This document shows positions 1 through 46,077 of a stretch of DNA of 46,077 nt, in pieces (position 1 is the first letter of the stretch; each line of letters starts with the position of its first letter). Source of the stretch: Oscillospiraceae bacterium. GTDB taxonomy: Bacteria > Bacillota > Clostridia > Oscillospirales > Oscillospiraceae. Where the stretch lies: NCBI GenBank assembly GCA_017620525.1, contig JAGAUY010000059.1:1-46077 (forward strand), written 5' to 3'. Made by a program: the position numbers and the translations under genes. Under the pieces are notes generated by a model. It was not told where the DNA came from and did not search any database. It saw only the letters and a list, made by a program, of their open reading frames with translations.

Positions 1-3000
1 CTCAACAACGATGGTCACATGGTACCAGTTGTTGGCACTGTCACTGATACAGAAGGAGGTGCCACACTCTTCCAGATTGATGGTAGCCTCGGTGACGTTG
101 CTTGCGAACTCCTCCCAGTTGTGAGAGCCATTGTAAATGTACATCTGACCGTAGACAACGGTATCAGTGATGTTCAGGAAGGTGACCTCGGTGGTGCCGG
201 CAGGAACGGTGACGGTCAGCTTCTGAGCCTGCATCACACCGCAGGTTTCGGTTCCGTTATCAACCAGATCTAGCTCCTCGCCACCAACCATAACGGTGAT
301 GCCGTATTCGGACTTGTACTCAGGTTCAACAGGTTCTTCGCCGCCTTCACCGGCTGCGTTGCAGAAAGAGATCGCCTGATTCACGCTGCCGTCCTTCCAG
401 AAGCAGGCTGCAATACCCTGCCATGCTTCCTCTGCGTAGAAATTATTGATGGAAAGCTCGATGGTCCAGGTACCATCCTCGTTAACTGTATAGGTGGGAG
501 AGTAATCTGTAGCCCAGGTCTCTCCGGTAAAGTCGATGCCGCGAACCCATGCATAGCCACCGTTGCCCTGAACAGAATCTGCGGGGAAGGTAACATATGC
601 CTTGGTTGCGTCCGCAGGCAGTACCACATGGAAGTAGGGATACCATTCACGAACACCTTCATAAGTGACAGTAATCACACCAGGCACATCACAGGTGATG
701 TCAGTGAACAGTGCTTCTTCAGGGATCACAGTTGCGGTAGTGCCGCAGCCGTTTGCACACTCGCCGTCCACGAAGTTATGGCCAGTGGGATCGGTGTAAT
801 CGCTCACGTAGCTGTCGCCGCACTCGCAGGTATAGGTGGTGTAGCCGCGCTCGGTACAGGTGGGATCAGTAACCACTGCATCGTACTCATGGATGTGGTC
901 GCCGCCCTCAATGGTCAGCAGCATGACTGCGGGGCTGGAGGAATTGGAAACCAGATAGTAGGTACCCAGCTCCAGGTCGGTGGTATCGATGGTCACCTTG
1001 CCGTTTTCATCGGTGGTCGCCATCAGGGTGCCGCTGGCAGGGGTTGTTTCGATCTCGTCCTTGGCAAACAGATAAACCTTGTGGCCCTCGCCTACCAGGT
1101 AGACAGGGGTGGTATAGTTGGCGTAGTCCTCGCCGGTACGGTAGATGTCCAGATCAAAAGACTGACCCTTGTTAACAGTCTTGGTGACCAGGGCCTTCTC
1201 GCCGAAGTGGTGATAGGTGCCCACATTGCCGGAGTTGTCATTGTAGCGCATGGAGACCACGTCGCCGTCACTCAGTTTGATCTGGTCACAGGTAGCGCCC
1301 CAACCGGGATAACCCAGGGGGTACTCATAGTTCATGTAGTAATTGAAGTTATAGCCGAAGTCCCACATATGGAAGAATGCGGAACCGGCAGTGGCGCTGT
1401 AGACGCTGAAGCCGGGCCAGCCATTTTCATACAGCCAGCCCTGACCGGCATCGGCGGGATCCAGATCATTGTAGTAGACCTCAGTCAGCCAGATCAGCGC
1501 GTGCAGCATAGTGACCACGCCGTCGGCCTGCTCCTTGGTACCGGGAGCCTGGCTGGCCTGACCTTCGGAATAGCAGTCGGGGTTGTAGTACAGGTACTCC
1601 ATGCCGTAGGCGGCCAGGTCAAAGTAAGGAACGGTCACTTCCTCCAGAGCCCAGACGACGCCGCCCTGTTCTACAAAGTGGTCGCCCTCTTCCACGGAGA
1701 AGTAGAAGGTCACATCGCCGTCAGAGGGGATAGCTTCCACGCCCTCAACGGTGATGACCAGGTCGGCAGTGACATTGGTCACGGTGTAAACGCCGTTTTC
1801 GTCAGGAGTGACGACCTCGCCGTTGACCTTGACCACCATATTGGTGGCATCATAGCCGTTCTTGATATCAACGGTGAAGGAGTAGTCCTCGCCGTTCTTG
1901 ACATAGCCTGCGCCGTCGGTGGTGTAGCCGTTACCGGCTGCCAGAGTCACCAGGAAAACGGTGGTGTCCTCAGCATAGGAGAAGGTGAAGCCTTCCAGCA
2001 CTTCGCCGCCGTCGGCCTTCCAGAAGCAGACTGCATAACCGGTACCAATTTCCTCAACGAGCAGATCGGTGATGGGCACCGCCACGGTAACAGAGCCGTC
2101 GGTATTTTCAGCGGCAGGCCACTGCTTCTGGGGAGAATAGGAGTAGTCGAAGGCATATTCCACAACCAGAGCCTGACCGCCGTAGACATAAATGGTGTCG
2201 GCAGGGTAAGTAACATAGGCGTAGCTGGAACCTCTGGGCACGACTGCGTGATAGTAGGGAATCCAGCCATCGATCATTTCCTGTTCGGTGACCAGCACAT
2301 CGCCTTCCATATCGGTGGTGATGCTCTGGTAATTTCCAGCCTTTTCCGCAACAGTAATCTTGACATGATAGTACTTGCCGCCGCAGCTGATGCACAGGCC
2401 GTCGTAGTTGACAACATCGGCCTCAAAGGTGGGCATTGCATTGCCGCCGAAGGTATGGCTCGTGCCGCTCATGTACTGGATGTTGGGAGATGCTTCTTCA
2501 TTTGTGCGTTCCACTGTCACAGAAGTGGTACCGGCGGGCACAGTGACATTGATGATGCGGAACATGGTGCTGACATAACGGGAAGTACAGGCTTCTGCGC
2601 CACCATCAACCAGTTCCATCTCAACATCGTTAACCTTGATCACGAAGCCAGCCTCATCCACAGAAGCCGCACCCTTCATAAAGAAGCCTGTAATGTCCAA
2701 ACCATGGGCGGGCATCACAAATGAATACAGGTTATTACCGAGATCGGTAAACGAAACACTGACCACATCATAGTTCTCAGTTTCCAACGCCTCAAAGTAG
2801 CCGAACTCATAGCCCTCATCCGGGGTTACGGTCAGGGTGACGGTTTCACCCTCAGCAGCTTCTTCCTTGTCCGCTTCCACGGTTCCGTGGTTACCTGTTA
2901 CATAGATTTCGTATTTGGTAACCTCGGGAGCAACATAGTCGGGATCGGCCTCACCGCAGACAGTGCAGGTGCCAGTTTCATAGCTGTGGCCCAGGGCTTC

Positions 3001-3486
3001 TCCCTCGGTTTCGCCGCACAGCGCACAGGTCTTGGGGGCAGTGCAGGTGGCATCAGTCCATTCATGTGTGCAGGTATCCTCCGCAACAGCGATATTCACA
3101 TGGTACCAATTGTTGGCACTGTCACTGACGCAGAAGGAAGTTCCGCACTCTTCCAGATTGATGGTTGCCTCAGTCACATTGCTTGCAAATTCTTGCCAGC
3201 TATGGTTACCGTTGTAAACGTACATCTGACCGTACACCACCGTGTCGGTGATGTTCAGGAAGGTGACCTCGGTGGTACCAGCGGGAACGGTGACTTCCAG
3301 CTTGGTTGCTTCCAGTATGCCGCAGGTCTCCGTACCACCCGCAACCAGATCCATTTCTGCGTCACCAACCAGAACGGTGATTCCGTATGTGGACTTGTAC
3401 TGCGTGTCAGCCGCAAACGCAGTCATCGGCAGCATTCCCAGCACCATGCAGAACACAAGGAGCAGAGAAAGAATTCGTTTTTTCAT
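1..3486 (-). CDS. Very large secreted repeat protein with DUF4430-like region, partial (C-terminus beyond left edge)
   Basis: The reading frame is open from ATG at 3486 to the window edge (1162 codons, no stop), so the C-terminus is missing. A good ribosome binding site (GGAGG) precedes the start. Residues 1-27 form a signal peptide ending in TAFA, so the protein is exported. An N-terminal domain (about residues 30-130) is repeated near the left edge (about 1060-1162). A CxxC module (PTCTERG, CECGDSY) lies near residue 870. About residues 585-745 match the DUF4430-like region of the dockerin protein at 5322-9455 (shared YFDLAxYG, NYYxNYEYPL, GWGATCDQI, DGD). It is the third gene of a minus-strand operon behind the cohesin and dockerin genes, so it probably shares their cobalamin riboswitch. 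No enzyme motif was seen. A role in corrinoid binding is inference. The missing C-terminus could carry a dockerin or an anchor. Confidence 0.88.
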   Translation of the reverse strand, partial: MKKRILSLLLVFCMVLGMLPMTAFAADTQYKSTYGITVLVGDAEMDLVAGGTETCGILEATKLEVTVPAGTTEVTFLNITDTVVYGQMYVYNGNHSWQEFASNVTEATINLEECGTSFCVSDSANNWYHVNIAVAEDTCTHEWTDATCTAPKTCALCGETEGEALGHSYETGTCTVCGEADPDYVAPEVTKYEIYVTGNHGTVEADKEEAAEGETVTLTVTPDEGYEFGYFEALETENYDVVSVSFTDLGNNLYSFVMPAHGLDITGFFMKGAASVDEAGFVIKVNDVEMELVDGGAEACTSRYVSTMFRIINVTVPAGTTSVTVERTNEEASPNIQYMSGTSHTFGGNAMPTFEADVVNYDGLCISCGGKYYHVKITVAEKAGNYQSITTDMEGDVLVTEQEMIDGWIPYYHAVVPRGSSYAYVTYPADTIYVYGGQALVVEYAFDYSYSPQKQWPAAENTDGSVTVAVPITDLLVEEIGTGYAVCFWKADGGEVLEGFTFSYAEDTTVFLVTLAAGNGYTTDGAGYVKNGEDYSFTVDIKNGYDATNMVVKVNGEVVTPDENGVYTVTNVTADLVITVEGVEAIPSDGDVTFYFSVEEGDHFVEQGGVVWALEEVTVPYFDLAAYGMEYLYYNPDCYSEGQASQAPGTKEQADGVVTMLHALIWLTEVYYNDLDPADAGQGWLYENGWPGFSVYSATAGSAFFHMWDFGYNFNYYMNYEYPLGYPGWGATCDQIKLSDGDVVSMRYNDNSGNVGTYHHFGEKALVTKTVNKGQSFDLDIYRTGEDYANYTTPVYLVGEGHKVYLFAKDEIETTPASGTLMATTDENGKVTIDTTDLELGTYYLVSNSSSPAVMLLTIEGGDHIHEYDAVVTDPTCTERGYTTYTCECGDSYVSDYTDPTGHNFVDGECANGCGTTATVIPEEALFTDITCDVPGVITVTYEGVREWYPYFHVVLPADATKAYVTFPADSVQGNGGYAWVRGIDFTGETWATDYSPTYTVNEDGTWTIELSINNFYAEEAWQGIAACFWKDGSVNQAISFCNAAGEGGEEPVEPEYKSEYGITVMVGGEELDLVDNGTETCGVMQAQKLTVTVPAGTTEVTFLNITDTVVYGQMYIYNGSHNWEEFASNVTEATINLEECGTSFCISDSANNWYHVTIVVE

Positions 3487-3518
3487 GCAAATAAACCTCC
3501 TACGTATAAACAGGGGTT

Positions 3519-3548
3519 TAGCCTGATGGCGCTGTGCACCATCAGGCT
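3519..3548 (-). other. Intercistronic hairpin
   Basis: A perfect 10-bp stem (AGCCTGATGG with CCATCAGGCT) lies between the stop of the cohesin gene and the start of the next gene. No T-run follows on either strand, so it is more likely an RNA processing or stability element than a terminator. Confidence 0.6.
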
Positions 3549-3585
3549 GTAATTATTCCCTGAATCTCAGAAGCAAAATGTTCCA

Positions 3586-5217
3586 TCAGGCCATTTTACG
3601 CTTCTTTGCGACCAGCAGAACGATAGCTGCGGCAGCCAGAACCATCATAGCAACCCATGCCATGATCATGCTGTTGTCGCCGGTCTGAGCAGAGGTCAGA
3701 TCTGCCTTGCAGTTATCGCAGACATTGTCCTTGTTAGCATCAGCATGGCCGGTAGCGGCAATGTCCTCAGTCTTCGTCTCACCGCACTCGGAGCAGGTGT
3801 AGGTCTTGACACCCTTCTTGGTGCAGGTTGCAGCAGTAGTCACCTTGCCCTCGTCCCAGATATGGGTGCCGGTAGCAGGAATCTCCTCGGTCTTGGTTTC
3901 ACCACAGGCAGAACAGGTGTAGGTCTTAACACCCTTCTCAGTGCAGGTAGCTTCGGTGGTTACCTTGCCCTCATCCCAAGTATGACCGGTCGCAGGAATC
4001 TCGACAGCAGTATCAGACTCACCACAGACAGTACACTTTGCAGTCTTTTCGCCAGCCTCAGTGCAGGTGGGCTCCTTCGTCACAGTGCCCTCGTCCCAGC
4101 TATGGCCGGTGGCAGGAATCACTTCAGTTGCAGTCTTCTCACCGCAGACAGAACAAGTGCCGGTCTTTTCACCGTCCTCGGTGCAGGTAGGCTCCTTGGT
4201 CACGGTGAAGTTGGTGACAGCGTGGCCCAGAGCATCAATGGATTCAGTGTAGCTATCGCCACAGGCGGAGCAGGTATAAGTCATCTCGCCGACTTCAGTG
4301 CAGGTGGGAGCCTTGGTCTGCTCACCAGCATAGTCGTGAGCCAGTTTGTCAGTGGTCTCCTGGGCAACGATGGTCTCGCCACAGACAGAGCAGTGGGAGC
4401 CCTCGGTCAGACCGGTGCTGGTGCAGGTTGCAGGAACAGCGGGATCCTTCACTTCGGTATGACCGGTGGCAGGAACAACAGTCTGGGCAACGATGGTCTC
4501 GCCGCAGACAGAGCAGTGGGAGCCTTCGGTCAGGCCGGTCTCGGTGCAGGTTGCAGGAACGGCTGCATCGGTAGCGGGGGTGTGGTCAACAGTAGCGATT
4601 TCTTCGGTGTAAGTAGCGCCGCAGCCCTCGAAGGTGCAGGTGTAGGTCTTAACACCCTTGGTAGTGCAGGTGGGCTCGGTGGTCACAACGCCGCCATCCC
4701 AGGTGTGCTCCTTGCAAACCAGGACGGAAACGCTGCTCTTGTAGGTCAGATCGCCCACGTTCTTGCCCTGGGCATTCTGAACATAGGCATTCTTGAACTC
4801 CAGAACGGTGTTCACGTGATCGGTGTCGATATCTTCCTTGGCCGTGAAGGTCACGGTGACAATGGTGCCGGCCTCAAAACCTACAGGCTGATAGTTGGCA
4901 AAGTCCAGATAAGTAAACAGAACCTTATCCTCCCTGGCTTGCTTCCGGGCTGCGAAAGCACTCAGGCTTGCGTAGTAGCTGCCCTTTTCAACACTGACAA
5001 ACTCCAGGACAGTGCCGTCATAGTGCAGCTCGCCCTGCATCATGGTTGCACCCTCGGAGATGTCGATATCCTCTTCCAGGGTGATGGTGACCGTCAGAGA
5101 GTCACCTGCGTTGATGTTGTCGGAACTTACGCTCACATCGATATTGGCGGCGTAGGCAGTAACAGCCAATCCACACATCAAAACAAGCGCAAGGACCAAA
5201 GAAATAATTTTTTTCAT
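3586..5217 (-). CDS. Cohesin-domain surface scaffold protein with CxxC repeats and sortase-type tail
   Basis: This 543-residue protein has a signal peptide (1-23, cleavage after AYA) and a beta-rich domain at about 24-168 that reads as a cohesin (ISEGATMMQGELHYD, then VLEFVSVEKG and a FEAGTIVTVTF strand). About 170-505 holds eight CxxC modules of the type PTCTEKG-TYTCSACGET-ATGH. It ends in SAQTGD (509-514), a hydrophobic segment (about 517-536) and a KKRK tail, which is a sortase sorting signal with Ala in place of the usual Pro. The ribosome binding site AAGGAG sits 8 nt before ATG. It lies between two large secreted genes, 104 bp after the dockerin gene, so a direct cohesin-dockerin interaction is plausible. 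The class B sortase at 15454 is a candidate for anchoring it. Cohesin assignment is by pattern and is not confirmed by a profile search. Confidence 0.85.
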   Translation of the reverse strand: MKKIISLVLALVLMCGLAVTAYAANIDVSVSSDNINAGDSLTVTITLEEDIDISEGATMMQGELHYDGTVLEFVSVEKGSYYASLSAFAARKQAREDKVLFTYLDFANYQPVGFEAGTIVTVTFTAKEDIDTDHVNTVLEFKNAYVQNAQGKNVGDLTYKSSVSVLVCKEHTWDGGVVTTEPTCTTKGVKTYTCTFEGCGATYTEEIATVDHTPATDAAVPATCTETGLTEGSHCSVCGETIVAQTVVPATGHTEVKDPAVPATCTSTGLTEGSHCSVCGETIVAQETTDKLAHDYAGEQTKAPTCTEVGEMTYTCSACGDSYTESIDALGHAVTNFTVTKEPTCTEDGEKTGTCSVCGEKTATEVIPATGHSWDEGTVTKEPTCTEAGEKTAKCTVCGESDTAVEIPATGHTWDEGKVTTEATCTEKGVKTYTCSACGETKTEEIPATGTHIWDEGKVTTAATCTKKGVKTYTCSECGETKTEDIAATGHADANKDNVCDNCKADLTSAQTGDNSMIMAWVAMMVLAAAAIVLLVAKKRKMA

Positions 5218-5237
5218 CTTCGATACTCCTTTTTTGT

Positions 5238-5263
5238 TGCGGCGGGGAAGGTGGTCTTCCCCG
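5238..5263 (-). other. Intercistronic hairpin
   Basis: GGCGGGGAAG pairs with CTTCCCCGCC between the dockerin and cohesin genes. No T-run follows on the transcribed strand. Together with the palindrome at 5288-5308 it may set transcript stability or processing between the two genes. Confidence 0.55.
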
Positions 5264-5287
5264 CCTTGGTTGATTTTATTCCGTTTT

Positions 5288-5308
5288 CGAAGTATGAATC
5301 ATACTTCG
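5288..5308. other. 21-bp palindrome
   Basis: Two perfect 10-bp arms (CGAAGTATGA and TCATACTTCG) around a single central base, directly after the dockerin gene stop. It could be an RNA hairpin or a protein site; the intercistronic position favours the hairpin. Confidence 0.55.
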
Positions 5309-5321
5309 TAAGCAGATTTCG

Positions 5322-8300
5322 TTAGCCCTCCGCGGGGAAGGTATCGATCGTACCATAGTAGTAGGAAACGATCAGGTTTGCATCCTGGGTGTCGATGACA
5401 CCGTTGCCATCTACATCAGCCAGAGCAAGCTGCTCCTCGGTCAGCTCCTCGCTGCCGTAGTAGGCGGAAAGCAGCAGGTTGGCATCCTGGGTATCGATGA
5501 CGCCGTCCATGTTCACATCGCCAAGAGCGCAGGGCTGCTTCACCTTCAGCACGATCTCAGGAAGGGTACCCAGCTCCATACCCGCGTCAGAACCCCAAGC
5601 CATGCCTCTGTTTTCGCCGTAGCTGACCTTTCTGTGGCTGCCGATGCCGTCACCGGCGAAGCCGCCCATCTTGATGAAGCCGTTGAGGGTCAGGTTGTCC
5701 TCGCTCCAGTCCTCAGGAATCGTCACGGTGATGGTCTGGGGAAGGGAGCTGAAGTCATACTTGCCGTAGTAGGCGCCACTGCTGTTCTTATAGGCGTTGC
5801 CTGCCTGATCCGTGTAGGTGATCTGGGCATTGAAGTTATACTTGGTGGCGAACTTTTCTGCGGGGTTGGTAAGACCGGTAACAGTGATGCTGACGGTCTG
5901 ACCGGGGTTCAGCTTTTCCTCCAGGGAGATCTCGTTGCCCTCGCTGTCGGTCATGGTAACCGTGGTCTGGGTGGCGGTGACCACCTGGTAGCCGGCAACG
6001 CCGTCCTTTTCCAGCCGGATGATGTGACGGCCGGTGGTCAGACCGAAAACGGTGACCTCGCCGGTCTCGGCATTCACGGTGACCCCCTCGTCGGTGAATG
6101 CACCGAAGGAGAGCTTTTCCTCACCGACGGTGCTTCTGTTGACGGTAACGGTCACGCCCTCGTCGGGAATGAAGGAAACGCTTGCGCCCTCATCGCCATG
6201 ATAGAACTGGGGAGAATGCTCGGCGTCAAAGACGGCGCCGTTGCAGGTCATGTTGCTGTTGATGCCGGTGCCGTCCTTGCCAACGCTGACCACAAAGACG
6301 CCGGTTCTGTCAGGCCAAATGGCGGACAGCCGGTTGCCGCCGCCTGCGCCGCCCAGGGTGCCGGTTGCGGTGATCTCACTGTACATGGCGTCATAGGTCA
6401 CCAGAACGATGGCAGTACCCTCGCCCACTGCGGTCAGCACGGCTGCGCCGGTGTTATCCGCATCTGGGACGATGGAGATCACATTGTCGCCTTCGATGTT
6501 GACGATCTCATACTCAAAATCGGGGATAGCGATCTTATCGTTGGTGAAGCTGTTGATGGCCTGCCAGTTGCGGAACATATTCAGATCCTTGACTTCGCCC
6601 ACATCCAGATCAATGTAGCCCTGATTGTTGATATTCATGTAAATATCGCCCAGGTCGAAGCTGTAATACTCAAAATTACGGTAGATGGTATCTGCGTTGA
6701 ATTCACCCTCCGTGCCGGCATCGTTCATGAAGAGCATATCTTCCGTGACGGTGATAGTCTGACCGTCTGCCTTGGATGTCTTGTAATCCCAGTAGGTAAC
6801 GGCGTCATCATCGGGATTCTGAACACGGATGAAGGCATTGCCGCTGAGAGGCGCGAACTTATAGACGACGGTATCATCCACATTCTGCACATCGATGGCA
6901 TCTGCAAAAGTATAGGAGAAAGAGCCTGACAGGGTACCTGCAGAAACGATGGAGCCCGCAGGCGCAATGACGGCGAAATGCTTGATGTTCAGGGGAATGG
7001 TGACCTCGCCCGCAGCGGGGGTCTGCTCGATCAGTTCACCGGGGTTATATTTGCTTGCGTTATCGCCGCTGGCGGTTGCATTGTAGGTAAAGCCAGCCAG
7101 TGCGGGCAGCAGATAGGCATCGGCGGCGGTACCGGTGACAGTGACGCCCTCGGCGTCCTTAATCTCGATGATGGCTTCCGCGTCTGCATCGCCATTGTAA
7201 AGGGTAACCTCATAGGTGACCGTAACGATCTCCAGGGTCATACCCCCGGACACGGGTGCGCTCATGCCGATGACGCCCTCTGCTTCCCAGACGATCCGGG
7301 TGATGTTCTCGGGAACCTTCACGACGCCGTCTTCATAGACCAGTGCGTCGCCCTTCACCGCTTCACCGTCAACCACTTCGTTGACTGCATAGAAGACAGG
7401 CGCAGCGCCCTCGGGAACAATAACAGTCACATCATAGGTGACGGCAGAATTTTTGGCGTCCACGATGACGGTATAGGTATCCCAGGAATTCAGGATTCCG
7501 TCGTTTGCCCGGAAGACCAAGGTGTGCTCACCGGGGACGGTGGGAAGATAGCTGTAGCTGGTGCCTTCGACGGCTTCATAAGCGCCTCCGTCCACACTGA
7601 CCTGATAGGTCAGCGCGTCGCCGTCAGGATCGGTAAAGACACCGTCCAGGGCGATCTCATAGCTTTCATTGACGGTGATCTCGCCGGTGCTTTCCGCTGC
7701 CTGCCCCTCGGACAGAACGGGAGCCTTGTCCTTGGTATACAGAACCGTCCAGGTGCCCACGGTTCCGAAGGGGCTGGAAAGCTTAATGGTCTGGGTGGCA
7801 GTGCCGTCCACCAGAGTCACGTCACCGGTGCCGGAAATGCTGGGACGCAGGCCGGAGGTGGCGAAGCTGCTGGTGATCACAGCATCATCAGGAGTGTCTT
7901 CGGTGAGAATCACGATCAGGGAGCTGCCGTCCCAGATGTGCTCCAGGACGCCGCCTGCCTCGCCGCTGATGGTGCCATTGCCCAGCTTTGCCCAGTTATC
8001 GCCGTTGGCGGGGGTATCGGTGATCTCATAGGTGAAGGGTTCTGCCGCAGCCTTGACGGTCACGGTGCAGGCAGCTTCCGCATCGCCAGCCTTGGCGGTG
8101 ATGGTTGCTTCGCCTACGGCGACTGCGGTGACAACGCCGTCCTGGACGGTTGCGACAGCTTCGTCGGAGGAAGTCCAGGTGACAGTCTTATCGGTTGCAT
8201 TTTCAGGAGTGACGGTAGCAACCAGTGTTGCAGTGCCGCCGATTTCCAATTCCACAGCAGTCTGATCCAGGGTCACGCCGATGACAGCCACGTAGTCAGG

Positions 8301-9455
8301 ATCCGCCGCGCCGCAGACGGTGCAGATGCCTGCATCATAGCTGTGGCCCAGGGCATCGGTGTAATCGGCCACATAGCTGTCGCTGCATGCGCAGGTATAG
8401 GTGGTGTAGCCGTCCTCGGTGCAAGTGGGAGCAGTGACAACTGCCTCGTAGCTGTGGGTATGGGCGGGCGCTGCCACCGTCAGGCGGATGCCGCCGGGGG
8501 TGGAGCAGATCTCATCGGGATACTCCACGCCGTACTGGCCTGCCATGGCGATGATGTATTCGCCGGCTTCCAGCTCAGTGGTGTCAACCACCAGGGTGCC
8601 GTCAGCTTCGGCGGTGCCCAGGTAAGTCCACTCAGTCACATCGCCGGAGGGAATATCATCCACGGGGGCATAGTACACATCGGGGCAGTAATCAATGACG
8701 GTATGAGCGGTGGTGTAATTGCCGCTCATGTCAGCACCCGCATGGTACAGGGTCAGGGTGACCGCGTCGCCCTGGGTGGGATTCTCGTTGTCAGCCACCG
8801 CATAATTGAAGATGCTGGTGGAATCGGAGTAGAAGCTCCAGCCGGTGAAGTGGCCCAGGGTCATGATGTCGCCATCCCGGAGGAGGATCTGATCGCAGGT
8901 GGCACCCCAGCCCTCAGAAGCCAAGGGATACTCGTAGTTGACGTAGTAATTCAGGTTCATATCCACGCCCCAGATATAGTTCAGGAACGCCGAACCCTGG
9001 CTGCCGCCCACATCCAGCACTTCCGTACCCAGCAGGCCTTCATCATACAGATAACCCTGACCAGCTTCCGTGGGGTCAACGCCACAGTAGTAGACTTCCA
9101 GTGCATAAATGTACAGGTGCAGCAGCGTGACCTTACCTTCAGCATACTCAGCGGTGCCGGGGGCCAGATCACTGCCTGGCTGGCCGTCGCCGTCGTCACT
9201 GTAAGTCTCGGAGACAAAATAGAATTGCTCCAGACCATAGTTTGCAAGATCGAAGTAAGGAACAGTGATTTCCTTCAACGCCATGACCTCGCCGGTGGCG
9301 TCACCAACAAGATAGCTTGCATCATCGGAAATGGAGAAGTAAACGGTGACGGAATCGTCAGCCGCTTCACCGGTCTCTACCGCGAAAACGGAGCCCGGGA
9401 GCATTCCCAGCACCATGCAGATCGCAAGGAACAGGGAAAGCAATCGTTTCTTCAT
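5322..9455 (-). CDS. Secreted dockerin protein with DUF4430-like and bacterial Ig-like domains
   Basis: This 1377-residue protein has a signal peptide (1-25, GSVFA). Residues about 37-200 form a DUF4430 (transcobalamin-C-like) region with NYYVNYEYPL and LRDGDIM. A CxxC module (PTCTEDG, TCACSDSY) lies at about 333-390 and a BIG2 Ig-like domain (VTLDQTAVELEIGGTATL) at about 392-470. The long middle part has further beta-rich modules that I cannot name. Residues about 1308-1372 are a type I dockerin: two calcium loops, DVNMDGVIDTQDA and DVDGNGVIDTQDA, each followed by a helix. It is the first gene of the operon behind the cobalamin riboswitch at 9600-9800, and the next gene encodes a cohesin. 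In the known transcobalamin family the equivalent domain contacts cobalamin, so corrinoid binding is the leading inference. The ribosome binding site is TAGGAGG. Confidence 0.9.
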   Translation of the reverse strand: MKKRLLSLFLAICMVLGMLPGSVFAVETGEAADDSVTVYFSISDDASYLVGDATGEVMALKEITVPYFDLANYGLEQFYFVSETYSDDGDGQPGSDLAPGTAEYAEGKVTLLHLYIYALEVYYCGVDPTEAGQGYLYDEGLLGTEVLDVGGSQGSAFLNYIWGVDMNLNYYVNYEYPLASEGWGATCDQILLRDGDIMTLGHFTGWSFYSDSTSIFNYAVADNENPTQGDAVTLTLYHAGADMSGNYTTAHTVIDYCPDVYYAPVDDIPSGDVTEWTYLGTAEADGTLVVDTTELEAGEYIIAMAGQYGVEYPDEICSTPGGIRLTVAAPAHTHSYEAVVTAPTCTEDGYTTYTCACSDSYVADYTDALGHSYDAGICTVCGAADPDYVAVIGVTLDQTAVELEIGGTATLVATVTPENATDKTVTWTSSDEAVATVQDGVVTAVAVGEATITAKAGDAEAACTVTVKAAAEPFTYEITDTPANGDNWAKLGNGTISGEAGGVLEHIWDGSSLIVILTEDTPDDAVITSSFATSGLRPSISGTGDVTLVDGTATQTIKLSSPFGTVGTWTVLYTKDKAPVLSEGQAAESTGEITVNESYEIALDGVFTDPDGDALTYQVSVDGGAYEAVEGTSYSYLPTVPGEHTLVFRANDGILNSWDTYTVIVDAKNSAVTYDVTVIVPEGAAPVFYAVNEVVDGEAVKGDALVYEDGVVKVPENITRIVWEAEGVIGMSAPVSGGMTLEIVTVTYEVTLYNGDADAEAIIEIKDAEGVTVTGTAADAYLLPALAGFTYNATASGDNASKYNPGELIEQTPAAGEVTIPLNIKHFAVIAPAGSIVSAGTLSGSFSYTFADAIDVQNVDDTVVYKFAPLSGNAFIRVQNPDDDAVTYWDYKTSKADGQTITVTEDMLFMNDAGTEGEFNADTIYRNFEYYSFDLGDIYMNINNQGYIDLDVGEVKDLNMFRNWQAINSFTNDKIAIPDFEYEIVNIEGDNVISIVPDADNTGAAVLTAVGEGTAIVLVTYDAMYSEITATGTLGGAGGGNRLSAIWPDRTGVFVVSVGKDGTGINSNMTCNGAVFDAEHSPQFYHGDEGASVSFIPDEGVTVTVNRSTVGEEKLSFGAFTDEGVTVNAETGEVTVFGLTTGRHIIRLEKDGVAGYQVVTATQTTVTMTDSEGNEISLEEKLNPGQTVSITVTGLTNPAEKFATKYNFNAQITYTDQAGNAYKNSSGAYYGKYDFSSLPQTITVTIPEDWSEDNLTLNGFIKMGGFAGDGIGSHRKVSYGENRGMAWGSDAGMELGTLPEIVLKVKQPCALGDVNMDGVIDTQDANLLLSAYYGSEELTEEQLALADVDGNGVIDTQDANLIVSYYYGTIDTFPAEG

Positions 9456-9599
9456 GTAAAGAAACCTCCTAACAATAAAAATATGTATGCAAACGCCGTG
9501 AAAGGCGCTAAGCGGGGTTAATGCCGGCCTGCTTCGGCGCGGATATCCGCCGGAGCATTTGACTTAAGCTGCGTGCGTTTTTTCGAAAGCACACAGTTT

Positions 9600-9800
9600 G
9601 TAGGTCTTCTGACTGACACGTTCAGACGCTTTCCTCTGCGTCAGCGCCCGCTCCCCGCCTTCTCAGGTTTCCCCAATGACCCGCTTTCGCGGAAAGGAAG
9701 TGGGCTTCGTGCTTACAGCACAACGGGTCAAACCCGCCGTGTTCCGGTTTCTCACCGGATTCCCTTGTTCAGCAGAACAAGAATGCGTGTCTCATGGATC
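9600..9800 (-). promoter_or_regulatory. Cobalamin riboswitch (upstream of the dockerin operon)
   Basis: Read on the minus strand it has the family's landmarks in order: GGGAATCCGGTGAGAAACC, the CCCGTTGTGCTGTAAGC core, GGGTCATTGGGGAAACC, GAGAAGGC, and the B12 box AGTCAGAAGACC at about 9602-9615. The 140-nt stretch between the box and the gene at 9455 contains a CGCC/GGCG hairpin (about 9495-9510, followed by a T-rich run) that could act as the expression platform. Known cobalamin riboswitches repress on ligand binding, so the operon is expected to be on when corrinoid is scarce. Confidence 0.92.
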
Positions 9801-9880
9801 TCCATTCGGTCGCGCATTTGCCACAATCTAAGCCGGTTATCTATATGAGGCCGCTGAAAATCAGCGGTTGGTTTCGCTTT

Positions 9881-9919
9881 ACTCAATACCGCCCGTTCAT
9901 CACGCGGGCGGCATTGAGC
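9881..9919. other. Strong inverted repeat upstream of the riboswitch
   Basis: CTCAATACCGCCCG pairs with CGGGCGGCATTGAG around a 9-nt loop, with a second CCGCTGA/TCAGCGG hairpin at about 9851-9867. Neither has a T-run. Function unknown. Confidence 0.5.
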
Positions 9920-9962
9920 AGGGTGAAAGCTGTTCTTAGATCAATTCAAACAACTTTCAATC

Positions 9963-9993
9963 AAAAGCTGTCCAAGGGCAATCCGACAGCTTT
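9963..9993 (-). terminator. Probable terminator of the 10083-10496 gene
   Basis: On the minus strand AAAGCTGTC pairs with GACAGCTTT, followed by a short TTTTG run, about 90 bp after the upstream gene ends. Confidence 0.5.
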
Positions 9994-10082
9994 GGGTGGA
10001 AAGCGACTACTCCCATAATCGCTTTCTTTATTACAGATCCGCGCAAGGGGGTACACGGATCGGCAACACAAGGTCATTCTGC

Positions 10083-10496
10083 TTATTTTTTCTCTCGCTT
10101 CTGTTTCTTTTCCTGCTGCTCTCTGAGCCGCTGCTGGGCTTTCTGCTTCTTAATTGCCTTCTTCTGACGGTATACGGTCTTCTGCTGTTCCACTTCCTCG
10201 TGGTATCGGGCAAAATTAGCAGGTTTGTTGGCAATCGTGGGTTGGGGCAGTTTGGCTTTGCGCAGCACCAGTTCCCAGGACTCAAAACGCTTCAGGATCA
10301 TTTCTCCACCAACAATTTCTCTGTGCCAGGGAGAATGTCCCAGCTTTTCAGCACACTCTCTCACATAAGAGAGCAGCTGCTCGTCAGAATCATTTTCATG
10401 CTCCAGCGCAAACTGTTCCTCCTGCGCCTGCAAGGATTCTGTAACCATACGGCGGATCACCGCCTCATAAATCTCATGTCTTTTAGGGTACGGCAT
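10083..10496 (-). CDS. Small basic protein with homing-endonuclease-associated (HNH) repeat, under tandem cobalamin riboswitches
   Basis: This 137-residue protein has one copy of the pattern found in HNH-associated repeats, at about 37-83: DSDEQLLSYVRECAEKLGHS, then RFESWELVLRKAKL. The C-terminal third (about 95-137) is a highly charged Lys/Gln/Arg helix (QKKAIKKQKAQQRLREQQEK), likely a coiled coil or nucleic-acid-binding tail. No nuclease catalytic motif is present. The ATG has an AAGGA site just upstream, and the riboswitch terminator at 10521-10547 ends 24 bp before it. Why a cobalamin riboswitch should control such a protein is unclear; a DNA- or RNA-binding regulator of the neighbouring operon is one guess. 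Confidence 0.8.
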   Translation of the reverse strand: MPYPKRHEIYEAVIRRMVTESLQAQEEQFALEHENDSDEQLLSYVRECAEKLGHSPWHREIVGGEMILKRFESWELVLRKAKLPQPTIANKPANFARYHEEVEQQKTVYRQKKAIKKQKAQQRLREQQEKKQKREKK

Positions 10497-10520
10497 TGTT
10501 CCTTCTCTTCCTCAAATATA

Positions 10521-10547
10521 AAAAGCGCCGGTATGCATACCGACGCT
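10521..10547 (-). terminator. Riboswitch terminator before the 10083-10496 gene
   Basis: On the minus strand AAGCGTCGGTAT pairs with ATACCGGCGCTT around a 3-nt-or-less loop and is followed by TTTTTATATTT. It sits between the second aptamer and the start codon, as expected for a transcriptional riboswitch. Confidence 0.85.
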
Positions 10548-10631
10548 TGCCTGAAAATGGGCGCACTACCCCTAGGGTAATACGTGTACACCTTGAGAAA
10601 CGCGTCGCAGCATACAAATAATTCCGTTGTT

Positions 10632-10805
10632 CCATGTAAGTCTCCTGGCTTGTGCTTCGCGCAATTGCGCACGGCTCCATTCCTACCTTCTCAGATCTCT
10701 CCAATGGCGGACTTTCGTCCAACGGTTTCCCGCTTCGGATGGTGCCTAGCACTCACAGTACCGGTCGTGTGGGTTCTTACCCCGTTCATCTAAAGGCAAA
10801 TACCT
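10632..10805 (-). promoter_or_regulatory. Cobalamin riboswitch, second of a tandem pair
   Basis: The minus strand shows a GGGGTAAGAACCC core, GACCGGTACTGTGAGTGC, GCCATTGGAGAGATCTGAGAAGG and the B12 box AAGCCAGGAGACTTAC at about 10637-10652. A strong terminator (10521-10547) follows. I see no clear promoter of its own between it and the upstream riboswitch, so it is probably reached by read-through from that unit. Confidence 0.9.
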
Positions 10806-10863
10806 GGATATTTCTATCTGTACGGTAAATGCCAGCATGGTACATCTCTATATGTAATTGTGA

Positions 10864-10901
10864 AAAAATAAAAGCCGCAATGGCAAAATGCCAAAGCGAC
10901 C
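10864..10901 (-). terminator. Terminator of the upstream tandem riboswitch
   Basis: On the minus strand GTCGC-TT-TGGCA pairs with TGCCA-TT-GCGGC and is followed by TTTTATTTTTTC. It lies between the two aptamers. Confidence 0.8.
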
Positions 10902-10977
10902 GAATTTCTCGCCCCTAACCTTGTCCCTCGTCAGAGTATGGATACACAAGCCTCCTGACGCCCTTCAAGCTCGATCA

Positions 10978-11150
10978 TGGCCGACATTCTGGCTCATGCA
11001 TTGGGGAGAGGAATCCCTCCTGCGTTCACATTCCGCCTTCCCAGTTTCCCAGTGACCGGATCACTCCATGAATGTAAACTCCTGCATATACAGCAACGGG
11101 CAAAGCTCCGGACTCTCACCGGATTTCCTAATCTCCGCACCTGCCATTCC
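10978..11150 (-). promoter_or_regulatory. Cobalamin riboswitch, first of a tandem pair
   Basis: Minus-strand landmarks are GGAAATCCGGTGAGAGTCC, CCCGTTGCTGTATATGC, CCGGTCACTGGGAAACTGGG, AAGGCGGAA and a B12-box-like GAGCCAGAATGTCGGCC at 10980-10996. No open reading frame lies between this unit and the next riboswitch, so it seems to act in series with it rather than on a gene of its own. Confidence 0.88.
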
Positions 11151-11230
11151 TGACAGTCTTGATGGGAGACGCCATGCAGCTTATTCAGTTTGATGTATGG
11201 GCGTAATCGCACCATTACATCTACGCTGAC

Positions 11231-11259
11231 ATTATATCCTCTTCCCAATAAAAAGTCAA
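11231..11259 (-). promoter_or_regulatory. Promoter of the tandem riboswitch leader
   Basis: Minus-strand -35 TTGACT (11259-11254), 17-bp spacer and -10 TATAAT (11236-11231). Transcription would start near 11224 and enter the first aptamer about 75 nt later. Confidence 0.85.
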
Positions 11260-11314
11260 TAGCAGGGAAATGATACGAATACGCTTGCATCGATATCATT
11301 CGTCCAGTTACCAA

Positions 11315-11345
11315 ATAAAAAGCACCCGGCGAGCCTGCCGGATGC
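11315..11345 (-). terminator. Terminator of the DUF2284 operon
   Basis: Minus-strand GCATCCGGC pairs with GCCGGGTGC and is followed by TTTTTATTT, 10 bp after the stop of the small gene at 11355. Confidence 0.88.
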
Positions 11346-11354
11346 CATTTGTCT

Positions 11355-11579
11355 TCAATCCTCTGTGAAGCTGTATTTGATTTGCTTTGCACCCACATCC
11401 AGAGATATTACGATCTCTCCATCTGGCTTCACCGTGACCTGCAATTCTCCGTCTTTTTCGATGGAACGGATATGGGCTACAGGATCGTCGGTGGTAACAG
11501 TCTGCACCTGCACCACTTTGGGAGACTTACCGCCACAAGGAGGCTGGCGGCGCTCTATGATCAGCTCATAGGTTTTCAT
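11355..11579 (-). CDS. Small conserved-looking hypothetical protein
   Basis: A 74-residue protein whose start overlaps the DUF2284 stop by an ATGA-type 4-nt overlap, so the two are translationally coupled. It has no signal peptide or membrane segment. It begins with a basic strand (MKTYELIIERRQPP), has CGGKSPK, and ends in a beta-rich part (GELQVTVKPDGEIVISLDVG). I do not recognise the family. Coupling suggests that it works with the DUF2284 protein. Confidence 0.7.
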   Translation of the reverse strand: MKTYELIIERRQPPCGGKSPKVVQVQTVTTDDPVAHIRSIEKDGELQVTVKPDGEIVISLDVGAKQIKYSFTED

Positions 11580-12124
11580 TCCGCTTTCTCCTTGTAAGCA
11601 AACATACCAAACAGATACAGCTTATCCTGTTCCCACGCAAATTTTAGGCCGCCTTCCTTTGCCAGCTTCGCCACGTCGATGCAGTAGGCGGACATACAAC
11701 TGATTCGCTTTTCCGGGAACGCACAGGGTTCATTCATTACCCGCTTACAGGGATCACACAGGGGGCAGCCGCCGTAGCCCAGACAAAAGCCTTTCAATCC
11801 TGCCTGACGCAGCTTTTCTGTCAACCGCAGAATCATGGCATTGTGGGTTTTCTTGGATTCCAGTATCCCAGCCTTGTTCTCATAGCTTCCAATCTCCCAG
11901 ATAGACTGGAGCACCAGTGCCTTGTCCTGTGCCATCAGCCGCTGACGGGTCTCCTCCACGGTGCCGCAGTCTGGCGGGCAGGAGTAATTGGCATTGAATT
12001 TTCCACACAGGTTTTCCTCGCAGAAAGGCCGGAACTTGGCATCCACTACGATCTCCGACGTTGGAATGATGGCGGCAGTAAAGTCTGCCTCCTGTGCAAT
12101 TTCCAAAAGCTGTGTATCTGTCAT
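11576..12124 (-). CDS. DUF2284 predicted metal-binding protein
   Basis: A 182-residue cysteine-rich protein. It has the DUF2284 pattern: CEENLCGKFNANYSCPPDCG near residues 37-56, GYGGCPLCDPCKRVMNEPC near 117-135, and a late SCMSAYC motif. The many conserved cysteines suggest metal or Fe-S binding; the reaction is not known to me. The start at 12124 is chosen for the AAAGGGTG site just upstream, rather than an upstream in-frame start. It shares about the same layout as the frameshifted gene at 14574-15114, so this locus has two paralogues on opposite strands around the MATE and LysR genes. Confidence 0.88.
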   Translation of the reverse strand: MTDTQLLEIAQEADFTAAIIPTSEIVVDAKFRPFCEENLCGKFNANYSCPPDCGTVEETRQRLMAQDKALVLQSIWEIGSYENKAGILESKKTHNAMILRLTEKLRQAGLKGFCLGYGGCPLCDPCKRVMNEPCAFPEKRISCMSAYCIDVAKLAKEGGLKFAWEQDKLYLFGMFAYKEKAE

Positions 12125-12215
12125 AAGTATCACCCTTTCTCTTTTAAAGCATAGCACAGTCAAAAAGCATTTTCAAGATAATAAAGGGACCCGACCATAT
12201 GGATTTCTTCGCTGC

Positions 12216-13553
12216 TTACCTTGTTTTATTCCGTATACCGCTGCGATAGAAAGCTATCGATATGATCGTAGCTACGCTCCAGCCCACCGGCCATGCGCAC
12301 CAGATTCCGGTTGCGCCCAAAGCCGTCCCGGACAGTACAAAGGCCAGTGCCACCCGTAGGATCAGGTCTGTGAAGGTAGCTGTCATAAACTGTTTCATCA
12401 ATCCCGCACCCCGGAGGATTCCATCTGCCACCAACTTGGCTGAAACCACGAAGTAGAACGGGGACAGAATTCGCAGGAACATAACGCCGGTATCCAGTGC
12501 CAGCTCCGTAGGTTCATCCAGGAAGAATCCCATCAAGCCTCTGCCCCAGAGGAAGTACAGCGCAGTCAGCGGAACGCACAGTGACCATACCAGCTTCAGT
12601 CCGGCAGAAAAGCCCGCCTTGACCCGGTCCCATTTCCCTGCGCCGATGTTCTGGGCAGTAAAATTGGAAATGCCGTTGCCCAGGGTCGTAAAGGATGTGA
12701 TCACCAGATTGTTCAGCTTCACCGCGGCGGAATAGCCTGCCATCACATCGGTTCCAAAACCGTTGATCACACCCTGAATGATGATGTTGCCGATGGAAAT
12801 AAAGCTTTGCTGGATCGTACTGGGTACCGCAATAACAACAAACCGCTTCAGGAGTTTCCCTGAGAATATCTGTACTTTTCCCTCTGCGGGAATCTTCCGA
12901 AGCCGCAGCATCACGACCAGCACCGCCAGCACACAGCTGACACCCTGGCACAGGAAAGTGGCCCATGCAACGCCGGCCACACCCATATCAAAGGCTTCCA
13001 CGAACAGAATGTCCATGCAGATATTGCTCAGTGAGGACACAGCGAGGAATAAAAATGGTGTCTTGCTGTCACCCAAGGCAGAGAAAATACCCGTAGCTAT
13101 GTTATAGAAGAAAACAAAGGGCAGACCCCATACATAAATATCCAGATAGAGCTTGGAATCCGCAAACACTTCCTTTGGCGTATTGATAAGCCCAAGCAAG
13201 CTGTCGCAGCCCAGCAGACCCACCAGCATCAGGCACAGGCAGGTCGCAGCAGTGGTGATCATGGATGTGTAAACCGCTGTTTTCATTCTGCGGAATTCCT
13301 TCGCACCGAAAAGCTGCGACACCACAACGGAACAGCCTATATTGCAGCCAAAGGCAAAGGCAATAAAAATCAGAGTAATCTCGTAACTGTTGCCCACCGC
13401 CGCCAGCGCATTCTGTCCGATAAATTTACCCGCTACCCAGCTATCCGCGATGTTATAAAGCTGCTGGAAGATGATGCTGCCAAACAGCGGCAGGCAAAAC
13501 TTCCAAAGCACGGTACTGGGTTTTCCCACTGTCAGATCCTTATTCACAATCAT
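12216..13553 (-). CDS. MATE-family multidrug/metabolite efflux transporter
   Basis: About 445 residues with roughly twelve hydrophobic segments and the MATE layout: FCLPLFGSIIFQQLYNIADSWVAGKFIG near the start and a second half beginning around AVKLNNLVITSF. MATE proteins export cations or drugs in exchange for H+ or Na+. The start could be ATG 13553 or GTG 13547; a GAGGTG site favours GTG slightly, and the first residues are not conserved. It is divergent from the LysR gene at 13666 with a 112-bp gap, which suggests that the LysR protein regulates it. Confidence 0.92.
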   Translation of the reverse strand: MIVNKDLTVGKPSTVLWKFCLPLFGSIIFQQLYNIADSWVAGKFIGQNALAAVGNSYEITLIFIAFAFGCNIGCSVVVSQLFGAKEFRRMKTAVYTSMITTAATCLCLMLVGLLGCDSLLGLINTPKEVFADSKLYLDIYVWGLPFVFFYNIATGIFSALGDSKTPFLFLAVSSLSNICMDILFVEAFDMGVAGVAWATFLCQGVSCVLAVLVVMLRLRKIPAEGKVQIFSGKLLKRFVVIAVPSTIQQSFISIGNIIIQGVINGFGTDVMAGYSAAVKLNNLVITSFTTLGNGISNFTAQNIGAGKWDRVKAGFSAGLKLVWSLCVPLTALYFLWGRGLMGFFLDEPTELALDTGVMFLRILSPFYFVVSAKLVADGILRGAGLMKQFMTATFTDLILRVALAFVLSGTALGATGIWCAWPVGWSVATIISIAFYRSGIRNKTR

Positions 13554-13665
13554 ACACCTCATCTCGCTGTATTCATCCAACGCATGATACCCTTGACAGC
13601 CGGAAAAGTAAAATGTATAGTTGAGATAGCATCTATATCTAATTGACATGATTTGAGGTGGCATC

Positions 13666-14577
13666 ATGCATATCAATCTGGATTCCTACCGGGTGTTCTA
13701 TTATGTGGCGCAGTACCGCAGCTTCACCAAAGCGGCGGAATTGCTCTACAGCAATCAGCCCAACGTGACCCGGACGATCAAAAATCTGGAGCAAGCCCTG
13801 GACTGTACGCTCTTTAACCGCACCAGCCGCAATGTTCAGCTGACTCCGGAGGGCGAAGAGCTGTTCTCCCACATCGCCCCCGCCATGCAGCAGATCAAGG
13901 CAGGAGAAGAATCCGTTCTGCTTCACAGCAAGCTTCAAGGCGGCACCATCAGCATCGGTGTCAGTGAGATTGCCCTACATCTGGTCCTCTTACCCGTGCT
14001 GGAAGCTTTCCGTCAGGAATATCCGGGCATCCGCCTGCGGATCTTTAACTCCAATTCCCAGCAGGCGGTTTCCGCGCTGAAAAATAAATTGGTGGATTTC
14101 TCCCTTGTTACACCTCCCACCCAGGAATCCGAAGCTTTTCTTTGCACCCCAGTTGCAGCATTTCAGGAGGTTCCTGTATGCGGGAAAGCGTATTTTCATT
14201 TAGTAGATCAGACTCTGAACTTGGATGAATTGATTTCGTTGCCCATGATCAGCCTATGTAAAGGCACATCTACCCATCAGCTCTATACGGACTGGTTCCG
14301 GGAACACGATCTATCTTTCTCTCCTGACATTGAAGCGGCAACCGCAGATCAGATTCTCCCCATGGTCCGTGCAAATCTGGGAATTGGCTTTATACCGGAG
14401 CAGGCTGCGAAAAAAGCCGCCGCAGATGGCAGCATCTCGATTCTAAAGCCGAAGGAGAATCCCCCAAAGCGAACCATTTCCCTCCTAAAACGAAAGGATA
14501 TGCCCTTGAGCATTGCCGCAGTAGAACTGGAACGAATGCTGCTTCATCGCAAACAAGAAAAGGATGGTGCATTATGA
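13666..14577 (+). CDS. LysR-family transcriptional regulator
   Basis: A 303-residue protein with an N-terminal winged helix (SFTKAAELLYSNQPNVTRTIKNLE, residues about 18-41) and a periplasmic-binding-protein-like effector domain from about 90 (GGTISIGVSEIA). LysR proteins bind operators near their own and divergent promoters. It is transcribed away from the MATE gene and overlaps the next DUF2284 frame by 4 nt (ATGA), so it is cotranscribed with it. Its ligand is unknown. Confidence 0.93.
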   Translation: MHINLDSYRVFYYVAQYRSFTKAAELLYSNQPNVTRTIKNLEQALDCTLFNRTSRNVQLTPEGEELFSHIAPAMQQIKAGEESVLLHSKLQGGTISIGVSEIALHLVLLPVLEAFRQEYPGIRLRIFNSNSQQAVSALKNKLVDFSLVTPPTQESEAFLCTPVAAFQEVPVCGKAYFHLVDQTLNLDELISLPMISLCKGTSTHQLYTDWFREHDLSFSPDIEAATADQILPMVRANLGIGFIPEQAAKKAAADGSISILKPKENPPKRTISLLKRKDMPLSIAAVELERMLLHRKQEKDGAL

Positions 14578-15114
14578 CCAGTGAACAAATCATTCAATAT
14601 GCCGTGGAGGAAGGCTTCGCTGCCGCTGCCATTGTGGATACCGGCGACATCGTATTTGATCCTTCCTTTTGCCCCTACTGCGAAGAAAATCTCTGCGGCC
14701 AGTATGGCGCCAACTATTCCTGCCCTCCCGATTGTGGCAGCCCGGAAGCGATGAAACAAAAGGTGCTTGCACATAAGAAGGCGTTGGTGCTGCAGACCAT
14801 CTGGGAGATCTCCGATTACTCCGACGTGACCATGATCAAGCCCGCCAAAGCATCCTACAACGCTTCAGAGATTCGTCTTAGTGAAGCGGCTCCGGTCAGA
14901 GGGGTGCGACGGATTCATCGTAGGAGCCAGCGGCTGTGCCTTGTGCAGTCCCTGCGTACGTGCCCAAGGTGAACCCTGTCGCTTCCCGGAGTATCAGTAT
15001 TCCTGTATGTCCGCCTACTGCATCTTCGTCAAAAGATTAGCGGATAAGTGCGGTATGGAGTATGATTGTGGTAACGGTCTGCTGGCTTTCTTTGGAATGT
15101 ATGTTTTCGATTGA
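14574..15114 (+). pseudogene. DUF2284 gene with a one-base frameshift
   Basis: The first part (14574 to about 14880) encodes CPYCEENLCGQYGANYSCPPDCG and KALVLQTIWEIS, and the rest is carried in the next frame from about 14881 to 15114 (KRLRSEGCDGFIVGASGCALC, SCMSAYCIFVKRL). Joining the frames gives a full-length homologue of the 11576-12124 protein. Comparison puts the shift at about 14875-14884, where one extra base (for example in CTTAGTGAAG) restores the frame. It may be a real inactivating mutation, an assembly or sequencing error, or programmed slippage. The first explanation is weakened by the otherwise intact sequence on both sides. Confidence 0.82.
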
Positions 15115-15167
15115 CTTTCTCCCGATGGCAACTTATAATCATTGATAACAAACGAATATGTTCTTGT

Positions 15168-15345
15168 GGCTGTATGGTACGCAGGTCGGCTGTACAGCTT
15201 AAAAAGAGAATGGGGTGAAAAGCCCCGCACGCAACGGTGCTGTAAGTATCGAGAGGTTTGTTTCGTCGGTGGAAGCCGGTCATTGGGGAAACCTGAGAAG
15301 GCAGAAACTTATCCTCGTATGAGATGCGAGTCAGAAGAACTACAA
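15168..15345 (+). promoter_or_regulatory. Cobalamin riboswitch (upstream of the sortase gene)
   Basis: Plus-strand landmarks: GAGAATGGGGTGAAAAGCCCC, CGCAACGGTGCTGTAAG, GGAAGCCGGTCATTGGGGAAACC, TGAGAAGGC and a B12-box-like GCGAGTCAGAAGAACT at about 15326-15341. A GC-rich terminator (15399-15430) follows before the sortase start. A ligand-bound state would favour termination and low sortase expression. Confidence 0.88.
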
Positions 15346-15398
15346 GAGCAAGAATTGCAGGGTCACTCCCCTGCTTATTTGTGTTGCGTAAAAGCGTT

Positions 15399-15430
15399 CG
15401 CGGCAGTCTGTCAGGCTGCCGCGATTTTTA
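15399..15430 (+). terminator. Riboswitch terminator before the sortase gene
   Basis: CGCGGCAG pairs with CTGCCGCG and is followed by ATTTTTATTTT, 24 bp before the ATG at 15454. A weaker GCAGGG/CCCTGC hairpin at 15357-15374 could be the competing stem. Confidence 0.85.
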
Positions 15431-15453
15431 TTTTCGCAGAAAGAGGTCTTTCC

Positions 15454-16278
15454 ATGAAAGTTCAGCGTATTCTAATCAACATCATAATCGTACTCTTAGT
15501 TATTATATTTCTAATGTGCGGTTATCTGGTAATCGATTATTTCCGGGAAAGCAACACCCAGCAGGAGCAATTCAATAATCTTGCCTCGCTTGTTGAGCAG
15601 GCACAAAATCCGCCCTCTCTCCCTGTCGAAAACGAAACCACCCTTCCTGCCGACATTTCCGATGAAACAGCTCCGACCGCTGAGACTGAAGGAACTGAAT
15701 CAGGCGGAATTTTACCGGAATACGCACAGCTTTATGAACTGAACTCCGACATTGTTGGATGGATCAAAATCGACAACACCTCCATCAATTACCCCGTTAT
15801 GCAGACTCCTGACAGCAAAGACTACTATCTTCGCCGTGACTTTTATAAAAATTACAGTTCCCACGGCTGCATCTTTGTCCGGGAAGAATGCGATGTATCT
15901 GCACCATCCGATAACATTACGATTTACGGCCACCATATGCGTGACGGCAGTATGTTTTCCGATCTTGATGATTTCACAAGCTATACTTTCTGGGAAGAAA
16001 ATGGAGTCTTTACATTTGATACACTGACGGAACATCATGCATACCAGGTATTTGCGGTATTCAAAACAACGACCAGTGCCGGAGAAGGTTTTGCTTACCA
16101 TCAGTTTGTTGATGGAACTGAATCTGAGTTTAACGATTTTGTTGCGACCTGCCAAAGCCTTGCTTTTTATGATACGGGTATTACCCCCGTATATGGTGAT
16201 AAGATCATCTGCCTGTCCACCTGCGAGTATTCGCAGGCCAACGGCCGCTTGGTGGTAGCTGCTGTAAGAATCAGCTAA
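15454..16278 (+). CDS. srtB: Class B sortase
   Basis: A 274-residue protein with an N-terminal membrane anchor (about 6-28, IIIVLLVIIFLMCGYLVI), a low-complexity linker and a sortase domain from about 85. The catalytic triad is visible: His in YGHHM, Cys in CLSTCEY, and Arg in LVVAAVRIS. DIVGWIKIDNTSINYPVMQ and the TC-E context fit class B. Sortases cleave sorting signals and link proteins to the cell wall outside the membrane. The start is ATG 15454 with an AGAGG site; the frame is open further upstream but that stretch is riboswitch. The cohesin protein at 3586-5217 (SAQTGD tail) is the only clear substrate candidate in the window, and both genes lie behind cobalamin riboswitches. Confidence 0.93.
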   Translation: MKVQRILINIIIVLLVIIFLMCGYLVIDYFRESNTQQEQFNNLASLVEQAQNPPSLPVENETTLPADISDETAPTAETEGTESGGILPEYAQLYELNSDIVGWIKIDNTSINYPVMQTPDSKDYYLRRDFYKNYSSHGCIFVREECDVSAPSDNITIYGHHMRDGSMFSDLDDFTSYTFWEENGVFTFDTLTEHHAYQVFAVFKTTTSAGEGFAYHQFVDGTESEFNDFVATCQSLAFYDTGITPVYGDKIICLSTCEYSQANGRLVVAAVRIS

Positions 16279-16387
16279 AACGAAATTCCAATTCCCCGGA
16301 GCTTTATTTTCACAAATTCTCCGCAATTATGGTTCCCAGATTCTCCGTTTTTCCCATTGAATTATCTACATACAAATGGTAGAATTA

Positions 16388-16490
16388 CGAGGTTATCGTG
16401 GGAAACAGGTGCAAATCCTGTACGGGGCCGCCGCCGTGAAGTACATCCAAAAAATCTGTACCAGTCGGTTTCACGAATAGCCAAATACTC
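16388..16490 (+). promoter_or_regulatory. Cobalamin riboswitch, compact variant (upstream of DUF4430 lipoprotein)
   Basis: Plus-strand landmarks are GTGGGAAACAGGTGCAAATCC, ACGGGGCCGCCGCCGTGA and a final GCCAAATACTCG that resembles the B12 box. The aptamer is shorter than the other four. The 50 nt to the start codon contain no clear terminator; TAAGCATTTTC-like pairing near the AAGGAG site (16530-16536) could block ribosome binding instead. Confidence 0.75.
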
Positions 16491-16544
16491 GTTATAAGCT
16501 GCGAGCACCAGCGAAGGAGAAAATGCTTATAAGGAGAACCTGAA

Positions 16545-17297
16545 ATGAAAAAACTGATTTCCCTGCTGCTGGTTCTGGTCATGGCCTTTGGCCTGGTCGC
16601 CTGCGGCACCGCCGATGCTCCCGAAACCACCGAGGGCACCACGGAAGACACTTCTGCTGAAACCACTGCTTCTACCGAAGCCGAGGTTGCAGGTGTTGCT
16701 TTCACCGTTGTTGTGACCGATCTGGACGGCACTGATACCACCTTTGAGTACACTTCCGATGCAGAATCCGTCGGCGCAGCGCTGCTGGCTGAAGGTCTGA
16801 TCGCTGGTGACGAGAGCGAATACGGCCTGTATGTCACCTCTGTCAATGGCATCACCGCTGACTGGACCACAGAAAACGCCTACTGGGCATTCTACATCGA
16901 TGGCGAGTACGCTCAGACCGGTGTGGACGCTACTGAGATCACCGAGGGCACTACTTACTCTTTTGTTAAGACCATTTCCTATACTGTGATGGGCGAAGGT
17001 TCTACCACTTTCTACTTCACCGCACAGGATGTGGACGGCGCTGTGACCAAGTATGAGATCCATACCGATGCCACCACCGTGGGCGAGGCCCTGCTGGCTC
17101 TGGAGCTGATTGCCGGTGATGACAGCGAGTACGGCCTGTATGTCACTTCTGTCAATGGCATCACCGCTGACTGGGACACCGAGAAGGCTTACTGGGCATT
17201 CTACATTGATGGCGAGTATGCTCAGACTGGTGTGGATGCCACCGAGATCGTTGCTGGCAGCATCTACGAGATGGTCAAGACTGTTTCCGAGGAATAA
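16545..17297 (+). CDS. Lipoprotein with two tandem DUF4430 (transcobalamin-C-like) domains
   Basis: A 250-residue protein with a lipoprotein signal (lipobox LVAC, Cys20) and a Thr/Glu/Ser linker (21-50). Two repeats follow (about 51-145 and 150-247). Each has VxDLDG or VxDVDG, a SEYGLYVTSVNGITADW block, AYWAFYIDGEYAQTGVDATEI and a final VKT strand. The repeats are near-identical also at the DNA level (about 16820-16950 and 17120-17250), so the duplication is recent or kept alike by gene conversion. DUF4430 is the domain family that includes the C-terminal part of transcobalamin. With a cobalamin riboswitch upstream, cobalamin or corrinoid binding at the membrane surface is the likely job; no transporter gene lies next to it. 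Start: AAGGAG 8 nt before ATG. Confidence 0.9.
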   Translation: MKKLISLLLVLVMAFGLVACGTADAPETTEGTTEDTSAETTASTEAEVAGVAFTVVVTDLDGTDTTFEYTSDAESVGAALLAEGLIAGDESEYGLYVTSVNGITADWTTENAYWAFYIDGEYAQTGVDATEITEGTTYSFVKTISYTVMGEGSTTFYFTAQDVDGAVTKYEIHTDATTVGEALLALELIAGDDSEYGLYVTSVNGITADWDTEKAYWAFYIDGEYAQTGVDATEIVAGSIYEMVKTVSEE

Positions 17298-17315
17298 TCA
17301 GGAGGAAACAGACAG

Positions 17316-17549
17316 ATGAACAATTACACCAATCTGTAGGGCCGGGAAGATCTTCTGGAATCCATTACTGCTCTGGAAGCAGAACTGGCCGCAAAGACCG
17401 GCAAGGATGTTGCCCTGGTCGCATACAGCCCCGTGAAGTATGCCGCACTTAGCGACGATGCTGAGGCTCTGGCCAAGATCACCGAGCTGGAACAACTTCT
17501 GTCCGCCAAGACTGGCAAGGATGTCGTGTTGGTAGCTTTCACTATCTAA
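17316..17549 (+). pseudogene. Small repeat protein gene interrupted by an in-frame TAG at codon 8
   Basis: AGGAGG (17301-17306) sits 9 nt before ATG 17316, and the frame reads 7 codons (MNNYTNL), then TAG, then 69 more codons to TAA at 17547-17549. The downstream part (GREDLLESITALEAELAAKT) looks like a real protein with two copies of a unit: ELAAKTGKDVALVAY and LLSAKTGKDVVLVAF. A single C-to-T change (CAG to TAG, giving Gln) would explain the stop. It could also be a sequencing error, a broken gene or read-through. It follows the DUF4430 lipoprotein gene by 18 bp and ends at a strong terminator, so it belongs to the same cobalamin-controlled transcript. I do not recognise the family. Confidence 0.65.
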
Positions 17550-17556
17550 ATCGCAA

Positions 17557-17591
17557 AATGACCGCTGATGCTTTACGCACCAGCGGTCATT
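17557..17591. terminator. Bidirectional terminator between convergent genes
   Basis: AATGACCGCTG pairs with CAGCGGTCATT. It ends the lipoprotein operon on the plus strand and the 17593-18114 gene on the minus strand. The following TTTT-type runs are short on both sides. Confidence 0.8.
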
Positions 17592-17592
17592 C

Positions 17593-18114
17593 TTATTCTT
17601 CAGGTAATTGAACGCTCTCCGCCATACGGAAGATATCTTCCTCCGCAAAAGTGTCTGCGGCGTACTCGATAACACAGCTATTCTCTGGATCAAGTGTCCA
17701 GCATAGATATGTCCTCCCATCCAATTCACCAATGATCGCAGCCTGACCGTTTACTTCACACTCCCGGCTGTTTTCCAGGATCTCAATGTCAACCACCTGC
17801 TCTATGGCTTCGGTGTTCATTCCCTCCAGTTTCACTTCGTCATCTGTGAGATAGGCTGTTCTGCAATGATAGTAAGTGATCGTGACACCTTCAGAGTTGG
17901 CATAAGTATATGGGGTTACAGTGGATAGGGATTCCAGCTCCCAATCTTCATCCACTTCTTTCAGGGCGCTTTCCACATTGTAGAGCTTCTTTGCTGCCTG
18001 CCAATAGGGATCTTTTTCCCGGTTATAGAGTCTAATCCCCTGAATTACCGCCCCGGCTACCAGCACAACCGCGATGCAGATGCAAATGATCGTGATAGCT
18101 TTCTTTTTATTCAT
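17593..18114 (-). CDS. Membrane-anchored hypothetical protein
   Basis: A 173-residue protein with one N-terminal transmembrane helix (about 6-26, AITIICICIAVVLVAGAVI) and an extracellular beta-rich domain of about 140 residues (VTPYTYANSEGVTITYYHC, SCVIEYAADTF). Not recognised; it could be a small sensor or a surface lipid-free anchor protein. ATG 18114 overlaps the preceding gene stop by one base (TAATG), so the two genes are coupled. An upstream in-frame start would run into that gene. Confidence 0.75.
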   Translation of the reverse strand: MNKKKAITIICICIAVVLVAGAVIQGIRLYNREKDPYWQAAKKLYNVESALKEVDEDWELESLSTVTPYTYANSEGVTITYYHCRTAYLTDDEVKLEGMNTEAIEQVVDIEILENSRECEVNGQAAIIGELDGRTYLCWTLDPENSCVIEYAADTFAEEDIFRMAESVQLPEE

Positions 18115-18581
18115 TACTTCGTGCTCTCCTGTTCCGCAATATTCTGTATGTTTATAAGACCTTTTTTCTCCCTGCGCTGGGCATACTCCAGCAGATTCCG
18201 GGAATTGCTGGCTCCGTGCCGTACATAGCAGACCAACCAATCAGATGTATTTACCATGATCTTATTTGCCTGAACGATGGCATACCGTCTTGGTACCTTT
18301 TCCATTCCCTCCGGGTAGTAGGTTCCATCAAATCCATACGGTGTTTCAATAGGACGCTCCGCCGGATGATACGGCAATACCAACATCAGGGTTATATCTG
18401 TGTACTGCTTTTTTGCTTCTATTACAGCATGAGCAGCAACATGGTCAAATCCGCCGTAACCGCCTATGTAGAAATGCCGCACATTTTCTTCCAATATCAA
18501 ATACTCAATGGTCTCTTTGAGTTTCGGCAGCAAACTCTCATTTACATCCCGGTGTCCAATAAAAAAACAGCTATTCATCAT
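18114..18581 (-). CDS. SLOG-superfamily (YpsA/DUF1273-like) protein
   Basis: A 155-residue protein. SCFFIGHRD at the N-terminus and HFYIGGYGGFDHVAAHAVIEAKK are the nucleotide-binding GG loops typical of SLOG/YpsA proteins; PRRYAIVQANKIMVNTSDWLVCYV is the late conserved part. Members of this superfamily bind nucleotides or nucleotide-derived signals in several stress and defence systems. The start is ATG at 18581 or 18578 (MM); a clear ribosome binding site is missing. It is divergent from the XRE gene at 18714. Confidence 0.82.
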   Translation of the reverse strand: MMNSCFFIGHRDVNESLLPKLKETIEYLILEENVRHFYIGGYGGFDHVAAHAVIEAKKQYTDITLMLVLPYHPAERPIETPYGFDGTYYPEGMEKVPRRYAIVQANKIMVNTSDWLVCYVRHGASNSRNLLEYAQRREKKGLINIQNIAEQESTK

Positions 18582-18606
18582 GGCACCACTCGCTATCGTC
18601 TTGAAT

Positions 18607-18662
18607 TTAAGTATATTATATTTCAACTTAACTATATTTTCAATACAAGTCTTTAGTATATT
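18607..18662. promoter_or_regulatory. AT-rich divergent control region with repeated AGTATATTA
   Basis: AGTATATTA occurs at about 18608-18616 and again at about 18653-18661, between divergent genes (18581 leftward, 18714 rightward). It could be the operator of the XRE protein encoded at 18714. Exact promoters are not resolved. Confidence 0.4.
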
Positions 18663-18713
18663 ACCATCATCTTTAACGATACAATAAGATGCAGAAAGAA
18701 AGGTGGCGATACT

Positions 18714-19022
18714 ATGGACATCCATGAAAAACTCCAGCAACTTCTCGACGAGCGTGGCTGGACAAAATACCAACTCGCAAGGCGCTGTGGATTAAGTGAT
18801 GCCACCATTGCCAACATCTTCCGTCGGAATACAATGCCATCAATCCCTACATTGGAAGCAATTTGCAAGGGCTATGGAATCACCTTATCGCAATTCTTTG
18901 CGGAAGGTGAAATGGTTGAACTAACACCTGAATTGAAAGAATTATTCGATAGTTGGGCCTCACTTACTCCAGATCAGAAGTCTGCAACACAGCAGATGAT
19001 TCACGCAATGAAGCAGAATTGA
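18714..19022 (+). CDS. XRE-family helix-turn-helix regulator
   Basis: A 102-residue protein with an XRE helix-turn-helix at residues about 8-62 (LARRCGLSDATIANIFRRNTMPSIPTL) and a C-terminal extension (VELTPELKELFDSWASLTPDQ). XRE proteins bind DNA as dimers. It is divergent from the SLOG/membrane gene pair and ends at a strong terminator. The ribosome binding site is AAAGGTGG. Confidence 0.88.
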   Translation: MDIHEKLQQLLDERGWTKYQLARRCGLSDATIANIFRRNTMPSIPTLEAICKGYGITLSQFFAEGEMVELTPELKELFDSWASLTPDQKSATQQMIHAMKQN

Positions 19023-19023
19023 T

Positions 19024-19072
19024 AAAAACACCACAGTCGCCTGTTAAAGCAGGCTTTTCTGTGGTGTTTTTT
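19024..19072 (+). terminator. Rho-independent terminator
   Basis: AAAACACCACAG pairs with CTGTGGTGTTTT, with a smaller CCTG/CAGG stem in the loop, then TTTTTT. Confidence 0.85.
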
Positions 19073-19189
19073 CATTTTACAAGAATATGTCCATCCATCT
19101 AATAGTTTTACCTGCATTTATTCAAATCAGAATACGCAAAAATTTTCGCAAAATTCCAACTAACGCGGAACATACCTCCGTACTGCTTT

Positions 19190-19219
19190 GTGGGAAATAT
19201 CCGCCTCTTAGGTTATAAT
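19190..19219 (+). promoter_or_regulatory. Probable promoter of the second XRE gene
   Basis: TATAAT lies at about 19214-19219 followed by TATACAAC; the best -35 (TTGTGG near 19189) has a 20-bp spacer, so the -35 is uncertain. Confidence 0.5.
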
Positions 19220-19254
19220 ATACAACAAATCCCCTAAAAAAGAAGGTGGTTGTC

Positions 19255-19617
19255 ATGCTCGTGGGAATAGACTATTCCGAGGTCGGTAGACGAATTCGCT
19301 CTACCCGCAAGGAACGCAATATGACTCAGGAAGAACTTGCTATTGCCTGTGGCTGCTCTGGCAACCATCTTAGTGCCGTTGAAACTGGCAAGCATAAACC
19401 TTCGCTCGAACTTGTTGTCACAATTGCCACCGTTCTGGAGTGCAGCATTGATTCCCTATTTATGGATCATACCCGCAAATGTTCCACCTATATGATTGAC
19501 ACACAAATTGTTCCCAAGTTGGAGAAGTGTACATACCATGATTTGAAACATATCGACCGGTTTATCGATGACATGGTGGAATACCGGGACGGGCTCCTTG
19601 CCCCGGCGAAAGTGTAA
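19255..19617 (+). CDS. XRE-family helix-turn-helix regulator
   Basis: About 120 residues. The helix-turn-helix lies at about 9-62 (RKERNMTQEELAIACGCSGNHLSAVETGKHKPSLEL) and is followed by a small alpha-helical domain. ATG 19255 is chosen because AGAAGGTGG lies 6-14 nt before it; a GTG at 19246 is inside that site. It is upstream of the SARP-like gene, separated by a leader with interleaved hairpins, and probably cotranscribed with it. Confidence 0.85.
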   Translation: MLVGIDYSEVGRRIRSTRKERNMTQEELAIACGCSGNHLSAVETGKHKPSLELVVTIATVLECSIDSLFMDHTRKCSTYMIDTQIVPKLEKCTYHDLKHIDRFIDDMVEYRDGLLAPAKV

Positions 19618-19640
19618 AGAATACCGACCCTGGCGCAGTC

Positions 19641-19725
19641 AAAGCGATTTGGCAGTGGTAGGTCATGATATCAGCCGCAGAGCTGTCAAATCGCTTCGTG
19701 CGATGGGCAGAACTGCGGCTTTTTT
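19641..19725 (+). promoter_or_regulatory. Leader with two interleaved hairpins and a T-run
   Basis: Stem A pairs AAAGCGATTT (19641-19650) with AAATCGCTT (19688-19696). Stem B pairs AGCCGCAG (19673-19680) with CTGCGGCT (19713-19720), followed by TTTTT. The stems overlap in crossing order, so they either form a pseudoknot or are alternative. That is the arrangement expected of an attenuator. Confidence 0.55.
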
Positions 19726-19748
19726 ATCATTTTAAGGAGATGATCGTA

Positions 19749-21098
19749 ATGACACCAACTATTGAAGGGAATACCCCTGCCATTGATGTTAACCAACGGG
19801 AGTACATCCAGTACACCATTGAAATGGACCAGGCAATCACGCAGTTGGTAGATAGTCTGCACAATTCGGATGATCCCGAAGAGATACTTCGGCAGATGCT
19901 GGTCGCCGTCACCGAACTCTATGATGGCGACTGGGCAGGCATCATGGAAGCTGATCTGACCATGAAGATTTGGTCCACTTATTGGTGGTACAATCGAAAT
20001 ACAGGCGGTATGACTCCAAACCGTTTTGCTGATTTGGAAGATGGTGAATACCTGTGGCGCTGGATTGATTCCATGACCAAGGGAACTCCGATGATTATCG
20101 AGGATGTCGAGTCCATAAAAGAGATTTCTCCTATGGAGTACAGTTTTCTGAAAGCAAACGGTGTCCAATCCATGCTTGCCGTCCCCTTCTGGAAGCGTCC
20201 TACCGGCTTTCTGATTGTACGTAACCCCAAGCGCTACATTAAATATACCAGCGCATTAAAAGCCCTTGCCTTTGTCGCGGTTTCTTCAATCAACGAAAAG
20301 CGCCTGATGGATAGCACCAAATTGTCCCTGATACCGGATAGTATCAAGACAGATACGGATGTTGCAATCAATATGTTTGATCGCTTGCAGATCATTACCA
20401 GTAAAGGCGTCCTGACCGAAGATGATCTCAAATCCACCATGATCGTTCATCTGATTGCCTATCTGACGTTACACAGGGAACGTCCTGCCCAGCCTCTTGA
20501 GATTTTTCACGCCCTTTGGCCCGATGAGGATGATGAGCGGGCAGGTGTGAAAATCAAAAGCATAGTTTACCGTTTGCAGCAGGTTTTTAGCCTGATTTCT
20601 GATTACCGCCTCATTGAGTCAACCTCCACCGGCTATCGCCTTAATCCTGAACTCCATGTGATAACCGATCTGGATTGCTTCACGGAATATTGGAATCAAG
20701 CCCAAGTTACTGTTAATCTGATTGATCGAGGACACCTGCTGAAAAAGGCTATGGAAATCTACAAAAGCGGACTTTTGCCTGCCCATAGTGGAGAACACTG
20801 GCTGATGCCCTCTGCTGCACATTATAGCCTGAGATATATGGGTGTGGTAAACCAACTGCTTTCTACCTTAAACGCCGCCAACGATTATGTCTGCATCCAC
20901 GAATACGCCAGCATCGCAGTCCGGGCAGTTCCAGGCAGTCTGGATGCACACTACTGGCTGACCTATGCCATGCTTCACCTGGGTTCCACTGAAATGGCAA
21001 AGAACGAACTTCGCGCGGCAAAGCAGGTATTGACCACAGATGACTATAACGATATGCTCCGCCGCCTGAATATCGATGACCCGGAAAAGATCGGATAA
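19749..21098 (+). CDS. GAF-domain plus SARP-like transcriptional regulator
   Basis: A 449-residue protein, with ATG 19749 behind AAGGAG. Residues about 45-185 look like a GAF ligand-sensing domain (GDWAGIMEADLTMKIW, MLAVPFWKRPTGFLIVRNP). Residues about 215-305 read as a winged helix (HREXPAQPLEIFHALWPDEDD, KSIVYRLQQVFSL, STGYRL) and about 305-440 as a TPR-type bacterial transcriptional activator domain (HYSLRYMGVVNQLLSTLNAAN). That order matches SARP-family activators with an added sensor. SARP proteins bind direct repeats spaced by 11 bp; such an array (21148-21238) starts 50 bp after this gene. The effector is unknown. Confidence 0.85.
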   Translation: MTPTIEGNTPAIDVNQREYIQYTIEMDQAITQLVDSLHNSDDPEEILRQMLVAVTELYDGDWAGIMEADLTMKIWSTYWWYNRNTGGMTPNRFADLEDGEYLWRWIDSMTKGTPMIIEDVESIKEISPMEYSFLKANGVQSMLAVPFWKRPTGFLIVRNPKRYIKYTSALKALAFVAVSSINEKRLMDSTKLSLIPDSIKTDTDVAINMFDRLQIITSKGVLTEDDLKSTMIVHLIAYLTLHRERPAQPLEIFHALWPDEDDERAGVKIKSIVYRLQQVFSLISDYRLIESTSTGYRLNPELHVITDLDCFTEYWNQAQVTVNLIDRGHLLKKAMEIYKSGLLPAHSGEHWLMPSAAHYSLRYMGVVNQLLSTLNAANDYVCIHEYASIAVRAVPGSLDAHYWLTYAMLHLGSTEMAKNELRAAKQVLTTDDYNDMLRRLNIDDPEKIG

Positions 21099-21114
21099 CT
21101 GCATATAGCAACCT

Positions 21115-21147
21115 GAGCCTCTTAGATTTTTCTAAGAGGCTCTTTCA
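21115..21147 (+). terminator. Rho-independent terminator of the SARP-like gene
   Basis: A perfect 12-bp stem (GAGCCTCTTAGA with TCTAAGAGGCTC) with a TTTT loop, followed by TTTCATTT. Confidence 0.9.
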
Positions 21148-21238
21148 TTTGACCGATATTTGACCCAATTTTTCCATTTGACCAATATTTGACTACCGTG
21201 TGACCTGCGTTTGACTACCGTTTGACCAGCCGTGTGAC
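21148..21238 (+). repeat. Array of eight TTTGAC/TGTGAC units with 11-bp period
   Basis: Units start at 21148, 21159, 21177, 21188, 21199, 21210, 21221 and 21233, so most steps are 11 bp (others 18 and 12). Six units are TTTGAC and two are TGTGAC, usually followed by C or T and a variable tail. The period is one helical turn. It lies between the SARP-like gene and the third XRE gene. It fits a SARP-type operator better than a replication iteron array, as no Rep gene is adjacent. Confidence 0.8.
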
Positions 21239-21240
21239 CA

Positions 21241-21292
21241 CCGTAGCTTATGGTTTCCGTGCAAATCCACTTTGCACATTAACCAGCTACGG
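21241..21292 (+). other. Long interrupted hairpin upstream of the third XRE gene
   Basis: Three nested stems: CCGTAGC/GCTACGG, TGGTT/AACCA and GTGCAAA/TTTGCAC. It is followed directly by GAAGGTGTC. A second hairpin (21357-21391) is followed by the same GAAGGTGTC, which is the ribosome binding region of the XRE gene. Confidence 0.6.
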
Positions 21293-21356
21293 AAGGTGTC
21301 TACTTGCATTCGGCTACAGACCAGCAATCGGCAGATACAAGGTGCCGATCACCGCC

Positions 21357-21391
21357 TTTCTGAAAATTCGATTCATTCAAATTTTCAGAAA
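21357..21391 (+). promoter_or_regulatory. Inverted repeat before the XRE ribosome binding site
   Basis: TTTCTGAAAATT pairs with AATTTTCAGAAA and ends 2 bp before GAAGGTGTC. It could be an operator or a translational hairpin. Confidence 0.55.
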
Positions 21392-21406
21392 CAGAAGGTG
21401 TCATAT

Positions 21407-21694
21407 ATGAATTACAATCCCGTCGAAACAGGAAAGCGAATCAAACAGATTCGACAGAATATGGGCTTATCTCAGGATGCGTATTCCGAGAAGTTACATA
21501 TAAGCAGGACCCATCTCGCTAAAGTGGAGGTGGGTTTGAAATCGGCATCTATCGACCTGTTGATTGCAATTTCTGAATTATCCCAGGTGTCCACGGACTA
21601 CTTGCTGAAAGGGTGTACCCCTGATAATTCCAAGGTAAAGGAGGATATTCGTACCCTGATTCATTCCCTTACAAAGCTGGAACAGAATCTTTAA
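21407..21694 (+). CDS. XRE-family helix-turn-helix regulator
   Basis: A 95-residue protein with the helix-turn-helix at about 9-62 (GKRIKQIRQNMGLSQDAYSE, HISRTHLAKVE). ATG 21407 follows GAAGGTG by 8 nt; longer in-frame versions upstream would run through the two hairpins and are unlikely. It probably controls the downstream mobile-element genes or itself. Confidence 0.85.
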   Translation: MNYNPVETGKRIKQIRQNMGLSQDAYSEKLHISRTHLAKVEVGLKSASIDLLIAISELSQVSTDYLLKGCTPDNSKVKEDIRTLIHSLTKLEQNL

Positions 21695-21705
21695 CCTTGT
21701 TGTGG

Positions 21706-22170
21706 CCTAATTGGGAACACCCTGTTGCCTACCGGACAATCGGAATTTGTCTGACTGAAAGGTACAATTTTCTTGCAGCTACGAAGTAGCTGTGCGTACC
21801 TTGAAAAGTTCACACCAGTTCGTCAGACACATTCCCATTGTTATTGTGATGAGCATAAGCCACATTAGCAGCTGCGCCATGATGTGCGAAAGGAAAGCCA
21901 TGAGATGTCACTTGATTTATTTGGTCTAGCGTCTTTGCTTTCGCACGGAGCGAGAAACAGTTGGCTATAAGCACCGGGTGGCTCCCGGTGTGGCGATGAC
22001 AGGCAATGGGGCTAACGATACTCCTGTTCAGTCACAGCCTCAAGCAATGAGAGCAGCCGGCAGAGAACCTGCCGGGGGTGGAAATCCCGTGGAGCTGGTA
22101 GCTGCCAGCCATTTGATGAATTCCCATAGCGATTCGGGGTGCCGAGGGCAAATGGAATCGCTTTCATATA
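21706..22170 (+). ncRNA. Candidate structured non-coding RNA
   Basis: No convincing gene fills the 607 nt between the XRE and MazF genes. The first 130 nt fold as nested stems: TGGGAA/TTCCCA (21712-21717, 21832-21837), TGTCTGAC/GTCAGACA (21748-21755, 21822-21829), AAGGTAC/GTACCTT (21759-21765, 21796-21802) and the hairpin GCAGCTAC/GTAGCTGT (21775-21793). More perfect hairpins follow: CACCGGG/CCCGGTG (21972-21990), CCGGCAG/CTGCCGG (22057-22075) and AGCGATTC/GAATCGCT (22128-22162). Nested pairing on this scale is what a large structured RNA shows. Which known class it belongs to, if any, cannot be decided by eye. The 3' end is uncertain. A 21-codon frame from ATG near 21909 lies inside but is weakly supported. 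Confidence 0.55.
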
Positions 22171-22301
22171 AAGATCAAACGGCATTACCAGTCTATCCGA
22201 AAGAAGTCATTATTTATATCTTCCCGGCCCTGACCCAGTTTTGCTGTTTGATCTCCTACATAGGTAGCTCTGACTGCCAATTTACAAAGGAGGTCAAACT
22301 T

Positions 22302-22826
22302 ATGAATCACACATATATGCGTGGTGAAATGTACTATGCAGATCTGGGCCAGGGCATTGGCTCTGAGCAGGAGGGGCATCGCCCCGTTCTTATTATCCAG
22401 AACGATGTTGGAAACAAGCACAGCCCTACGGTCATTGTTGCCGCTGTGACAAGCCGCAATGATGCAAAGGCAAAACTCCCCACTCATTATTACTTAGACG
22501 CAGAGAGCGGCCTGGAGGTTCCGTCCATCGTTCTTCTGGAACAACTCCGCACCGTCGATAAGAAGCGCCTGTCCAGCTATATCGGAAGGCTGGACGAGAA
22601 ACACATCCGGGGGATCAATCGTGCTCTGTCCGTCAGCGTTGGCCTTATTGAGCCAATACCCAAGAAATTAACAATCTGCCTCTGCCGCACCTGTGCCAAC
22701 AATTTCTATGGCACGGGTGCTTATTATTTGAAGCGGACAAACCCCATCGAGGTTGAGAAGGGCATCTGCACCTATTGCAACCGCCGGATGGGATTTGATT
22801 ACCAAGTCATTCCCAGAAAAACCTAA
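22302..22826 (+). CDS. MazF/PemK-family toxin with C-terminal zinc-ribbon-like tail
   Basis: A 174-residue protein. Residues 1-115 are a MazF/PemK endoribonuclease (YMRGEMYYADLGQGIGSEQEG, HRPVLIIQNDVGN, VIVAAVTSR, SIVLLEQLRTVDKKRL). MazF toxins cleave mRNA. Residues about 120-174 add a CxxC...CxxC pair (CRTC and CTYC), a likely zinc ribbon that most MazF proteins lack. The start at 22302 has an AAAGGAGG site 8 nt upstream. No antitoxin gene is recognisable just upstream; the excisionase-like gene follows. It may be a regulator or stabiliser of the element rather than a classical toxin-antitoxin unit. Confidence 0.88.
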   Translation: MNHTYMRGEMYYADLGQGIGSEQEGHRPVLIIQNDVGNKHSPTVIVAAVTSRNDAKAKLPTHYYLDAESGLEVPSIVLLEQLRTVDKKRLSSYIGRLDEKHIRGINRALSVSVGLIEPIPKKLTICLCRTCANNFYGTGAYYLKRTNPIEVEKGICTYCNRRMGFDYQVIPRKT

Positions 22827-22841
22827 AGGAAGGAGAAACTC

Positions 22842-23087
22842 ATGCAGGAACAAAAATATACCGATGTACTTAAAATCAAAGATGCAGTTGCCCGCGCAAA
22901 GGAAAACGGCATGGACATCAGCGAATATACTTTGCGCCGAGCCATTCGCTCTGGGCAGCTCCCTTGTCGGATCATCGGAAAAACCTATTTGATTTCGTGG
23001 CAGAATCTCCTCAACTGGGCAACCTGTGCCGATGGATGCGACAATCCTTCTTCCCTCGCACCACCTGTTGTCAACTGTACGAAGTGA
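22842..23087 (+). CDS. Excisionase-like small DNA-binding protein
   Basis: An 81-residue protein with a MerR-like winged helix (EYTLRRAIRSGQLPCRIIGKTYLIS). ATG 22842 follows AAGGAAGGAGA. It lies between the MazF gene and the integrase in the same direction, the usual position of an excisionase, which directs the integrase toward excision. The family call is from length, fold pattern and context. Confidence 0.8.
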   Translation: MQEQKYTDVLKIKDAVARAKENGMDISEYTLRRAIRSGQLPCRIIGKTYLISWQNLLNWATCADGCDNPSSLAPPVVNCTK

Positions 23088-23160
23088 TAATTCGCACATT
23101 AGCCTCAAATGATTCTTTCGGTTATCATATCGCCAAGATCATTTGAAAGGAGAACCAAGT

Positions 23161-24576
23161 ATGCCTTACATTGAACCGCGCCACAGTAGCAGCGGTACTA
23201 TTACAAGCTACAAAATCGTTGTATCCGATGGATATGACTGCACCGGCAAGCAGATCCGCCGCCGCTGTATCTGGACTCCTCCCAGACCGGGGATGACCGA
23301 GCGCCAGATGGAGAAGGAAGCCACCGCCGCAGCGTATAAGTTTGAGGAGCAAATCAATAATGGCTATCGGCTGGATAATACCCAGAGTTTTGCCGAATAC
23401 GCCCAGTATGTTATCGACCTAAAGGAACAAATCGGCATCAAGCCGACCACGATTGACCGATACATTGAGCTTCTGAAACGGATTCTTCCTGTGTTCGGAC
23501 ACATGGAAATCAGCAAGATTCGCCCACAGCATCTCAACCAGTTTTATAAGGATCTCAAAGAAAAGGATGGTCGTTTGGACACATCTAAAGCAACCGCAAA
23601 ACGGGCGCTGAAAACCACAATCAGCGAACTGGGTATTTCCAGAGCCAAGTTATCCAGAGATTCCGGTATCTCCGCAACTACCGTTGGTGTTGCAATCCGT
23701 GGTGACGCTGTTGCTGTTGAAACTGCAGAAGCGATTTCCAAAGCGTTGGAAGGTGAGTTCGACGATTTCTTCAAGCTGCAGGAGAATAAAGTTCCCCTGT
23801 CTGATAAGACGATCCTTGAGCATCACCGGCTCATTTCAACTATTCTTGCCCAGGCAGAAAAGGAAATGCTGCTGACATATAATCCCGCTGCCAAAGCAAC
23901 GCCGCCCAGGGCAAAGAAGTCCAAACCCGATTACTACCAGCCTGATGAAATCGATGAGATACTCACCGCACTGGACAAAGCCCCTCTGAAATGGCGTACA
24001 ATCACTTATCTTCTAATCGATACTGGTGCTCGCCGTGGCGAGATCATGGGGCTTAAATGGGAAAACATCAATCTGGAGACCGGTTTGGTTATCATCGACC
24101 ATGCTCTACTATACACCAAGTCCAAGGGTGTCTATGAGGGCGAAACAAAAACCGGCAACACCCGTGCCATGATCTTGGCTCCGCAGTCGCTGGATCTTTT
24201 GAAGAAGTGGCACACCGATTATCTCAGACTTAAGATGAAGAACGGAGACCGGTGGATCGGCGGTGACTATGTATTCACACAGGACGATGGCCGCCCAATG
24301 CATCCGGACAGTATTACGGACTGGTTGGGAGAATTCAGCAAGAAGCACGATCTTCCCCACATTCACCCTCATGCGTTCCGGCACACAGCAGCATCCACGA
24401 TGATTGCCAATGGCGTGGACATCGTTACCACAGCAGGTGAACTGGGCCATGCAAGTCCGTCAACAACCGCTAATATCTATGCTCACCAAATTGCAGTAGC
24501 AAAAGCGAAAGCCGCGAATGTCCGTGCCGGTGTGTTTTCAGGACGAGATTCCAAGCCTAAAAAGAAAAGAGCATAA
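23161..24576 (+). CDS. Tyrosine site-specific integrase with an inserted XRE-like helix-turn-helix
   Basis: A 471-residue tyrosine recombinase. The catalytic residues are visible: Arg in TGARRGEIMGLKW, HxxR in HAFRHTAA, His in ELGHASPST and Tyr in NIYAH. Integrases of this type cut and rejoin the attachment site by a phosphotyrosine. An unusual feature is residues about 150-203 (SELGISRAKLSRDSGISATT, then AEAISKALEGEFDDFF), which read as a complete XRE helix-turn-helix placed inside the core-binding domain. ATG 23161 has AAAGGAG upstream. The gene ends 191 bp before the tRNA-derived attachment sequence at 24768, as in elements that integrate into tRNA genes. Confidence 0.93.
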   Translation: MPYIEPRHSSSGTITSYKIVVSDGYDCTGKQIRRRCIWTPPRPGMTERQMEKEATAAAYKFEEQINNGYRLDNTQSFAEYAQYVIDLKEQIGIKPTTIDRYIELLKRILPVFGHMEISKIRPQHLNQFYKDLKEKDGRLDTSKATAKRALKTTISELGISRAKLSRDSGISATTVGVAIRGDAVAVETAEAISKALEGEFDDFFKLQENKVPLSDKTILEHHRLISTILAQAEKEMLLTYNPAAKATPPRAKKSKPDYYQPDEIDEILTALDKAPLKWRTITYLLIDTGARRGEIMGLKWENINLETGLVIIDHALLYTKSKGVYEGETKTGNTRAMILAPQSLDLLKKWHTDYLRLKMKNGDRWIGGDYVFTQDDGRPMHPDSITDWLGEFSKKHDLPHIHPHAFRHTAASTMIANGVDIVTTAGELGHASPSTTANIYAHQIAVAKAKAANVRAGVFSGRDSKPKKKRA

Positions 24577-24653
24577 TCCTCTTGTCAGAGAATTACGCTC
24601 AGTATCGAATTTCAAAATGATCAAAAAAGTTCGGTTTTCCCGGTTTTTGATTT

Positions 24654-24660
24654 TTGGCCC
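24654..24660 (+). other. Possible integrase arm-type motif TTGGCCC
   Basis: TTGGCCC followed by A sits between the integrase and the attachment sequence. Three more TGGCCC units lie right of the second attachment copy, at 42887-42893, 42907-42912 and 42918-42923. A shared motif on the outer sides of both copies would fit arm sites of one integrase. Confidence 0.3.
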
Positions 24661-24729
24661 ATTTCCCGTAAACCCCAAAATAAACCCCACGGATTATGGA
24701 GGTCCTAAAAACCACTTCCGAAAGTTAGA

Positions 24730-24767
24730 AAAAACACCGGATTTCGATTTGAAATCCGGTGTTTTTA
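24730..24767. terminator. Bidirectional terminator next to the left attachment copy
   Basis: AAAAACACCGGATTTC pairs with GAAATCCGGTGTTTTT. On the minus strand it would end transcription after the tRNA-like segment. Confidence 0.8.
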
Positions 24768-24812
24768 TGGTTGCGGAGGCAGGACTCGAACCTACGACCT
24801 CCGGGTTATGAG
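24768..24812 (-). other. Left attachment site: 45-bp 3' segment of a tRNA-Met(CAT) gene
   Basis: The minus strand reads from the anticodon loop (CTCATAA) through CCCGG, the T arm (TTCGAGT loop) and an acceptor ending CCGCAACCA. The CCC on the 3' side of the anticodon stem fits initiator tRNA. The 5' half is missing, so it is not a working tRNA. It is identical over 45 bp to 42744-42788 in the same orientation, and the repeat is the boundary of the 18-kb island. Confidence 0.9.
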
Positions 24813-24924
24813 CTGCTAAAATCGGTATTTTCCGTTGCAGCACAACGACTTTTAGCCCTTTTTCACAGAAAAACCGGAGGTCGTATTCCATTCTGAACTA
24901 CCTTGTCCATCTCGTACTATCCCC

Positions 24925-24946
24925 GTATGGGTCACGGTATGGGTCA
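24925..24946 (+). other. Putative arm-type sites, two TATGGGTCA units
   Basis: TATGGGTCA occurs at 24926-24934 and 24938-24946, 12 bp apart. The same pair occurs near the other end of the island. They sit 114 bp inside the left attachment copy. Confidence 0.5.
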
Positions 24947-25324
24947 AAAGCCTTGCATCTGAATATCAAAAGTTTGGCTATCCATAGTAAAGCGCATACA
25001 GAAGTCCCTCAACTCTTTTGTGCCATTCTCTGCGGTTTCCCACACAGTCTCCTCATCGATATTGCCGTATTCATGAGCGACCACATTCCGCATTCCACGG
25101 ATAGCCCGCCACGGGATTTCCTTGTGACCATCCTTGAATTCCTGGGACAGCTTGATAGTTAACTCGCCGATCTGCATCAGGCACATCGCCACTGCGTTGC
25201 GGTAGGTCGGATTACTGCAGAACACGGCATAATCCCGGTTATATTCATTGTGGGCATGCTCAATGTCATTACAGTATCCCACAATTTTTGAAAGGATTTG
25301 AAGATCACGGTCATTAACTTGCAT
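24944..25324 (-). CDS. hepT: HepT-type HEPN toxin
   Basis: A 126-residue all-helical protein with the HEPN signature R-N-x3-H (MRNVVAHEYG). HepT proteins are RNases; the known partner MntA modifies and silences them by nucleotidylation of a tyrosine near this motif, and the sequence has Tyr in HEYG. The gene overlaps the MntA gene by 11 bp and lies just inside the left island boundary. Confidence 0.9.
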   Translation of the reverse strand: MQVNDRDLQILSKIVGYCNDIEHAHNEYNRDYAVFCSNPTYRNAVAMCLMQIGELTIKLSQEFKDGHKEIPWRAIRGMRNVVAHEYGNIDEETVWETAENGTKELRDFCMRFTMDSQTFDIQMQGF

Positions 25325-25613
25325 ATATCAGGACCTCCTCTTTGGCAATATGCTGCAGGAACTTCTGATCCAGGCTGCCGGTAGTCAATAAGTCCAGCTT
25401 TTTACCAAGACCATCTTCCAAATCCGCATACAGGGCCCCCAGAGCAATCAGTCCTCTCAGCCTTCCTTTGTCCACACGCAAATCGATATCGCTGCTGGGA
25501 GTCGCTTCTCCACGTGCATAGGAGCCGAAAAGATATATTCTGTCTACATCATGGATGGCAGCAATAGGAGCTACAATGGATTTAATTTCTTCGATTGTAT
25601 AAACTCTTTCCAT
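25314..25613 (-). CDS. mntA: MntA-type minimal nucleotidyltransferase antitoxin
   Basis: A 99-residue protein with the nucleotidyltransferase motif GSYARGEATPSSDIDLRV (GSxxRG and DxD). It is the partner of the HepT gene that follows, with an 11-bp overlap. The start has GGAGG. The pair is a two-gene toxin-antitoxin system that can stabilise the island. Confidence 0.9.
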   Translation of the reverse strand: MERVYTIEEIKSIVAPIAAIHDVDRIYLFGSYARGEATPSSDIDLRVDKGRLRGLIALGALYADLEDGLGKKLDLLTTGSLDQKFLQHIAKEEVLIYAS

Positions 25614-25647
25614 ATACCTTTTCCTCCTTAAGATTTATCGTAATATA

Positions 25648-25675
25648 ATTATACCACATCAATAAAATTGTTCAA
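25648..25675 (-). promoter_or_regulatory. Promoter of the mntA-hepT pair
   Basis: Minus-strand TTGAAC (25675-25670), 16-bp spacer and TATAAT (25653-25648), 35 bp before the mntA start. Confidence 0.75.
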
Positions 25676-25793
25676 GTGGATAGCATGCAAAATACATCCT
25701 CAGTTTGGTCCAAGCCATCCCACGATATAGTATGTTACTGTCACACGATAAATAATAAAACGTAACTAACAAATAACAATCTTCTCTGGCAGT

Positions 25794-26345
25794 TCAACGC
25801 ACATCTGACTGAACCGAGTGATTTTCCACATACCGCAGAGTTCTTCTGGCAGTATCCAAACTAACCTTATCACCACTACCATGTTTCAGCCAAGCATTTA
25901 GATTTCCGGGATTCAATTTCAAGTCTGTGTAGATGCGGTAATTGGTTACACCTTTTTGTACTTGCAGTCGTTTCACTTTCTGACGCATCAATTCCTTTGT
26001 GTGTTCGTCCGCCTGCCCTCTATTCTTGCGGCTTTGATAGCTTCGCCATACTTTATGATATTCAGCGGGGAGCAGCGGAGATGCCTGGTCAAAGAGTTCC
26101 GTCATCGCTTCTGCCGTATAAAGAGCTGCCATCCGTTGGTACTCCATGTACAGAGTTGGCTCCTTTGTAGCTTGAAGCAAAACTTTTTCCTTTTGCGAAT
26201 AAACGGCATAGAGAAACAGCGGTTCCCGCAGACGAGGATTACTGCTACCGGCCTCCGCAGCCAGCTTATACAAACTATTCGTCTTCTCTACAGATAGCTG
26301 CCTAACATACTGAGTGAGAAAACCTCTGAATGTGAGTTCTCGCAT
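25794..26345 (-). CDS. Helix-turn-helix-like hypothetical protein
   Basis: A 183-residue protein, mostly helical. The C-terminal part (about 125-175: KRLQVQKGVTNYRIYTDLKL and NAWLKHGSGDKVSLDTARR) resembles a helix-turn-helix of the XRE kind. No membrane segment. GGAGG lies 8 nt before the ATG. I do not recognise a family for the N-terminal half. It is upstream of the HepT/MntA unit in the same direction but 180 bp away, so not clearly cotranscribed. Confidence 0.75.
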   Translation of the reverse strand: MRELTFRGFLTQYVRQLSVEKTNSLYKLAAEAGSSNPRLREPLFLYAVYSQKEKVLLQATKEPTLYMEYQRMAALYTAEAMTELFDQASPLLPAEYHKVWRSYQSRKNRGQADEHTKELMRQKVKRLQVQKGVTNYRIYTDLKLNPGNLNAWLKHGSGDKVSLDTARRTLRYVENHSVQSDVR

Positions 26346-26470
26346 CCTCTCCGCCTCCCGACATAGGTCTGATAATTGTAAGATAATCCGAATAACGGAA
26401 TTTACAACGCAGTGTGTATTTTTATAATACTATTATTTAATTATCATTATAGGCTAGCCATGCAGTATTG

Positions 26471-26737
26471 TCAACTCAATTCCCTTTCCAAGATTCGACG
26501 CAAAAATGTACTAACACAACTATGTGGACGGTTCCGTTTTTGAATCTCATAGTCATACTCCCAATATCCACGGCGAAATTCTACATCGTATTGCGGTACG
26601 CCATGTTCGATCTCATATTCGGCGTACAATGCCATCGTCCTGACCGCTGACTCCACTATCCTTACCGCCTGACATCCTGTCATTGCGGAAACAGCCAGAA
26701 TTGCGTTCAGCAGAACAGCAAATAATCGTGTTTTCAT
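26471..26737 (-). CDS. Small exported hypothetical protein
   Basis: An 88-residue frame with AAGGGG before the ATG and an N-terminal hydrophobic segment ending AMTGC, a poor lipobox. The rest is charged (YDVEFRRGYWEYDYEIQKRN). Not recognised. The good start signal and export signal support it, but it has no neighbour in the same operon. Confidence 0.5.
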   Translation of the reverse strand: MKTRLFAVLLNAILAVSAMTGCQAVRIVESAVRTMALYAEYEIEHGVPQYDVEFRRGYWEYDYEIQKRNRPHSCVSTFLRRILERELS

Positions 26738-26883
26738 AAAATACCCCTTCCCGACCGAACTTAGCTTGCGTCAAATAATCATAAAAATTTAGCTAGAAGA
26801 AAATCTTGTATCCCCGCCGGAAGAAATCCCGCAGCGATGCATGTTCATCTCCCCGCGGGGCAAGCTGTAACCGGAGGTATACT

Positions 26884-27558
26884 ATGGAGATTATCAAAGT
26901 CTTACTCACATCCTTACTTTCTGTTGGTGCGCTGTTTGCAGTCGCAAAGATCATGGGGCATAAGCAAATGTCCCAGCTGGATTTCTTCGACTATATTTCC
27001 GGCATCACCATCGGCTCCATTGCCGCAGAGCTGGCCACGGAGCTGGAAGAACCGTTGAAACCACTGATTGCCATTGCAGTGTACGGTGCCGCAGCGATCC
27101 TGCTATCCAAGATCACCAGTCTGTTCCCCAAGTCACGAAAGTATATCAACGGTACCCCTACCATCCTGATGAATAACGGCAAACTCTACCGGGAGAACCT
27201 GAAGAAAGCGAAACTTGATCTTAGCGAATTTATGGTCATGTGCCGCCAGCAGGGATATTTTAATCTCAGTGATATTCAAACAGCCGTCTTCGAATTTAAC
27301 GGAAAACTGAGCATTCTGCCCGTCAGCAAGAAGCGTCCGGCAAATCCCGAGGATCTGAATCTTTCCCCTGCGCCTGAATTCATCCATACGGAAGTGATTA
27401 TGGACGGGCGTATTCTGGACGAGAATCTGAAACGAATGGGTCTGGATGACAAATGGCTGCAGAAACAGTTGAATGCGCAAGGATACAAAAAGGCCGAAGA
27501 AGTATTCCTTGCCCTCTGCGATGAGAACAATCAACTGACCGTATTCGCAATGGAGTAA
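26884..27558 (+). CDS. YetF/DUF421-family membrane protein
   Basis: A 224-residue protein with three N-terminal transmembrane helices (about 3-25, 38-55, 62-82) and a cytoplasmic DUF421 domain (NGTPTILMNNGKLYRENL, FEFNGKLSILP, IMDGRILDENLKRMGLD). DUF421 proteins such as YetF are membrane proteins of poorly known role, often linked to spore or stress functions. ATG 26884 follows CGGAGG. It begins a short plus-strand cluster with the small protein at 27592. Confidence 0.9.
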   Translation: MEIIKVLLTSLLSVGALFAVAKIMGHKQMSQLDFFDYISGITIGSIAAELATELEEPLKPLIAIAVYGAAAILLSKITSLFPKSRKYINGTPTILMNNGKLYRENLKKAKLDLSEFMVMCRQQGYFNLSDIQTAVFEFNGKLSILPVSKKRPANPEDLNLSPAPEFIHTEVIMDGRILDENLKRMGLDDKWLQKQLNAQGYKKAEEVFLALCDENNQLTVFAME

Positions 27559-27591
27559 CCAGCGGCATAGTATGGAGCGGAAGGTGATCCT

Positions 27592-27750
27592 ATGAACGCT
27601 TGCGAACTGACCGCATCTATTACGGCCATTGCGAATTGGCTGGCCTGCCAGCTTACGCAGGAACAGCTGGAACTGTTGGGTGTTTCCCTGACGCAGTTAG
27701 GGGATACCCTCCTGACCATCGCCACACAAAAGAGCATTTGCTGCAAATGA
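27592..27750 (+). CDS. Small Cys-containing protein, resembles DUF6774
   Basis: A 52-residue protein (NACELTASITAIANWLACQL, LTQLGDTLLTIATQKSICCK) downstream of the YetF gene, with an AAGGTG site. Its length and the CEL...QLGDTL pattern recall the DUF6774 family of tiny Firmicute proteins. No function is known to me. It ends at a GCCGCCC/GGGCGGC hairpin (27754-27776). Confidence 0.65.
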   Translation: MNACELTASITAIANWLACQLTQEQLELLGVSLTQLGDTLLTIATQKSICCK

Positions 27751-27810
27751 ATGACGCCGCCCGATGTGGGCGGCGTTCAGATTAGTTAACTTCAACCAAC
27801 CAATTTGTAC

Positions 27811-27843
27811 AGAGGCCAGGCTAAGCCAGGTCTCTGCTTTTTG
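27811..27843 (+). terminator. Rho-independent terminator
   Basis: CAGAGGCC and GGTCTCTG arms with a GGC/GCC upper stem, followed by CTTTTTG. It separates the YetF cluster from the VWA gene. Confidence 0.75.
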
Positions 27844-27933
27844 TATAGGAATATGCAGACCGCACGCCCCATGGTACTCTGTCATATTATAGAGAGGACC
27901 CTCGAATTTGGGGTCCGGAAAGGACGGAATGCT

Positions 27934-29304
27934 ATGGGTATTACCAGCTCCACAAAAGTAACGAATGTGACCGCCATCCCCTGCGGCAGCACATTCAATG
28001 TAACACTGGCACTCACCGCCGCCCCGGACATTACCACGAATCCTACGGATATCGTACTGATTCTGGACCGCTCCGGCAGTATGGCACAGAGTCTGCCCAG
28101 TCTAAAAGAGGCGGCCAAGGTGTTCATCGACATCATCGATGAAGCCACTGACGGCGCACAGGATGGGCAGATCGGCAGCGGCAGTCGTATCGGGATCGTC
28201 AGCTTTGCAGATACCGCCGTGCAGGATACAGGGTTAATCACCTCTGTTGCGGATCTTAAAGCGGCAGTGGACGCATTGAGCGCAGGCGGCTCCACCAACC
28301 ACGCCGACGCATTCACCAAAGCACTGGCACTATTTGACCCTGCCAGTACCAACGCAAAGGTTATGGTCATGTTCACTGACGGTGTCACCACCGCAGGCGG
28401 GCCTCCCAACCCGGTGGCAACCTTGGCAAAATCTCAGGGTGTGATCATTTACAGCTTGGGTCTGATGGGCAACGGCGGTATTGATGTGCAGGCTCTGCGG
28501 GATTGGGCATCTGATCCCGATTCTGCCTATGTTTCCATTGCGCCCACAGATCAGGATCTGGAAGAACTGTTCCAGGATCTTGCCCGGAATATCACCAACC
28601 CCGGTGCTACCAACATCGTGATTGAAGAAGTGGTGGAAAGCTGCTTCCGGGTCACCGCGCTCTCCGCACCAACTAAAGGTACCGCCACTTTGGCCGGTGA
28701 CCGAACTGTCGTCTGGTCGATCCCGGAATTGGGCACTACCCAGAGTGAAGGGGCATCGCTGACCTTCACCGTACAGCACAATGGGGTTTGCTCCGGCACA
28801 TTGACCATCAATGAATCCATCACCTATGCTGATACCGAAGGGAATGTAGTCACCTTCGACGATCCCGTAATCGATGTGGATTGCGGCGAGGATGTGTTCC
28901 CGGAGCCTTGTCCCGAACCCGTGGATATCACCATTGGCGGCTGTGAGGATTCCGTGGTCTTCGATGCCGGGGACCTAGTTATGGATTCTCTGGGCAGAAT
29001 TCTGCAACTGGATGTGACGCTCCGCAATGTTTGCCCCGGCAAACGGGTGGCACTGGCCGTCATCCTGACAGAAGTGGACGCAGAAGACAACGAGTATAAC
29101 CGCGGTACCAAAACCATGGTCATCCCCGCCCACACGGCCCCCAGCTGCCGGGATGTAACCGTGCGTTGCATCAAATTTGTCCTTCCGGAGGAGCTGGATG
29201 TATCCGGAAGTCCTGACGCACTGTGTGATGAGCGCTCCTTCCGTGCCCGGTTTATCGCCAACTATATCGACAGCACCTTTGTCTGCTGCCCGGACATTCC
29301 GTAA
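27934..29304 (+). CDS. VWA-domain protein with cysteine-rich C-terminal half
   Basis: A 456-residue protein. The von Willebrand A domain at about 35-235 has the metal-ion-dependent adhesion motif DRSGS, a Thr in STNHADA and Asp in FTDGVT. Such domains bind protein partners through a divalent ion. The rest (about 240-456) is beta-rich with many cysteines (VDCGEDVFPEPCPEPVDITI, CPGKRVALAV, CRDVTVRCIKF). There is no signal peptide, which is odd for an adhesin-like protein, so it may act inside the cell, leave by an unusual route or be part of a spore structure. ATG 27934 follows GGAAAGGAC. Confidence 0.87.
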   Translation: MGITSSTKVTNVTAIPCGSTFNVTLALTAAPDITTNPTDIVLILDRSGSMAQSLPSLKEAAKVFIDIIDEATDGAQDGQIGSGSRIGIVSFADTAVQDTGLITSVADLKAAVDALSAGGSTNHADAFTKALALFDPASTNAKVMVMFTDGVTTAGGPPNPVATLAKSQGVIIYSLGLMGNGGIDVQALRDWASDPDSAYVSIAPTDQDLEELFQDLARNITNPGATNIVIEEVVESCFRVTALSAPTKGTATLAGDRTVVWSIPELGTTQSEGASLTFTVQHNGVCSGTLTINESITYADTEGNVVTFDDPVIDVDCGEDVFPEPCPEPVDITIGGCEDSVVFDAGDLVMDSLGRILQLDVTLRNVCPGKRVALAVILTEVDAEDNEYNRGTKTMVIPAHTAPSCRDVTVRCIKFVLPEELDVSGSPDALCDERSFRARFIANYIDSTFVCCPDIP

Positions 29305-29351
29305 ACAAAAGCCCGTACCGCCCTTTATTTGGCAGTACGGGTACATAAGCA

Positions 29352-29801
29352 TTACACTCGCTTGCGGATCACACCGCAGGCGATTTTCTTTCCGGCATTG
29401 CCGGCAGGCTGCGTATGGAAGTCATCCGGATCGCTATGAATAACCACCGTTCTTCCAATAATATCATTCACGGAAAACCGATCCGTTCTGAAGGAAAGAT
29501 ATGCGCGTCCGCGACACTCCAATAATGGCGGCAGGTCGCCTGCGTGCTCTGGATGTGCCCGCTCAGCAGGGTTATAATGACTTCCTGTTCCGGAAAAGCC
29601 AGCCCCGGAACAATCTCTACCTTGATGAATATGGAATCCGAAAAATCCTGTTTCACTTTCCCTGGGCAGGCCAGAAATTATCGCTACAACCAAAACATAT
29701 CCATTCTCCTGATAAAACTCTACGCATCCAGATAATTGTGGCGCTTCTGCCCCACCTGTGATTCGCGCCACGGCATCCGGACATTTTCTGCAAGATTGCA
29801 T
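29352..29801 (-). CDS. sodC: Cu/Zn superoxide dismutase family protein
   Basis: A 149-residue protein with the Cu/Zn SOD ligands in order: FHIHQG, GSHYNP, AHPEHAGDLP and VVIHSDPDD. The two cysteines of the usual disulfide (GRDCSG and IACGVI) are present. The position of the active-site arginine reads GNAGKKIACGV, so Arg is replaced by Lys, which in the known enzyme lowers but does not abolish activity. No signal peptide is visible, although most bacterial SodC are exported. The start follows GAGGTGG. Confidence 0.88.
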   Translation of the reverse strand: MQSCRKCPDAVARITGGAEAPQLSGCVEFYQENGYVLVVAIISGLPRESETGFFGFHIHQGRDCSGAGFSGTGSHYNPAERAHPEHAGDLPPLLECRGRAYLSFRTDRFSVNDIIGRTVVIHSDPDDFHTQPAGNAGKKIACGVIRKRV

Positions 29802-30187
29802 TAGACCACCTCATATCAGCTTATTCCGGTGATCGAGTTTTGCAACATAGTTTTTTCCAAAACCACCACCGCCAGATAGCACCACTCGATGCCACCTGGC
29901 AGCAGCCACCTTAGTAGCTGGAATCACCAAAAGTTTATGAAACGTTCATACCCTTCGACAGTATCCCGGAAAAAGAACCTGTGGTCTTTTGTTAGAATAG
30001 GGGCGACGGACTCTATTCCGGGCGAGAGAACCTACTAAGATGAATCAACCATCTGCGGAACCCTTGCTCAGTCTGAGTAGGGTTCCGCTTTTTCTATTTG
30101 GAGGATAATCAATGTTCAACTATGTTTTCCGAAGGCGGTTTTGTTTTGATGTCAGTCTGTCAAATCAAAACCTAAGGAGGAAACTGT
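29802..30187. other. Intergenic stretch with leader of the mobilization module
   Basis: No gene is seen between the SOD gene and the excisionase. It holds a strong terminator (30055-30093) and, after it, an RBS-preceded ATG at 30112 (frame runs over the excisionase, so probably not a gene) and a TTTTGAT/ATCAAAA hairpin (about 30142-30170) just before the excisionase ribosome binding site. This is where the left end of the mobilizable module should lie; I could not find its attachment repeat. Confidence 0.4.
30055..30093 (+). terminator. Rho-independent terminator in the leader
   Basis: GCGGAACCCT pairs with AGGGTTCCGC and is followed by TTTTT. It lies 95 bp upstream of the excisionase start, so it may be an attenuator. 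Confidence 0.85.
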
Positions 30188-30394
30188 TTGAAATCTACAT
30201 ACACCAACATCGAAGATCTGCCCCTGACCCTCAAGGCACACGAAGCTGCGGCCGTACTGAGAATCTCCAAGTCCAAGGTCTACGAACTGGCTCAGAGCGA
30301 GTCTTTCCCCGCTATCCGTATCGGTAAGCGCGTTGTCATCCCCCGTGACAAGCTGATCCAGTGGATGAACAATCAGGCAGAGGTATCCGATTGA
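30188..30394 (+). CDS. Excisionase-family DNA-binding protein
   Basis: A 68-residue protein with a winged helix (EAAAVLRISKSKVYELAQSE and IRIGKRVVIPRDKLIQWM), typical of excisionases of the helix-turn-helix_17 type. TTG 30188 is the start, behind AAGGAGG. Its stop overlaps the TTG of the next gene. It is the first gene of a module with a relaxase and an integrase. Confidence 0.85.
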   Translation: MKSTYTNIEDLPLTLKAHEAAAVLRISKSKVYELAQSESFPAIRIGKRVVIPRDKLIQWMNNQAEVSD

Positions 30395-30738
30395 AACTCT
30401 ATACTCCACCCAAGAAAGAGTTCCTGATGCTCCCCAACTCCGTGTTCGATATGCCGCTGGATGTGTACGCATTCAAGATCTATGCCTATCTGGTCTGCTG
30501 CGCCGGTAGCCGTGGTGAGTGCTGGCCCACCCTGAACAAGATGAGTAAAAAGCTGGGGATCGCTATGAGTACAGTCCAGGATCGGATCAGTGTGTTGGAA
30601 AAGCGTAAGTTGATCGCTATCAAGAAGCACAAGGGTGCAGGCAAGTATAAGAACAATATCTACGTTCTGCTGCCCCATGATAACCCGGAGATCTACCGGG
30701 ATCTGAGTGAGTCGGAAGAACTGCCCTTGTTCATTTGA
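30391..30738 (+). CDS. Helix-turn-helix replication-initiator-like protein
   Basis: A 115-residue protein starting at TTG 30391, overlapping the previous stop by 4 nt. LPNSVFDMPLDVYAFKIYAY and WPTLNKMSKKLGIAMSTVQD form a winged helix like those of the DnaD/replication-initiator group in small mobilizable elements. A regulator of the mobilization genes is the alternative. Confidence 0.75.
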   Translation: MKLYTPPKKEFLMLPNSVFDMPLDVYAFKIYAYLVCCAGSRGECWPTLNKMSKKLGIAMSTVQDRISVLEKRKLIAIKKHKGAGKYKNNIYVLLPHDNPEIYRDLSESEELPLFI

Positions 30739-31204
30739 CCCGGTATCATCTTATTTTGTCACACAGCAAATAGCAAGACGAAGGAAACAAATAACCATTA
30801 CGGGTTCCTACCCCTGTTTTCAGGGGGCTTTTTGAGACTACTGATCCGGTGGGCCGAGTACCCCGCCCCTGCTCTAAAATCTGAGATTTGCACACCATAC
30901 GCACTGTTTCAAAGGCCAGAGAGGAAATGTAACGAAAGCCACCCGTGAAGCCGCTGTTGCCCCTGTGTCCGATTTCTATGGGAAAGTGAGGAATTTACCC
31001 ATAGGCATTCTGCACGAAGAATCCGGGCAAACGGTGAAGATACGAGGAAATTACGAGAAGCAGGTTAAAGTAAGGGGGCATCACCGCCCCCTTACGAAGA
31101 ACACCGGACGGCAGAGCCGACCGGGTTGCAACGGGTTTTCGGATTTCCGCTATGGGGTCACACGAGGAGTCCGTGTAAGATGCACAACGAATTGGAGGAA
31201 CTGA
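30739..31204 (+). other. Candidate origin-of-transfer region
   Basis: The 466-nt gap before the MobC-like gene has no gene. It contains a terminator (30811-30833, CCCCTG/CAGGGG then TTTTT) and a perfect 9-bp hairpin at 31071-31094 (TAAGGGGGC/GCCCCCTTA). A hairpin directly upstream of a relaxosome gene and a relaxase fits oriT, but the nick site cannot be shown by eye. Confidence 0.45.
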
Positions 31205-31606
31205 TTGAAAGAAACCAAGAAGAAAACCGCAATTTATCTCTACCCTTCTCAAGTAGAAGAAATCAAGAGCCTAATGGATCAGGCCAATGCCAAAAGCCAG
31301 AGTGAGTTCGTTTCGGACGCCATTCGCTTTTACATAGGGTACCTACAGCAGGGTAAGAACGTGGATTATCTGGCGCCCATCATCGCCCAGGCCATCAAGG
31401 AAGAAATCCGCAGTACCGAAAAGAACATCTCCCAGATCTTGTTCAAACTGGCCGTGGAAGCAGCCATGCTCGCCGAACTTCAGGCCTCCCAGATTCGGGT
31501 GCCGCAAGATCAGATGGAGCAGCTCAGACGGATGTGTTCCCGGATCGTTGCCGAAAATAACGGCATCATTACCCTTGAAAAAGCCATCAAGCATCAGCAG
31601 GGATAA
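31205..31606 (+). CDS. MobC-like relaxosome accessory protein
   Basis: A 133-residue protein from TTG 31205 behind TTGGAGG. KKTAIYLYPSQVEEIKSLMD and QSEFVSDAIRFYIGYLQ form a ribbon-helix-helix, followed by a helical domain. Proteins of this type bind oriT and help the relaxase. It directly precedes the relaxase gene (11-bp gap). Confidence 0.85.
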   Translation: MKETKKKTAIYLYPSQVEEIKSLMDQANAKSQSEFVSDAIRFYIGYLQQGKNVDYLAPIIAQAIKEEIRSTEKNISQILFKLAVEAAMLAELQASQIRVPQDQMEQLRRMCSRIVAENNGIITLEKAIKHQQG

Positions 31607-31617
31607 GAGGATGCCCA

Positions 31618-33102
31618 ATGCCGAAAATCATCGTAACAAGCGCCTACCGCAAGGGCGGCGGGGCAGGCAAAAAAGGCGGTGCCGGAGGACTTCTCAAATA
31701 CATGGGAACCCGTGAGGGAGTTGAAAAACTCCCTCTTTCCCAGGCGAATCTCCCCGCTACGAAGCGGCAGAAGAGCCTCGTTGAAGCGATCATAAAGAGA
31801 ATTCCTGATGCCATCCAGTACCCGGAATATCAGGAATTCCTCGAAGCAGGAACCAAGGGAGCCGTCAACGATTTTCTCAACGCAGTCATCCAGCAAAACG
31901 AAGATGCTGAGAAAATTGGTAAGCTGGTAACCTACATGGCTGAGCGTCCCGGTGTGGTAAAGTTAGGAAAACATGGCCTGTTTTCGCAGACGGATGACCC
32001 CATTGATCTGGACAAAGCTGCCGTGGAAGTAGCCAACCATGAGGGCTATATCTGGACGCATATCGTGAGCCTTCACCGAGAGGATGCGGAGCGGCTGGGC
32101 TATAACAATGCAGAAAGTTGGAAGTCTCTCGTTAGAAGAAATGTCACCACCATTGCGGAAGCCCACAGGATTCCTCTCTCCGATCTTCAATGGTACGCCG
32201 CCTTTCATGACACCGGGCATCACCCCCATATCCATCTGATGGTCTATTCCAAAGGCCAGGAAGGCTACCTTTCCAAGCAGAGTATCGACAGCCTGCGAAG
32301 CACCTTTGGCAACGATATTTTCCAGCAGGAGCAGTACCATCTGTTCCAGTTACAGACAGGTTTGCGGAGGGATATCAAGGAACAATCTGAACAGAAAATC
32401 CGGGATCTGATTGCTCAGGCAGAAAATACTTCCCACCCCCACGAGCAGCTCCAGTTGCTGTTCGTAAAGCTGAGAAAGCAGCTGGATCAGCACAAAGGAA
32501 AGAAAATCTATGGGTATCTACCGAAACAGATCAAGACAACCGTCAATGATATCGTTGAACATCTTTCCGCCGAGCCTGCTATCGAGGAACTCTATAAAGA
32601 ATGGAACAAGGTTAACCGCGAAAAGCTGTCCCTGTATTATGAGAACAAAGATCCCACTGTTCCCTTAGTGGACAACAAGGAATTCCGCAGCATTAAGAAC
32701 ATGATTATTAAGGCTGTGATGGAACTGCCGCCGGATGTGGAGATCGAACACTCCGAAGTAACTACTGAAGAAAATGACCAGGGAACCATCCGCCCTCTCC
32801 CCCGGTTCTACAAGGAAGAACTGACACTGAAAATTCCAACCGCACCAGATATTCCCCCGGTTGTCATTCACCACAAGGAGCCTGTTCCAGACAATACGGT
32901 TGCAGTAGCCAAAGGAATCATTGGGGCATTGGCAAGGCTGATTGGTGACAAGTACATGGCCCATCAGCAGGCTTTGCAGGGGCAGATTGATCACAGACTG
33001 AAACAACAAATTTACGAAAAGAAGCTGGTCATGGGGCTCAAAATCGAAAGCACCCAGAAGGCCAGCTACCAATCGGAGGAAGAGTATGAACAGTCAATGT
33101 AA
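31618..33102 (+). CDS. MobL/MobP-type relaxase
   Basis: A 494-residue relaxase. The N-terminus (TSAYRKGGGAGKKGGAGGLLKYMG) and the histidine motif FHDTGHHPHIHLMVYS (about 196-211) are those of HUH relaxases of the MobL/MobP group. Relaxases nick oriT and stay bound to the DNA during transfer. No type IV secretion genes are near, so the module must borrow a conjugation machine. C-terminal about 250-494 is helical with long charged stretches. Confidence 0.9.
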   Translation: MPKIIVTSAYRKGGGAGKKGGAGGLLKYMGTREGVEKLPLSQANLPATKRQKSLVEAIIKRIPDAIQYPEYQEFLEAGTKGAVNDFLNAVIQQNEDAEKIGKLVTYMAERPGVVKLGKHGLFSQTDDPIDLDKAAVEVANHEGYIWTHIVSLHREDAERLGYNNAESWKSLVRRNVTTIAEAHRIPLSDLQWYAAFHDTGHHPHIHLMVYSKGQEGYLSKQSIDSLRSTFGNDIFQQEQYHLFQLQTGLRRDIKEQSEQKIRDLIAQAENTSHPHEQLQLLFVKLRKQLDQHKGKKIYGYLPKQIKTTVNDIVEHLSAEPAIEELYKEWNKVNREKLSLYYENKDPTVPLVDNKEFRSIKNMIIKAVMELPPDVEIEHSEVTTEENDQGTIRPLPRFYKEELTLKIPTAPDIPPVVIHHKEPVPDNTVAVAKGIIGALARLIGDKYMAHQQALQGQIDHRLKQQIYEKKLVMGLKIESTQKASYQSEEEYEQSM

Positions 33103-33186
33103 AAGGACAAAGATTGTTGGATTTGGTGAATAGCTATCCTGCCCCTTCTGTGGTAGTGTTGTGAGCTACAAAAGGAGGTGCTTTGA

Positions 33187-34329
33187 ATGGCTAAGAAACG
33201 AGCAAACGGCGAGGGCAACATCCGAAAACGGAAGGACGGCCGCTGGGAAGGACGGTTCACTGCTGGACATGACCCCGCTACCGGAAAGCAAATCATAAAG
33301 AATGTGTTGGGCAAGACCCAGGCAGAAGTCAAAGAAAAGCTGAAGAAAGCGCTGGTGGAGGCCGGGCAGGTAGACTTCGCCAAAAGCGGAAAATACACCG
33401 TAGGGACATGGATGGACGAGTGGTTCGAGAACGTGGCGAAGATCAAGGTTCGGCCATCGAGCCACCAGACCTACAAAGGCTACATCGACAACCACATTAA
33501 ACCAAACATCGGAAATATCCCACTAGAGAAACTGACCACCATGGATTTGCAGAAGTTCTACCGCAAGCTTTTGACCAAAGGCAGAGTGGAAAGAATCGAG
33601 TCCAAAGAGCAGCCGAAAGGCCTGTCAGCAAAGACCGTCCGGAATATCAACCAAGTGATTTCCTCAGCTATGGATCTGGCGGTAGCACAGAAAATCATCC
33701 CCATCAACCCTACCAATGCCTGCGAGCTTCCGAAGGTGGAGCACAAGGAAATGCAGACCATTCAGGCGGAGCAGTTGCAGGCATTTCTCGAAGAAGCCAG
33801 GGTATCCGGTGTCTATGAAATGTACTACATCGAACTGGCAACTGGACTTCGAAGAGGTGAACTACTGGGTCTCAAATGGCAGGATATCGACTGGAAGAAC
33901 GGCATCATCAAGGTACGGCGGCAGGTGGCGAGAGTGGACGGTCAGATCGTGGAAGCACCGCTGAAAACCAAGAACTCCTACCGGGCAGTCAGCATCTCGC
34001 CCCAGGCAATTGAAGTTCTGCGGGAGCAGAAACGAAAGACCAATGATACCTATGTGTTTCCCTCTCCCAACGGCGGTCCCATCTCCCCGGACAGCGTGAA
34101 TAATATGCTAAAGCGGGTACTGAAGCGGGCTGGCATCCCGAAGGTTCGGTTCCATGACCTCCGCCACACCTTCGCAACCATTGCCCTGCAAAATGGTGTG
34201 GATATCAAGACAGTCAGCGGTATGCTGGGCCACTTCTCGGCAGGCTTCACCCTGGATACTTATGCCCATGTCACCACCTCGGCGCAAAAAGAAGCAGCTC
34301 AGACTATGGGAAATGTGCTGAGCATGTAA
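33187..34329 (+). CDS. Tyrosine integrase of the mobilizable module
   Basis: A 380-residue tyrosine recombinase with an arm-binding N-terminal domain (KRKDGRWEGRFTAGHDPATG), a core-binding domain at about 65-170 and the catalytic residues Arg (TGLRRGELLGLKW), HxxR (HDLRHTFA), His (MLGHFS) and Tyr (DTYAH). AAAGGAGG lies 9 nt before ATG. It is closest to Tn916-type and phage-type integrases. It sits inside the 18-kb island rather than at its ends, so it belongs to the nested module. Confidence 0.93.
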   Translation: MAKKRANGEGNIRKRKDGRWEGRFTAGHDPATGKQIIKNVLGKTQAEVKEKLKKALVEAGQVDFAKSGKYTVGTWMDEWFENVAKIKVRPSSHQTYKGYIDNHIKPNIGNIPLEKLTTMDLQKFYRKLLTKGRVERIESKEQPKGLSAKTVRNINQVISSAMDLAVAQKIIPINPTNACELPKVEHKEMQTIQAEQLQAFLEEARVSGVYEMYYIELATGLRRGELLGLKWQDIDWKNGIIKVRRQVARVDGQIVEAPLKTKNSYRAVSISPQAIEVLREQKRKTNDTYVFPSPNGGPISPDSVNNMLKRVLKRAGIPKVRFHDLRHTFATIALQNGVDIKTVSGMLGHFSAGFTLDTYAHVTTSAQKEAAQTMGNVLSM

Positions 34330-34348
34330 GAATCGGCTTCGTAGCCGA

Positions 34349-34388
34349 TAAAAAAGCCGTGAACGACCAATGCATCGTTCACGGCTTC
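34349..34388 (-). terminator. Terminator of the 34411-34677 gene
   Basis: GCCGTGAACGA pairs with TCGTTCACGGC; on the minus strand it is followed by TTTTTT. It may also stop the integrase transcript. Confidence 0.85.
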
Positions 34389-34410
34389 ATTGTCAAATAA
34401 TAGTCCCTAT

Positions 34411-34677
34411 TTATTCGTTTGCGGAAGTGTCTACCACCACAGTTGTTTCTGCAGCAGTCTCAACAGATGGCATCTCCTCGGCTTCCTCCACGATAGCAGG
34501 CTCTTCCACAGGCTTATCATCGATGATCTTCTTAACAGTATCCTTCAGGTACTTTGCACCCTCAGTCAGGGCCTTCAGCGCTGCGCCGCTGGCAATCAGG
34601 GCTACACCGCCCAGTGCAAGACAGGTGACTCCGGCAACCTTGACGGTCTTTTTCAGAATGTTGGTGTCCTTATTCAT
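34411..34677 (-). CDS. Small hypothetical membrane-associated protein
   Basis: An 88-residue protein with one hydrophobic helix (about 15-33, VAGVTCLALGGVALIASGAAL), followed by an amphipathic helix and an acidic tail (EEPAIVEEAEE). No homologue is recognised. It follows the cardiolipin synthase gene by 18 bp in the same direction and ends at a terminator. Confidence 0.75.
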   Translation of the reverse strand: MNKDTNILKKTVKVAGVTCLALGGVALIASGAALKALTEGAKYLKDTVKKIIDDKPVEEPAIVEEAEEMPSVETAAETTVVVDTSANE

Positions 34678-34695
34678 ATTCCTATTCTCCTTTTA

Positions 34696-36258
34696 TTACA
34701 GCATGGGCGCAAAGACCTTCAGCACAGCACGAAGAAACCGCTGAGGCAGCGTCCATTTGATTTTGTTTTCATCGATTCGGATGCACTTTTCCAGCGTATC
34801 CGAGAAATCATTTTTGATATCTTTCAGACATTCGCATCGGTACATCCATACACCGTTTTCAAAGTGATGGACAAGGCTGCGGTAATCCAGATTGATAGTG
34901 CCGACCATACCGTATTCATCGTCGGCAAGGTACACCTTAGCGTGGACGAAACCCGGCTCGTACTCGTAAACTTCCACGCCTGCACGGATCAGACGGTGGT
35001 AATAGCTTCGGGCCATTTCCAGAATAATCTTCTTGTCGGGAATATGGGGCAGGATCAGCTTCACCGTCACGCCCCGTAATGCAGTGTCCTCGATTGCCTG
35101 ACACAGTTCGTTATCGATAATCAGGTAAGGGGACATGATGTATACATACCGGTCTGCCTGATTCAGCATATTCTGGATAACGCTCTTACCAACCCGGCGG
35201 TTGTAGATCGGTGCAGGACCGTCACCGAAGGGCACCAAATAACCTGCTTCCGGGACGGAATATTCCGGGAAATAATCGTGCTTCTGCTCCGGCTTTTTGC
35301 GGACGTTGATGCCGTAATCGATTAGGAACAGATTGGTCAGCTCTTTGACGGCATCTCCCTCCAGACGGAGGCCAACGTCCTTCCAATGACCGAACCTGAC
35401 CACCTCGTTGATGTACTCGTCCGCGATATTCACGCCGCCGGTATAACCGATCTTACCGTCAATAACGGTAATCTTCCGGTGGGAGCGGTTGTTGAATTCA
35501 GAATCCGCATTTCCCTTCAGCGCAGAGAAGGGTGTGGCATCGATGCCGAAGCCGCGCAGCGTTTTGAAATAGTCACCGGGCAGCGTCATCATACAGCCGA
35601 TATCGTCATAGACCACCTTGACCTCTACTCCGGCAGCGGCTTTTTCCTTCAGAATTTCCAGAATGGAATTCCAGAAGTGGCCTTCTTCAATGATGAAATA
35701 CTCCATAAAAATGAAGTGCTCGGCGCTGCGCAGATCCTCCAGCAAGCGGGCAAACATGGATTCGCCCAAAGAGAAGTATTCCTGCTTTGTATCGGAGTAC
35801 AGGTGCGTTTCTGCAATATTGCAAAGCATCTTTGCCTGGTTATGTGCTTCCAGAGATTCCTCAGCCAGTCCGGCGAAAAGCCGCAGATCATCCGGCTTAT
35901 GGCCGACGGCTTTCATGGCATTCATTCGCTTGATGAACCGCTTCTGCAGCTTGCGGTCATAGAACAGGAAATACATCATAAAGCCTGCCACCGGGATCAG
36001 CAGCACCACCATAAGCCAGGGCACTTTATAGTCCGGGTTGTCGTCGGATGCGATGATCTTGATGACTACCGCAATTTCTGTTGCCCAAACCAGCAGATAG
36101 AAGTAGGGGATGTAGTAGCTGCAGACCATCACCGCCGCGATCACTGCCACGGTTTCCAGAACCGCAAATAAAATTGCCAGAATAAAGCGGACAGGAATGT
36201 AATTCACTTCCTTGTCAACCGGTCTTCCGTCAACTTCATAGTGAAGCATCTTTTTCAT
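34696..36258 (-). CDS. cls: Cardiolipin synthase (PLD superfamily)
   Basis: A 520-residue protein with N-terminal membrane helices (about 20-85) and two HKD motifs of phospholipase D enzymes: HRKITVIDGKIGYTGG (about 256) and HAKVYLADDEYGMVGT (about 438). It joins phosphatidylglycerol molecules to cardiolipin at the membrane. ATG 36258 is chosen because AAGGAG lies 8 nt upstream. It overlaps the stop of the upstream gene by 4 nt (ATGA), so it is coupled to that gene. Confidence 0.92.
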   Translation of the reverse strand: MKKMLHYEVDGRPVDKEVNYIPVRFILAILFAVLETVAVIAAVMVCSYYIPYFYLLVWATEIAVVIKIIASDDNPDYKVPWLMVVLLIPVAGFMMYFLFYDRKLQKRFIKRMNAMKAVGHKPDDLRLFAGLAEESLEAHNQAKMLCNIAETHLYSDTKQEYFSLGESMFARLLEDLRSAEHFIFMEYFIIEEGHFWNSILEILKEKAAAGVEVKVVYDDIGCMMTLPGDYFKTLRGFGIDATPFSALKGNADSEFNNRSHRKITVIDGKIGYTGGVNIADEYINEVVRFGHWKDVGLRLEGDAVKELTNLFLIDYGINVRKKPEQKHDYFPEYSVPEAGYLVPFGDGPAPIYNRRVGKSVIQNMLNQADRYVYIMSPYLIIDNELCQAIEDTALRGVTVKLILPHIPDKKIILEMARSYYHRLIRAGVEVYEYEPGFVHAKVYLADDEYGMVGTINLDYRSLVHHFENGVWMYRCECLKDIKNDFSDTLEKCIRIDENKIKWTLPQRFLRAVLKVFAPML

Positions 36259-37118
36259 ACGCAAAGCTCCTTCCTGCGTCTGATTCCATGTAGAATCATT
36301 CCCAAAGCACCCAAAATCACCAAAATGCAGACAGCCGCACCGGACAAGCTGTTCAGCAAAAGAGCGTCCGTCGTGCCATCGCCGAATACATTCAGCATGG
36401 TGATCTGCAAAGAATACAGCGACATCATTGACGCAGTCAGACTGATGTTCCGAGCGGCACCGTGAATTGGGTTGCCGTTCTTTTCACTTCTGACTACCCG
36501 GATGATTGCTGTAGTAAGGCGATAGAAAGTGTAAGTTGCAACGGCGTACACCATAATCTCCGGATAACTGCTTCTCTGTCCATCCCGGATCATTTGAATT
36601 ACCATTCCGGACATGGCGATATTCAGCAGAAACATCAGACTGCCGCAGAGGGAGAATCCTTTCCAGCCAAGAACCTGTTGTTCTTTCTGATCATCCAATA
36701 CTGCCTGCTTTTTTTCGTATCGCACCAGCATAAGACGGATCAAGCTCAGAATCAGATAGTAGATGCCGTTGGATATCAGCCATACTGAATGATAGAGAAT
36801 TCCGGAAATCAGGTGATATCCGCTGTAAATCACATTGATGGCAACACTGACAATCATCGTCCGGCTAATATGGAAGATACCGATTTCCTTGACCTTTCCA
36901 TATGCTCCAATGCCTTTGCGCACCAGCGGGATACAGTTTGCAACGATTACGACCAACGCATAAAAAGCAAGTACATAGCTTGCATAGATTACCGGATGAT
37001 CTGTAAGACCATAATAGGAAAGGCCAATCAGCAAGCCAAAGCCTGCAATGGGTATCAAAACAGATAAAACCTTTCCCGGATAAAGCAGTTTCCTACCAAA
37101 CTCTTTCCAGCGCTCCAT
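36255..37118 (-). CDS. Polytopic membrane protein, unknown function
   Basis: A 287-residue protein with about eight hydrophobic segments, a short basic C-terminus (RRRKELCV) and a basic loop (YEKKQAVLDDQKEQQ). I do not recognise the family. Coupling with the cardiolipin synthase gene by a 4-nt overlap suggests a role in lipid or membrane remodelling. The start has AGAGGTGA. Confidence 0.78.
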   Translation of the reverse strand: MERWKEFGRKLLYPGKVLSVLIPIAGFGLLIGLSYYGLTDHPVIYASYVLAFYALVVIVANCIPLVRKGIGAYGKVKEIGIFHISRTMIVSVAINVIYSGYHLISGILYHSVWLISNGIYYLILSLIRLMLVRYEKKQAVLDDQKEQQVLGWKGFSLCGSLMFLLNIAMSGMVIQMIRDGQRSSYPEIMVYAVATYTFYRLTTAIIRVVRSEKNGNPIHGAARNISLTASMMSLYSLQITMLNVFGDGTTDALLLNSLSGAAVCILVILGALGMILHGIRRRKELCV

Positions 37119-37143
37119 TCATGTCACCTCTTGCCAAAAGCCC

Positions 37144-37172
37144 GTGAGAGGATCGCACTCCCACGGGCTGGA
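37144..37172 (-). terminator. Terminator of the 37189-37608 gene
   Basis: AGCCCGTG pairs with CACGGGCT; on the minus strand TTTT follows. The stem has one mismatch. Confidence 0.7.
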
Positions 37173-37188
37173 TATGGATTCATCAGTA

Positions 37189-37608
37189 TCAGCGGTTAAC
37201 CTTGCCTGCGTTCTTGGATGCTTCCAGGCTTGCATCAATCATAGCCTGCTGGTCAGCGGCACGCTTCTCGGCATCTGCCTTCATCTGTTCCTGACGGGCC
37301 TGCTGATCAGCAGCGATGCGGGCCTTGGCATCCTCCACGGACTCGCCTTCCTTTGCCATGAAGGTATTTACGAAAGCATTTTCGACTTTCTTGTAAGCAC
37401 CGACAACAGCCTCACCGATCTTGCCGGTCTTCAGGTTACCTTCTTCATCCAGCATGACGCCGGACATCTTATCGACAATGCCGGTGAAGCCTTCCACAAC
37501 GCCGCCTTCGATCTTCTTGTAGCCCTCGACAACGCCGTCTTCAATCTTCTGATAACCTTCGGTAACGCCCTCTGCGATTTTGTCCATGTGGTCTGCAAAC
37601 TTAGCCAT
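37189..37608 (-). CDS. Repeat-rich amphipathic helical protein
   Basis: A 139-residue charged protein without hydrophobic segments. Residues about 14-46 contain three 11-residue units, GVTEGYQKIED, GVVEGYKKIEG and GVVEGFTGIVD, the period known from LEA-type and amphipathic membrane-binding helices. A second helical part (RIAADQQARQEQMKADAEKR) follows. It is preceded by AAAGGAG and sits between the cardiolipin synthase cluster and the ABC genes. Membrane or lipid contact is a guess. Confidence 0.8.
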   Translation of the reverse strand: MAKFADHMDKIAEGVTEGYQKIEDGVVEGYKKIEGGVVEGFTGIVDKMSGVMLDEEGNLKTGKIGEAVVGAYKKVENAFVNTFMAKEGESVEDAKARIAADQQARQEQMKADAEKRAADQQAMIDASLEASKNAGKVNR

Positions 37609-37704
37609 AACGATAATCTCCTTTAATTTGTTTCATTTGATGGTTTGATTTTACATTGGAATTACTTCTGAATTGATAAGGATTTGTTTGAGAAATATTA
37701 ATCT

Positions 37705-38502
37705 TTACACCAGGCTGGTTTTCTTCAGAATTGCATTGCTGACAGCACCAAGGCCAAGACTAAACAGTACTGCACCTGCACCGCAGAGGATCACATTCAT
37801 GATGGTGGAATCCAGAGGTGTAAGCATGGGAATCATCATAAACAGGAGCATACTGCTCATCAGAGAGCCCACCAGGCTCAGCCACAGCTTCTGTTTTGCG
37901 ATGACGCTCCACAGCAGGTACAGGGGAACTACCGCACCGATCAGAAGTATTTTTGAAATCATGCACATGATAAGACCGCTAATGCCTGCAGCTCCCAGTT
38001 CAAAGGACAGACCGGAAATAGCGCCGCCAAGCATGGTGCCGATGAAGAAAGCTAGGATCATCAATGCACCGCCCACAAAGCAGGCCAGGGTTTTGGAAAT
38101 TACATAGTCCGTCTTTCTTGCCCGGACGGTGAACAGGTTCTTGGCGTAGCCGCTGCGGAAATCCGCAGCTACGAAGCAGCCCACCAGCACAGCTGCAAAG
38201 AAGTACAGCAGATTGATGTTGCACATGGTAGTCATGTCCATAGCCATGGGATTATAGTCGGCGCTGTTAACCGCAATGATCTGCCAGGTGCTGTCAAAAC
38301 CTTCTATGACAGTCTCCACACCGGTCTGGGGATTGACGGAAACGCTGCCGTCCATCATGGTAGTCATCACCAGAATCAGAATGGGAATCACAAGGCAGGT
38401 GCCGACCATGATATAGAGAAGAGGCTGGGTAAACATCCGGCGGAAGTCCACATGCAGCATGGTTTTCATGCGCTTGCCGAAGGTGTTATGCTCGAACTTC
38501 AT
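37705..38502 (-). CDS. ABC-2-type exporter permease (second pair)
   Basis: A 265-residue permease with about six membrane helices. It is read after the ATPase gene with a one-base gap, and the start has GAAGGAGG. It pairs with 38504-39403. The same gene pair occurs again just upstream (39416-41146), and the two permeases are similar in layout (FGKRMKTMLHVDFRRMFTQP and FGKRLKGMLGVDFYRLFHTP), so the pairs look like a tandem duplication. Substrate unknown; bacteriocin or lantibiotic immunity exporters have this form. Confidence 0.88.
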   Translation of the reverse strand: MKFEHNTFGKRMKTMLHVDFRRMFTQPLLYIMVGTCLVIPILILVMTTMMDGSVSVNPQTGVETVIEGFDSTWQIIAVNSADYNPMAMDMTTMCNINLLYFFAAVLVGCFVAADFRSGYAKNLFTVRARKTDYVISKTLACFVGGALMILAFFIGTMLGGAISGLSFELGAAGISGLIMCMISKILLIGAVVPLYLLWSVIAKQKLWLSLVGSLMSSMLLFMMIPMLTPLDSTIMNVILCGAGAVLFSLGLGAVSNAILKKTSLV

Positions 38503-38503
38503 A

Positions 38504-39403
38504 TTACCGTCCCTCCTTCATCAGATCGATGTAGTATTCTTCCAGACCAATTTTGGCAGTTTTGATCTCACTGATCAGGATACCGTTTTCATACAGATAA
38601 CTCACAATTTCTTCAGGAGTCACCGAATCGTACACACGCAGATACTCGCTTTCATCTTCTTCCACGCGGAAATACTTACAAGAAAGCAGTGCCTTAGCAC
38701 GATTGCGCTCCCTGGTCTGCAAGGCCACATAGGTACGGCAGCTTGCATCCAGCTCGGCAGCGGTCATTTCCCGAATCATTTTACCGCCCCGGACGATGCC
38801 GTAGTGGGTAGCGACCTTTTCCAGTTCACCCAGAACATGAGAAGAAATCACAACGGTGCAGTTCCGATTCTTTGTGATATCCGTTAAGATTTCCCGCATG
38901 ATCCGCATACCGTCAACATCCAGACCGTTTATGGGCTCGTCCAGAATCAGCAGCTTGGGATCCCCCAGCAGAGCAAAGGCAATGCCGATGCGCTGCTTCA
39001 TACCCAGGGAACAGTTCTTATATTTGTTTCCGGCTGCACCCTCCATGCGGACCAGCTTCAATGCTTTGCGCACTTCAGTTTCTGCATTCTTAATGCCAAG
39101 ATTTGCTGCCTGAAGCAGCATGTTGTTCCAGACTGTATCATTGGGGAAGCAGCCAGGGGCTTCGATCAGGACACCCATCTTAGCACGCACATCCGCATCG
39201 GTATGGGGACGATCAAACAGCTTGATACTGCCGCTGTTTGCATGGATCAGGCCGCAGATCAGCTTTTCCGTGGTGGATTTGCCGGAGCCGTTCTCACCGA
39301 TAAGGCCATAGATTGCACCCATGGGAACGGTCATATCAAGGCCGCAGAGAGCCTGCTTTTCTTTATAGCTTTTGGTCAAGCCTTTGATTTCAATTGCATT
39401 CAT
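38504..39403 (-). CDS. ABC transporter ATPase (second pair)
   Basis: A 299-residue ATPase with Walker A GENGSGKST, signature CSLGMKQR and Walker B LLILDEP. It is typical of the drug/lantibiotic export ATPases (BcrA-like) that drive ABC-2 permeases. It is about 55 percent identical by eye to the 40247-41146 protein. Confidence 0.92.
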   Translation of the reverse strand: MNAIEIKGLTKSYKEKQALCGLDMTVPMGAIYGLIGENGSGKSTTEKLICGLIHANSGSIKLFDRPHTDADVRAKMGVLIEAPGCFPNDTVWNNMLLQAANLGIKNAETEVRKALKLVRMEGAAGNKYKNCSLGMKQRIGIAFALLGDPKLLILDEPINGLDVDGMRIMREILTDITKNRNCTVVISSHVLGELEKVATHYGIVRGGKMIREMTAAELDASCRTYVALQTRERNRAKALLSCKYFRVEEDESEYLRVYDSVTPEEIVSYLYENGILISEIKTAKIGLEEYYIDLMKEGR

Positions 39404-39415
39404 CTCGGCACCTCC

Positions 39416-40243
39416 TTAGTAAACATCGCAGGTATTCAGGACCCGGGTGCCTGCAACGGTGTAAATAACGGTCCAGGCTGCGGAGCATACCAGACACACC
39501 AGCACGGTCAGAATATTGCTGCTCAGGCAGGCATAGACAGAAGAACCGTACAGGAAAATGTTTAGAATGCTGCTGTTGCCCAAAATTGCAGCTGCACCAA
39601 TGATCAGGATGCCGGTACCGAAAAAGAAAGAGGAAGCAATGGACACACCGAAGAACTTCCGGAAGATCACATTCAGGAAGGTATACAGGCTTGCCCAACC
39701 CAAGCTCATGATCAGCTTGCCAATCACAGCACAGACCAAGCTGCCGACGTTTACTGAAAAATCCAGACCTACCAGTGCACCGGCAGCTACACTACCAATC
39801 AGATAGGTAACGCACATACAGGCCATGGAGAAGGCACTGACCAGAGTTTTGGACATCATGTAGTCTTGCTTCAGGGCATGGGTGGTAAAGAGCTGCTTCA
39901 CATAGCCACTGCGATAGTCGTTTCCGATGAAGATAGAGACCATGATACCGCCAAAGATGAACACCATATTCATGTTGGCGTATTCGCCGATCTGAGACAC
40001 CACATACAGAGGTGTGTCAGCCGCAACGGCGTTCCAGACATTGGTGTAGAGCATAGCGCCCACTTCACCGGTCTGGGGATTGGTCATGCCGCCGGTACCC
40101 AGAATTAGGGCGGGGATCAGGGCAGCAATTGCCAGGAAAATGTAATACATGGGGGTATGGAACAGGCGGTAGAAGTCTACGCCCAGCATACCCTTCAGCC
40201 GCTTGCCGAAGCTGGGGGATTCAAATTTCAGTTCGTGTGTCAT
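39416..40243 (-). CDS. ABC-2-type exporter permease (first pair)
   Basis: A 275-residue permease with about six membrane helices, read after its ATPase gene with a 3-bp gap. Works with 40247-41146. The first domain (DVFGKRLKGMLGVDFY-like) is shared with the second permease. Confidence 0.88.
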   Translation of the reverse strand: MTHELKFESPSFGKRLKGMLGVDFYRLFHTPMYYIFLAIAALIPALILGTGGMTNPQTGEVGAMLYTNVWNAVAADTPLYVVSQIGEYANMNMVFIFGGIMVSIFIGNDYRSGYVKQLFTTHALKQDYMMSKTLVSAFSMACMCVTYLIGSVAAGALVGLDFSVNVGSLVCAVIGKLIMSLGWASLYTFLNVIFRKFFGVSIASSFFFGTGILIIGAAAILGNSSILNIFLYGSSVYACLSSNILTVLVCLVCSAAWTVIYTVAGTRVLNTCDVY

Positions 40244-40246
40244 GAT

Positions 40247-41146
40247 TTAACCCTCCTTCTGGCTCATCAGCTCGATGTAGTATTCTTCCAGGCCGATCTT
40301 GTTCTTGTGGATCTCGCTGACTACATGACCGTTTTTGATCAGGTGTTCCACGATGGATTCGGTATCCTCCACATCGTAGACCCGGAGATAATCTTCCTCC
40401 CGGCGAACATCCTGGAACTTCTGCTTGAGGACGGTTTTTGCACCATCCATATCTTTTGTCTTGAGAGAAACGAACACCCGGGCCCGGCCTTCCAGCTCCT
40501 TGGCGGTCATCTCCATGATCATCTTACCCTGGCGGATAATGCCGTAATGGGTGGCGATCTTTTCCAGTTCACCCAGCAGATGGGAGGAAATCAGAACCGT
40601 GCAGCCGTAATTCTTCGTGATGTCCACTAGGATCTCCCGCATGAGCCGCATACCGTCGGCATCCAGTCCATTGATGGGCTCGTCCAAAATCAGCAGAGCG
40701 GGATCTCCCAACAGCGCCATGGCGATGCCCACACGCTGCTTCATGCCCAAAGAGCACTTCTTAAATTTCAGCTGCGCGTTGTCCTCCATACGGACGATTT
40801 TCAGTACACGCTGGATCTCTTCGTCAGGTTTTTCCAGATTCAGATTGATGGCCTGCATCCGAAGATTGTGGTACACGGAAGAACCGGGGAAACAGCCTGC
40901 GTTCTCAATCAAAGCGCCCACCCGGACTCTGACACCGGGATCGGTATAGTTCTTTCCAAACAGCTTGATTTCACCGCCATCGGGAACCAGATGGCCGCAG
41001 ATCAGCTTTTCTGTGGTAGACTTACCGGAGCCGTTCTCGCCGATGAAGCCATAGATGGCTCCCACCGGAACGGTCATATTCAGACCATCCAGCGCATACA
41101 GCCCCCGGAAGCTTTTTGACAGGTTTCGGATTTCAATTGCATTCAT
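40247..41146 (-). CDS. ABC transporter ATPase (first pair)
   Basis: A 299-residue ATPase with Walker A GENGSGKST, signature CSLGMKQR and Walker B LLILDEP. It drives the permease encoded next. AAAAGGAGCGAAGACA precedes the ATG. The likely role is export of a peptide or lipid-like toxin. Confidence 0.92.
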   Translation of the reverse strand: MNAIEIRNLSKSFRGLYALDGLNMTVPVGAIYGFIGENGSGKSTTEKLICGHLVPDGGEIKLFGKNYTDPGVRVRVGALIENAGCFPGSSVYHNLRMQAINLNLEKPDEEIQRVLKIVRMEDNAQLKFKKCSLGMKQRVGIAMALLGDPALLILDEPINGLDADGMRLMREILVDITKNYGCTVLISSHLLGELEKIATHYGIIRQGKMIMEMTAKELEGRARVFVSLKTKDMDGAKTVLKQKFQDVRREEDYLRVYDVEDTESIVEHLIKNGHVVSEIHKNKIGLEEYYIELMSQKEG

Positions 41147-41160
41147 TGTCTTCGCTCCTT

Positions 41161-41550
41161 TTATTTCAGAAGTTCATCTGTCAGTTGCAGAATTTCCGGC
41201 GCGATCCGCTGCCGTTCCTTCTGGGTTACCTTATTGTAGATGGGATAAGCAGCGCCGACACCAAACATCCCGATCATCCCAATCACAATACCGGGAACAA
41301 ACAGCAGACCGCCCCATACCATGCAGCAGCACATTCCAACACCCAGAATCAATGCGCTGATAGTGCCGGTAACCAGGGATAAGGCTATTCCCTTTTTGGT
41401 GCAGCTCTCATCCAGACGGTGCAGTTTCTCCATAGGGGATTCCACCTTGGGCATGTATTTCTCCCGAATCTTTTTTACCTCATCATGCTGAGGGGCGGAA
41501 TAAGAGTAGCTAAAGGAATTCTCGTTACTGAGCATATTTCCGTTCACCAT
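41161..41550 (-). CDS. Small membrane protein in the ABC exporter operon
   Basis: A 129-residue protein with two or three hydrophobic segments at about 55-105 (LSLVTGTISALILGVGMCCC and GGLLFVPGIVIGMIGMFGVG). It is the first gene after the TetR-controlled promoter. Not recognised. Confidence 0.82.
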   Translation of the reverse strand: MVNGNMLSNENSFSYSYSAPQHDEVKKIREKYMPKVESPMEKLHRLDESCTKKGIALSLVTGTISALILGVGMCCCMVWGGLLFVPGIVIGMIGMFGVGAAYPIYNKVTQKERQRIAPEILQLTDELLK

Positions 41551-41649
41551 TTTTCTGATCTCCTTACAGATTTCTCATTCTAATGGTGATATTCTACACG
41601 CTGCTTATTTGCTTCTTTTTAAAGTAATGTTTGAAAAATGTTAATTCGA

Positions 41650-41704
41650 TGACCGTTAGTCAATCAGTTTCTTATATTATATATTTTTGCCGACCGCAAG
41701 TCAA
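41650..41704 (-). promoter_or_regulatory. Promoter of the ABC operon with two TetR-type operators
   Basis: Minus-strand -35 TTGACT (41704-41699), 17-bp spacer and -10 TATAAT (41681-41676). Two near-identical sites with a GACCGnnAGTCA pattern lie at 41650-41662 (TGACCGTTAGTCA, just past the start point) and 41691-41703 (CGACCGCAAGTCA, over the -35). Their centres are 41 bp apart. Binding by the TetR protein encoded next would block transcription. Confidence 0.82.
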
Positions 41705-41727
41705 CGAAAATTAATAATGAATACCAT

Positions 41728-41757
41728 TTGACATTGGGATATTACAAAGAATATAAT
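41728..41757 (+). promoter_or_regulatory. Promoter of the TetR gene
   Basis: TTGACA (41728-41733), 18-bp spacer and TATAAT (41752-41757). It starts 24 bp right of the second operator, so the protein may regulate itself. Confidence 0.8.
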
Positions 41758-41791
41758 ACAAATATCTGTTGAGAAGGATGAGGAAGCGAAT

Positions 41792-42400
41792 ATGACAAAC
41801 AGACAACAGCAGGCTCTGGCTACTCGAAAAAAACTGTTGGATACAGCAGAGCGTATGATGAAAGAGCATAAAACATTTGATGTATCTGTCGATGAAATCG
41901 TTGCCGAATGCGGTGTTGCCAAAGGTACTTTTTATCATTATTTTAAAACCAAGGATACCTTTCTTGCAGAGATCACCCACAATTCCTATGCGCAGATGAA
42001 ACGACGATTTCAGGAAACCGACAGTGTAACATCTTATATCGCGAGACTCAGAATGTTTCTGATGGATTGGTATAAACAGGCAGCAGAATTAGGCTTGCCT
42101 TTTCCCGTCAAGGCGATGGATCTCATTCAGCATGCTGATGCGGGGAAAAGGAACGGAACAGAAAAAGGCATGGAAATCATTCTGGAATGCTTAAATGGTG
42201 CTGTTTCCTGCGGCGAACTTCTCCCAGGTGTGCCAGTGGAAGATCTGGCACTTACTATCATTTTCACCATGCACGGTTCCATTCTTCATCTTCAAAAATA
42301 CGATGCAAATTTTGACATCCTGAAATGGGCTGACGTCCTTTCCAGAAGAATTTTAGATGCACTTCTGAGATCTTGGCTCACTTCATTTCAAGCAGATTAA
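41792..42400 (+). CDS. TetR-family transcriptional repressor
   Basis: A 202-residue protein with an N-terminal helix-turn-helix (DVSVDEIVAECGVAKGTFYHYFKTKD) and a helical ligand domain. It is divergent from the ABC exporter operon and probably represses it. The ligand is likely one of the exported compounds. Confidence 0.93.
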   Translation: MTNRQQQALATRKKLLDTAERMMKEHKTFDVSVDEIVAECGVAKGTFYHYFKTKDTFLAEITHNSYAQMKRRFQETDSVTSYIARLRMFLMDWYKQAAELGLPFPVKAMDLIQHADAGKRNGTEKGMEIILECLNGAVSCGELLPGVPVEDLALTIIFTMHGSILHLQKYDANFDILKWADVLSRRILDALLRSWLTSFQAD

Positions 42401-42476
42401 CGCATTGCGGGGGTTTCCACAACAACATAGATGCCTATCGCTAGACAATATCTAACAAAACGAAACAAACAAGTAA

Positions 42477-42516
42477 AACCTCTCCCGGTGCCGATGATCG
42501 GCATGGGAGAGGTTTT
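42477..42516 (+). terminator. Terminator of the TetR gene
   Basis: AACCTCTCCC pairs with GGGAGAGGTT around an inner GCCGAT/ATCGGC stem, followed by TTTTG. Confidence 0.85.
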
Positions 42517-42532
42517 GAACATCGAGTGCAGC

Positions 42533-42547
42533 ACCCGGAGGTCGTAG
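42533..42547 (+). other. Inverted copy of part of the attachment sequence
   Basis: ACCCGGAGGTCGTAG matches 15 bp of the attachment segment in the opposite orientation. A 13-bp version (ACCGGAGGTCGTA) occurs at 24873-24885 near the left end. Both lie inside the island. Confidence 0.55.
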
Positions 42548-42647
42548 AAAAATTCTTTTCAAAAGTTTTGAAATATTCTCGGTTTTTCCGATTTAGTGGA
42601 CATTGTATACTGAAAAATGCCGCCGTGTCCACTGTAAACTATCGTGA

Positions 42648-42684
42648 TATGGGTCACGGTATGGGTCAGTAGGTTTGACCCATA
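42648..42684 (+). other. Putative arm-type sites at the right end of the island
   Basis: TATGGGTCA at 42648-42656 and 42660-42668 (12 bp apart) and its inverse TGACCCATA at 42676-42684, 60 bp inside the right attachment copy. The left end has the same pair at 24926-24946. Confidence 0.5.
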
Positions 42685-42709
42685 TTGTTTTCGCCTCAGA
42701 AAGTTAAGA

Positions 42710-42743
42710 AAACCGCCGTTTTCGTGATGAAAACGGCGGTTTT
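42710..42743. terminator. Bidirectional terminator next to the right attachment copy
   Basis: AAAACCGCCGTTTTC pairs with GAAAACGGCGGTTTT. It adjoins the tRNA-like segment as on the left side. Confidence 0.8.
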
Positions 42744-42788
42744 TGGTTGCGGAGGCAGGACTCGAACCTACGACCTCCGGGTTATGAG
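42744..42788 (-). other. Right attachment site: second copy of the tRNA-Met 3' segment
   Basis: Identical over 45 bp to 24768-24812, same orientation, 17976 bp apart. The sequence to the right does not continue as a tRNA, so the complete gene must lie elsewhere, probably further right. Confidence 0.9.
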
Positions 42789-42937
42789 AGCGTCTTTTTT
42801 CGTTTTGTATCCTATTTTCTCCTGTTGAAACATACCGTTTCGTCTTGTTTTCTGGTGGTTTTCTTAACGAAACCTATCGTTTCCTGTTGGCCCCTGGTGG
42901 CTGCTGTGGCCCAAAATTGGCCCAAAATCTCAGGACA

Positions 42938-42962
42938 GCAAAAGGGCGGGCTTTCGCCCGCT
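42938..42962 (-). terminator. Terminator of the phage-like operon
   Basis: On the minus strand GCGGGC pairs with GCCCGC around a GAAA loop, followed by CCTTTTGC. Confidence 0.75.
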
Positions 42963-42968
42963 CCTCGC

Positions 42969-43253
42969 TCACATATTCTCACCTGTGGCGGCGGCCACGC
43001 CGCAGTTGTAGGCATAGACGAACAGCGCATCCCGGTAAAGGTCGGCGGCAGTTCTGGATTCATTGCACCACACACCTTCGTTCTCCTGGATCACCTCGCG
43101 GATCGCGTCCATGAATCCAATGTTGCAGGCCACCGCGCCCAGCCATTCCTCCGGGCTGACCTGAAAGAAGACATCGTTCAGCCACATGATGGCCGCGGCC
43201 TTATCGGTTGCCACGTGATCCACGCGGGCGATCGGTTTGTTATTCCGCTCCAT
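42969..43253 (-). CDS. Phage-type hypothetical protein
   Basis: A 94-residue protein. ATG 43253 is chosen because AAGGAGG lies 6 nt before it; an earlier in-frame ATG sits upstream of that site. The sequence (IMWLNDVFFQVSPEEWLGAV, FVYAYNCGVAAATGENM) has no recognised motif. It is the last gene of a minus-strand group. Confidence 0.65.
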   Translation of the reverse strand: MERNNKPIARVDHVATDKAAAIMWLNDVFFQVSPEEWLGAVACNIGFMDAIREVIQENEGVWCNESRTAADLYRDALFVYAYNCGVAAATGENM

Positions 43254-43263
43254 GACGCCCTCC

Positions 43264-43407
43264 TTATCCATAGATGTACAGCCGACTGACGTATTTGTAG
43301 ATCAGCTCCAGCTGCTTCTCGTCGTGGATGTTCTTCAGCATCCGCTCGATCGCTGACTTGGTGGCGTTAGGGGAAACCGTTTCCTTGGTCTGATTGTTCT
43401 TGTCCAT
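43264..43407 (-). CDS. Small helical hypothetical protein
   Basis: A 47-residue protein (NATKSAIERMLKNIHDEKQL, ELIYKYVSRLYIYG) with GGAGG before the ATG. The next gene starts 10 bp further on. Proteins of this size with a repeated ELIYKYV helix are common in Firmicute phages and elements. Function unknown. Confidence 0.7.
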   Translation of the reverse strand: MDKNNQTKETVSPNATKSAIERMLKNIHDEKQLELIYKYVSRLYIYG

Positions 43408-43425
43408 TTTATTACCTCCAGAATC

Positions 43426-43532
43426 TTGACAGGTTAGGGGAAGTTGCCCTATAATATAGGGGCTTCCCCTTGTGGGTTGTGTTAGGCTCTTTGCATCTCA
43501 GTCTTGGCGGGCTGATGCAAGGGGCTTTTCTT
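43426..43532 (+). ncRNA. Candidate small RNA with consensus promoter and terminator
   Basis: A perfect TTGACA (43426-43431) and TATAAT (43450-43455) with an 18-bp spacer point rightward, against the flanking genes. About 30 nt after the start begins a hairpin (GCTCTTTGCATC, 43486-43497, with GATGCAAGGGGC, 43514-43525) followed by TTTTCTT. The product would be about 70 nt and antisense to the untranslated leader of the 43264-43407 gene. The promoter lies within a palindrome (AGGGGAAG...CTTCCCCT, about 43436-43470) that may bind a repressor. Confidence 0.55.
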
Positions 43533-43806
43533 ATGCCACAACGAAGCGGCGGGAAGTGGTGGTCTTGGTGAACTGCTCCCAGATCGTGGGGGCCGCAGCC
43601 TTCAGGGCCTTGCTGTCCAGGCGGCTGCTGGTGACGGGTTTCCAGGTGATCTTGAAGCTGGGGCCGTGGAGTTCATCGGCGCCGGTGGCGGTCATGTGGG
43701 CCTTCAGCTCGTCCTCCAGGGCGGAGATCTCACCGGCCAGCTCGTCGGCCAGGCGCTTCAGTTCCCGCAGTTCGTTAACCTTGGATTCCATTTCGATCAT
43801 GCTCAT
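43531..43806 (-). CDS. Phage-type hypothetical protein
   Basis: A 91-residue protein starting at ATG 43806 behind CGGAGG. The N-terminal half is a coiled coil (NELRELKRLADELAGEISAL); the C-terminal part (FKITWKPVTSSRLDSKALKA, TTTSRRFVVA) is seen in many prophages near recombination genes. Function unknown. Confidence 0.75.
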   Translation of the reverse strand: MSMIEMESKVNELRELKRLADELAGEISALEDELKAHMTATGADELHGPSFKITWKPVTSSRLDSKALKAAAPTIWEQFTKTTTSRRFVVA

Positions 43807-43924
43807 TGTGTTTACCTCCGATAGTAAAGATTTGATTGCTGCCTCTGTTGTAGTCATTGTTGCGGGGGTGACTTACCGGGCGGCTCCCTCTGTTGTCCCC
43901 TCTCTTTGTATCTATATCTTACCA

Positions 43925-44022
43925 TATATTGCGCAATATATCAATATGGGATATTGCACAATATATTGCGTAATATTTCGTGCATCTTATGTATTGCGCA
44001 ATATTGATTTATGTGCTATAAT
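43925..44022 (+). promoter_or_regulatory. Four-copy palindromic operator array with promoter of the RHH gene
   Basis: Copies of ATATTGCGCAATAT: a perfect 16-bp palindrome at 43925-43940, ATATTGCACAATAT at 43951-43964, ATATTGCGTAATAT at 43963-43976 and TATTGCGCAATA at 43992-44003. The plus-strand promoter has -35 TTGCGC (43994-43999) within the last copy, a 17-bp spacer and TATAAT (44017-44022). A repressor bound here would cover the -35. The array also lies in front of the leftward gene at 43806, so both directions may be controlled. Confidence 0.82.
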
Positions 44023-44094
44023 GATGCTACGGTGGAAAAGGTGACGCGGTATTTCGGCCACCCCCACAATCTGAGCAAAAGGGAGGCCGTGCAA

Positions 44095-44289
44095 ATGGCA
44101 GGCAATTCTGAATACAGGAACAAGTGGATCGCTGAAAAGCTGGATCGGGTGAATCTTACAATGCCCAAAGGCCAGAAAGACGTGGCGAAGGCCCACGCCG
44201 AGAGCCGCGGGGAAAGCCTGAACGCCTTTATCAACCGCGCGATCCTGGAGACCATGGAGCGGGACAACACCCCCGCCACAAGCGAATAA
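44095..44289 (+). CDS. Ribbon-helix-helix (Arc-like) regulator
   Basis: A 64-residue protein. ATG 44095 follows AAAAGGGAGG by 8 nt; the frame is open further up but crosses the promoter. LDRVNLTMPKGQKDVAKAHA and SLNAFINRAILETM form a ribbon-helix-helix. It is the best candidate to bind the palindrome array just upstream. Confidence 0.85.
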   Translation: MAGNSEYRNKWIAEKLDRVNLTMPKGQKDVAKAHAESRGESLNAFINRAILETMERDNTPATSE

Positions 44290-44297
44290 ACGACGAT

Positions 44298-44337
44298 CGG
44301 GGAGCTGCCCACAGCGGGCGGCCCCCGAATTTTTCTT
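44298..44337 (+). terminator. Terminator of the RHH gene
   Basis: CGGGG-AGC-TGCCC pairs with GGGCG-GC-CCCCG, followed by AATTTTTCTT. Confidence 0.75.
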
Positions 44338-44659
44338 GTGGGGATTTTTCTCCACGGAAAAGAGGGCCGCGACTAATCCAGAGGAAAGCAAAACTTTTTC
44401 GACACCCCCGCGCCCTGGGCCGCCGCCGGTCGCACGATCAGCCCCTGGCAGTCCCCGCCACAAGCCCCTGGGCGGCCTTCCAGCGGGTCGACCGTGGCTA
44501 TATGTCCCAGCATCTGAAGCAAAGAAAGCCAGGCGCCGGTGGGCGGGGTTGCCCTGTTGTCCGGTGCCTGGCTCCATTGTTTAGTTGTTCCGCTGGTCGT
44601 GATCTGGTCGGCCGAAGTCGCCGTGTTTTCCCCTGTCTTCCACGCCAGATCCCGAAGCA
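44338..44659. other. Stretch without a recognisable gene
   Basis: GC-rich, with open frames on both strands that lack start signals and protein-like composition. The only clear element is the hairpin at 44528-44573. Confidence 0.5.
44528..44573 (-). terminator. Terminator of the minus-strand phage-like genes
   Basis: AGCCAGGCACCGG pairs with CCGGCGCCTGGCT on the minus strand, followed by TTCTTTG. It lies 87 bp after the stop at 44660. Confidence 0.7.
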
Positions 44660-45097
44660 TTACCAGGCGATCCCGTTGACGCCGAACAATCTGATCGCCA
44701 TCTCCTCCATGATTTCCTTGCACCACCTGGCCGGGCTATTCCTCCCGCAGTTCATGGCGTCGGCTATATCCTCATAGGTTTCTCCCTGGATGTAGCGCCT
44801 GGTGAACGCCTCGACCTTGTAGCCATAGCCTCCAGCGTCCGCCGCCACCTGGGCGGCCTTCAGGGCCAGGTCGATCTTCTCGATCACGTCCGCCGTGCTG
44901 CCTCTACTGCACCGCAGGTTCTCCAGGATCGCGCACGGGTCACAGACGCACGATCGCGGACTGTCCGACGCTGGGTGGCGGGCGCACTCTTGCAGCAGCC
45001 GGTACTTCTCCAGCAACTTCACGGTCAGGGGCAGGCCCTGGACGCGCCGATCATTCGCAGCCCCTGGGAGCATAACGCCCTCGCCTTCTCTGTCCAA
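44660..45097 (-). CDS. ArpU/RinA-like phage regulator
   Basis: A 145-residue protein (TTG 45097 behind GAGAGGTGG; ATG 45073 is possible). The C-terminal part (YIQGETYEDIADAMNCGRNS, RWCKEIMEEMAIRLFG) is a sigma-region-4-like helix-turn-helix typical of ArpU or RinA regulators of late phage genes. It follows the 45098-45502 gene without a gap (TGA then TTG). A cysteine-rich middle (SCVCDPCAILENLRC) is unusual. Confidence 0.78.
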   Translation of the reverse strand: MDREGEGVMLPGAANDRRVQGLPLTVKLLEKYRLLQECARHPASDSPRSCVCDPCAILENLRCSRGSTADVIEKIDLALKAAQVAADAGGYGYKVEAFTRRYIQGETYEDIADAMNCGRNSPARWCKEIMEEMAIRLFGVNGIAW

Positions 45098-45502
45098 TCA
45101 CCCCGCCACCTCTCGCAGGTCATAGGTGACACGCACGGCCCGGCCCCTGTTGTCCCGCCGTCTGTGATCCGTATAGACCACTCTGGACACGGGCAGCAGA
45201 TCGCCCAGATCCGCCGGTCTGATCGCCTGAAGGCCGGAATCCTCGACCTCTTGGCGGCTGAAGGTCTGGACGCCCTCAACGTAGTAACCGGCGTGTACGG
45301 TGCCGTCGGCGTATTCGTGGAACTCCCGAACCAGCACAGGATCGTCCCACCAGGTGCGCCCGTTGCTGATCTTCCAGATACCCATAACCTTGTCCGCCGC
45401 ATAGTAGCCGGTAACCACCTCCGGGCTGCTGTGTTCCTTGCTGCTCTGTTTTGCCCGCTCCTCCAGCTTATCCAGCCAGGTGCGGATTCTTGCGTCAATC
45501 AT
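45098..45502 (-). CDS. Phage-type hypothetical protein
   Basis: A 134-residue protein behind AGGAGGG. No known motif (KVMGIWKISNGRTWWDDPVL, VVYTDHRRRDNRGRAVRVTY). It overlaps the previous gene by 8 bp, so it is part of the replication operon. Confidence 0.72.
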   Translation of the reverse strand: MIDARIRTWLDKLEERAKQSSKEHSSPEVVTGYYAADKVMGIWKISNGRTWWDDPVLVREFHEYADGTVHAGYYVEGVQTFSRQEVEDSGLQAIRPADLGDLLPVSRVVYTDHRRRDNRGRAVRVTYDLREVAG

Positions 45503-46077
45503 TTTGTTGCCCTCCTAACTCGCTATCCTTCCGCCACCACGATAGAATTGTCTCGTAATGGCTATGGGGTTTCGCATCTTTCTTGATTATGAAATCAGCC
45601 AGTTTGTCCACATAGTGGTCAAACACTTCCAGCCCTAGCCTGTCCAGAAGGTCGGATATTTGCGCGTCAGACAGAAAAACCACACCCTGGCCCAGTTTTC
45701 CATGCATTATTTTCAGCTTTTTCTCTGCCGCTGCCGCCGCAATATCCTCCGGTGTAGAGAACTCTGTGGAATAGTCTTCCCCATCCTGGAATCCACCGGC
45801 TTCAGCTTCGGCTCTGTTCCCTTCTTTTCTATTCCTTTCTGCTCCCTTCCCTTCACTTGGGATTCCATTCGGATTCCGCCTGGATTCCATATATTGCAGC
45901 TTATGCTCCAGCAGCGATACAGCACCTTCGGCGGGGTGATCCGTATAGGAACGGTTTTCCTTGATGTAGATCCCGGCGGCCAGTTCTGGGTATTGCGGCA
46001 TCTTCGCCCGGTCATTTTTCAGGCTGTTCGCCATTCTCCAATGCTTGATAACGACCACGCCGTTCGCAAAGGCCAAC
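45495..46077 (-). CDS. Phage replisome organizer / DnaD-like protein, N-terminus beyond right edge
   Basis: At least 193 residues with no start inside the window that is clearly real. The visible N-terminal part (ANGVVVIKHWRMANSLKNDR) is the end of a winged helix as in phage replisome organizers (VIKHWRMANSLKNDR...), and the C-terminal part (VDKLADFIIKKDAKPHSHYE) is a common end of these proteins. It probably starts element replication. It is the first visible gene of the leftward phage-like operon. Confidence 0.8.
   Translation of the reverse strand, partial: LAFANGVVVIKHWRMANSLKNDRAKMPQYPELAAGIYIKENRSYTDHPAEGAVSLLEHKLQYMESRRNPNGIPSEGKGAERNRKEGNRAEAEAGGFQDGEDYSTEFSTPEDIAAAAAEKKLKIMHGKLGQGVVFLSDAQISDLLDRLGLEVFDHYVDKLADFIIKKDAKPHSHYETILSWWRKDSELGGQQND

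Follow-up and report, generated by a model that had tools for sequence, protein, structure and literature searches.

A candidate corrinoid-acquisition locus with cohesin and dockerin proteins and cobalamin riboswitches in an Oscillospiraceae bacterium

Many Gram-positive gut bacteria need B12 made by others and its collection outside the membrane is little known; in the part that deals with such bacteria, one review names only transporters (PMC6977713). Burroughs et al. (2007) described in Gram-positive bacteria a transcobalamin-like clade within the SLBB beta-grasp superfamily, predicted for it a role in B12 scavenging and suggested that several transcobalamin-like proteins form surface complexes (PMC1796856). 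With that clade the locus described here has in common transcobalamin-like proteins, secreted or anchored, as well as alpha/alpha toroids and, nearby, CbiO/CbiQ-like transporter genes (PMC1796856). It also resembles animal transcobalamin and intrinsic factor, in which B12 is sandwiched by an alpha/alpha toroid and a beta-grasp domain (PMC1796856), as it encodes both a toroid and DUF4430, the latter being found in the C-terminus of the animal carriers (PMC4350170). The original prediction, made from this DNA, knew of no described system of the kind. This does not hold for surface B12 scavenging by transcobalamin-like proteins, which was predicted in 2007, but the words "dockerin" and "riboswitch" do not occur in the main text of that article (PMC1796856), and cohesin-dockerin assembly, riboswitch control and a new domain for B12 capture, which are what this locus adds, were not found in the literature searched. 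Judging from sequence comparison, some gut Clostridia appear to hold B12-catching proteins on their surface by cellulosome-type couplings that are switched on when B12 is scarce; if true, this would be a new job for cohesin-dockerin joining and would hint at the function of a domain family that occurs widely among gut Clostridia.

A cellulosome is composed of a multi-cohesin scaffoldin, dockerin-bearing carbohydrate-active enzymes and a carbohydrate-binding module. The locus shares with it, and with other cohesin-dockerin assemblies, cohesin and type I dockerin domains and, in some relatives, possible tiers, but has a single-cohesin anchor and putative B12 control. The BtuB/BtuG/BtuH proteins of Bacteroidetes are a Gram-negative outer-membrane system whose parts are not known to be related to those of the locus. 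The likeness is that surface proteins catch B12 for a transporter (PMC6977713, PMC8941943), while cobamide import by an ECF transporter, predicted here, has its counterpart in the ECF-type B12 transporter of Lactobacillus delbrueckii, for which the review's account mentions no surface capture complex (PMC6977713).

Organisation of the locus and its riboswitches

The window, i.e. the whole stretch of 46,077 nucleotides that was analysed, begins with the large secreted protein P0001 (Table 1). Its start matches the end of contig C7 exactly over 141 bases, so that the operon extends beyond the window. On C7 it goes on with two dockerins, MoxR, a transglutaminase, an alpha/alpha-toroid lipoprotein, DUF4430 and ECF genes and, further on, with CobT, CobS, CobU and a CobC-like gene. 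From the cohesin and dockerin genes through CobT, CobS and CobU all lie in one same-strand run across the window and C7, which is kept in genomes G181 and G182 and also in G192, except for CobT, which falls there beyond the stretch covered. The small HNH_repeat protein recurs at such loci (11 of 41 locus groups).

Table 1. Positions of the main features in the window.
Feature	Position	Strand	Evidence or remark
Large secreted protein P0001	1..3486	-	cut by contig end; second VPYFDL domain at DNA 901-1716
Cohesin protein P0002, 543 aa	3586..5217	-	PF00963, TIGR01167
Dockerin protein P0003, 1377 aa, secreted	5322..9455	-	new domain, Big_2, C-terminal type I dockerin
VPYFDL domain of P0003	8466..9353	-	44-sequence alignment, AlphaFold2 model
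Cobalamin riboswitch before surface-protein operon	9582..9798	-	RF00174 53.7 bits
Small HNH_repeat protein	10083..10496	-	PF18780 7.6e-10
Diverged cobalamin-riboswitch-like element	about 10620..10860	-	conservation, shared motifs
Cobalamin riboswitch with terminator-like hairpin	10961..11189	-	RF00174 38.9 bits
Cobalamin riboswitch with strong terminator-like hairpin	15152..15361	+	RF00174 54.1 bits
Class B sortase	15454..16278	+	TIGR03064
Probable shortened cobalamin riboswitch variant	16340..16530	+	RF00174 24.8 bits, below cut-off
DUF4430 lipoprotein (predicted)	16545..17297	+	PF14478, two stretches

Cobalamin riboswitches had been proposed before the operon, the sortase and the DUF4430 lipoprotein. 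The first two exceed the curated covariance-model cut-off of RF00174 (31.5 bits), as does a third element at 10961. The element before the lipoprotein gene scores below this cut-off but is conserved in four genomes (L040, L086 and L038 besides the window) and is therefore a probable RF00174 variant; it extends to the ribosome-binding region of the gene. These four are the only RF00174 matches at E 0.001 in the genome, which is 68% complete. At E 0.1 Rfam gave no hit for the diverged element near 10620, which is nevertheless conserved in three genomes (the window, L086 and L040) and has motifs in common with elements of L038, L056 and L044, with a terminator-like hairpin (10523-10548) behind it. 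After the riboswitch of the sortase stands another such hairpin, a strong one (15398-15424, z -5.0), and the one 3' of the element at 10961 is also terminator-like (fold z -3.23), though missing from the consensus terminator list. Downstream of the riboswitch of the operon there is no clear terminator (fold z -0.49). As OFF action has been reported for the cobalamin riboswitch class (PMC11477304), the genes would be expressed when corrinoid is scarce.

Surface proteins and the VPYFDL domain

The dockerin and cohesin calls of the original prediction were borne out by profile searches. The type I dockerin of P0003 (PF00404, 31.4 bits against a cut-off of 22.9, E 2.2e-7) is C-terminal (DNA 5367-5525) and has two duplicated calcium-loop segments, DVNMDGVIDTQD and DVDGNGVIDTQD; the same protein has a Big_2 domain (Pfam E 2.4e-14). 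P0001, noted before as a third large secreted protein, also ends in a dockerin, which lies on C7 (E 1.4e-9), and a third dockerin protein of the locus, of 1514 aa, is encoded on C7. These three dockerins are 87-92% identical among themselves and 28-39% identical to the dockerin on contig C3, where a second cohesin-dockerin pair of the genome sits. The locus dockerins of G182, G192 and G185 are only 28-44% alike. A CobN-type chelatase was considered for the C7 dockerin protein (about 1500 aa) and rejected, its Pfam matches being cadherin-like, PQQ-propeller and dockerin.

In P0002 a single cohesin match was obtained (PF00963, 42.4 bits against 24.1, E 9.9e-11; DNA 4768-5136), together with Cys-rich repeats and a C-terminal sorting signal, SAQTGDNS, with a hydrophobic tail, which scores just above the TIGR01167 cut-off (16.6 against 15.9). 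A similar tail is found in the relative L043/L086. With only one cohesin this protein is an anchor and not a multi-cohesin scaffold, the term first proposed being too strong. Since the cohesin proteins of some relatives themselves end in dockerin-like repeats, tiers would be allowed there.

The class B sortase (TIGR03064, 162.6 bits against 153.75) and the double DUF4430 (PF14478, 68 bits against 23.8, E 1e-18) were likewise recovered. A sortase-related ORF was seen at L079:1-630, beside a protein that by eye resembles one of a conjugative element. The DUF4430 protein has a lipobox-like LVAC and is predicted to be a lipoprotein. Relatives of it occur in L040, L086, L038/L055, L056 and L039; the DUF4430 alignments A4 and A5 gave no significant match to PDB sequences.

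P0001 and P0003 have in common a stretch of 385 aa that is 40% identical. It contains what we call here the VPYFDL domain, defined by an alignment of 44 sequences, and the copy of P0003 scores 402 bits against the domain profile. This copy had no Pfam match at E 1; for the 44 members DUF4430 was not among the best 25 of 34 Pfam families, the others matching at most one member each. The AlphaFold2 model (pLDDT 92.9, pTM 0.91; an earlier one from six sequences was poor, with pLDDT 68.2) suggests a core of about residues 1-175 with a beta-grasp-like order of strands and helices, followed by an Ig-like part (about 176-296). The modelled order would agree with that of SLBB/transcobalamin-like domains, i.e. 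a beta-grasp in which a helix follows strand 2 and a hairpin is inserted. Moreover, the core profile scored 33.5 against DUF4430, the maximum in 80 shuffles being 17.9; the profile comparison of A2 with the DUF4430 alignment A4 reached only E 0.02, and that with the 23-row A5 reached 1.7e-4. In fold searches (Foldseek, VIA) the matches listed, filled by Ig-like ones, covered the Ig-like part only and included no transcobalamin, and those listed when solved structures were searched by sequence with A2 also fell in the Ig-like half, with no transcobalamin among them, an absence that by itself rules nothing out.

The domain is fused to DUF4430 in one SLH protein of L070 and, together with a toroid, in one SLH-anchored protein of L053. 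It was also found in Hornefia butyriciproducens and Eubacterium minutum ATCC 700079, where no above-cut-off riboswitch adjoins its gene; if it does serve capture, these are strains in which it can be tested.

Related loci and the uptake genes

At 23 of 39 loci the VPYFDL gene has a cobalamin riboswitch no more than 500 nt upstream of it, against 0.019 expected, the distances being approximate because start codons were chosen by script. The 39 loci are not independent (over 5.5 kb L070 and L071 have the same sequence, L055 and L056 are close), and the count becomes 22/38 when L070/L071 is taken once. Four further loci have the riboswitch farther upstream, and 12/39 have no same-strand one over the cut-off in the stretch covered, which at L041 and L059 includes less than 300 nt upstream. 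At least 16 of the 39, including 12 of the 23 with a riboswitch, have a dockerin at the end, a lower bound since only 18 genomes were scored by Pfam; the count rests on C-termini read by eye and on Pfam places, as a regular-expression search missed many true dockerins.

In 14 of these 18 genomes (13 counting only those above cut-off) the domain has a cohesin no more than 15 kb away. In the 18, which were selected for the domain, 27 of 51 cohesins have a cobalamin riboswitch at a distance of 15 kb or less, against 2.2 expected, three sub-cut-off riboswitches being taken in and weak ones incompletely listed. Among 10 cohesin-bearing relatives chosen by kinship the proportion was 1/34, where 11 of the 34 cohesins belong to three genomes with no riboswitch match and G135 alone was tested for the domain. 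Twelve of 150 family genomes gave a match, eight in a short C-terminal repeat only and four in the VPYFDL domain proper, which was absent from the same-genus genomes G049 and G135.

Among the C7 genes, DUF4430 matched with 72.7 bits, the ECF ATPase with 355.4 bits (ECF_ATPase_1, cut-off 315) and the S component with 58.8 bits (cut-off 26.7), the latter resembling vitamin-type S families (ECF-ribofla_trS, 8.7e-16). Two EcfT-like proteins, named T components by eye, had no Pfam match at E 0.001. CobT is clear (TIGR03160, 427.6 bits against 319.3), as is CobS at the level of Pfam (PF02654, 143.7 against 23.2); CobU matched over its last third only (PF02283, 34 against 27), and neither CobS nor CobU reached the NCBIfam equivalog cut-offs. 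The CbiR-like protein belongs to the TIM-barrel family PF01261 (78.2 bits against 31.1) and scores 41.2 bits with NF041277, below the cut-off of 105. Unlike animal transcobalamin, toroid and DUF4430 are here mostly separate proteins, and PF01122 (Cobalamin_bind) was not among the nine Pfam families found when ten toroid members were scanned to E 10, nine of them having Prenyltrans; against PDB sequences the toroid alignment matched squalene-type cyclases. Neither G000 nor 9 of 12 other genomes yielded a match to CbiC, an enzyme of the corrin ring. PF02310, the one B12-enzyme family searched, exceeded its cut-off in 7 of 8 genomes; it did not do so in the bacterium's own genome, which is 68% complete.

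Proposed mechanism and alternative explanations

The plan originally put forward, of riboswitch-controlled surface proteins held by cohesin-dockerin contact for corrinoid capture, finds support in comparative genomics, i.e. in the continuation of the operon into ECF, DUF4430, toroid and cobamide nucleotide-loop genes and in the riboswitch and cohesin counts at related loci. On sequence grounds we consider it likely that this is a corrinoid-acquisition locus, whose corrinoid-repressed surface complex, joined by cohesin and dockerin, catches corrinoids to be imported and remodelled. Under corrinoid shortage the cobalamin riboswitches would permit expression, and the sortase would attach P0002 to the cell wall. 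Beyond the window the link to the sortase is weak (2 of 41 locus groups, the own one included), and the enzyme may belong to mobile elements instead. The dockerin-ended P0003, P0001 and 1514-aa protein would plug into the cohesin of P0002, as their common operon and closely matching dockerins indirectly suggest, and the VPYFDL domains, with the membrane DUF4430 and alpha/alpha-toroid proteins, would catch cobamides and pass them to the ECF transporter, after which the CbiR-like protein and the CobT, CobS, CobU and CobC-like enzymes would rebuild the lower ligand. With somewhat less assurance, we favour the fuller picture of a vitamin-capture counterpart of the cellulosome, sortase-anchored and corrinoid-repressed, in which several corrinoid-binding beta-grasp-like proteins feed a split transcobalamin (toroid plus DUF4430), an ECF importer and remodelling, and which would be multi-tiered in some relatives.

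It is unlikely, although the most credible of the alternatives, that the cohesin-dockerin proteins serve B12-regulated adhesion, binding fibre, mucus or neighbour cells and being merely co-regulated with a separate uptake module of toroid, DUF4430 and ECF. Ig-like, cadherin-like and propeller modules such as those of the large proteins do occur in adhesins, no Pfam family ties the VPYFDL domain to B12, and cohesin/dockerin adhesins have been proposed for syntrophic sulfate reducers (PMC10553843). Nevertheless, the riboswitch precedes the VPYFDL gene itself and not just the uptake module, and both the fusions with DUF4430 and the profile resemblance described above argue for capture.

That the complex captures not whole cobamides but cobinamide, some other precursor or cobalt, for instance, seems improbable to us. 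Salvage by CobU/CobS/CobT also takes cobinamide, which speaks for such a target. So does the occurrence of cobalt uptake genes under cobalamin riboswitches (PMC11477304), but the S component matches families of vitamin type and DUF4430 occurs in the C-terminus of vertebrate B12 carriers (PMC4350170). Corrinoid capture is to be preferred also over ordinary cellulosome parts that adjoin B12 genes by chance, an explanation that is already disfavoured and that we hold to be very improbable. Cellulosomes are present in ruminant guts. Several of the related records come, by their titles, from such guts, and the pair on C3 adds to this explanation; the window proteins, on the other hand, matched no carbohydrate-active enzyme or carbohydrate-binding family, with no glycoside hydrolase or carbohydrate-binding family found by Pfam in P0001-P0003, and the arrangement recurs with the same riboswitches in several genera, its order being kept in L043.

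The surface-protein operon and its riboswitches

The system can be read as a corrinoid-repressed surface complex that would be joined by cohesin-dockerin contacts and would catch corrinoids. Profile searches bore out the cohesin, the dockerin, the class B sortase and the double DUF4430 of the lipoprotein, as named in the original prediction, which had also placed cobalamin riboswitches before the surface-protein operon, the sortase and the lipoprotein. Rfam agreed for the first two, and the element before the lipoprotein was sub-threshold. Loci L040, L086 and L038 keep this element before their copies of the lipoprotein, and in the alignment of these loci with the window the repeated TTATAAGC / GCTTATAA segments of the element lie at the ribosome-binding region, which may point to translational control. 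All four cobalamin riboswitch matches found by searching the genome (G000; 2.09 Mb, 68% complete) fall inside the window, which is the whole of contig C77.

The operon extends past the window onto contig C7, the last 141 bases of which are the first 141 of the window. The C-terminus of P0001, the protein cut by the contig end, is a dockerin when read on into C7 (E 1.4e-9). DUF2284, encoded twice in the window, is present too in the L041, L047 and L056 loci.

Features of the window, of contig C7 (same strand as P0001, in order after it) and of other loci
Feature	Location	Strand	Evidence or remark
Cohesin protein P0002	window 3586-5217	-	Pfam, 42.4 bits
Dockerin protein P0003	window 5322-9455	-	Pfam, 31.4 bits
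VPYFDL (capture) domain of P0003	window 8466-9353	-	
Cobalamin riboswitch	window 9582-9798	-	Rfam match
HNH_repeat protein	window 10083-10496	-	recurs near cobalamin riboswitches and capture gene in 11/41 locus groups
Fifth riboswitch-like element, then terminator-like hairpin	window, about 10620-10860	-	conserved in three genomes
Cobalamin riboswitch	window 10961-11189	-	Rfam match
DUF2284 gene, unbroken	window 11576-12163	-	
DUF2284 gene, broken across two frames	window 14574-15114	+	
Cobalamin riboswitch	window 15152-15361	+	Rfam match
Class B sortase	window 15454-16278	+	NCBIfam, 162.6 bits, above cut-off
Cobalamin riboswitch, sub-threshold	window 16340-16530	+	Rfam
DUF4430 lipoprotein	window 16545-17297	+	Pfam, two stretches, 68 bits in all
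PemK/MazF-type toxin gene	window 22012-22826	+	PF02452, 2.5e-31; behind pemK RNA motif (RF02913, 55.4 bits)
Mobile-element genes	window 23143-34329		two phage-type integrases (23143, 33187), MobL relaxase (31618)
Two ABC ATPase/permease pairs	window 37705-41146	-	
TetR-type regulator	window 41792	+	
Proline-rich protein, 1237 aa	C7		N-terminal hydrophobic segment
MoxR-type ATPase	C7		PF07726, 188.2 bits
DUF58	C7		24.7 bits, cut-off 23.4
Transglutaminase-core membrane protein	C7		44.4 bits
1514-aa protein	C7		cadherin-like, PQQ-propeller and dockerin domains
Alpha/alpha-toroid lipoprotein	C7		
DUF4430 protein	C7		72.7 bits
ECF ATPase and S-component genes	C7		
Two EcfT-like proteins	C7, beside ECF genes		named by eye; without Pfam match
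CbiR	C7		weak match
CobT	C7		
CobS	C7		above Pfam cut-off; below NCBIfam equivalog cut-off
CobU	C7		above Pfam cut-off over last third only; below NCBIfam equivalog cut-off
CobC-like histidine phosphatase	C7		TIGR03162, 117.4 bits, under cut-off 162.9
Second cohesin-dockerin pair of G000	L091, contig C3, about 23010-23736		dissimilar dockerin
TwoAYGGAY RNA motif	L050, 9221-9385	+	86.8 bits; directly upstream of cobalamin riboswitch and capture-domain gene
Capture-domain gene	L077, 3277-4083	+	Methanomassiliicoccaceae archaeon record

The VPYFDL domain

P0001 and P0003 have a stretch of 385 aa in common (40% identity), and each carries a copy of a new domain, VPYFDL; the window copy matched no Pfam family at E 1. 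With a six-sequence alignment as query the domain was recovered in 39 loci of 38 genomes, whose source records are almost all titled Clostridia or related gut bacteria, one being a Methanomassiliicoccaceae archaeon. No cobalamin riboswitch was matched in the genome of this last record, and its capture-domain gene may reflect transfer or mis-binning.

The AlphaFold2 model, built on a 44-sequence alignment, is confident (pLDDT 92.9, pTM 0.91). Fold searches found the second half to be Ig-like, and the first half follows the strand and helix order of a beta-grasp (strand-strand-helix-hairpin-strands). The profile of this first half matches that of DUF4430 over 24-30 columns with the motif YYVN...DGD; the score is 33.5, and 80 column shuffles averaged 12.7 and reached at most 17.9. 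Since the score exceeds all shuffles, the core of the domain is likely to be homologous to DUF4430, by a match that is short; the matches listed by the fold searches lay in the Ig-like half.

A riboswitch (RF00174 above cut-off, same strand) ends less than 500 nt upstream of the domain gene in 23 of the 39 loci, or in 22 of 38 when the identical L070 and L071 are counted once; the chance expectation for the 23 is 0.019, a figure that is not a probability because the loci are related. Four more loci have a same-strand riboswitch farther upstream, and in 12 of the 39 none was above cut-off in the sequence examined around the gene.

Cohesins, dockerins and anchoring among relatives

A dockerin ends 16 of the 39 domain proteins at the C-terminus, 12 of them within the 23 riboswitch loci. 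Other C-termini are SLH domains (Pfam; L053 and L070, to which L071 is identical) or transmembrane-like tails (L050, L057), and therefore the anchoring differs while the domain stays. Eighteen genomes were examined: G000, G178 and 16 in which a domain protein carries a dockerin. A cobalamin riboswitch is found no more than 15 kb from 27 of their 51 cohesins (2.2 expected) and from 26 of their 78 dockerins (3.6 expected), and 14 of the genomes have a cohesin as close to the domain gene (13 with above-cut-off cohesins only). The control was ten cohesin-bearing relatives picked by kinship, three of them without a riboswitch match and only G135 searched for the domain; here one of 34 cohesins (in G158) lay no farther than 15 kb from such a riboswitch.

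The three locus dockerins of G000 are 87-92% identical mutually, with the remainder of the proteins differing, as against 28-39% identity with the C3 dockerin of the same genome. Locus dockerins are 75-77% alike in G181 (three dockerins), 43-65% in G198 and only 28-44% in G182, G192 and G185. Dockerin-like repeats at the ends of cohesin proteins in these last four genomes would allow tiers. L043/L086 of G181 have the order of the window (domain-dockerin, anchored cohesin, domain-dockerin, proline-rich protein), and the tail of their anchored cohesin, SxQTGDNS, is like that of the window protein. A single SLH-anchored protein of L053 unites the new domain, toroid and DUF4430, and one protein of L070 the new domain and two DUF4430; the parts fused there are those that are separate, and partly dockerin-tagged, in the window system. 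Because of the alike locus dockerins, the order kept in L043/L086 and these fusions, we predict that the parts meet.

Relation to predicted B12 scavenging

According to Burroughs et al. 2007 (PMC1796856), a transcobalamin-like beta-grasp clade with toroid partners and CbiO/CbiQ neighbours was defined in Gram-positive bacteria, and B12 scavenging, even by surface complexes, was proposed for transcobalamin-like proteins; PMC4350170 describes DUF4430 as lying at the C-terminus of vertebrate B12 carriers. The suggestion that no such system had been described needs qualifying: the literature searched gave no description of the cohesin-dockerin part, and surface B12 scavenging itself had been predicted in 2007. 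In the open-licence literature searched, no paper combined a cobalamin riboswitch with a dockerin, or dockerin, cohesin, vitamin and riboswitch; for cohesin, dockerin and cobalamin, the context in one paper was an adhesin. Since scavenging was predicted before and a cohesin-dockerin B12 system was not found described, we regard the system as a variant of the previously predicted B12 scavenging at the surface, and its assembly principle as new relative to the literature searched.

As to the need for corrinoid, the corrin-ring enzyme CbiC was found in three of 13 genomes (G180, G186, G210) and not in G000 and nine others, including G181, G182 and G192, an absence that is provisional in these drafts. 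The B12-binding enzyme family PF02310 was above cut-off in seven of the eight genomes examined. The 68%-complete G000 gave only two 20-bit matches, none above cut-off, and this shortfall either counts against the corrinoid reading or reflects the incomplete genome.

The mobile-element genes beside the B12 locus might be an explanation for its patchy distribution.
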